Positions 1 to 36,794 of a stretch of DNA of 36,794 bases are shown here, piece by piece. Below the pieces are notes generated by a model. It made no database searches and had not been told where the DNA came from. It was given only the letters and a program-made list of their open reading frames with translations. The first letter of the stretch is position 1. Every line of letters begins with the position of its first letter. The stretch covers positions 1 through 36,794 of the forward strand of contig JAFQEM010000003.1 of the NCBI GenBank assembly GCA_017399035.1, written 5' to 3'. The DNA is from Clostridia bacterium. Lineage in GTDB: Bacteria > Bacillota > Clostridia > Christensenellales > Borkfalkiaceae. The position numbers were made by a program, and so were the translations under genes.

Positions 1-1
1 A

Positions 2-982
2 TATATAACGCTAACGACAAGGCATCACGATGGGTTTTCGCTTTTTGACACGAAGGGGTTAAGCGATTACGACACTATGCACACGATTGGCAGGGATTTG
101 GTTAGAGAATTCGTTGACGCGTGCAGAGAACAAGATATAGTCCCCTTTTTCTATCACACGCTAATAGATTGGCATAATAAAGATTATCCTACAAATTTTG
201 AAAGATATTTAGAGTATTTGAGAAAGAGTGTAGAAGTTTTGTGTTCTCAATATGGGGAAATTGGCGGATTTTGGTTTGACGGGTCTTGGGATAATAAAGA
301 CGCAGATTGGAAATTTGACGCGCTCTACAAAATGATAAGAAGTTATCAACCGCAAACTATGATAGTAAATAATACGGGTATGAGCGCGCGTGGGGAGATA
401 AGTCACGAAGAGATTGATAGCGTAACGTTTGAACGTGGAAATCCCTTTAAGGTTAAGGGCTCGGATAAGCCTATTGCAGGGGAAATGTGTCAAACGCTCA
501 ACGACCATTGGGGTTATACTAAACTTGATATGAATTACAAGTCGCCCGTCGAACTTATAAGCAATTTAGCCGATTGCAGATGGCATAACTGCAACTTTTT
601 GATGAACGTAGGATTAAAGGGCAACGGAATTATAAGAGATATTGACAACGCCGTATTTAATATAGTTGGCGAGTGGATAAAGATTAACAAAAACTTTATT
701 TATAACGCGGTAAAAGCGGATATTACGGCAGAAGGCGCAAAGATATTGACTGACGGAAAAGTTTATTACGCAGTCATAGACAAAGTATATATGGTTGCAA
801 ACCCGAACGTTCAACTTGCAGAAAACGAAAAAAAATATTTTACCGTTAACGCAAAAGTTAAAGATATTCGTTGGCTAGACAACGGCAAACGTTTAAATAA
901 AAGTGCAAAAGGCTATTACGTTGACACTTTCCTTTACGGAAGAAGTCAAGGAGTAAGAGTTGCAAAGTTTACGATAGAATAA
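2..982 (+). CDS. alpha-L-fucosidase, GH29 (5' partial)
   Basis: A retaining exo-glycosidase that removes alpha-L-fucose from glycans. The frame is open from base 2, so the start and N-terminal region lie outside the window; 326 residues remain. The fragment begins in the conserved TLTTRHHDGF segment of the GH29 barrel (residues 3-12 of the fragment). The catalytic nucleophile Asp is expected in GFWFDGSW (Asp at fragment residue 93, bases 278-280). The later GEMCQTLNDHWGY and NFLMNVGLKGNG segments match the usual GH29 layout, and a beta-sandwich tail follows from about residue 230. The acid/base residue cannot be assigned by eye. Whether it carried a signal peptide is unknown. It lies upstream of the first uptake locus on the same strand and probably supplies or finishes its substrate. 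The family call is firm; the exact linkage is not. Confidence 0.93.
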   Translation, partial: YITLTTRHHDGFSLFDTKGLSDYDTMHTIGRDLVREFVDACREQDIVPFFYHTLIDWHNKDYPTNFERYLEYLRKSVEVLCSQYGEIGGFWFDGSWDNKDADWKFDALYKMIRSYQPQTMIVNNTGMSARGEISHEEIDSVTFERGNPFKVKGSDKPIAGEMCQTLNDHWGYTKLDMNYKSPVELISNLADCRWHNCNFLMNVGLKGNGIIRDIDNAVFNIVGEWIKINKNFIYNAVKADITAEGAKILTDGKVYYAVIDKVYMVANPNVQLAENEKKYFTVNAKVKDIRWLDNGKRLNKSAKGYYVDTFLYGRSQGVRVAKFTIE

Positions 983-1022
983 AAAACTGACGTAAAATCT
1001 AAAGAAACGATAATAATTTTTA

Positions 1023-1102
1023 GGGGCTAGCCCCGTTTTGCGTGTTGAACGCAAAACGATAACGTTTGATAGATATTAAAAGGCTTTATCCGCAAAATGC
1101 GG
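1023..1102 (+). promoter_or_regulatory. hairpin-rich leader before the first uptake operon
   Basis: Three inverted repeats sit in the 150-bp gap after the fucosidase. The first is a GGGGCTAGCCCC palindrome at 1023-1034. The second has 10-bp perfect arms at 1034-1043 and 1049-1058 around a 5-nt loop. The third is a small CCGC/GCGG hairpin at 1090-1102. An AAACG-N4-CGTTT repeat (1054-1067) overlaps the second and resembles a LacI-type operator. A weak promoter could use TTGAAC (1045-1050) with GATAGA (1068-1073). No U-tract follows the long hairpin, so it is not a standard terminator. It may be an operator or a processing/attenuation structure for the operon starting at 1134. Confidence 0.4.
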
Positions 1103-1133
1103 TTAAAAATAATTTTTATAAGGAGAGAAAAAT

Positions 1134-1280
1134 ATGGAAAACAAGGCAAAAAAAGAGTATACGTTACCTGATATATTAATCGAGAACGTGTACAAACAAG
1201 ACGTTTTGTTGAATAGTCCTGGAAGTGCATATGACCTTGACGAATTCGACCCGTTAGAAGATGGAGGGCTAGGAGTATGA
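1134..1280 (+). CDS. small YxxPxI peptide, copy A (48 aa)
   Basis: An unrecognised 48-residue peptide with a clear ribosome binding site (AAGGAGAG, 1120-1127) seven bases before its ATG. The N-terminal half is KKEYTLPDILIE (residues 6-17), followed by QDVLLNS (22-28); the C-terminal half is acidic and Gly-rich (DLDEFDPLEDGG). It has no signal peptide or membrane segment. A 43-residue relative at 25894 shares KKEY..P.I.I, then QDV..L.S, with one gap. The stop codon overlaps the next start as ATGA, and the gene's GGAGGG (1263-1268) serves as the ribosome binding site of that next gene, so the two are translationally coupled. The Y-x2-P-x-I spacing recalls lasso-peptide leaders, but no maturation genes are nearby. 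Function unknown. Confidence 0.75.
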   Translation: MENKAKKEYTLPDILIENVYKQDVLLNSPGSAYDLDEFDPLEDGGLGV

Positions 1281-3724
1281 TTGCTAAATCAAGAAAAATA
1301 TTGTTGTTAGTTTTTGCATTTATAATGGCTCTTTCTGTAAGCGGAATTTTTTGCGCAACTGCTTTTGCGAACCAAAGCGCGCCAGTAGTTGACGACAACA
1401 TTTTTCAAATGCAAGGCGCAAGCATTCGTTATGACGAGCCTACTGGTATGCGTTTTAGCGCGCAAATTTCCCCCAACGTGGTTGAGCAAGTAAACGGCAA
1501 CGAAAGCAAGACCTTTGGCGCGTTTATTTTGCCAAACGACTATTTGACGGCAAATTCTATAACGGAAATTACCGACCACGTTACTCAATTTGGGAAAACC
1601 GTTAAGTATAACGACAGTCAAATAAATTATCCTGAAGGATTGACTGCAAAACTCAATGCAAAAACGGGGTATTATGAAATTGAATATTCTATCTCAACTA
1701 TTAAATACGGAAACTATAACCGTGAATTTTACGCTTTGGCGTATATAAAGACGGTTAGTGAAGGTAGTGCAACTTATGAATACGCCGATATAATTGAAGG
1801 AAATAACGTTAGAAGCGTTGCAGAAGTTGCAAAAATTGCTTACGGCAATTTAAACCTTGACACGGATGTTGAAGAAGAATTGGCGCAAATTGAAAGTGTA
1901 GAAAACTATATTTACAAGGCAGAATTCCTTGCAAAAGACGGTTGGAACGCCCAACAAGCAACTGAAAAAGAAAATAACGCAAACGGCTACGTTACCGCTC
2001 AAAAAGAGGCTATAAGCGAATTCGTTGCCAGCGTTCCCACAACAGCAACTTCAAGTGCGGTTGATAGCGCGTATGAAAAATATAACGCTCTCGGCGCGTT
2101 TGCAAAAACCGTGGTTGAAAGTGAAAAGAACGCTGTTGACGCAAAACAAATTGAAATAATTAACAACGCTATTGCAACCGTGGTTAGTGAATCTGAAACG
2201 GTGGAACAAGCCGATTATTGTAAGATTTACGGCGCAAAGAAAAATTACGAAGCAATCGTTGCAAAAAATCAATTAAGCGCACAAGAAATTGCAACTATTA
2301 ACAAAGCGCAACTTGACGCAGTTGAAGAAACGTTTAATGAAAAATATATCGTTGTGGTAATTCACGGCGCGACTGAGGCGGAAGGAAAGGTTGGTACTGA
2401 CGGAAATGACCACTCGATAAAAAAATATTATACGAATAACGATACTTATGGACCTACTATGAAACTTGTTAACGAAGGTGTCCAACAACGAGATAATATA
2501 TTGTATTACCAGGCAGACGGATTTAAAGATTATATAGGTTTTAATTTTTATCTAAACGTCTACGTTAGTCAACCAGGTGATTTGAGCTTAAATCAACAAA
2601 ATAGTGCGAGCGAGTGGAAAGAAATTGGAAAATTGACGCAAAGTAAATGGTCAAATTTTGAGATTACCTACGACGATATTGAAATTGATACGAGATATAA
2701 TCCAAATAGATGGAAATTGTCCGTTAATCTGCTTGCTAAAAATTATTATTTCTTAGTTTCTTCACTATTTGCAATTAGAGAACGCGATAATAACTATAAC
2801 GTTTACGGCGACCAGTTGTATTCTGCGTTTAGCACGAACACAAGCGATACTTTTGGTGCTACGGAAACTATAACCGAACTTTCAAAAGGAACGGAAGTAA
2901 CTGAGGACTATATTTACGACGGGTCTATGGGTGAGAAAGTCGTAATGGTTAATGCCGTTAAAGGAACGAGTGGGACTGCTAGCAACTGGGGTGTTACGTT
3001 CAATTTCAAGCCGATATTGATTGGATTGAACTTAATTGAAAATACCGTGGTTAAAGTAAACGTTTGGGCGAATAAACAAACGACTGTGGGCTTTGGTAGT
3101 TACAACGTTAACGCAACGAGTTTGAAACAGGGATGGAACACCCTTTATTTCAATAAAGAACAAATAACCAACGCAATTAAGGGCGGATTGATTGCAAAAG
3201 ATTGGGCGGCTCCCGTTACCTTGCTTTTCTCTGATTTTACTTTAATAAAAGTGACTGACATTGAACAGATTTCTGCCACTAATTTATTCAGTAACGGGGG
3301 AACGGATACGTTCTCTGCAATAGAAACCATAAGTACGGCAACTGACCAAACTTACGGCAACGTGGTGAAAATTGATATCACTGAAGGCAATAATGCGAAT
3401 ACTGGAGTTAATAGACATTGGTGGGTAAACGTAGATTATGCAAAAGTTCTTAAAATGATGGAATTAACCGGTAAGGATACTGTTAAATTCTATATTCGTT
3501 ACGAAACGTCGGTTACGGGTAGAAATGCAGACTGGATTCGCCTAGACGGGACTACTACTGATGATTCTGGCAACTGGATAGAGATAAGAAACAATGGAGA
3601 GTGGCAAGAATTTACTTTAACTAAACAAGAAATAGAAAATTTTAGTAACTCTGCTTGGACGTATACTTACGCTGGCGGAATTCCGTTAACTTTCTACGTT
3701 ACTGATTTCTATTTAGCAGATTAA
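1277..3724 (+). CDS. secreted multidomain protein with ASIR-type domain and C-terminal beta-sandwich modules (815 aa)
   Basis: A probable extracellular, non-enzymatic glycan-associated protein. The signal peptide spans residues 1-31, with likely cleavage after ATAFA. Residues 47-195 form a domain opening GASIRYDEPTGMRF and containing FGAFILPNDYL; the same domain occurs in the protein at 23389. Residues 196-355 are alpha-helical with spaced aromatic residues (KYNALGAF, AKKNYEAI). From about 356 a beta-rich region begins VVVIHGATEAEG and matches residues near 1092 of the 1396-aa protein. Two modules starting DTFxAxETI follow (about 530-665 and 675-815), and the last is almost identical in DNA to the end of the 1396-aa gene. 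There is no LPXTG, SLH or lipid anchor. The start is fixed by GGAGGG at 1263-1268 and by overlap with the preceding peptide gene. No catalytic motif is visible. Confidence 0.85.
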   Translation: MIAKSRKILLLVFAFIMALSVSGIFCATAFANQSAPVVDDNIFQMQGASIRYDEPTGMRFSAQISPNVVEQVNGNESKTFGAFILPNDYLTANSITEITDHVTQFGKTVKYNDSQINYPEGLTAKLNAKTGYYEIEYSISTIKYGNYNREFYALAYIKTVSEGSATYEYADIIEGNNVRSVAEVAKIAYGNLNLDTDVEEELAQIESVENYIYKAEFLAKDGWNAQQATEKENNANGYVTAQKEAISEFVASVPTTATSSAVDSAYEKYNALGAFAKTVVESEKNAVDAKQIEIINNAIATVVSESETVEQADYCKIYGAKKNYEAIVAKNQLSAQEIATINKAQLDAVEETFNEKYIVVVIHGATEAEGKVGTDGNDHSIKKYYTNNDTYGPTMKLVNEGVQQRDNILYYQADGFKDYIGFNFYLNVYVSQPGDLSLNQQNSASEWKEIGKLTQSKWSNFEITYDDIEIDTRYNPNRWKLSVNLLAKNYYFLVSSLFAIRERDNNYNVYGDQLYSAFSTNTSDTFGATETITELSKGTEVTEDYIYDGSMGEKVVMVNAVKGTSGTASNWGVTFNFKPILIGLNLIENTVVKVNVWANKQTTVGFGSYNVNATSLKQGWNTLYFNKEQITNAIKGGLIAKDWAAPVTLLFSDFTLIKVTDIEQISATNLFSNGGTDTFSAIETISTATDQTYGNVVKIDITEGNNANTGVNRHWWVNVDYAKVLKMMELTGKDTVKFYIRYETSVTGRNADWIRLDGTTTDDSGNWIEIRNNGEWQEFTLTKQEIENFSNSAWTYTYAGGIPLTFYVTDFYLAD
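3311..3724 (+). repeat. 414-bp direct repeat, copy 1 (C-terminal module)
   Basis: Aligned by eye with 16325-16738 at a constant offset of 13014 bases. I count 17 mismatches and no gaps over 414 bp (about 96% identity), ending exactly at both stop codons. It encodes the C-terminal module of the 815-aa protein. The DNA upstream of it in the two genes is much less similar, which suggests recent copying or gene conversion of this module alone. Confidence 0.93.
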
Positions 3725-3735
3725 GAATTAAAATC

Positions 3736-3765
3736 CTTCCGCAACGGTTTGAGCCGTTGCGGAAG
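3736..3765 (+). promoter_or_regulatory. intercistronic hairpin before the binding-protein gene
   Basis: Perfect 12-bp arms (3736-3747 and 3754-3765) enclose a 6-nt loop in the 84-bp gap between the 815-aa gene and the solute-binding-protein gene. The downstream sequence (TTAAGC) is not a U-tract, so it is more likely an mRNA processing or stability element than a strong terminator. Partial termination cannot be excluded. Confidence 0.6.
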
Positions 3766-3808
3766 TTAAGCAAAACACGATGCGTATACTTATTTTTAGG
3801 AGAAAATT

Positions 3809-5566
3809 ATGAAAAAAATGTTTAAAAAACTTGCAACGTGCGCACTTGCAACTCTTGTTGGCGTAACTTCGTTGGCGGGGTGTATTAACGTTGGCCCACA
3901 AGGCGAACAGGCTGACAGAGGAAAAACTCAACTTTACGTAAGTCACTATTTAGGTGGTGTTGGCAACGCGTGGTTAACTAAAATTAAAACGGAATTTGAA
4001 AGCCTTTACGAAGACTATAAAGGAGAGAACGGTAAAGTAGGCGTGCAAGTTATGATTAACGACCACAAGCAAGACGGCGAATCACTTGCAGAAGATATCA
4101 AGGGCAGTGAAGATGAAGTTTATTTTACCGATAAATCTAGATATTACGATACTATTTCAACTGGTTCTTTACTTGATATTTCTTCCATAGTAACCAAAAA
4201 GGTTGACGGCGTTTCTTTAGAAGACAGAATGACTGAACAACAAAAGGGTTATTATAAATATAACGATAAATATTACGCGCTTCCACACTACGAATCTTTT
4301 GGCGGATTGACTTATAACAAAAACTTGTGGAATACAAAGTCGCTTTATTTTGCTAAAGGTAAAGTTCCAAGTGAATTTTCTACTTATACGCAAGCAAATA
4401 ACGACAACCCTGCAACGGGAACTGTTTTAGAAGATTACGGATATTTGCCTACTACCTATACTAACGCTGCAGGCGAAAAGTCCGCAGGTCCAGATGGAAA
4501 ATACGGTACTTTTGACGACGGAATGCCTGCAACTTACGAAGAATTTTTTGTGCTTTGTGATTATATGGCCACCAAACAAGTAACGCCGTTCACTTGGACG
4601 GGGCGTTTTGGTAAGGCGTATATGCACTATCTTTTTAATTCGCTTTGGGCAGACGTTGACGGCGCGCAATCAGTTTCCACTTGTTACGGCTTATCTTCAA
4701 ACAGTTTTAAAGTAGTAACCAACGCGGAAGTTAAAAGTGATAGCAATGGATTCGTAAAAGACGAGTTGTCGTTTGAAAACGTAACCATTAACGATTTGAC
4801 CGGCTATAAAACCTATCAAACCGAAGGAATGTATCGCGCATACGAATTCGTTTGCAAAATGGTTTCTGACTCTAGTTATTACAGCACCAAACTTACCGCA
4901 GGTCAATCACACTATCATACGGACGCTCAGCGCGAATACGTTTTGAGTGAATTTGAACCTGAAAAGTGGAACGGAGGCAAGGCTATTGCTATGCTAGTTG
5001 AAGGTAACTATTGGGAAAATGAAACTAGAGACGCTACTATTTTTAACGAACTCCCCGGGGGAAGAACGGCAGAAGATGTTTCTTACGCGCATATGCCTAT
5101 TCCAAAGGTTGACGAAAGCCGTATCGGTACTAAAAACGTTATCGTTGAGGCTCAACAAAATATCTCTTTCATAAAGGGCAATATTGCAGACAATAAAAAA
5201 CAACTTGCGCTTGACTTTTTAGAATACTGCTATTCAGAGGCAAAACTTAAAGAGTTTACGGAAATTACGGGTGTTACCCGTGGTCTTAATTACGACCTTG
5301 ATTCGCTTTCGGGCGTAGGTATGACCGACTATGCAAAGTCTTTGATAGAATATAAAAAGAACGCAGACGTGGTTTATCTCGTTTCTGGAAATCCCGTTTA
5401 CACTAATAATCAAAGTTATTTTACTTATAGATTTTCGCTTAAGGGTTACGATTACGCATTTGATTATATTTACGACGAAAAACCCACGGCGTTGCAAGTA
5501 TTTAACAAACTGAAGGAAAAGAGAAACGAATCTACTTGGAAATCAACGTTAGGATTAAACGGTTAA
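3809..5566 (+). CDS. ABC sugar transporter solute-binding lipoprotein, copy A
   Basis: The extracellular substrate-capture subunit of a CUT1-type carbohydrate ABC importer, family-1 solute-binding fold. A lipoprotein signal peptide ends in SLAGC (lipid-modified Cys25). Recognisable segments are YYALPHYESFGGLTYN in the N-lobe, GPDGKYGTFDDGMPATYEEF near residue 227 (an acidic Gly/Asp loop that may bind Ca2+) and AMLVEGNYWENE near 395. At 585 residues it is longer than MalE-type proteins, which suits a larger oligosaccharide ligand. The ATG is preceded by TAGGAG. It leads two permease genes, with a hairpin between that probably keeps its mRNA in excess. A diverged paralogue with the same landmarks is at 26039. 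The sugar cannot be told from the sequence. Confidence 0.93.
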   Translation: MKKMFKKLATCALATLVGVTSLAGCINVGPQGEQADRGKTQLYVSHYLGGVGNAWLTKIKTEFESLYEDYKGENGKVGVQVMINDHKQDGESLAEDIKGSEDEVYFTDKSRYYDTISTGSLLDISSIVTKKVDGVSLEDRMTEQQKGYYKYNDKYYALPHYESFGGLTYNKNLWNTKSLYFAKGKVPSEFSTYTQANNDNPATGTVLEDYGYLPTTYTNAAGEKSAGPDGKYGTFDDGMPATYEEFFVLCDYMATKQVTPFTWTGRFGKAYMHYLFNSLWADVDGAQSVSTCYGLSSNSFKVVTNAEVKSDSNGFVKDELSFENVTINDLTGYKTYQTEGMYRAYEFVCKMVSDSSYYSTKLTAGQSHYHTDAQREYVLSEFEPEKWNGGKAIAMLVEGNYWENETRDATIFNELPGGRTAEDVSYAHMPIPKVDESRIGTKNVIVEAQQNISFIKGNIADNKKQLALDFLEYCYSEAKLKEFTEITGVTRGLNYDLDSLSGVGMTDYAKSLIEYKKNADVVYLVSGNPVYTNNQSYFTYRFSLKGYDYAFDYIYDEKPTALQVFNKLKEKRNESTWKSTLGLNG

Positions 5567-5570
5567 TTTA

Positions 5571-5601
5571 TTGCCCTACGCCGTTTGCGTAGGGCAATTT
5601 T
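5571..5601 (+). terminator. intra-operon attenuator after the binding-protein gene
   Basis: Perfect 11-bp GC-rich arms (5571-5581 and 5587-5597) around a 5-nt loop, followed by TTTT, five bases after the binding-protein stop codon. This looks like a partial rho-independent terminator, of the kind that gives more binding protein than permease. Locus B has no equivalent: only 3 bases separate the same genes there. Confidence 0.75.
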
Positions 5602-5651
5602 ATCAAAATCTTAATTTTTTGCTAAATTTTATCACTATCAAGGAGATGTTT

Positions 5652-6584
5652 ATGGAAAAACAAAAACCTTTAAGAAGCCTTAATCGTAAACAAAAAGATT
5701 TGTTGTTTTACGTTTTACTTATGGCGTATCCAGTTATTCAATTTTGTATTTTTTACGTCGTGGTAAACTTCAACTCTATTTTGCTTGCTTTTAAGGACTA
5801 TAATTATGGAACCACGGGATTTGAGTCTGCGGGATATCAATGGGTAGGGTTTAAACAATTTGCCAAAATTTTTACTGAACTTAAAGCCAACCCTGCGCTT
5901 TCTGCGTCCATCGGCAATTCGCTTATCGTTTACGCGGTTACCACCATTTCTATGTCGACTTTAACCGTTTGGTTTGCGTTTTACATCTTTAAGAATAAAT
6001 TCGCAAGCAAGTTTTTTAGAATAATTTTATTTTTACCACAGGTAATTTCTCCGCTAGTTATGGCGGTTATGTTTACTAGCGTTGCAGAAAACGTTCTTCC
6101 TGAACTTTTGGGCAAATCAGGTTGGAAAATTCCACCCCTTTTGTCTGACGTAAACACTCGTTTCGGCACGGCTTTATTCTATTCTATTTGGGCAAGTTTC
6201 GGCACGTCTATACTTCTATATAACGGAAATATGGCGTCTATTGACCCAGAGGTTATTGAAGCGGCAACTATTGACGGGGCAGACGGCTTTAAGGAGTTTT
6301 TGTATATTATTTTCCCGTTGGTTTACCCAACGTTTTCAACGTTTTTCGTCGTACATATCGCAGGTATTTTTACCAACCAGATGAGTTTACACACGCTATA
6401 CGGCGAAATGGCAAGCCCAAAAATTCAAACGTTTGGCTATTATTTATTCGTTAGGGTTGCTCAAGGCAATCTTAAAGAATATCCCTTTCTTTCTGCAATG
6501 GGGCTTATGATGACTTTTATTGCAGTTCCGCTTACCCTTTTCGTTAGATGGGGTATGAAAAAAATTGGACCGAGCGTCGATTAA
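5652..6584 (+). CDS. ABC sugar transporter permease 1, copy A (MalF-type)
   Basis: An integral membrane subunit of a CUT1 carbohydrate importer. The 310 residues contain about six hydrophobic segments, beginning FYVLLMAYPVIQFCIFYVVV. The cytoplasmic coupling motif EAATIDGADGFKEFLYIIFP starts near residue 203; this EAA-type loop docks the ATPase. The start is the ATG at 5652, preceded by AAGGAGATG at 5640-5648. A longer in-frame reading from 5571 would begin in the terminator hairpin and is rejected. It is followed by permease 2 with a 16-base gap. Its closest relative in the window is the permease at 27740. No ATPase is encoded nearby, so it probably uses a shared MsmK-like ATPase from elsewhere in the genome. 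Confidence 0.94.
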   Translation: MEKQKPLRSLNRKQKDLLFYVLLMAYPVIQFCIFYVVVNFNSILLAFKDYNYGTTGFESAGYQWVGFKQFAKIFTELKANPALSASIGNSLIVYAVTTISMSTLTVWFAFYIFKNKFASKFFRIILFLPQVISPLVMAVMFTSVAENVLPELLGKSGWKIPPLLSDVNTRFGTALFYSIWASFGTSILLYNGNMASIDPEVIEAATIDGADGFKEFLYIIFPLVYPTFSTFFVVHIAGIFTNQMSLHTLYGEMASPKIQTFGYYLFVRVAQGNLKEYPFLSAMGLMMTFIAVPLTLFVRWGMKKIGPSVD

Positions 6585-6600
6585 GGAGAATAATTTTATT

Positions 6601-7545
6601 ATGAACAACGATTATAAAAATCCCGCTTGCGCTCAATCGCAATCGGAAAATAAAAATAAAATAGTCAAATTTTTATTAGATAACTGGTTCTTTTTCTTGT
6701 TAGGAATCGTGTTGACGCTCTATACGTTTACTATGCTCTTTATCTTTGCTTACGGCGCAATGAACTCGTTTAAGTCCTCTTTGGAATACGGGTGGAACAA
6801 GTCCGCCTTTCCTACGGAAGGCTGGCATTTTGAAAACTACGTTACCGCATTAAGTTCTATTTACGTTAAGGTTAGAGCGGGCGGTGGATTTGAATATCAA
6901 GGCGTTATAAGAATGTATATAAACACTATTCTTTACGCGGTGGGTTGCGCTTTCTTTTCAACCCTCGTTCCGTGTATAACCGCGTATCTTACGGGTAGAT
7001 TTAAATACAAATTTAGCGGAATTATCGTGGGCATCGTTATTATAACTATGTCGCTTCCTATCGTTGGTAGCACGCCGTCGTCTTTACAACTTGCAAGAAT
7101 GCTTGGGTTATACGATAGCATTTGGGGTTTGTGGATAATGAGTGCGCACTTTCAAATGGGTATTCACTATCTAGTTTTCCACGACGCGTTTAGCGGTTTT
7201 CCTGCCGCTTATAAAGAGGCTGCGGAAATTGACGGGGCAAACAATTTGCAAATTATGATTCGTATAATGATTCCCCTAGTTAAAAACATTTTTGCTACCG
7301 TTTTTCTTTTAAGACTTATCGGCTATTGGAACGAATATCAAACGCCTCTTCTTTATATGCCAAATAGTCCGACCATTGCTTATGGATTATATTATTTTAC
7401 ATTCGTAAACACTGACAATAAAACGTTCTCCGTTCCTATGCAACTCACGGGCGCGTTTATCGTTAGTATTCCCATTTTTATCGTATTTTGTATTTTTCAA
7501 AATAGAATTATGACAAATCTTTCTATAGGAGGTGTTAAAGGTTAA
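6601..7545 (+). CDS. ABC sugar transporter permease 2, copy A (MalG-type)
   Basis: The second membrane subunit of the importer, 314 residues with about six membrane segments. The EAA loop reads EAAEIDGANNLQIMIRIMIP, starting near residue 206. The ATG at 6601 follows AAGGAG (6583-6588), which overlaps the end of permease 1; the in-frame TTG at 6565 lies inside the previous gene and is rejected. The polar N-terminal 20 residues (rich in N, K, Q, S) precede the first membrane segment. The C-terminus, IGGVKG, is encoded by AGGAGGTG (7527-7534), which also serves as the ribosome binding site of the next gene. The two genes overlap by one base (TAATG), so production of this permease and the large secreted protein is linked. 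Confidence 0.94.
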   Translation: MNNDYKNPACAQSQSENKNKIVKFLLDNWFFFLLGIVLTLYTFTMLFIFAYGAMNSFKSSLEYGWNKSAFPTEGWHFENYVTALSSIYVKVRAGGGFEYQGVIRMYINTILYAVGCAFFSTLVPCITAYLTGRFKYKFSGIIVGIVIITMSLPIVGSTPSSLQLARMLGLYDSIWGLWIMSAHFQMGIHYLVFHDAFSGFPAAYKEAAEIDGANNLQIMIRIMIPLVKNIFATVFLLRLIGYWNEYQTPLLYMPNSPTIAYGLYYFTFVNTDNKTFSVPMQLTGAFIVSIPIFIVFCIFQNRIMTNLSIGGVKG

Positions 7546-10500
7546 TGAAAAATTTATTAAAAAACAAAACCATCTTAATTGTCTTGTCTTTGATATTTGC
7601 GTTATCGGCGTTCGTTTCTGCGTTCGTCGTGCGCGGTGTGGCTAGAGCGGAATTTTCCGTAGGCAAATTTGAAGATTCTTATTACGTTGGAGACGTGATT
7701 TACGTTCCTGACGCAACTTTCTCGATTGGAGGGCAAGAAGTCCCTGCCGAGTTTGAAATTATTTGTCCTGACGGAGATAAATTTACAAACGACGGTTTAA
7801 CTCTTACTCAATACGGAAACTATACCGTTCGTTATTACGTCAAAAATACCTCTTATTCGCGTTCAGTTTCGTTTAAGGTTGAAAAATTACTTTACGAAAT
7901 TAGCGGAAAGGGTAGCGCGGAATTTGGCTATCATCCGTATCTTGACGAATACGACGAAGGTACTGGAATTACCACTCAACACGGTGGCGTAATAACTTCA
8001 ATAACGCAAGGTTCAAAGTTTGTCCTTAACAAAGTTATAGACCTTTCTAAACTTTCGCCCACTGACCCTATTATAACTTTAAATATTACCCCAACCGAAA
8101 AAGGTTATCTTGATTTTGAAAGAATAAATATGCGTCTTACGGACGTGCACGACCCGTCTAAATTCATTATTATGATTACCAAAGACCAAGAGTGGACTGA
8201 CGGTGATTATCTTTCTTATTCGCTTTGCAATATAAACGATGAAAACGTTTATTATCGCGGTTCTTCAGAATATTCCTCGGGTACGCTTGCGGGGATGGAG
8301 GCGTTGTTTTCCTTCCGTGGAACTCCGGGATATGACCCAGATAACCCCGACGCTTATAAAGAATTTAGAAATTACGCAAACGACACCATAAGTTGGTATA
8401 TTGATTATGCAGAGCAAGATTTGTATATAATCGGTGCAAATAAAGCGCAAAAAAAACTCGTTTGCAATCTTGACGCTACAGGCGCGTGGGATTCTTTCAC
8501 TACGGGTGAAGTTAAACTTGAAATTTACGGAGATACTTACACCAACACTTATGCGAATTTCGTTATTCGTGAAATTGGCGGATGCAATCTTAGTGATAAA
8601 AACCTTGTTGACGAACAAGCGCCTCAAATAACCGTGGATTACGGCGAGTACGATAAGGAAATTCCTAAGGGATTGGTAGATAAGAATTACAAAATTTTTG
8701 ACGCTAGCGCATACGATATCGTTGACGGCTTCGTTGACGTTAAAACGCTAGTTTATAAGAACTATTATACTAATAACAGGATTGCCGTAAACGTTGAAGA
8801 TGGATATTTTAAGCCTACTGAAAAGGGTGTATATACAATTTGTTATACAGCAACGGATAATTTTGACAACGTTGCAGTTGAAGTGGTTGACGTTGAAATT
8901 ACAGACGAGCAAAATCCTATCGTTTTTGAAATAGGCGAGCGCGTTACTGAAGGTAAGCAAAACGTTGCTATTCCGATTGCAGAATATTCAGTTGAAGGTG
9001 GATTTGGTAATAAAAAAGTCGAAATAAACGTAACGTTTGAAGATGAAAACGTAACGGTCAAGGGTGGACAGTTTGTTCCTATGAAAGTAGGAACATACAC
9101 CGTAACTTATTTAGTATCGGACTACGTGGGGCAAGTAGTAACTGAAAACAACTATTACGAGGTAGACGTAGAGTTGAACACGGAGCCGTCGGTTTCAGGT
9201 TCTTTTGAAAACGAGTTTGAGCGTTTCTATATCAAAGGGTTTTCCTACGAAGTTCCCCAAGTTCAAATGTATGTATTTAATCAAGACGGAAAAACTTATA
9301 CTACCCAAACGGCTAACGTAACGGTTGAAAACGGAACTATTACGAACGGCGTTTACGTTCCTTCAACCGAAGGCTTCGTTACCTTTACCTATAAACTTGA
9401 CTCTAGCAAAGGCGAAGGATATAAGGTAACTCGTCCAGTTCACAGTATAAACGATACGAGGGAAGGCTATGAAACACTCCTTGATATGAAAAAGATGTTC
9501 GTTTTAGACGAAGGGGTAACGGCAGGTTACGGCACGGATAAACCGGGATACGCTTATTATCAAGCGTCTAGAGATTCATCTATTAAGTTTGTAAATTCGT
9601 TGTTTGCAGAAAGTTTTTCTATAATGTTATATAACGATAAAGAGATGAGCAACTTAACCGGTATTGACATTACCCTAACTGATAGTCTTAACCCTGAACA
9701 ACAGGTGGTTATCAATCTTATTAAAGCGGGTTCAAAGACGAGTTTGAACGTCAACGGTAAGGGCAAACCTACGGAAATAAATACTCAATTTAAAGGTGAA
9801 CAGTATAGCGTTTCATTAGTAGGTTCTTCGGGCAAACTTACCGTTTCAGGAACTAGCGCGTCTATAAAAGAATACGTTTCCGGTGAAAAATATCAGGGAT
9901 TTTCAAGTAATTTAATTTATTTGGATTTGACGTTTAAGGGAGTTGGCGAAGGTGGATGTCGCGTTTTCGTTAAAGAAGTATGCGCGCATAGTCTTATTAA
10001 AACGGGATATGCAGACTCTGCTGCTCCGTTGATTACGTATCTTGGCAACATTGCAAAGATTGCGGAAAAAGATAGCGTCTACGTTCTACCTGAAGTAGTG
10101 TCGTCAGACGTGGTTTCTCCCGCTCTAAAATCGTTTACGCTTACCGTTAAAAATCCCGACGGAAGTTGCGCAGTTTCTGATAACGTAACACTAAATAACG
10201 TTCCAGTACAAAGATATTCAATAAATTTGGGCGCTTATGGAGAATATATAATAACTTATACTGCAATCGATTATAGTGGAAATTCGGCAACTCGCGATAT
10301 AAGCGTTATGGTTTGCGATTTCGTTGCCCCAACTATTGAACTCACGGGCAATAAGATATTGAGTGCAAAAGTAGGTAATATGGTAAACGTTTGTAAAGCA
10401 ACTTATAAAGATAATTACGGAACTATTAACGAAGATATTGGTTTCTACGTTATGGTTAAAAAGCCTACTGGAAAAATTATAGTATTAGATAGTGGAAAAT

Positions 10501-10622
10501 ATAATTTTATGGCAGACATATCTGGAGAATACGTCGTTTATTATTATGTTTTAGATAGAAGTGAAGACGGTGTTAGCCAAGGCAACGTGGCCATAGAAAG
10601 TTATTCTATCGTAGTGTCTTAA
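7545..10622 (+). CDS. large secreted Ig-like/beta-sandwich protein, copy A (1025 aa)
   Basis: A probable surface or secreted glycan-binding accessory protein; no enzyme motif is visible. A signal peptide of about 35 residues has likely cleavage after VARA. Residues 36-110 look Ig-like (VGDVIYVPDATF...YGNYTVRYYV). Residues 115-345 look like a lectin-type beta-sandwich. Ig-like domains follow near 355-455 (DEQAPQITVDYG...YTATDNFDN), 456-545 and 546-650. A second lectin-like sandwich lies at about 655-820 and two further Ig-like domains at 825-925 and 926-1025, the last opening DFVAPTIELTGN. No anchor motif is seen at the C-terminus. It starts inside the stop codon of permease 2. The 1014-aa protein at 29582 has the same order of domains with clear but limited identity. 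Domain borders are by eye. Confidence 0.85.
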   Translation: MKNLLKNKTILIVLSLIFALSAFVSAFVVRGVARAEFSVGKFEDSYYVGDVIYVPDATFSIGGQEVPAEFEIICPDGDKFTNDGLTLTQYGNYTVRYYVKNTSYSRSVSFKVEKLLYEISGKGSAEFGYHPYLDEYDEGTGITTQHGGVITSITQGSKFVLNKVIDLSKLSPTDPIITLNITPTEKGYLDFERINMRLTDVHDPSKFIIMITKDQEWTDGDYLSYSLCNINDENVYYRGSSEYSSGTLAGMEALFSFRGTPGYDPDNPDAYKEFRNYANDTISWYIDYAEQDLYIIGANKAQKKLVCNLDATGAWDSFTTGEVKLEIYGDTYTNTYANFVIREIGGCNLSDKNLVDEQAPQITVDYGEYDKEIPKGLVDKNYKIFDASAYDIVDGFVDVKTLVYKNYYTNNRIAVNVEDGYFKPTEKGVYTICYTATDNFDNVAVEVVDVEITDEQNPIVFEIGERVTEGKQNVAIPIAEYSVEGGFGNKKVEINVTFEDENVTVKGGQFVPMKVGTYTVTYLVSDYVGQVVTENNYYEVDVELNTEPSVSGSFENEFERFYIKGFSYEVPQVQMYVFNQDGKTYTTQTANVTVENGTITNGVYVPSTEGFVTFTYKLDSSKGEGYKVTRPVHSINDTREGYETLLDMKKMFVLDEGVTAGYGTDKPGYAYYQASRDSSIKFVNSLFAESFSIMLYNDKEMSNLTGIDITLTDSLNPEQQVVINLIKAGSKTSLNVNGKGKPTEINTQFKGEQYSVSLVGSSGKLTVSGTSASIKEYVSGEKYQGFSSNLIYLDLTFKGVGEGGCRVFVKEVCAHSLIKTGYADSAAPLITYLGNIAKIAEKDSVYVLPEVVSSDVVSPALKSFTLTVKNPDGSCAVSDNVTLNNVPVQRYSINLGAYGEYIITYTAIDYSGNSATRDISVMVCDFVAPTIELTGNKILSAKVGNMVNVCKATYKDNYGTINEDIGFYVMVKKPTGKIIVLDSGKYNFMADISGEYVVYYYVLDRSEDGVSQGNVAIESYSIVVS

Positions 10623-10635
10623 TTGGGAGGAGAAT

Positions 10636-12537
10636 ATGAATAAAAAATTTATCAAATTAATTTCGGCAGTACTTGCGCTTACCTGTGTGTTTTCTGCAAC
10701 TGCTTGTGATAGAAACGATAATCAAGGTGGATACGTTGAACCGCCAGTAATCAATGTTCGCCCAGAAGTAACCTTTACTGACGGTGCGTTCGTTGAAAAT
10801 GGGCGCAGTCAATATCAAATAGTACTGCCCACTAATTATCATGCAAAGGAAATGAACGCGGCAAACGAGTTTAATACGCTCTTTTCAATGTCAACTGGTT
10901 TTGAACTTCCAATCATTACAGACGATATGGTTGACTATAACACGACGGATAAATTCATTTCTTTAGGACAAACCGAATATCTCGAAAAGTTTAACGTTAA
11001 ACCTGATTACGCAGAACTTTCCACGCAGGGATACATTGTAAAGAGAATTGACAACTGCGTGGTAATTTCGGGCGCAACTAAAGACGGTTTTGGAACTATT
11101 TACGGCGTGTATGATTTTCTTGCTCGTCAAATCGATTACGAATGTTATGCTGAAGACGAGGTGTACGTTAAAGAAATTACGGACGTAAATCTCGTTGACG
11201 TGAATATTAAAGATAAGCCAGACATTGCAAACGCTTTAAGATGCGGTGGTTGCTATTCGGGAAATATAGACTTTCAAAATCGTCATCGTTTCGTAGGCAA
11301 CGCCGACTTGTTTAAGGGCAATATGACGATGTTCCATAGTTCTTTCCACTTTATGCCACCAGAAAAATATAAAAGCACACACCCTGATTGGTATAGCACG
11401 AACGATAAACAAATTTGTTACACCGCGCGTGGTAATCAAGTAGAATATGAGGCGTTGATTGAAGAATTGTTCCAAGTTTTCCTTAAGGAAATAGAGAAAA
11501 CTCCGGAAATAAATCACATAGGTTTTTCTATGGAAGACGAGGTGGGAGAAATTTGCGGTTGTAAGAAATGTAAAGATTTAAAGAGTTATTTTGGAGATTC
11601 TTACGCTGCCATTATAGTAAACTTTATGAACGATTTGTCAGATAAGTTTGAAAACTATTACGAGCAAATAGGCGTTGAAAAAGAACTCAACTTTATGTTC
11701 TTTTCGTATAAAGAAACTTTTAACCCTCCGTCGAAAAATATAGAAGAAGCAACTTGTAAAGATAACGTATATCCCTTCGTTTGTACTTTTAACGCAAATA
11801 GGGTTGCAAGTTTTGATAGTAAAGAAAACGCTGCTTTACAAAGTGCGCTTGAAGGTTGGTCAAAGGTTTGTAAAAAGATGGCGTTCTGGACGTACTCTGC
11901 AAACTACAACAACTATATTTTCCCGCACGACCCCTTTAACTGCTTGCAAGACAACTTAAAATATTTGAAAAAGTTTAACCCGGTTTATTATAAAAACGAA
12001 GGCGTGGGGGACAACTATAACACCACTGGTTTTATACAACTAAAGTATTATCTTGAATCAAAACTCGCTTGGGATACTGAATTAAATATGGAAGCGCTTA
12101 TAAAGGATTATTTCGTACACTACTTTAAAGACGCGTCTGATATTATGTACGAATTCTTTACTCGTTATCGTCTTGCTCTTGCAAGGATGTATAACGAATA
12201 CGGATGGACTCACTACGATAATTCTAATTTTCCTGCAAAAAATCTTTCTTTTGGCGAATTGCGGGTTTGGCAAGAATATATTAACAGAGCGTACGGGGCA
12301 ATAGAATACTTGAAAGAAACGGATGTAGAAACTTATAATAAACTTTACAAAAGAATCGCTTTAGAAAGTATAACCGTTGATTATACTATTATGTATCTTT
12401 ATAGGGGTAAATTCCTTTCCGAAAAAGAAAAGACTGAAACTCGTGAAAGATTAAAGGCAAATAGCATTTTAACGAATCTCATTTGGGCAGACGACTACGG
12501 AAACAGGTTCGTTGATGTTGTTGACAATTTGAAATAA
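10636..12537 (+). CDS. DUF4838-like lipoprotein, copy A (633 aa), putative glycoside hydrolase
   Basis: A surface lipoprotein; the signal peptide ends in FSATAC (Cys24). Residues 55-190 resemble the small alpha/beta domain that precedes many glycosidase barrels (FISLGQ, GYIVKRIDNCVVISGATKDGFGTIYGVYDFL). The rest resembles DUF4838, a family often linked to glycan loci: HPDWYS at 249-254 followed by QICYTARGN, then SMEDEVGEICGCKKC with Cys307, Cys309 and Cys312. The acidic residues just before the cysteine cluster could be catalytic, and the cysteines could form a disulfide or bind metal; both ideas are inference. The paralogue at 32635 keeps the layout. The ATG follows GGGAGGAG. It is co-transcribed with the importer, consistent with outer-surface processing or binding of the imported glycan. 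Confidence 0.8.
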   Translation: MNKKFIKLISAVLALTCVFSATACDRNDNQGGYVEPPVINVRPEVTFTDGAFVENGRSQYQIVLPTNYHAKEMNAANEFNTLFSMSTGFELPIITDDMVDYNTTDKFISLGQTEYLEKFNVKPDYAELSTQGYIVKRIDNCVVISGATKDGFGTIYGVYDFLARQIDYECYAEDEVYVKEITDVNLVDVNIKDKPDIANALRCGGCYSGNIDFQNRHRFVGNADLFKGNMTMFHSSFHFMPPEKYKSTHPDWYSTNDKQICYTARGNQVEYEALIEELFQVFLKEIEKTPEINHIGFSMEDEVGEICGCKKCKDLKSYFGDSYAAIIVNFMNDLSDKFENYYEQIGVEKELNFMFFSYKETFNPPSKNIEEATCKDNVYPFVCTFNANRVASFDSKENAALQSALEGWSKVCKKMAFWTYSANYNNYIFPHDPFNCLQDNLKYLKKFNPVYYKNEGVGDNYNTTGFIQLKYYLESKLAWDTELNMEALIKDYFVHYFKDASDIMYEFFTRYRLALARMYNEYGWTHYDNSNFPAKNLSFGELRVWQEYINRAYGAIEYLKETDVETYNKLYKRIALESITVDYTIMYLYRGKFLSEKEKTETRERLKANSILTNLIWADDYGNRFVDVVDNLK

Positions 12538-12547
12538 GGAGAAAACG

Positions 12548-15500
12548 ATGAAGAAGTTTAGAATATTTACTTTTATTTTAGCGATAGTCTGTATTTGCTC
12601 AACGGCGTTGGGCTTAATTAGTTGTAAAAAAGACGATTCTCAAGGAGGGCAAACGCCACCGCCCGTTGAAAAACCTTTTGACTTTGAACTTTACAAATAT
12701 AATTTAAGCCTTACGATAGGCGCAACTTATAAACTTGGCGTTAAAGGAGAAATAAACGACCAAATAGTTTTTTCTTCTGAAGACCCCACCGTGGCAAGTA
12801 TTGACGCAAACGGCTTAATTATAGCGGAAGGCATAGGCACTACTAAAATATTGGTAATAATCAACGAAGTAGTTAAAGAGTGTAAAGTAAAAGTTTCTGA
12901 TTCGAGTGAATGTCCTCATATAGACGTTTATAACGTTTCAGAAAGTGAGAATTTAAGACTTTTCGTAAATGGCGAATATTCAATCGATAGTGCAGTAATT
13001 TATATGGGTAAAGACGTGGGCGCGCAAGTTTCTCTTTCTTCTAGTGATGCGCAAACGGTTTCAGTAAACGGAAACGTTTTGAAGGGGCTTAAAACGGGTG
13101 TGGCAGAAATTACCGCAACGGCAACCTATAAAACGTGGACGGCGGAAACTAAATTTACCGTTGAAGTTGTTAGAAACGTTGCCGTATATTTAGACGCAAC
13201 CAGTTTAGAGATGTCTTATTCTAACGCTGTAGGTCAAATTAAAGAATATACTTTCGCGCAACCCGTAGTAACGGTTGACGGACAAAACGTAACTAATAAT
13301 CAAGTAGAGTGGGAATCGCTTGATAATGAGATTGCAACCGTTACAAACGGAAAGGTGACTGCGATTTCAGTGGGAACAACTGAAGTGCGTGCAGTATACA
13401 CTTTGGAGGACGTTAAATATTGGGCGTATGCAACCGTTGAGGTAGTAGACCCTTATTTGAAGAAAATCGAAAGTGCAACTTACGACGACGAAGTTAAAAT
13501 TATTAAGTGGAGCACCGTTGATTATGCGGATAAATATCAAGTTGAAATTGACGGAAAAACAATAGAAACGGATAAAACAGAATTTAGTACTAAAGATTAT
13601 TTTGGTAGTTATACGGTAAAAATTACCGCTTTTTCCGACAAAGAAGATGTAGTTGATAGTCCAATATATCAATTACCTATAAACATTACTAGTTTCAATA
13701 TTGAAGACAGAGCCTTAGTTGCCGATCAATACGAATGCGTAATAACTGAAGAAACCGAGTTCAACGAATTGTTTGAGGAAAAGATTTATTTAGTTAAAAA
13801 GGGTAGCGCAACGCCTTTTAACAACGCAGAAACGTTTGGTTATATGTTTAGAAAGATATACTTTACTCCAAGCGCGGCAGGTTTTTCGAGCATTAAAGCG
13901 TGGTTAAATTCTGCGCTTATTGACAAAGAAGAAAGTACTGCTAGATACGCTAGTGGGGCAATAACCTTTTGGGCATACGCTATAGAAAAAGTAACGTTTA
14001 GAATTTCTTATACCGATATGAACGGAGATAACGCGGTTCTTGCATCGCAAGAAATTCCTGCCCATCAATGGACTAAAGTTACACTTCAACTTACGGACAG
14101 CAAGTGTTTTAGATTTATAACCTTTATGACTAGTTCTGCGGACTTCTATTTTAAGGATTTGTGCATAAGCACTATAGATTATAGTGGAAAAGATTATTCA
14201 AACTGTGCTTTCTTTAAGGGGTGGAAGATGCAATCTTATATCGACGCCATTGCTCAAGTTAGCACGGAAGAAGATTTGTCTAGTTATAAAGATACTATTT
14301 TAATTGGTAGAGAAACTTACGGATATCTTTCAGATAATGATAAGTCTAGACTTGTAAATTACGATAAATTCTGCGAGGTTGAGCAGGCTTTCTATTCGCA
14401 AAAGGCACAAGAAATAGAAAGCGCAATTAATAACGCAGGCGATATGCAAAGAGTAAAAGACGCAAGAAAAAAATACGAATCAGCACTTGACGCAGTTAAA
14501 AAAGCCGTTGACAATTACGAAACGTTAAAGCAAAAAGAAATTAACGTGTTAATTACTGGCTTGGAAGGGATTACTCCGTTAACGGTAGAACACGAATCAG
14601 AACTTAAAGAGTTAAGAAAGTTTTATGATGGACTGGTTGACGAAGTTAAAAATTCTTCTACAATGACAAACGCTTACGAACGTTTGGTTGAATATGAAGA
14701 AAATATGCTTTCTCTTAAGGTTGGCGAAGTTAAAAATCTTATAGCCGATTTACCAGAGAGTACAAAGGTTGAATCGGCTGACGCGGAAAAAGTTTATTTG
14801 GCAAGAGAAAAATACTCCGCGCTTCCAGAAGAGTATAAATCGCAAATTAGCAAGAGTGAACTTGATAAATTACTTGCGTGCGAAAAGACGCTTAATTTCT
14901 GTCTTGCGCAAATTGCCATTGACAATTTGCCAGAAGTGAAAACTCTTTCTAGAGAAGACGCAATGGTGCTTTATAACGTGCTTATCGCGTATAATCAACT
15001 CAATGACGAACAAAAGGCAATGATAAGCAACGTTAAAAAGTTGACAGATTCAATAACTGCGTTTGAAGGACTTTATCAAACAGTTGCAACTTATGGCACA
15101 GAATTTAGCTCGCAGTTAATCACTCCGCATTCAAGCGACTCTTTCTGGGCGATTGAAACGATTAGCGACGTGTTTTCTACTGAAAAGGCGCTTAACTACA
15201 ATTCAACTTATTTTTATGCCGGCGAGTTTGGAAACTTGGTTAAAATTAACGTAAAAGTAAACACGCCACATCCCGCTAACGAAACCGGCGGATTGCAAAA
15301 CAGTTGGGCAGTTGCTTATGATTTCGCAAGTCTAAAGGCAAAAATGGAAGACGTGGGCGCAGAAAGCGCAACCGTTCGCATTTATTTGAATAAAAATGGA
15401 ACGTCGCAAGTTTATATAGGCACTTACGATAAGTCGAAAGGTGGCTTATTGTTTGATTTGAAATCGGGGTGGAACGAAATTACAATCACCAAAGCGCAAA

Positions 15501-16738
15501 TTGATTTAATCGTTTCAAATAATTGTAATATGATATGTAAAGACCACATCGGCGCGGTTGAACTTTGGATAAGTGATTTCTTCTTGAATTTACCCGATGC
15601 TCGTTATAAAATCGTTGAAGTGCAAATTGAAAAACTCAAAAAGACGCTAGACGTAAACGCCCTTAAAGAGCAAGATTACGTTTTAATTTACGGCGCGTTT
15701 GCAAATTATAACGCGCTTACAAACGAAGATAAACAAAATGTTTCTAACTACGCGGATTTGACCGCGCTAGATAGTGCGTTTAAGCAGAATTACGACGTAC
15801 AAATTCTTTACGGGGCAACCGAACAAGAAGGTAACGTCCGTGGTGACGGTAGCGAAAAGCGTTTGGATTTAAGTTATGCCAACGACTTGTTATACGGACC
15901 TACCTTAAAAGGTACTTACACTTATCTAATAAATCAGAATAATAGCACGATTCATTTTGCGGGTGACATTACGACTAGGCGTTTAGGGTATAATATTTGT
16001 TTTGGCATTAAAGCCAGTCAAGATTTAACCTTGAAACATTGGACTGGTAGCACTTATTCTGAAATAACTAGTTTAATTGCAAACGAATGGAAACACGTTT
16101 CCGTTCCTTATTCAAGCGTAATAATTGCTCAACAACAATTCACTACGGGTATACGTGACGCGTGGACGTTGAACGCTCAAGGTTTAAAATCCGGTCAGTC
16201 TATAGAAGTTTCCGCAATATTCGCTATCAAGGATAAAAAGGCGTATGCAGACGTTAAACAGGTTTTTGGCAACGACTTATCAACTGCTTTTACAACTTGG
16301 GAAGGCGTTGAAGGTGCAGACACTTTCTCTGCAATAGAAACCATAAGTACGGTAACTGACCAAACTTACGGCAACGTGGTGAAAATTGATATCACTGAAG
16401 GCAATCATGCGAATACTGATGTTAATAGACATTGGTGGGTGAACGTAAATTATGCAAAAGTTCTTGAGATGATGGAATTAACCGGTAAGGATACCGTTAA
16501 ATTCTATATTCGTTACGAAACGTCGGTTACGGGTAGAAATGCAGACTGGATTCGCCTAGACGGGACTACTAGTGATAGTTCTGGCAACTGGATAGAGATA
16601 AGAAACAATGGAGAGTGGCAAGAATTTACTTTAACTAAACAACAAATAGAAAATTTTAGTAAATCGGCTTGGACGTATACTTACGCTGGCGGAATTCCGT
16701 TAACTTTCTACGTTACTGATTTCTATTTCGTAGATTAA
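12548..16738 (+). CDS. large Big2-domain surface lipoprotein (1396 aa)
   Basis: A cell-surface, probably glycan-binding, multidomain lipoprotein. The lipobox ends at LGLISC (Cys26), then a Gly/Pro linker. Three Big2-type Ig-like domains lie at about 48-117 (FSSEDPTVASIDANGLI), 130-208 and 210-300 (WESLDNEIATVTNGKV), with a fibronectin-III-like segment at about 303-380. A carbohydrate-binding-like sandwich follows (390-545), then a long helical stalk (560-850), a module starting DSFWAIETIS (862-1020), another helical piece, a region starting VQILYGATEQEG (about 1090) and a C-terminal module (1260-1396). The parts from about 1030 on match the 815-aa protein, and the final 414 bp are about 96% identical to its end. 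TAAGGAG precedes the ATG. It is the last gene of locus A. No catalytic motif is seen. Confidence 0.85.
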   Translation: MKKFRIFTFILAIVCICSTALGLISCKKDDSQGGQTPPPVEKPFDFELYKYNLSLTIGATYKLGVKGEINDQIVFSSEDPTVASIDANGLIIAEGIGTTKILVIINEVVKECKVKVSDSSECPHIDVYNVSESENLRLFVNGEYSIDSAVIYMGKDVGAQVSLSSSDAQTVSVNGNVLKGLKTGVAEITATATYKTWTAETKFTVEVVRNVAVYLDATSLEMSYSNAVGQIKEYTFAQPVVTVDGQNVTNNQVEWESLDNEIATVTNGKVTAISVGTTEVRAVYTLEDVKYWAYATVEVVDPYLKKIESATYDDEVKIIKWSTVDYADKYQVEIDGKTIETDKTEFSTKDYFGSYTVKITAFSDKEDVVDSPIYQLPINITSFNIEDRALVADQYECVITEETEFNELFEEKIYLVKKGSATPFNNAETFGYMFRKIYFTPSAAGFSSIKAWLNSALIDKEESTARYASGAITFWAYAIEKVTFRISYTDMNGDNAVLASQEIPAHQWTKVTLQLTDSKCFRFITFMTSSADFYFKDLCISTIDYSGKDYSNCAFFKGWKMQSYIDAIAQVSTEEDLSSYKDTILIGRETYGYLSDNDKSRLVNYDKFCEVEQAFYSQKAQEIESAINNAGDMQRVKDARKKYESALDAVKKAVDNYETLKQKEINVLITGLEGITPLTVEHESELKELRKFYDGLVDEVKNSSTMTNAYERLVEYEENMLSLKVGEVKNLIADLPESTKVESADAEKVYLAREKYSALPEEYKSQISKSELDKLLACEKTLNFCLAQIAIDNLPEVKTLSREDAMVLYNVLIAYNQLNDEQKAMISNVKKLTDSITAFEGLYQTVATYGTEFSSQLITPHSSDSFWAIETISDVFSTEKALNYNSTYFYAGEFGNLVKINVKVNTPHPANETGGLQNSWAVAYDFASLKAKMEDVGAESATVRIYLNKNGTSQVYIGTYDKSKGGLLFDLKSGWNEITITKAQIDLIVSNNCNMICKDHIGAVELWISDFFLNLPDARYKIVEVQIEKLKKTLDVNALKEQDYVLIYGAFANYNALTNEDKQNVSNYADLTALDSAFKQNYDVQILYGATEQEGNVRGDGSEKRLDLSYANDLLYGPTLKGTYTYLINQNNSTIHFAGDITTRRLGYNICFGIKASQDLTLKHWTGSTYSEITSLIANEWKHVSVPYSSVIIAQQQFTTGIRDAWTLNAQGLKSGQSIEVSAIFAIKDKKAYADVKQVFGNDLSTAFTTWEGVEGADTFSAIETISTVTDQTYGNVVKIDITEGNHANTDVNRHWWVNVNYAKVLEMMELTGKDTVKFYIRYETSVTGRNADWIRLDGTTSDSSGNWIEIRNNGEWQEFTLTKQQIENFSKSAWTYTYAGGIPLTFYVTDFYFVD
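16325..16738 (+). repeat. 414-bp direct repeat, copy 2 (C-terminal module)
   Basis: Partner of 3311-3724: constant offset, 17 mismatches by my manual alignment, no gaps, both ending at TTAA with the stop codon. Most of the amino-acid changes are conservative or lie in loops, for example NANTGVN against HANTDVN. The repeat covers residues 1260-1396 of the 1396-aa protein. Confidence 0.93.
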
Positions 16739-16745
16739 AAAGAAA

Positions 16746-16773
16746 CACCCCGAAACGATTTCGTTTCGGGGTG
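16746..16773. terminator. bidirectional terminator between locus A and the first AraC gene
   Basis: Perfect 13-bp arms (16746-16758 and 16761-16773) around a very short loop, lying between the convergent ends of the 1396-aa gene and the AraC gene at 16789. Read on the - strand it is followed by a T-rich stretch (TTTCTTTTT), a good rho-independent terminator for the regulator. On + there is no U-tract, but the strong stem may still stop or stabilise the operon transcript. Confidence 0.8.
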
Positions 16774-16788
16774 AAAAAATGATAAAAT

Positions 16789-17628
16789 TTAGAATCTTTT
16801 CTTTCTAAAATCAGAAGGACTTTCTCCAGTAATTTTTCTAAACATTTTAGAAAAATAAAGCGGGTCGTCGAAGTTGAGGTCGTAAGCAATTTCGCTAATC
16901 GTTTTATCTGTGTTTAAAAGTTGAAGTTGCGCGTTAGATATTTTTAATGCATTGAAATATTTGGTGGGAGTAGTATTTTTATAAAGTTTAAAATATTTTA
17001 CAAAGGTAACTTTAGACATATTGCACATAGTGGCGTATTCGTCAATAGATAAAATTTTATACATAAAGTTATCGTGCATATGATTTATTGCAGTCGAAAT
17101 TTTATTGTTAGCAGACTTTAAGTTTGGATAATAATATTTTGCGTGTATGCGCGCAAAGAGATTGAGAAAAAGAATTTTTTTGTAAGTCATATTCTTAAAA
17201 CCGTTTTTTTTGAAGTCTTTTATCATCAACTTACAAGTGTCAATAAACTCTAAAAAATTTCCCACTTTGTAAACGGTTTCAGTGATTTTCAAATCTTCCA
17301 AAATCTCTTTGACCTTGGTTCCGTTAAAATAAATGTAATAACGGGCGTTAATGTCGTCGCCATGATAAAAGATATTGTGGTATGAATTTGGTGGAAAAAT
17401 AATTACTGAACCTGCATTTAAAACGTGTTTTTCATTGTTTATCGTTACCGTAGCAACGCCTTCGTGAATATACAAGACCATACCGTGTACTTCTTTTCGT
17501 TTGTGGGTGTATGGTGCGCGTTCTCCTATAAAAAAACCGCAGTTGCAAACAGCTATATCTTCGTCATAAACTATTGGCGAAATATCATTTGCGTAGTGAA
17601 ACATTATTTCTCCGTTTGACTTAACCAT
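16789..17628 (-). CDS. AraC-family transcriptional regulator 1
   Basis: A probable sugar-responsive DNA-binding regulator of 279 residues, the usual size for the family. The N-terminal half is a cupin-type effector domain (VLNAGSVIIFPPNSYHNI). The last 100 residues carry the two helix-turn-helix units: SIDEYATMCNMSKVTFVKYF, then TISEIAYDLNFDDPLYFSKM with the signature ending FRKITGESPSDFRKKR. The ATG at 17628 is preceded by AGAGGTG and by a near-consensus promoter. It is convergent with locus A and divergent from the GH106-like gene, so the likely targets are that gene and/or locus A. Two inverted repeats in the shared upstream region are candidate operators. The effector sugar is unknown. 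Confidence 0.93.
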   Translation of the reverse strand: MVKSNGEIMFHYANDISPIVYDEDIAVCNCGFFIGERAPYTHKRKEVHGMVLYIHEGVATVTINNEKHVLNAGSVIIFPPNSYHNIFYHGDDINARYYIYFNGTKVKEILEDLKITETVYKVGNFLEFIDTCKLMIKDFKKNGFKNMTYKKILFLNLFARIHAKYYYPNLKSANNKISTAINHMHDNFMYKILSIDEYATMCNMSKVTFVKYFKLYKNTTPTKYFNALKISNAQLQLLNTDKTISEIAYDLNFDDPLYFSKMFRKITGESPSDFRKKRF

Positions 17629-17645
17629 AAATCACCTCTAATATA

Positions 17646-17674
17646 ATTCTATCGTAGGATATATACGTTGTCAA
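17646..17674 (-). promoter_or_regulatory. sigma-A-type promoter of AraC regulator 1
   Basis: On the - strand, TTGACA (17674-17669) and TAGAAT (17651-17646) are separated by 17 bp. The start site would fall near 17639, giving a leader of about 11 nt that just includes the AGGTG ribosome binding site. Confidence 0.85.
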
Positions 17675-17887
17675 GGAAAATTTTATTTTTATCCATTTTT
17701 TTATGTATTATATGAAAAAAACTTCGAAAATATTATTTTTTGTCCATATTAAAAGAATTTAATTTTTCAGATGAATATGATAATTATTTAGACGGAAAAA
17801 GTAAAAATATAATAATAGGATTATGTTTAATATATGAATTGAACTGGCTGATAGTATAAAACTTATTGCAAACGATTTTTAACAACT

Positions 17888-17946
17888 GTACGTAGACGGT
17901 AAATTTTTAGGTTACGTACTTGCAAAATCTGTAAGCAGATATGCAA
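17888..17946. promoter_or_regulatory. two adjacent inverted repeats, candidate operator
   Basis: GTACGTA (17888-17894) and TACGTAC (17913-17919) form the first repeat, with an 18-bp spacer. Directly after it, TTGCA (17920-17924) pairs with TGCAA (17942-17946) and ATCTG (17927-17931) with CAGAT (17936-17940), forming a second, longer dyad with a 4-nt centre. Both lie 64-122 bp upstream of the -35 box of the glycosidase gene, a plausible place for AraC-type activation. No protein has been shown to bind here; this is inference from position and symmetry. Confidence 0.5.
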
Positions 17947-18009
17947 GGTAAAAAGAATACGTTCGTTCAAAATAACTTATGATTATTTATTGTTAATGTT
18001 ACAGATATG

Positions 18010-18038
18010 TTGATTTTAATTTTAATAATTAATATAAT
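18010..18038 (+). promoter_or_regulatory. sigma-A-type promoter of the GH106-like gene
   Basis: TTGATT (18010-18015), a 17-bp spacer and a perfect TATAAT (18033-18038). The predicted start near 18045 gives a leader of about 25 nt before the ATG at 18070. The surrounding AT-richness lowers specificity, but the spacing is ideal and no other good candidate is closer to the gene. Confidence 0.75.
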
Positions 18039-18069
18039 AATAAAGATTTAATTTTTTTTGGAGATAAAT

Positions 18070-20943
18070 ATGAGTGCTTACAGATTTAAGGGTTTTCCGC
18101 AATCTAAATCGTTGCCTTTTTGGTCGTGGAACGATAAGTTGGAAAAGGAAGAACTTAAAAAACAAATTGATTGGATGCACGATAAAAATTTCGGTGGATT
18201 TTTTATGCACGCAAGGGGTGGATTAAAAACCGAATATCTTTCAGACGAATGGTTTGATTGTATAAAATGTTGTGTAGAAAAAGCGGCTGAAAAAGGAATG
18301 CAAGCATGGGCTTATGATGAAAATGGTTGGCCTAGTGGGTTTGTTGGTGGAAAACTTCTTGAAGACGAACGAAACTTAGAAAATTTTCTTGAATATTCTT
18401 ATGGTAAATTAGATGAAAGCGCGTTGGTTTCATATAAAGTTTTAGATGATGAATTAGTAAGGTTAGATAAAAATTCTAACGAAGAAAATTGTTTAAATGT
18501 CTATAAAAGAACGGCAGTTTCATCAGTTGATATATTGGATAGAAATGTAGTTCAAAAGTTCATTGATTTAACACACGAAGAGTATAAAAAGAGATTAGGC
18601 GAAAAATTTTCTTTACTTAACGGTTTTTTTACCGACGAACCACAATTTTGCCGTAAAGCGTTGTTGTTTCCGCACGTTATTATTGACGCATTTATGGAAG
18701 AATACGGGGAAGATGTTTTAGATGGACTAGGCTTATTGTTTGTAAACAAGAAGGGCTATAAAAAATTCCGTTATAAATATTGGAAACTTTGCCAAAAGTT
18801 AATGCTTGAAAATTTTGCAAAACCCGTTTATGATTGGTGTGATAAGAACGGGGTAAAACTTACTGGACATTACATAGAAGAGCGCAATATGTGGACGCAA
18901 ATGCTTTACAATGCAGGTATAATGCCGTTTTATGAATACGAACATATCCCAGGCGTTGACTGGCTTTGTAAAAGATATATGTCCGTATTGCCACTTCGTC
19001 AATTAGGAAGTGTTTGCGCACAACTTGGAAAGAAAGAGGTTTTGACTGAAACGTACGCTATGATGGGTTGGGACGCCACTCCAAAGGAATTGAAATCAAT
19101 TTGTGAATTTCAATACATGTATGGTGTAAATAAGGTATGCCAACATTTGTTACCGTATGCGGAATACGGAGAAAGAAAGAACGATTATCCTATTCATTTT
19201 ACCCCGCAGAATCCTTGGATAAACGAAGGATTTGGTAAATATAATGAGTATTTTGATAAATTAGGTGGAATATTGCAAGAAGGAAAAGAATTCGTAAACG
19301 TAGCAATGTTGCATCCTATGAGAAGTGCGTATTTTGAATACGATAAAAACGATTCTTCTACCGTGTGGGAATTGGATAACGCTCTCATAAGTTATTCGGA
19401 ATATTTAGCAAAAAACGGAATAGGTTTTCATTATCTTGATGAAACGTTGCTTGCTAAATACGGTTTTGTTGAAGGCAAAAAAATCGGCTGTGGAAAATGC
19501 GTTTATGAATACCTTATTATTCCAAAGTGTTACACTATGGATAAACCTACGGAAAAACTTTTGCGTCAGTTTATAGAAAATGGCGGTAAAGTGTTACTAG
19601 TTGCAGAAAAGCCAACTTACCTTGAAGCAGACGAATATGAATATTCATATTTAAATAGCACTACAACTTTCGAAGAGATAAAGAATAGTCAACCGTATTC
19701 AATCAAATGTTTTTATGATAAAGTTTATTCTGTTTACTATGCCTTTGATGGTTACGACTGCTTGTTATTATTGAATATTGATAACTATAATACGGCAGAA
19801 GGATATATAGACGCTAACGGAACGTTGAAAGAAGTTGATTTGCTAAAAGAAACGGAAAAGGAAATATCTAATCGTTTTACTCTAGAGCCTTTTGAGTCTA
19901 AAATTATCGTAATTGAAAAGAATAAATCACAAAAAGTGGAAGAGAAAGCCGTTAAAGAAGTTGTTTTTCCTTATGATAAATTGAACGTAGTAGAAAGTAG
20001 CGATAATTGTTTATTGTTAGATTATGCAGAATATTCATTTGACGGAAAAGATTATTCTAAACCAACCGCGATTATAGGTATATTTGACCAGTTGTTAAAA
20101 AAACAATATATCGGTGACTTATATTTAAGATTTAGTTTTGCAGTAAAAGAAATACCTAAAACGGCAAAAATATTGTCTGAATATGAAAACGCAGTTATTT
20201 GTGTAAACGGACAAGAGGCGTCGTTTAACGGCGAATACTATTACGAAAAGAAAATGAAATTGGCAGATATTTCATCATTGTTGAAAGAAGGTGAAAACGA
20301 GTTAACGGTTAAACTCAAGTTCTATCAAGATGAAACGGTATACTATGCGCTTTTTGGGGAAGGAGTTACGGAAAGTTTACGTAATTGTTTAGCGTATAAC
20401 ACTTATTTAGAAAGTATACGATTTTTAGGTGATTTTGGCGTTTATTCAGATGATAAATTTATCTGGGCAAGAGAAAGAGACGTGTTATTTGCTCAAAACT
20501 TTTATATAGGTAAAAAGAAAGAAGTTATCAAAGAAATGACTACGGATGGATATCCTTTCTTTGCTGGTAGAATAAGGTTTAAAAATACGATAAAATTGAT
20601 TGATACAAACGTTAAACTTAGATTTTTAGGTAAAATTCACTTTGCATACGTATACGTAAACGGTAGTAAAGTTGGAGAATTAATGTTTAACGATACTATT
20701 GACATTTCAAACTATGCAGTAGTAGGAGATAATTTGATAGAAATTGAAATTTTCACTGGATTAAGAAACTTTTATGGGCCTCATCACCACGCGGTACACG
20801 ATGAAATAGGTGCGGTTTCACCAAGTGTATTTATGATGCCTAACTTGTGGAAAGAAGATACGAGTATTTGTGAAAGAAGGTCATATTGTTTAGTCCGCGC
20901 AGGAATTTTTAAACCTAACGAAAAAGAATGGTATCACTTGTAA
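18070..20943 (+). CDS. GH106-like glycoside hydrolase (cytoplasmic), putative alpha-L-rhamnosidase
   Basis: A 957-residue enzyme that looks like the GH106 (Glyco_hydro_106) group, whose known members release alpha-L-rhamnose. Landmarks are PFWSWND (16-22), FGGFFMHARGGLKTEYLS (41-58), WAYDENGWPSG (80-90), GFFTDEPQF ending at residue 193, GHYIEERNMW and LTETYAMMGWD. The acidic residues in YDENGW and TDEP are candidates for the active site. A jelly-roll domain of galactose-binding type fills the C-terminal third (FAGRIRFKNTIKL, FAYVYVNGSKVG). There is no signal peptide, so it should act in the cytoplasm on imported fragments. The ATG follows GGAG with 6-bp spacing; a TTG four codons upstream is rejected. 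It is transcribed alone from its own promoter, divergent from AraC 1. The specificity is inferred. Confidence 0.8.
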   Translation: MSAYRFKGFPQSKSLPFWSWNDKLEKEELKKQIDWMHDKNFGGFFMHARGGLKTEYLSDEWFDCIKCCVEKAAEKGMQAWAYDENGWPSGFVGGKLLEDERNLENFLEYSYGKLDESALVSYKVLDDELVRLDKNSNEENCLNVYKRTAVSSVDILDRNVVQKFIDLTHEEYKKRLGEKFSLLNGFFTDEPQFCRKALLFPHVIIDAFMEEYGEDVLDGLGLLFVNKKGYKKFRYKYWKLCQKLMLENFAKPVYDWCDKNGVKLTGHYIEERNMWTQMLYNAGIMPFYEYEHIPGVDWLCKRYMSVLPLRQLGSVCAQLGKKEVLTETYAMMGWDATPKELKSICEFQYMYGVNKVCQHLLPYAEYGERKNDYPIHFTPQNPWINEGFGKYNEYFDKLGGILQEGKEFVNVAMLHPMRSAYFEYDKNDSSTVWELDNALISYSEYLAKNGIGFHYLDETLLAKYGFVEGKKIGCGKCVYEYLIIPKCYTMDKPTEKLLRQFIENGGKVLLVAEKPTYLEADEYEYSYLNSTTTFEEIKNSQPYSIKCFYDKVYSVYYAFDGYDCLLLLNIDNYNTAEGYIDANGTLKEVDLLKETEKEISNRFTLEPFESKIIVIEKNKSQKVEEKAVKEVVFPYDKLNVVESSDNCLLLDYAEYSFDGKDYSKPTAIIGIFDQLLKKQYIGDLYLRFSFAVKEIPKTAKILSEYENAVICVNGQEASFNGEYYYEKKMKLADISSLLKEGENELTVKLKFYQDETVYYALFGEGVTESLRNCLAYNTYLESIRFLGDFGVYSDDKFIWARERDVLFAQNFYIGKKKEVIKEMTTDGYPFFAGRIRFKNTIKLIDTNVKLRFLGKIHFAYVYVNGSKVGELMFNDTIDISNYAVVGDNLIEIEIFTGLRNFYGPHHHAVHDEIGAVSPSVFMMPNLWKEDTSICERRSYCLVRAGIFKPNEKEWYHL

Positions 20944-21059
20944 ATTATGAGAAGAAAAAACTTCAACTTTCTCACAACTTATTTGATAACGACGCATTGT
21001 TTTTTGAAACGGAAAAAGATAAGGTTAAACTAAAATTTTCAAAAACAAAAAATCAGTAG
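20928..21059 (+). CDS. possible small protein or gene remnant (43 aa)
   Basis: A short frame beginning at an ATG that overlaps the last 16 bases of the GH106-like gene in another frame. It encodes a charged, Lys-rich peptide (for example LFDNDALFFETEKDKVKLKF) with no signal peptide, membrane segment or recognised family. The ribosome binding site is poor (AAAAAGA). It could be a coupled small protein, the tail of a degraded gene, or chance. Confidence 0.22.
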   Translation: MVSLVNYEKKKLQLSHNLFDNDALFFETEKDKVKLKFSKTKNQ

Positions 21060-21189
21060 TATAGCATAAAATATTTAAAAATTCAACATATAATGACAAT
21101 ATATGCTATTTTACAAACTTAAAATTACGCCGACTGACCATTTGTAAGAAAATAGTTCAATTAAGTTGGCGGACGTGCAACCAAGTGAG

Positions 21190-21227
21190 ACACTGTTGAA
21201 CCATCTATGGTTCAACAGTGTTTTTTT
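21190..21227 (+). terminator. strong rho-independent terminator of the GH106-like transcript
   Basis: Perfect 15-bp arms (21190-21204 and 21207-21221) followed by a run of T to 21227. It is the first strong terminator downstream of the glycosidase gene on +. Confidence 0.9.
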
Positions 21228-21369
21228 ATTAGGAAAATACTGACGATTTTGCTGTTTTAGAAATGATGAAAAATATCGATTTCTTTATTTTTAAAATTGA
21301 TATTTTTAATAAAATTGTTCTTAACAACCCTAATTTTTTGATATAAAGAAGTATTTTTATAAAAGAGAA

Positions 21370-21398
21370 AGCCCTGACATTATTCGTCAGGACTTTTT
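21370..21398. terminator. hairpin terminator, probably for AraC regulator 2
   Basis: CCTGAC (21373-21378) pairs with GTCAGG (21386-21391), extended by further pairs past one C/A mismatch, with TTTTT after it on + and a T-rich stretch (CTTTCTCTTTT) after it on -. It sits about 75 bp beyond the 3' end of the - strand AraC gene and probably ends that transcript. Confidence 0.65.
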
Positions 21399-21471
21399 GT
21401 TTTAATTTATAGTTCTGCTGTTGGTCCGTACTTGATTTGCGATAAATTTATCTGCTACTGCTAGGTTTTAA

Positions 21472-22305
21472 TTAGCGGTATTTTGCAGGCGTGCAGTTAA
21501 AATGTTGCTTAAACAATTTATTAAAATATGAAAGTGAAGAAAAACCACATTCTTGTGAAATATCAAATAGAGAACTACTGGTAGTTTTTAATAAATGCGC
21601 GGCGTAATTTAACCTTAATTGATTTATATATTCGGTTAAAGAAATATGCATATACTTTTTAAATGTATTGCAAATATGACTTTTGCTGTAGTTAAAATTA
21701 GAAAAAACGTAATCCGTGCCTTGTCTTAAATTATTGCGCATATTGAGTTTTTGAATAATTTGATTGACTAATAGCGGATAGTCGTTTTCTTTTTGAAACA
21801 ATGGCTTATTGTAATAATACAGCAATTCAATAAGAATAGTTTTTGCAAAAATAAGTTTAGAAGAAGTGTTGCTACTTGCGATAGAAGAGTATTCAGCAAT
21901 TCTTTTTTCAAACTTCTCTATTGCTGCAACGGGAAGGTTTGTTTTAAAAGGCAAATCGCTTTTATGATAATCTTCTAACAAATTAGGATGCAAAAAGTTC
22001 AGCACTTCTTCAAAAAAGGTTGACTTAAAAATTATATCTCTATGATAAGACAAACAGTTATTATCTCTAATATACGCGTGTTTATCTTGTGGGCGTAAAA
22101 AAATAACGTCGCCTGCATTAAGGTCCATGCGCTGTCCATTGACGTAATGCGGTAAAAGACCGTCTATTACGTAACAAATCTCGTAAAACGAGTGGTCGTG
22201 ATAGTCTACGTCAAAAGAATTGATTATGTGAGAATTTAATACCGAAGTGTCATAAGACATATTGTCGTTTAGGTGTATAACCTGACTATATAAAGGATTG
22301 CTCAT
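21472..22305 (-). CDS. AraC-family transcriptional regulator 2
   Basis: A 277-residue regulator. The N-terminal cupin domain includes DYHDHSFYEICYVIDGLLPH and LNAGDVIFLRPQDKHAY. The C-terminal 100 residues hold two helix-turn-helix units (GTDYVFSNFNYSKSHICNTF; SLFDISQECGFSSLSYFNKL) and end in FKQHFNCTPAKYR, the AraC signature. I choose the ATG at 22305. A longer reading from a TTG at 22341 would start inside the -35 box of its own promoter. No ribosome binding site precedes the ATG, and the -10 box is only 6 bases away, so the message may be leaderless. It is divergent from locus B, its most likely target. The HxH in the cupin (HDH) could bind metal or ligand, as in relatives. Confidence 0.92.
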   Translation of the reverse strand: MSNPLYSQVIHLNDNMSYDTSVLNSHIINSFDVDYHDHSFYEICYVIDGLLPHYVNGQRMDLNAGDVIFLRPQDKHAYIRDNNCLSYHRDIIFKSTFFEEVLNFLHPNLLEDYHKSDLPFKTNLPVAAIEKFEKRIAEYSSIASSNTSSKLIFAKTILIELLYYYNKPLFQKENDYPLLVNQIIQKLNMRNNLRQGTDYVFSNFNYSKSHICNTFKKYMHISLTEYINQLRLNYAAHLLKTTSSSLFDISQECGFSSLSYFNKLFKQHFNCTPAKYR

Positions 22306-22311
22306 ACTCAA

Positions 22312-22341
22312 ATTATAATAGCACCAAAAAGGAAAAGTCAA
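22312..22341 (-). promoter_or_regulatory. promoter of AraC regulator 2, abutting its start codon
   Basis: On the - strand, TTGACT (22341-22336), an 18-bp spacer and TATAAT (22317-22312), then 6 bases and the ATG at 22305. Transcription would start at or within a base or two of the ATG. Confidence 0.75.
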
Positions 22342-22424
22342 ATATTTTTCAATAAAACGCTTATTTTTTTGCTATATTTTGAAAAACATAACAACACAGA
22401 GCATTTTTAGAGTGAATTTTGGTA

Positions 22425-22453
22425 TTGACAGTTTATGGGTTGTACTGTAAAAT
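22425..22453 (+). promoter_or_regulatory. sigma-A-type promoter of locus B
   Basis: A perfect TTGACA (22425-22430), a 17-bp spacer and TAAAAT (22448-22453). The predicted start near 22460 gives a leader of about 80 nt before the gene at 22542. It is back to back with the AraC 2 promoter, 83 bp away, so one operator could serve both. Confidence 0.85.
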
Positions 22454-22495
22454 ATTAGTGTACAATGAGAAATAATACAAAAATGTCTTTACTTT

Positions 22496-22519
22496 ACGAG
22501 CGCTCTAACTAACGCTCGT
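22496..22519 (+). promoter_or_regulatory. leader hairpin upstream of the EEP-family gene
   Basis: ACGAGCG (22496-22502) pairs with CGCTCGT (22513-22519) across a 10-nt loop in the 5' leader, ending 12 bases before the GGTGG ribosome binding site. It may stabilise the mRNA or modulate translation; no riboswitch class is recognised. Confidence 0.5.
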
Positions 22520-22541
22520 AACAAGCTTTTGGTGGATAGAA

Positions 22542-23297
22542 ATGGATTTGAAAATAGGAACTTATAATATTTGCCATTGTGGCAACTTTGAAAAGAGAAA
22601 ACAAAGCGGAAAAGACTTTGTGGTAAAAGTAGATATTGAAAAAACGGCAAGCGCCATAAAAGGGCTTGGGCTTGACGTTATAGGACTTAACGAAGTTTTT
22701 GACGACGGTGAAAAAGAAGAATATTTAAAGCAAACGGAAAAACTTGCGCGTCTTGCAGGGTATGAGTATTTTGAGTTTGCGTTGGGGGAAAAATTTAGTT
22801 GGACTACGATAGGCAACGCTGTGCTGTCGCATTATCCTATAATAGGCGTTGAAAAAATTATAGTAAAAAAACCCGAAGAAAAAGATAGAAATATTGAAGG
22901 CGCGCTATGGTGGGAAGATAGGGTTTTGCTAATTGTTGATATTTTGGTTGATAAAAAGCCTATTCGTGTTATAGAAAGCCATTTTGGGCTTAACCTTTTA
23001 GAACAACAAAACATAGTCAAAAAAGTTTGCAAGGTTATTGATGAAAGTAAATATCCGGTTGTGTTGATGGGGGATTTTAACGTTTTGCCAAACGACCAAG
23101 TTCTAAACGATATTTACAAAAGGTTAAAAAGCGTTGCAAAAGAGACTGGAAATAAAGAGTTTACTTTTTCTTCTTATAACCCAGAAAAACAAATAGACTA
23201 TATTTTCGTTTCAAAAAGCGTAAAAATAAAATCTTGTACCGTACACGATATTTTAACTTCTGACCATAGACCCTTGACGGCAGAGGTAGAAGTGTAG
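22542..23297 (+). CDS. endonuclease/exonuclease/phosphatase (EEP) family hydrolase
   Basis: A metal-dependent phosphoesterase fold of 251 residues. All family landmarks are present: TYNIC (Asn9), GLNEV (metal-binding Glu51), GNAVLS, ESHFGL, MGDFNV (Asp178, Asn180), QIDYIFVS and the terminal SDHRPL (Asp241, His242 catalytic pair). There is no signal peptide, so it is cytoplasmic. Families with this fold cleave DNA, RNA, inositol phosphates or sphingomyelin, and the sequence does not decide which. The ATG is preceded by GGTGG and a leader hairpin. It is the first gene after the locus B promoter, 91 bp ahead of a secreted-protein gene with no terminator between, so it is probably part of that operon. 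Its role in a glycan locus is unclear. Confidence 0.92.
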   Translation: MDLKIGTYNICHCGNFEKRKQSGKDFVVKVDIEKTASAIKGLGLDVIGLNEVFDDGEKEEYLKQTEKLARLAGYEYFEFALGEKFSWTTIGNAVLSHYPIIGVEKIIVKKPEEKDRNIEGALWWEDRVLLIVDILVDKKPIRVIESHFGLNLLEQQNIVKKVCKVIDESKYPVVLMGDFNVLPNDQVLNDIYKRLKSVAKETGNKEFTFSSYNPEKQIDYIFVSKSVKIKSCTVHDILTSDHRPLTAEVEV

Positions 23298-23388
23298 TAA
23301 AAAACGCAACCGTTTACGTAAATTAAATTCAAAATAGGTATAAATGGCAATTTGTCAAATATATAAAAATTTTATGGAGGAAAATCCT

Positions 23389-25878
23389 ATGACAAAACAA
23401 GGAAAAAAACTAACTATTGCAATTTTAAGTGCAATAATGGCGTTGGCTTTAATCTTTATGGGCTTATTTGGTTATTCACAGTCAACTGCTTACGCAAGCG
23501 GGGCAGGTTCAACCCCGTCAACAACCTATAAGGTTACTCAAACTGGCACTATCAGCACTGATAAGTGGGGTGGTATTGCTTTGATGAGCACAAGTAAGAC
23601 TGCAATTAAAAACGGCGATACCTTTTATATAGGCTATACAGTAGATGCAGGTACGCATACTTTGTCTTCTAGTGTTTTAGAAGGTGTTTTGGTAACTAGC
23701 AACTTAACCAACCGTATACACGTTGACCTTACAACAGGTAGTGGAAACGGTAGACATCAAGGAACGTTTTATTCTGCAGAAAAAGATATGTTACAAGCAG
23801 GCGCGTCTTATTTGATTACTATTACAATAACCGAAGATGCAACTACTGCAGGCAAAATGTCAGTAGGTTCGTCGGTTTCTAAAACAACTTCTAGCGGAAC
23901 TACAAGTTACGGTATGTGGGAAGGTCGTGGAAGTATTACCGAGGCAGGTAGCAAAGAATATTCAGTAGGTTTGTGGCTAGGAATGGCTGGATTTACTTGT
24001 GAAAATCTTGCAATTTCAAACTTTTATATTATGGATGCAAACGGCAACGATTTAGGTGTTCAAAACGTTGTTGAAAGTGGCAACACCGTTGATTTAAGCA
24101 TTCAACCTGAAAAGTGTGGCGTAACCTTTAATAAAGCAGACGGCACGGCTCTTGCTGATTTAACTCAAGTGGTTGAATTAAATTCTCAAATCACTCTTCC
24201 ACAAGGCGAGTCAAACGGTTTCGTTTGTTGGAAAGACGCTAGCGGAAAAATGTATAAAGCAGGCGATAAATTTACTGTAACTTCTGCAAGCACCCTTACC
24301 GAAGTTTGTACGGTAGTTGCCCAAAAGCAATATGCGGTTGTGCAAAACGGCGACGTAATCACTAACAAGTGGGGCGGTTTTAACCTTATGAACGCAACTA
24401 AAAACACGTTCACCGTTGGTGAAACTGCTTATATGGGTTATACGGTAGAAGACGTTGTGGTTGACTTTACTTCTGTTTCTAGTTCAAAACACGGTTTAAT
24501 TTTCACAAACAACGCAAGCACTCGTACTCACACGGACTTAACGATAGGAAATTGGTATAGTGCAGACGCGCCCGACGGAAAGTTTGGTATTCAATCATAT
24601 ACCACGTATTCACAAAATAATAACTTGCTAGAAAAAGGCGCAACTTATAGAATTTCAATTAAATTAGTGGAAAAAGGTTCTGCCTATGCGATTGAAACTC
24701 AAATTATTAAAATCAATGATGTAGGCGTAACAACTATCAACCTTACTGATTATACTAGATATTTTAACACCATAAATAAAGACGCTGGTTTAGATTATTT
24801 CTTCGGAATTTTCTTACCTATTACAGGTGAAACTTCGTTAGAATATGAAAATATTGCGTTAACCAACGTATTTATTGCAGATGAAACTGGTGCAGATTTA
24901 GGCGTTACCGCTCGTTCAGACGTTAACGAAAGTATCAATCTTGCTATCGGCGAACAAGCAGAAACTATCAACGTAACTTACAAAAAGGCAAATGGTGAAG
25001 TTATCAACGAATATAGTGGTGAAAAACAATTTGGCGCGTTTATCGCTGAAAACGGTGTTTCTAGCGGTTTCGTTTGTTGGAAAGCAGGCAATTTAACTTA
25101 CAAAGCAGGCGACACAGTTTTATCTCTTACCGATATTGAACTTCAAGAAGTTTGCGCAGATATCGCATTGACTGACGGCGCAAGCATAAGAATAGGCGAC
25201 CCCACTGGTTTACGCTTTAGGTCTGTTATGGAAAAGAGTGTATGCGACGCTTTGATTGCAACCTTTGGCGCAGAAAACGTTGTTAGCGGTACTTTGATTT
25301 TACCAACCGACTACTTAAAGTCTGACGTAGAGTTTACTATTGAAGGTCTTAACGCAAAATCCGTTAAATATAAGAATATCGTAAACGACGGTGCAAACAG
25401 CGTTATCAAAGTGGGCAACGTAGAATATTATGCTTACTATGCGTCTTTGGTAAATATTCTTGCGCAAAACTTAACTCGTGAATTTTCTGCTAGAGCATAT
25501 TTAACCATTAAGTTAAACGCAACCGAAAGCATAACCGTATATTCTGATTACAACGCAGAAAAGAATTCAAGGTCAGTTTACGAAGTTGCTTACAATATGT
25601 ATGCAGATGAAGATGAACTTAACGAAATCAATACCCCTGTTTTAGAAGGCTTTATAAATGCAGTTATAAATATTAACGGCGACGTAAACGGTTACACCGA
25701 AACTCGCCCAGAAAGTTATGAAGAAAGCCCCTATATCATTACTAACGAAGGTAACGTTATAACTATTACCGCAAAAGACGGTTTTGATATAGAAACGGTT
25801 AAGTTGGTATCTATAAACGGCGCAAATTACGTTGGCTTTACTGTCGACGGCGGTAAAATAGTGATTACCATAGCGTAA
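23389..25878 (+). CDS. secreted protein with two tandem beta-sandwich repeats and an ASIR-type domain (829 aa)
   Basis: A probable extracellular binding protein. The signal peptide ends near residue 36 (STAYA/SG). Two repeats of about 270 residues follow, roughly 47-310 and 314-585. Each starts with a Q.G.(I/V).T.KWGG..LM segment, runs through a lectin-like sandwich and ends in a small InlB-repeat-like unit (GFVCWK, then YKAGD). From about 597 comes the domain opening GASIRIGDPTGLRFRSVMEK, shared with the 815-aa protein of locus A, then a short beta-rich tail from 765. No anchor or catalytic motif is seen. I choose the ATG at 23389, preceded by TGGAGG (23375-23380); upstream in-frame starts at 23344 and 23374 fit the ribosome binding site less well. 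A small peptide gene follows 15 bases later. Confidence 0.85.
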   Translation: MTKQGKKLTIAILSAIMALALIFMGLFGYSQSTAYASGAGSTPSTTYKVTQTGTISTDKWGGIALMSTSKTAIKNGDTFYIGYTVDAGTHTLSSSVLEGVLVTSNLTNRIHVDLTTGSGNGRHQGTFYSAEKDMLQAGASYLITITITEDATTAGKMSVGSSVSKTTSSGTTSYGMWEGRGSITEAGSKEYSVGLWLGMAGFTCENLAISNFYIMDANGNDLGVQNVVESGNTVDLSIQPEKCGVTFNKADGTALADLTQVVELNSQITLPQGESNGFVCWKDASGKMYKAGDKFTVTSASTLTEVCTVVAQKQYAVVQNGDVITNKWGGFNLMNATKNTFTVGETAYMGYTVEDVVVDFTSVSSSKHGLIFTNNASTRTHTDLTIGNWYSADAPDGKFGIQSYTTYSQNNNLLEKGATYRISIKLVEKGSAYAIETQIIKINDVGVTTINLTDYTRYFNTINKDAGLDYFFGIFLPITGETSLEYENIALTNVFIADETGADLGVTARSDVNESINLAIGEQAETINVTYKKANGEVINEYSGEKQFGAFIAENGVSSGFVCWKAGNLTYKAGDTVLSLTDIELQEVCADIALTDGASIRIGDPTGLRFRSVMEKSVCDALIATFGAENVVSGTLILPTDYLKSDVEFTIEGLNAKSVKYKNIVNDGANSVIKVGNVEYYAYYASLVNILAQNLTREFSARAYLTIKLNATESITVYSDYNAEKNSRSVYEVAYNMYADEDELNEINTPVLEGFINAVININGDVNGYTETRPESYEESPYIITNEGNVITITAKDGFDIETVKLVSINGANYVGFTVDGGKIVITIA

Positions 25879-25893
25879 AGAAGAGGTGAAAAT

Positions 25894-26025
25894 ATGAAAA
25901 AAGAATATTTAATTCCCGAAATAGAAATAAGTTTTTGTACGCAAGACGTGGTTTTAGGTAGCGGTATGGCTAACGACGATTTTGACGACGGATACAATAT
26001 CGTGGGAAATGGAAACGCGTTTTAA
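25894..26025 (+). CDS. small YxxPxI peptide, copy B (43 aa)
   Basis: A 43-residue peptide with a good ribosome binding site (AGAGGTG, 25881-25887). It starts KKEYLIPEIEIS (residues 2-13), continues CTQDVVLGSG (15-24) and ends in an Asp/Gly/Asn-rich tail (NDDFDDG, then NGNAF). It is related to the 48-residue peptide at 1134: KKEY, P, I and I, then QDV, L and S are shared, with a one-residue gap. Here it lies after, not before, the ASIR-domain gene, and 13 bases before the binding-protein gene. The single Cys15 has no partner in copy A. No signal peptide. Function unknown; it could be a coupling or leader peptide, a small regulatory protein, or a precursor of a modified peptide. Confidence 0.72.
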   Translation: MKKEYLIPEIEISFCTQDVVLGSGMANDDFDDGYNIVGNGNAF

Positions 26026-26038
26026 TAAGGAGAAAAAA

Positions 26039-27736
26039 ATGAAATCTAAAATGCTTAAAAAACTGATAAGTTTATTCTTGGTTATCGTTACGGCGTTCAG
26101 TTTTACCGCTTGTACGCCAACTGGTGGTGATAGTACTAAATTTGAACTAAAAATAAGAAACTACGGCGGTGGTTTTGGTGACGAATGGTTGGTTAAAGCG
26201 GCGGCGGATTTTGAAGCGTTATACGAAGGCGTTGAATACGGTGGAAAGGTTGGGGTAGACGTTGTCTACTCTAGCCCAAAAAACGATAGCGCAGAAACGG
26301 ATATGCAGTCAGACAATCATATCGTAGTTAGAGAGTTTGGCGATATCTATTCTTCAAGACATAGCGAATTTTTAGAAATTGACAGCGTGTTTACCGACAC
26401 TCTTTCAGACGGTAAAACGATAGAGAGCAAACTCTATGCAGGCGACGCAGATAAACTTAAAATAAACGGACATTATTACGCAGTTCCCCACTATGAAATT
26501 TTTGGCGGAATTACTTACGATAAAGGTTTGTTTAAGGAACGCTCGTTCTACATTAGCGCAACTGGGGGTTGGGTAAACGGCACTAATAAATCGGTTTTAT
26601 CAAATGGACCTGACGGTGTTAAATGTACTCACGCAAACGACGTTATTTGTACTTGTGACGATGGTTTGCCGGCAAACTATGAAGAATTTAAGGCTTTGTT
26701 AGAGCGTATGAAAGGTAACACGGTTACGCCTATGTTATGGTCTGGTCAAAGCGACTATTACGCAAACTATATGCTCTCTGCTATGTACGCTTGCTTAATG
26801 GGTAAAGACTTAAATTACGTTTATGACCTTGACAGCAAGGGTAACAATATAACTTATATCACCGGTTTTGACGGGGATAATCCCACTACCGTAAGCGAAC
26901 CTATCACTACTCAAACGGCTTATAAACTTTATACTCAAGAAGAAAAATATGAAGTTATTTCTTTCCTTGATAGTATTTTAGGAAGTGTTGGCGTTCCGTC
27001 AAACTACGTTGACCGTATCGGTTTTAGCGGAACAAAAACTATGAAAGAAACGCAAAAGATTTTTATTCAAAGCAAGCGTTTACCACAAGTGGCAGGTTCT
27101 GAAAGACCTATTGCAATGCTTGTTGAAGGAAACTACTGGACGCACGAATCTAAAACTGCCCTTGCGCAAGAGGCTGCTAAAGGTCCGCAATGGGCAAAAA
27201 CTTACGGCTATATGCCTATGCCTGCAGTAGTTAGCGGTAGTGTTGACGCAACCACGGGTGTAAACTCTTATACTTTGGTTGACAGCGCAAGTTGTTATAT
27301 GGTAATCAACAAAAGAACTGTTGAAGGTAATCAAGACTTAATAAATCTTGCTAAAGAATTTATAAAATTTTGTAATACTGATGAAAAATTGCAAGAATTT
27401 ACAACACTTACAAATACTACTAAAGGCTTGAAATACCCCTTAACGAAAACTCAATATGACAGTTTATCTCATTACGGAAAGAGCGTTTGGGATTTAAGAG
27501 AAAAAGCCATTGCAAACGGCGTTATATTCTCTAACAAGTCTGCTAATGCAGTATTTAGAAAGGCTTATTCTGACTTTGCGCAAACTTGTACGGGTGGTTT
27601 CTGGTCGTCGGGTACTACTAGAGTTGCCGTTCAAGGCTTGTTTACTAACGGACAAACTGCAAAAGAATATTTTAACGGAATGAAAAAACTTTCCGCGCAA
27701 GAATGGGCTAATATTTATCAAAGTTACTGGGGATAA
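26039..27736 (+). CDS. ABC sugar transporter solute-binding lipoprotein, copy B
   Basis: The extracellular capture subunit of the second CUT1-type importer, 565 residues. The lipobox is SFTAC (Cys25). Shared landmarks with the copy at 3809 are GGKVGVDVVY, YYAVPHYEIFGGITYD, a GPDG...DDGLPANYEEF loop near residue 190 and AMLVEGNYWTHES near 358. In that loop this copy has an insertion with three cysteines (CTHANDVICTC) absent from copy A, perhaps a disulfide or metal site that changes ligand binding. The ATG at 26039 follows TAAGGAG; an upstream in-frame non-ATG start overlaps the peptide gene and is rejected. Permease genes follow after 3 bases with no attenuator. The two copies have diverged strongly, suggesting different ligands. 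Confidence 0.93.
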   Translation: MKSKMLKKLISLFLVIVTAFSFTACTPTGGDSTKFELKIRNYGGGFGDEWLVKAAADFEALYEGVEYGGKVGVDVVYSSPKNDSAETDMQSDNHIVVREFGDIYSSRHSEFLEIDSVFTDTLSDGKTIESKLYAGDADKLKINGHYYAVPHYEIFGGITYDKGLFKERSFYISATGGWVNGTNKSVLSNGPDGVKCTHANDVICTCDDGLPANYEEFKALLERMKGNTVTPMLWSGQSDYYANYMLSAMYACLMGKDLNYVYDLDSKGNNITYITGFDGDNPTTVSEPITTQTAYKLYTQEEKYEVISFLDSILGSVGVPSNYVDRIGFSGTKTMKETQKIFIQSKRLPQVAGSERPIAMLVEGNYWTHESKTALAQEAAKGPQWAKTYGYMPMPAVVSGSVDATTGVNSYTLVDSASCYMVINKRTVEGNQDLINLAKEFIKFCNTDEKLQEFTTLTNTTKGLKYPLTKTQYDSLSHYGKSVWDLREKAIANGVIFSNKSANAVFRKAYSDFAQTCTGGFWSSGTTRVAVQGLFTNGQTAKEYFNGMKKLSAQEWANIYQSYWG

Positions 27737-27739
27737 TAA

Positions 27740-28663
27740 ATGACTAAAAATAGGATATTCAAAAGCAAGCACGACTGGTTTTTTTATATATCATTGATGC
27801 TCTTGCCGTGCATACAATTCTTTATATTTTATATAGTGGTAAATTTCAACTCGATATTGCTTGTATTTCAAAAATTTGAAAACGGAAAATTCGTATTTAA
27901 CGGATTTAACAACTTTGTTGAAGTTTTTACAAAATCTAGCACCATAAACAACATAACCATAAATAGTTTGCTTACTTACGGCAAAAAATCGCTCATTACT
28001 TATGTTTTTCAAATGGTGTTTGGGTTTCCTTTTGCCATTATGTTTTCTTTTTACATAGCCAAAAAATATAAGGGGTCGGGTTTTTTTAAGGTTATAATTT
28101 ACCTTCCGCATATGGTTTCGGCAACTGTTTTTGTGTTGATGTTTAAAATATTTTCAGACGGCGCTATGCTAGACGTTATTGAAATGATAACTGGCGAAAA
28201 ACCCTTTTTAGGTATCACCAAAGGATATCCTTTTGAACTTGCTTTAATTTATACTATATGGTCAAGTTTTGGTGTAAACGTTTTGCTATATACTGGCGCA
28301 ATGAGTCAAATTTCAGATTCTATTATAGAATCTGCGCAACTTGACGGTATAACCCCCTTTAAAGAAATGATTTTGATAACTATTCCGCTTATCTATCCAA
28401 CTATCGTTACCTTTTTGGTGGTTGGGCTTGCAGGCATTTTTACAAATCAAATGAATTTATACACGTTTTACGGCGAGTTTGCAAACGACAAGGCAAAAAC
28501 TCTTGGATACTTTATGTATGCAACTATGAAATCTTCGGTAACCGATTATTCGGATTATCCTTATCTTGCAACACTTGGTATAGTTTTAACGGCTATTACT
28601 ATGGCAATTACTTTTGGCGCAAGGGCAATCTTGAACAGATTAGACCCAATGAGGGAGTATTGA
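27740..28663 (+). CDS. ABC sugar transporter permease 1, copy B (MalF-type)
   Basis: A membrane subunit of the second importer, 307 residues with about six hydrophobic segments. Its first segment (FYISLMLLPCIQFFIFYIVV) is closely similar to that of the permease at 5652. The EAA coupling loop starts near residue 197 and reads ESAQLDGITPFKEMILITIP; Ser in place of the first Ala and Leu before Asp are tolerated variants. The gene starts 3 bases after the binding-protein stop, so it is likely translated by re-initiation, and it is followed by permease 2 after one base. Confidence 0.94.
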   Translation: MTKNRIFKSKHDWFFYISLMLLPCIQFFIFYIVVNFNSILLVFQKFENGKFVFNGFNNFVEVFTKSSTINNITINSLLTYGKKSLITYVFQMVFGFPFAIMFSFYIAKKYKGSGFFKVIIYLPHMVSATVFVLMFKIFSDGAMLDVIEMITGEKPFLGITKGYPFELALIYTIWSSFGVNVLLYTGAMSQISDSIIESAQLDGITPFKEMILITIPLIYPTIVTFLVVGLAGIFTNQMNLYTFYGEFANDKAKTLGYFMYATMKSSVTDYSDYPYLATLGIVLTAITMAITFGARAILNRLDPMREY

Positions 28664-28664
28664 T

Positions 28665-29582
28665 ATGAATAAAGTTTTATCTGCCCCCAAAAAGGGTTTG
28701 TTCAAAAATAAAAACACTTCTATTAAAAGGGGAACGTCCCCCTTTATAATAGGGTTACTAGTTGTGTTTATTATCTACACGCTATCAATGGCTATTTTAT
28801 TCGGTTGGGCAGTGTTTGCGTCATTAAAAACTGAAGACGGTTATTTAATTGAATACCTTTGGCCTAATAATGAGTTCTATTTTAACAACTATATAAACGT
28901 ATTTAAACATTTCACGGTTGACGTAAATGGTCAAATAAAAACCGTTGCGGATATGTTTGTAAACACTATTTTATACGCTGGGGTAAACGCGTTTATTCAA
29001 GCGCTTGTGCCTTGTGTGGTAGCCTATTTAGTGGTTAGGTTTCCGTGTAAATTTAGTTCGCTCATATACAATATAGTTTTGATAACTATGATTTTACCCA
29101 TAGTTGGCGCATATCCTGCAGAAATGTCCGTACTTCGTGGTCTAGGTTTATATAATCAAATTTGGGGAACGTGGATTCAAAAATTCAACTTCCAAGGTAT
29201 GTACTTTTTGGTGTTTTACGCGATGGTAAAAAGTATGGGTAAAGAATACTGGGAAGCCGCATATATCGACGGCGCAGACCAGTATACCGTATTGCTAAAA
29301 GTAATTATGCCCTTGCTTAAAAATACAATCGTTTTAGTAGTATTGTTGCAGTTTATCGGATTTTGGAATGACTATCAATCACAACTTCTTTACATTCCGT
29401 CGTATCCAACGCTTGCTTATGGAATTTATTATATAACCAACGTTAAGACCGATAGTGATTTAGTGAATACCCCTATGAAACTTTCTGCAGCAATAGTGTT
29501 TGCTACGCCTATTATCATACTGTTTGTTATTTTTAGAAATAAACTCATGGGCAATCTCACTATGGGAGGGGTTAAAGAATAA
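28665..29582 (+). CDS. ABC sugar transporter permease 2, copy B (MalG-type)
   Basis: The second membrane subunit, 305 residues with about six membrane segments after a Lys-rich N-terminus. The EAA loop reads EAAYIDGADQYTVLLKVIMP, starting near residue 197. GGGAG lies just upstream of the start. As in copy A, the C-terminus (MGGVKE) is encoded by a purine-rich GGGAGGGG stretch that acts as the ribosome binding site for the next gene, and the genes overlap by one base (TAATG). No ATPase gene is present in either locus. Confidence 0.94.
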   Translation: MNKVLSAPKKGLFKNKNTSIKRGTSPFIIGLLVVFIIYTLSMAILFGWAVFASLKTEDGYLIEYLWPNNEFYFNNYINVFKHFTVDVNGQIKTVADMFVNTILYAGVNAFIQALVPCVVAYLVVRFPCKFSSLIYNIVLITMILPIVGAYPAEMSVLRGLGLYNQIWGTWIQKFNFQGMYFLVFYAMVKSMGKEYWEAAYIDGADQYTVLLKVIMPLLKNTIVLVVLLQFIGFWNDYQSQLLYIPSYPTLAYGIYYITNVKTDSDLVNTPMKLSAAIVFATPIIILFVIFRNKLMGNLTMGGVKE

Positions 29583-32500
29583 TGACAAAAAGGTTTACTA
29601 TCACTTGCATAAGTGTTTTATTCGCTATACTAACGCTTTGCGTTTCAGTTGTTGCGTGGGCTTATGCGGGCGATAATTATCAATATTATTTTGATGAAAT
29701 TGAAATTTATAGCGACTATGCCATAGGGGAAACGTTTACCGTTCCACAGTGTAAAATGCATTTGGGCAGTAAAGAGTTTGATACCACTTTTAAGGTTGTT
29801 TTTCCTGACGGTAAAGAGTGTTTAGAGCAAACTTTCACACTTGACCAAAAGGGAAGTTATCAACTAATTTATCAAGGTTTTGACCAAGAGAATAACAATA
29901 CAAGATTAAATTCATTAAATTTTTCGGTAGCCCCTAAACTTTATGAAATGGTTGGCGAAAACGTTTCTTCAAAACCTGAATATAAACTAACAGGATATAA
30001 CGGTACAACGGGTATAGTTGCTAATATTATGAACGGCAACGCCCTTCGTTTTAATAACACTATAAACTTATCTAAACTTACTAAAGAAGAAGGTATTTTA
30101 GAATTTTTCCATATACCCACTAACGTAGGATATTTAGATGGATTTTTTAAGATTACGCTAACTGATGCGTACGACGAAAACAATAGCGTATCTATTTTAG
30201 TTAGAAAGTATAACGAAAACAGTAGCGACGGTTGGTACAACGCTTATATAATGGTATCGTTTAATGGTGGCGACGAAGTCGGTTTGCGTTTTAACAACAA
30301 TAAAAACAATAACGCAAGTTCAATACATTATAACGGGGCGTGGCACCAACTTGATAAAAATAACGAGTTGGGAACTTGTATAAGTTACTCAATGATAGGA
30401 ACGCCAAGAAACAACGTTCCCATAGGCGGTGAAACGCTTAAATTTTCTTATGATTATAATGAGAAAAAAGTTTATGCAAACGGAATTTTTGTAAGTGATT
30501 TAGATGATACGGTGTTTTATTCTAACACTTTTAGCGGGTTTACCACTGGTGAAGTGTTCTTGTCTATTAGCGGATTTAATTACTCTCAAAGCACGGTTAA
30601 TCCCGTTATTTTAAGCGTTGCACAAATGGACATCTCAAATAACGTGTTGTTTGATAACCAACCACCAGTTATAGACGTTGACCTTTCTAGTTTTAACGGT
30701 GATATCGTTGGCGAAAAAGATAAAGCATTTACTTTATTTCCAGCAACTGCGGTTGATAAAATTGACGGTAAGCGTGAAGTGATTGCAAAAGTTTATCGCA
30801 ACTATTATTCATCTAAAATATTTGTACCCGTTATTGACGGAAAGTTTGTTCCCGACCAAAATACAGATTATTTTATAGAATATTCGGCAACCGATTTTTC
30901 GGGAAACAATGCTAAAGAGATTGTAAAAATTAAAATATTAAATAAAAATCAACCGCTGGGCTTTACTGTAAATGGACTTAATTTAAATGGAATAACCGCA
31001 GGAACAAGAACAACTTTGTTTGATGGTGTAAGTGTTTCGGGCGATATATATGGCAATAAAACAAGTGTTAAAGCGGTTGTTAAAAACGTTTCAAACGGTC
31101 AAGAAATTTTACTTGACGATTCTTATTCTTTTATGCCTATTTTGGGTGGAAAACATCAACTTATAGTCAGCGTATCAGATTACGTTGATACGGTTACTCA
31201 AACTGTTGATTTTACAGTTGTTGCACCTGATACCCCTGTATTTATGGGGGAACCTTTTGTTGAAAGATATTATATTAAAGGCGCAACGTATAGGGCAGAT
31301 GATTTTTGTGCTTACACCATAGCAGACGGGTTAGAAAAAGCGCAAACCAAAGTGTATTTGAAAGAAGATGGTGGAAAAGAAAAAGAACTTAACGGTGAGT
31401 TTACCGTAACGGCGAGCGATAATTTACAATTTAAATACGTTACGGAAGGCAATTATTATGAAACTCAAGTTTTAGACGTTGTTGACGTTGGTTTTGGTGG
31501 CGAAGTTGATTTGGCGAGATATTTTCACGGAGACGTTACTTCTCAAACTACTGAAAGTTATATAAAGTATACCGTTAAAAATTTTGAAAATGGAATTTCA
31601 AGTTTTGATTTTATAAATAGCGTGCAAGCGGAAAGTTTAAGTTTATCGCTAGGTTTTGACAAAGTTATCGACCAGTTTGAAACTTTTAACGTTTATATAA
31701 CTGATGCATACGATATATCTAACCAAATAAAATTATCTTTTATAAATTATCAGGGCAAGACTGCTTTACTTATAAACGGAACGAATAGAACCGTGCTGTC
31801 AAAAAATTATTTTGATAGTGAAGTGCTTTATAATTTAAGATATAATAATTCTAATAAAACCATAAACGTTGACGGCGACGCAGTCGTTTACGTTGAAAAC
31901 AACTTGGCAGGTCAAACTTTCGCTGGGTTTACTGGTTACGACGTGTATATTACTTTTGAATTTACAGGCGCAAAAGAAAATGCAAGTGTAAATATTTATG
32001 AACTTAACGGTCAAACTTTTAACAGCAATAATTACATTTTGCCCCCTTCGTTTACGCACACGGTTAGCGTTGGCGAAATTTCTATCGGTCAAACGTTCAA
32101 AATGAGCAAAATTATCGTTGACGACGTTTTAGACCCATTTGTTACCGTTTCGGATTTTTACGTAATGACACCAAGTGGCAATATTGCTTACTCGATAGAT
32201 AATATTAAACTTGATGGAACGGCAGACTATAAGCGTGATTATGAGATTTTGGCAACCGAATACGGTGCGTACACTATCTATATGAACGCATATAATTCAA
32301 GCGGAAACTATTCTTATCTTCCCGTTTACGAAGAAGTTTGGGTGGTTGATATGGTTGCGCCTACGATTGAACTTGGTTCTAGACTATCTAGAGTGATAAG
32401 CGTGGGCAGTGAAGTCAAATTGCCAAAAATTAACGTAAGTGATGATAATACGGCAGTGGAAGATATTAAGGTATACGTTGTGGTTAGGTTTGCAGACGGC

Positions 32501-32626
32501 ACTTTCCGCACGGTTAAAAATCAAAAGTTTACTGCGGACAAGAAAGGTGAATATACGATTATGTTCGTTGCATACGACCAAAACCAAAATATGGCGGTAA
32601 ACACGGTTGTCGTTAAAGCGGAATAG
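29582..32626 (+). CDS. large secreted Ig-like/beta-sandwich protein, copy B (1014 aa)
   Basis: The counterpart of the 1025-aa protein at 7545, in the same operon position and with the same domain order. The signal peptide has likely cleavage after AWAYA (residue 28). Next come an N-terminal Ig-like domain (IGETFTVPQC), a lectin-like sandwich (about 110-345; VGYLDGFFKITLTDAYDE), an Ig-like domain from 360 (QPPVIDVDL...YSATDFSGNNA), two more Ig-like domains, a second sandwich from about 655, and two terminal Ig-like domains (the last opening VAPTIELGSR near 926). ERYYIKGATY matches ERFYIKGFSY of copy A. Identity to copy A is clear but modest. No anchor or catalytic motif is seen. It is translated from an overlap with permease 2, so it is probably made in proportion to the importer and may act next to it at the surface. 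Confidence 0.85.
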   Translation: MTKRFTITCISVLFAILTLCVSVVAWAYAGDNYQYYFDEIEIYSDYAIGETFTVPQCKMHLGSKEFDTTFKVVFPDGKECLEQTFTLDQKGSYQLIYQGFDQENNNTRLNSLNFSVAPKLYEMVGENVSSKPEYKLTGYNGTTGIVANIMNGNALRFNNTINLSKLTKEEGILEFFHIPTNVGYLDGFFKITLTDAYDENNSVSILVRKYNENSSDGWYNAYIMVSFNGGDEVGLRFNNNKNNNASSIHYNGAWHQLDKNNELGTCISYSMIGTPRNNVPIGGETLKFSYDYNEKKVYANGIFVSDLDDTVFYSNTFSGFTTGEVFLSISGFNYSQSTVNPVILSVAQMDISNNVLFDNQPPVIDVDLSSFNGDIVGEKDKAFTLFPATAVDKIDGKREVIAKVYRNYYSSKIFVPVIDGKFVPDQNTDYFIEYSATDFSGNNAKEIVKIKILNKNQPLGFTVNGLNLNGITAGTRTTLFDGVSVSGDIYGNKTSVKAVVKNVSNGQEILLDDSYSFMPILGGKHQLIVSVSDYVDTVTQTVDFTVVAPDTPVFMGEPFVERYYIKGATYRADDFCAYTIADGLEKAQTKVYLKEDGGKEKELNGEFTVTASDNLQFKYVTEGNYYETQVLDVVDVGFGGEVDLARYFHGDVTSQTTESYIKYTVKNFENGISSFDFINSVQAESLSLSLGFDKVIDQFETFNVYITDAYDISNQIKLSFINYQGKTALLINGTNRTVLSKNYFDSEVLYNLRYNNSNKTINVDGDAVVYVENNLAGQTFAGFTGYDVYITFEFTGAKENASVNIYELNGQTFNSNNYILPPSFTHTVSVGEISIGQTFKMSKIIVDDVLDPFVTVSDFYVMTPSGNIAYSIDNIKLDGTADYKRDYEILATEYGAYTIYMNAYNSSGNYSYLPVYEEVWVVDMVAPTIELGSRLSRVISVGSEVKLPKINVSDDNTAVEDIKVYVVVRFADGTFRTVKNQKFTADKKGEYTIMFVAYDQNQNMAVNTVVVKAE

Positions 32627-32634
32627 GTGAAATT

Positions 32635-34608
32635 ATGAAAAAATTTATAATTTTCTTTATGGTGATGGTGCTTTGCTGTGGTGCAGTTATAGGCGGTTGT
32701 AGCAATACCAAAAACGCACAAGTACAAGTGGATAAAAACCATCAATTCATTATTAAAGAAACTGATGAATATATCGTTAAAAACGGTGCAAATACTGGTT
32801 ATCAAATTATACTGCCTGCTAACGCTTGTGAAAGATTAGAACTTGCAAGTCAAGAACTTATTACCTTTTTCAAAGAAGCAACAGGCATTACTCTTTCAGT
32901 GGGCATAGATAACGGGCAGTTGTCCACCCAAGGAAAATATATTTCTATCGGTGAAACACCGTTGTTTAATTCTGCGGGTATAACGCTTGATAAAGTTGCA
33001 CTCGGTACAGATGGTGTTAGGGTTATAACAAAAGATAACACGATATTTTTAGTTGGCGGTGGTGATGACGGCGCGTTGTTTGCCGTATACACTTTACTTG
33101 AAGATTTGTTTAATTACGACTGGTTTTATCAAGATTGTTACAGTTTAGATAGAAACGTAACCCAAGTAAAACTAAAAGATTATAACATTACGGATATCCC
33201 CGATATGGCAGTTCGTATTCCAAATCTAGGTTATCTTAAAAACAATATGATTTTGGGCAAGAGAATGAAATTTTCCGATTCGTTTTTGTCTGGTAGAATT
33301 TACGTAACAAATCCTGATAAAACTGAAAGAGGAAACAACACTCACTCAAGTTACGTTTATATTCCACCAGAATATTATAACGATTTAGAAAATAATCCTG
33401 AACATTATCACCCAGAGTGGTTTGCATCAAACGGCATCAATCAACTTTGTTATATGGCAGGCGTTAAAGAAGGGGAAAGGGTTGAGGGCGACTCTTATTC
33501 TCAAATGGTAGATGCAGTTTTTGAAGTTGTAAAATTCAATCTTAAAAAAGACACCGTAAACAAGATTATGATGCTTGGTATTCAAGATTTTGAAATGGGT
33601 TGGTGTTCTTGCTCTGCGTGCAGTGAAGTTAAAGAAAAATACGGCGTAAATTCTGCGAGCGTTGTTATGTTGTTAAACAACGTAAATAAAAAAGTTAAGG
33701 CGTGGTTTGAAACCGAAGATGGCAAAGAATATAAGCGTGATTTTAAACTTGCATTGCTTGCATATTACGGTCTAGTTAGCGCGCCTGCAGTTGATGGAAA
33801 GGTTAAACTTAAAGCAGACCCAGAAATTGCCGTTTGTTATGCGCCTATCGAGGCGGATTTTACAAGACCTTTTTCCGCCCCTGAAAACGTGGTTTATTAC
33901 AACAATATATTAAAATGGAGCGAAGTTTGCGACAATCTTATGTTTTGGGTATATTCAACCATATACACCGACTTTTTAATTCCGCTTAATATTTTCAATT
34001 CACATCAAGAAAATTATCAGTTGTTTAAAAAACTTAACACTATTTGGGTGTTTAATGAAAGTCAAGGCGGGCAAGCAGGGGGCGGAACTGGTTGGATGGT
34101 TTTAAAATGCTATTTAGACGCAAAACTTGCTTGGAACGTCAATTACGATTATAACGAACTTATAAAGAAATTCTTTGCAAATTATTTTGGCGTTGCTAAC
34201 GAAGAGATGACTAAAATTTTCAATTCCGTTATGACGCACTGGATGGTTCAAGAAGAAAACGGAATGAAGTCAATGCAATCTGCTTATTCATCAACCACTT
34301 ATAAACAAGAAAAATGGTGGCCCAAGTCTGTTCTTATGGGGTGGCTAGATATGTATGACGACGCGCTGATTAAAATTGAACATTTGAAATATTCTGATAA
34401 AAAAGAATATAACGCTCTATATAAACGTATAGCGATGGAAAGGTTGACCGTTTATTATATGTTGGTTTCTTTCTATGACGGAACGTCTACACCTGAACAG
34501 GTAAGTTTTTGGAAAAACACCTTTAAGTATGACGTTGGCATTGCAGAACTTAATCAAATAAGCGAATCTGCTTACGTTTATCAGTTGTTAGATTCGTGGG
34601 GTGTATAA
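32635..34608 (+). CDS. DUF4838-like lipoprotein, copy B (657 aa), putative glycoside hydrolase
   Basis: A surface lipoprotein with a signal peptide ending VIGGC (Cys22). The N-terminal small domain (GYQIILPANACERLELASQE, YISIGETPLF, FLVGGGDDGALFAVYTLLED) precedes a DUF4838-like region with HPEWFA (259-264), then LCYMAG, and QDFEMGWCSCSAC with Cys324, Cys326 and Cys329. These positions match HPDWYS and CGCKKC of the copy at 10636. The acidic residues before the cysteines differ in detail (IQDFEMG against SMEDEVG), so any catalytic assignment is uncertain. The end resembles the paralogue (YNALYKRIAMERLTV against YNKLYKRIALESITV). AGGTGA precedes the ATG, and the stop overlaps the next gene (TAATG). 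Confidence 0.8.
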   Translation: MKKFIIFFMVMVLCCGAVIGGCSNTKNAQVQVDKNHQFIIKETDEYIVKNGANTGYQIILPANACERLELASQELITFFKEATGITLSVGIDNGQLSTQGKYISIGETPLFNSAGITLDKVALGTDGVRVITKDNTIFLVGGGDDGALFAVYTLLEDLFNYDWFYQDCYSLDRNVTQVKLKDYNITDIPDMAVRIPNLGYLKNNMILGKRMKFSDSFLSGRIYVTNPDKTERGNNTHSSYVYIPPEYYNDLENNPEHYHPEWFASNGINQLCYMAGVKEGERVEGDSYSQMVDAVFEVVKFNLKKDTVNKIMMLGIQDFEMGWCSCSACSEVKEKYGVNSASVVMLLNNVNKKVKAWFETEDGKEYKRDFKLALLAYYGLVSAPAVDGKVKLKADPEIAVCYAPIEADFTRPFSAPENVVYYNNILKWSEVCDNLMFWVYSTIYTDFLIPLNIFNSHQENYQLFKKLNTIWVFNESQGGQAGGGTGWMVLKCYLDAKLAWNVNYDYNELIKKFFANYFGVANEEMTKIFNSVMTHWMVQEENGMKSMQSAYSSTTYKQEKWWPKSVLMGWLDMYDDALIKIEHLKYSDKKEYNALYKRIAMERLTVYYMLVSFYDGTSTPEQVSFWKNTFKYDVGIAELNQISESAYVYQLLDSWGV

Positions 34609-36503
34609 TGAAGAAAAGAATTATTTTTATATTAAGTCTTTGCTTTGTTTTAAGTTGTGTTTTATTTAAAGCGTGCCAAAAAGACAATAAAATAAATTAT
34701 AAAATTGAATTAAACTATTACGAATATCAGTTGCAAGTTAATTATTCATTTAAACTTGAATATTCGGGTTGTCCATACGCGCAGTTTTCATCCTCAAACG
34801 ACCAAATTGCAACGGTTGACCAATCGGGTATCGTTATAGGTAAATCTGCTGGCAAAGTGGAAATTAGGGTTCAATGTGAAAACCAAAGTAAAACTTGCAC
34901 GGTTACCGTTGTGAGCGTTGAACAGTTTACTCAAGTTTTATCGCTTAACGTTGATGAAAATGTAAACGTATTAAAAGGCGACAACACATTACGGATTTTG
35001 CCTAAACTTTTAATTGACGGTAAAGAAACTCAAACGGAATTTTTATTTAGTTCTCAAAAAGAAAACGTTGCAACTATTGATAAAAACGGTTTAATTACGC
35101 CGATTGAATATGGCATAACCGCAATTACTGTTAGCGCAAACTATAAGGGTAGCACTCTTTCTAAAACGGTTATATTAAACGTTATTGCAGACGTAGATAT
35201 TCGTTTTGACAATTATTCTTACACTCTCTATACAACAAGTGTAAATTACAAGCAAAACACTTCGTTTAGTCCTTTATTTTTGGGCGTTTACGTTGACGGT
35301 GTAAAGGATGAAGATGCAACGGTTAGTTACGAGTATGACCAAAATTTGTTAAAGTTTGAAAACGGAAAAGTTTCGGTTATTACTAGCGATAGTGCAAAAA
35401 CGCAGTTTACTGCAGTTTACCAAGACGAAAACGGTATAAAATACACGTGTCCTATATCGGTAGAAATTTTATTCCCCGTGATAGATAAAACAAATCAAAC
35501 AAATTATTACGTTGGGAACTGGAAAGACAGTTTGCGTGGGGATAAGAAAATAGGTAGAGAACAAATTACTTTTACTGAAAAAGTATTTGAAGAAGAAATA
35601 GTTGATATTTACGATATTACTACTGGTCAAGAAAAAGATTTGAATTATAATCCACAAACTTGTGAACTAGAAAATACTGAACTGGTTAAAGGCTCAAAAA
35701 CTTGGAAGATATATAATGACAAGTATGCAGTAACCGTTAGCGTAACCGTAGTAGATATGGTTATAAACACGGCGGAAGAATTTGTTAAAACGTTGTCTAT
35801 TGCAACCGACGAGCATATAGTTATAGGTAAAGATATAGATAACATTGGGCAGTATCAAAACACTTCAAATATTTTTACAGGTATTTTAGATGGTAATTAT
35901 CATACGGTAAGCGGTATAGATTTTAGTAAGGCAACTGCCTACGGTGGGTTATTTTATAGAATAGATAATGCAACTATAAAAAATATAGCGTTCGACAAAG
36001 TTGACCTTTCGGTTTATAGACATACGGAAGATGAACAAACGGTTGCTTACCCGCACGGTTTGATAGGTTATCAAGGGTATCGCTCGACAATAAGCAACGT
36101 ATTTGCTCAAATTTATTCTACTGCGTCAGAGTATGAAGGTGGTTTGTTTCACTGGATAGGCGCAGGCATAATTATTAAAGATACCGTTATGGTTTATCAA
36201 AATAAATGGGCTGGTAGTGAAGTTGGTGTTTTATCACGAACAAGCGATGCAGTTGTAACTATTGACAACGTTTATATAATAAAAAACTCAAATATTGCGT
36301 TAATCAAATCTTTTGCGCAAAGTTTATCTGCTGAAAACAAGTTGCAACTTGAAGAAAATTTACAAAAAGCAAACGTGGATTTTGAAGACGTTGAGCAATT
36401 CTATCTATATAGAAACACGCTTAATTTGACTAAATTTCATATGGCGGTGCTTGAGAAAAACGGTAACGGCGACAATTACGAAAACGACGATTTTACGGAT
36501 TAA
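34608..36503 (+). CDS. Big2-domain surface protein with GLUG-type beta-helix (631 aa)
   Basis: The counterpart, by position and N-terminal domains, of the 1396-aa protein of locus A. The N-terminus is hydrophobic with cysteines at 17 and 23; VLSC17 or LFKAC23 could be a lipobox, neither ideal. Big2-type domains follow at about 30-105 (FSSSNDQIATVDQSGI), 108-200 (SQKENVATIDKNGLI) and 200-295. From about 385 the sequence becomes a right-handed beta-helix with GLUG-like turns: IFTGILDGNYHTVSGIDF, GGLFYRIDNATIKNIAF and GLIGYQGY. The stalk and C-terminal DTFxAxETI modules of locus A are absent. I choose the ATG at 34608, which overlaps the preceding stop and follows GGGGTG, over a GTG four codons upstream. 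Probably a glycan-binding surface protein; an enzymatic beta-helix cannot be excluded. Confidence 0.8.
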   Translation: MKKRIIFILSLCFVLSCVLFKACQKDNKINYKIELNYYEYQLQVNYSFKLEYSGCPYAQFSSSNDQIATVDQSGIVIGKSAGKVEIRVQCENQSKTCTVTVVSVEQFTQVLSLNVDENVNVLKGDNTLRILPKLLIDGKETQTEFLFSSQKENVATIDKNGLITPIEYGITAITVSANYKGSTLSKTVILNVIADVDIRFDNYSYTLYTTSVNYKQNTSFSPLFLGVYVDGVKDEDATVSYEYDQNLLKFENGKVSVITSDSAKTQFTAVYQDENGIKYTCPISVEILFPVIDKTNQTNYYVGNWKDSLRGDKKIGREQITFTEKVFEEEIVDIYDITTGQEKDLNYNPQTCELENTELVKGSKTWKIYNDKYAVTVSVTVVDMVINTAEEFVKTLSIATDEHIVIGKDIDNIGQYQNTSNIFTGILDGNYHTVSGIDFSKATAYGGLFYRIDNATIKNIAFDKVDLSVYRHTEDEQTVAYPHGLIGYQGYRSTISNVFAQIYSTASEYEGGLFHWIGAGIIIKDTVMVYQNKWAGSEVGVLSRTSDAVVTIDNVYIIKNSNIALIKSFAQSLSAENKLQLEENLQKANVDFEDVEQFYLYRNTLNLTKFHMAVLEKNGNGDNYENDDFTD

Positions 36504-36510
36504 CTTATTT

Positions 36511-36794
36511 ATGAATACTTTATTTAAAAATGCAAAATGGATTTGGTCGGGTGAAAATAATCCCGATACGTATGTGGATTTTTTGGTAGATTTAGATTAT
36601 AATGGCGGAGAAGTTGTACTTAATATATCTTGCGACCATAATTACGCGGTTTACATAAACGGTAAACTCTCCGCGTTTGGTCAATATCCAGACTATCCTC
36701 ATTATAAAATTGTAGAAAGAGAAAATTTAACCCAGTTTTTAACAAAGGGAAACAACGAAATTATTATAACTGCTTATCATCAAGGTGGCAGTGC
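36511..36794 (+). CDS. GH78-like alpha-L-rhamnosidase, N-terminal part (3' partial)
   Basis: Ninety-four codons are present before the window ends. AKWIWSGENNPDTYVDF, ISCDHNYAVYINGKL, PHYKIVERENLTQFL and NNEIIITAYHQGG match the N-terminal beta-sandwich typical of GH78 alpha-L-rhamnosidases and related enzymes; the catalytic barrel lies outside the window. There is no signal peptide, so it would act in the cytoplasm on imported fragments. It starts 8 bases after the previous gene, without a clear ribosome binding site, suggesting translation by coupling. Related N-terminal domains occur in other glycosidase families, so the family call is moderate. Confidence 0.72.
   Translation, partial: MNTLFKNAKWIWSGENNPDTYVDFLVDLDYNGGEVVLNISCDHNYAVYINGKLSAFGQYPDYPHYKIVERENLTQFLTKGNNEIIITAYHQGGS

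Follow-up and report, generated by a model that had tools for sequence, protein, structure and literature searches.

The six-gene cassette described here is probably the core of a family of gpPULs (Gram-positive polysaccharide loci) that is substrate-diversified within a single bacterium and serves the capture, trimming and import of glycans. The window, i.e. the whole stretch of DNA that was analysed, is an entire contig (C26) of 36,794 bases from a parent assembly of 1.53 Mb that is 69% complete. An earlier note on this DNA had reported the cassette twice with conserved gene order. Both copies were found where it had placed them, in the order solute-binding protein (SBP), permease B (PermB), permease C (PermC), giant surface protein, DUF4838 lipoprotein and Big_2 lipoprotein. 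The features of the window are as follows.

2..982, + strand: predicted GH29 alpha-L-fucosidase (PF01120, 1.4e-45), truncated by the contig start
1277..3724, + strand: secreted protein of 815 residues, encoded just ahead of cassette A and possibly a seventh member (open reading frame without a Pfam family)
3809..5566, + strand: cassette A SBP, CUT1-type solute-binding lipoprotein (lipobox; without a Pfam family)
5571..6584, + strand: cassette A PermB (PF00528, 1e-13)
6565..7545, + strand: cassette A PermC (PF00528, 5.9e-12)
7545..10622, + strand: cassette A giant surface protein, 1025 aa (signal peptide, Ig-like domains, two L-type-lectin-like sandwiches)
10636..12537, + strand: cassette A DUF4838 lipoprotein (GH115-like fold)
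12548..16738, + strand: cassette A Big_2 lipoprotein, 1396 aa (PF02368, 2.8e-15)
16789..17628, - strand: AraC-family regulator (PF12833, 6e-20; AraC_binding)
18058..20943, + strand: predicted GH106-like alpha-L-rhamnosidase (PF17132, 6.6e-13)
21472..22341, - strand: second AraC-family regulator (PF12833, 8e-21)
23344..25878, + strand: secreted protein of 844 residues, encoded just ahead of cassette B and possibly a seventh member (without a Pfam family)
25982..27736, + strand: cassette B SBP lipoprotein (PF13416, 1.1e-06)
27740..28663, + strand: cassette B PermB (PF00528, 1.2e-08)
28665..29582, + strand: cassette B PermC (PF00528, 2.4e-08)
29582..32626, + strand: cassette B giant surface protein, 1014 aa (homology to the cassette A giant; without a Pfam family)
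32635..34608, + strand: cassette B DUF4838 lipoprotein (PF16126, 1.7e-30)
34596..36503, + strand: cassette B Big_2 lipoprotein, 635 aa (PF02368, 2.7e-10)

Cassettes A and B are encoded entirely on the + strand; neighbouring reading frames are separated by no more than 13 bases or overlap by up to 20, and this single strand and tight spacing indicate that each cassette is probably one operon. The real start of PermB in cassette A probably lies about 26 residues downstream of the start of its open reading frame, at a methionine. In the cassette B SBP, an internal ATG at 26039 is an alternative start, which the earlier note had used. The cassette A SBP gave a weak match to NgcE, far under the cut-off of the NgcE model. 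In BLASTP comparisons of A with B, identity was 27.7% for the SBP, 36.5% for PermB, 41.7% for PermC and 28.8% for the DUF4838 protein. The giants were 27.2% identical over almost their full length (E 4e-65), and the Big_2 proteins 26% over a stretch limited to the N-terminal ~312 residues. At 26-42%, the paralogues in the window are modestly identical, as had been claimed.

The secreted protein directly upstream of each SBP is, judged from its sequence, a possible seventh member of the cassette; the two share 33% identity over 182 residues (BLASTP). The C-terminal 141 aa of the protein at 1277-3724 and the end of the Big_2 protein in cassette A share 91% identity. A 95% DNA repeat (3305-3604 vs 16319-16618) was considered as a trace of recent cassette duplication and rejected, as it is the C-terminal module common to these two proteins flanking cassette A. 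The window genes around the cassettes also include an endonuclease/exonuclease/phosphatase-family protein.

The two copies in the window undercount the cassette in the genome. In the window and 19 further stretches of this 69%-complete genome, ten loci carried PermB-PermC, the giant and DUF4838 in fixed order, with giant matches on contigs C26 (two), C2, C10, C3, C27, C20 (two), C21 and C28. An eleventh locus, on contig C30, had half a giant. An SBP was located directly in front in nine of the ten loci (the exception being C28), and a Big_2 protein, by profile or Pfam match, followed in nine of the ten (the exception being C20a). The C28 giant is divided between two reading frames, each of which the profile matched. 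On C21 the match covers only the C-terminal two thirds of the giant, with an unassigned 509-residue frame between giant and PermC, while the C20a giant was matched solely by a ten-member profile that includes this giant itself. DUF4838 had 17 matches in the genome, two of them sharing one reading frame. There were 16 full-length PermC-type permeases, 11 of which are in the ten loci and C30. The remaining five, outside giant loci, are on C4, C5, C9, C28 (C28:77) and C30 (C30:85); those of C4 and C28:77 are so close to a contig end that little or no sequence follows.

One ATPase with a MalK OB domain (OB_MalK) was found in this incomplete assembly, away from the window. With an SBP and two permeases per cassette and an ATPase of the MalK kind elsewhere, which presumably pairs with them, the genome has the make-up of CUT1 importers. 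Because this ATPase is single in the (incomplete) assembly, the simplest reading is that one MsmX-like ATPase would be common to all cassette importers.

Inheritance of the cassette was studied by comparing protein distances over 82 cassettes, which remained of 89 once cassettes whose PermC stretch was identical had been removed. The distance matrices of the five proteins were correlated (rho 0.53-0.77, against a permutation maximum of 0.23). The same holds when only the nine paralogues within the own genome are compared (rho 0.57-0.81, values reached in no more than 7 of 500 permutations). Since the correlation is present even among these paralogues, the block seems to have been inherited as a unit, i.e. 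duplicated and diverged together. Nearest to copy A were the cassettes of a same-genus genome (G002), its named near twin (L159) and the C2 copy of the own genome. A recent tandem duplication giving rise to A and B was rejected: whichever of the five proteins is compared, a window copy has at least 14 counterparts among the 82 cassettes that are closer to it than the other window copy. A and B are not closest relatives in this set, and the duplication is old, one of the two origins that the earlier note had considered.

Among relatives, the distribution of the giant is patchy. Profile searches detected it in 16 of 24 same-genus relatives (one match being weak) and in 2 of 16 genomes of the order sampled one per family, both by weak partial matches. 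At 1e-20, the giant was present in 13 genomes, the own one among them, when 297 from the order were scanned; four families are represented, one of these by a partial match. In a phylum sample of 398 genomes, two genomes besides the own one had short matches to the giant's C-terminal Ig part. Absence is soft in both the order and the phylum scan, which scored at most two candidates per genome at strict thresholds. Named genomes scanned with an alignment of two giants yielded no relative.

Linkage was counted in loci seeded with the giant (>150 bits, with at least 1.5 kb downstream or at least 1.2 kb upstream). DUF4838 was directly next in 46 of 47 loci (30/31 in the same genus and 16/16 in the same order), and PermC was directly before the giant in 38 of 44 (26/30 and 12/14, respectively). 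Before these filters, 40 loci had been picked from a longer match list, strongest first plus some weak ones, and the same-order sample included 17 of the 18 non-own 1e-20 matches (G144:C6 was omitted). Weaker giant-like proteins were dropped from the count, including L106 and L107, where PermC does not adjoin, and L143, which precedes PermB-PermC. For the giant, these counts agree with a regular tie to CUT1 permeases. Scattering of these families, which the earlier note had named as evidence against its proposal, was not seen for the giant; DUF4838 itself occurs beyond the cassette. Among 151 genomes from the order, 23 have DUF4838, a wider spread than that of the cassette, and one genome (G090) had 13 DUF4838 matches and no giant among the matches listed in the order scan at 1e-20.

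A scan of named genomes seeded with cassette SBPs yielded 73 loci, which are therefore no random set of CUT1 importers. By title, most belong to uncultured or metagenome-assembled Clostridia, Clostridiales, Oscillospiraceae or Firmicutes; one is Candidatus Gallimonas faecavium and two are titled Bacilli. The isolate names include deer, sheep, goat, buffalo and chicken, among others. In the 53 loci with at least 7.5 kb downstream, the giant was detected in 47, with DUF4838 next in all 47, and was not detected in six. The full cassette order was present in 43 of these 53 loci; in three the giant directly adjoins the SBP (SBP, then giant), and one has all members except a detectable Big_2 protein. 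The other 20 of the 73 loci were omitted for too little room (0-6 kb), with a giant in seven and none in 13; one of them (L167, 6 kb) had two SBPs, no permease and no giant. In another genome (G211), two tandem giant-DUF4838-Big_2 triplets were found, with no SBP or permease of the cassette type in the ~70 kb read around them. In view of these triplets and of DUF4838 beyond the cassette, giant and DUF4838 are the tightest pair, and the tie to the importer is usual, not constant.

The DUF4838 proteins of the window pass the PF16126 cut-off by a wide margin (131.3 and 106.7 bits vs 26.6). In the AlphaFold model the fold resembles that of GH115, and two acids of the barrel are conserved; identity to GH115 alpha-glucuronidase and GH67 is about 12%. 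The cassette B protein matched the GH67 N-terminal domain at E 0.00096, under the cut-off, and a profile search likewise gave a weak GH67 match. DUF4838 might be a GH115-derived, non-catalytic glycan-binding lipoprotein, in which case the cassette would capture without cutting. D301 is the sole invariant barrel acid, position 300 is E in 24 and Q in 11 of 45 DUF4838 proteins, and four near-invariant cysteines are in the same region, three of them directly after D301. This explanation survives best of the alternatives, but we consider it unlikely, because D196 is retained in 42 of the 45 proteins and acids so spaced are compatible with catalysis: in GH115, according to the available text of PMC9063842, Asp303 is the likely acid and Asp177 a candidate base, the general base being unsettled. 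The sole mention of DUF4838 in the full-text literature searched, which mostly excludes subscription journals, is in PMC9870897. The cassette gives this family a testable role, as a GH115-like surface protein.

The giant had been described as Ig-like. Its AlphaFold model indeed has a chain of Ig domains, and in addition two lectin-like sandwiches, at about residues 114-347 and 646-815 of the cassette A giant, with the concanavalin-like sandwich of L-type lectins. Foldseek with the whole giant matched mostly Ig-type chains, and the lectin-like domains are not named from that whole-giant run. Profile searches gave weak matches to SraP, CopC and a collagenase module, among others, and a PDB sequence search with single proteins gave no match at E 1. 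The predicted lectin-like and GH115-like folds make it likelier that the accessory proteins capture glycan. The giant, DUF4838 and Big_2 proteins could also be chiefly an adhesin system to plant particles or mucus, with a physically uncoupled importer that takes what is released nearby. The structural matches of the giant include the adhesin lectin domains of SraP, Aap and YwfG, the giant has Ig repeats, an anchor was not detected in most giants, and the tandem triplets of G211 have no transporter of the cassette type nearby. Conversely, the giant and DUF4838 distances follow the SBP and permease distances from one paralogue to the next, the importer adjoins in most testable loci, and ten diverged copies with an importer apiece would be superfluous for a pure adhesin; a chiefly adhesive role is therefore rather improbable.

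Ordinary gpPULs with incidental neighbours, i.e. CUT1 importers near assorted surface proteins whose order reflects recent shared ancestry alone, are a very unlikely explanation: ABC importers and regulators are already known in gpPULs (PMC5320581, in its available text), related genomes have a common history and the loci were sampled via cassette proteins instead of from an unbiased CUT1 set, but the order is conserved between same-genome paralogues of only 26-42% identity (the window pair) and between families of the order, and 11 of the 16 PermC-type permeases of the genome are in loci with a giant or half giant.

Taken together, the CUT1-type importer, GH-like lipoprotein, lectin-like giant, glycosidases and AraC regulators are best read as a system that captures plant-type glycans at the surface, trims them and imports them. 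The secreted giant, with two lectin-like sandwiches on Ig-domain spacers, and the Big_2 lipoprotein would hold the glycan at the cell surface, possibly in association with the importer. The DUF4838 lipoprotein, as a GH115/GH67-like glycosidase or a derived binding protein, would recognise and probably trim side groups. The adjacent lipoprotein SBP would then hand the oligosaccharide to the two permeases, which may be driven by one ATPase common to all copies. Likely substrates would be pectin-kind plant glycans bearing rhamnose, fucose and uronate. A GH106 gene adjoins the C10 copy, and Bac_rhamnosid6H, which we take to be GH78-type, is located beside the C2 and C21 copies; GH39, GH2 and GH4 are also adjacent to the C2 copy. 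No glycosidase was found among the neighbours scanned at C3, C20a, C20b, C27, C28 and C30. Hence, the substrate guess is valid for some copies at best, and these six copies, together with the patchy giant, slightly lower our confidence in the proposed function.

Sus-type PULs of Bacteroidetes have a repeated, substrate-diversified core in which surface lipoproteins are paired with a TonB-dependent importer (SusC/SusD). The cassette resembles them as a repeated and apparently substrate-diversified core of surface lipoproteins and importer. In contrast, its importer is a cytoplasmic-membrane ABC transporter, not a TonB-dependent one, and no SusC/SusD homologue was present among the 20 window ORFs scanned with Pfam. 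The YtcQP-YteP and YesOPQ importers of Bacillus subtilis, which use the multitask ATPase MsmX, likewise combine an SBP, two permeases and a shared ATPase with pectin-type substrates, whereas no lectin-like giant, DUF4838 or Big_2 protein is named as an importer part in the available text of that paper (PMC5730181).

The closest named concept is the gpPUL (Sheridan et al. 2016; PMC5320581). Its three defining elements, as given in the available text, are all present in the window: enzymes (the predicted GH29 and GH106-like proteins, by Pfam), carbohydrate transport (an SBP and two PF00528 permeases per cassette) and regulators (two of the AraC family). The gpPULs of Roseburia and Eubacterium rectale, as described in the text available, similarly combine an enzyme, a carbohydrate transporter (mostly ABC) and a regulator (AraC and LacI among them), with many loci per genome. 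They are, however, defined by content, whereas the cassette keeps the same core of six genes, three of which encode the surface protein families, in about ten copies. The earlier note had suggested a possibly undescribed analogue of Sus systems; a Gram-positive polysaccharide locus had already been named, and only the fixed core was not found described. No description of the cassette was found in the full-text literature searched, from which subscription journals are mostly absent, and the available text of a fish-gut MAG paper (PMC11333855) has nothing on it. As far as this literature shows, what is new is the fixed, repeated core with three surface families, the gpPUL concept itself being known. 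According to the available text of PMC5320581, no SusC/SusD-like core was found by which Gram-positive glycan-uptake loci could be recognised. The cassette supplies a recognisable core for a lineage represented here almost only by metagenome assemblies. The giant-DUF4838 pair would mark a locus as probably involved in glycan uptake, and its copies offer a basis for comparing substrates. More tentatively, and we regard this as less likely than not, the lectin-chain giant, GH115-like DUF4838 and Big_2 proteins could assemble on a dedicated CUT1 importer into a machine for capture, trimming and import, as a Gram-positive counterpart of the Sus utilisome. Each genome would have about ten such machines served by a single ATPase, and they would provide the main uptake of complex plant glycans in uncultured animal-gut Clostridia and some Bacilli.

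A direct repeat of 300 bases was found in the DNA of the window (3305-3604 versus 16319-16618, 95% identical). It codes for part of a C-terminal module of about 141 residues, which is common to the two proteins at either end of cassette A and is 91% identical between them. This module looks like a recent copy, or like the product of gene conversion. The secreted proteins encoded upstream of the solute-binding lipoprotein of each cassette (1277-3724 and 23344-25878, respectively) share a domain of about 180 residues, and a Pfam scan of this pair found no family for either protein. The N-terminal ~200 residues of the protein at L020:3630-6227, adjoining the C2 cassette elsewhere in the same genome, also match protein 1277-3724. 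Immediately behind another cassette of this genome, C20b, we observed BspA-type leucine-rich-repeat proteins (G000:C20:61718-65936).

In two MAGs titled Bacilli (loci L221 and L229), the gene order was solute-binding protein, giant, DUF4838 protein and Big_2 protein, with a PermB about 1.8 kb beyond Big_2, cut where the fetched stretch ends. This order suggests a rearrangement, or transfer between classes. In G090, a genome of the same taxonomic order as that of the window, DUF4838 genes occur in runs on contigs C5 and C39, a further expansion of the DUF4838 domain; the giant was absent among the matches listed.

The DUF4838 protein at 10636-12537 has four near-invariant cysteines (residues 261, 307, 309 and 312), three of them right behind the invariant D301. 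Their conservation would possibly reflect a metal site or disulfides. Most of the cassette solute-binding proteins (3809-5566 and those of the other cassettes) conserve a loop of the form GPDGxxGTxDDGLP, which we take to resemble a calcium-binding loop.
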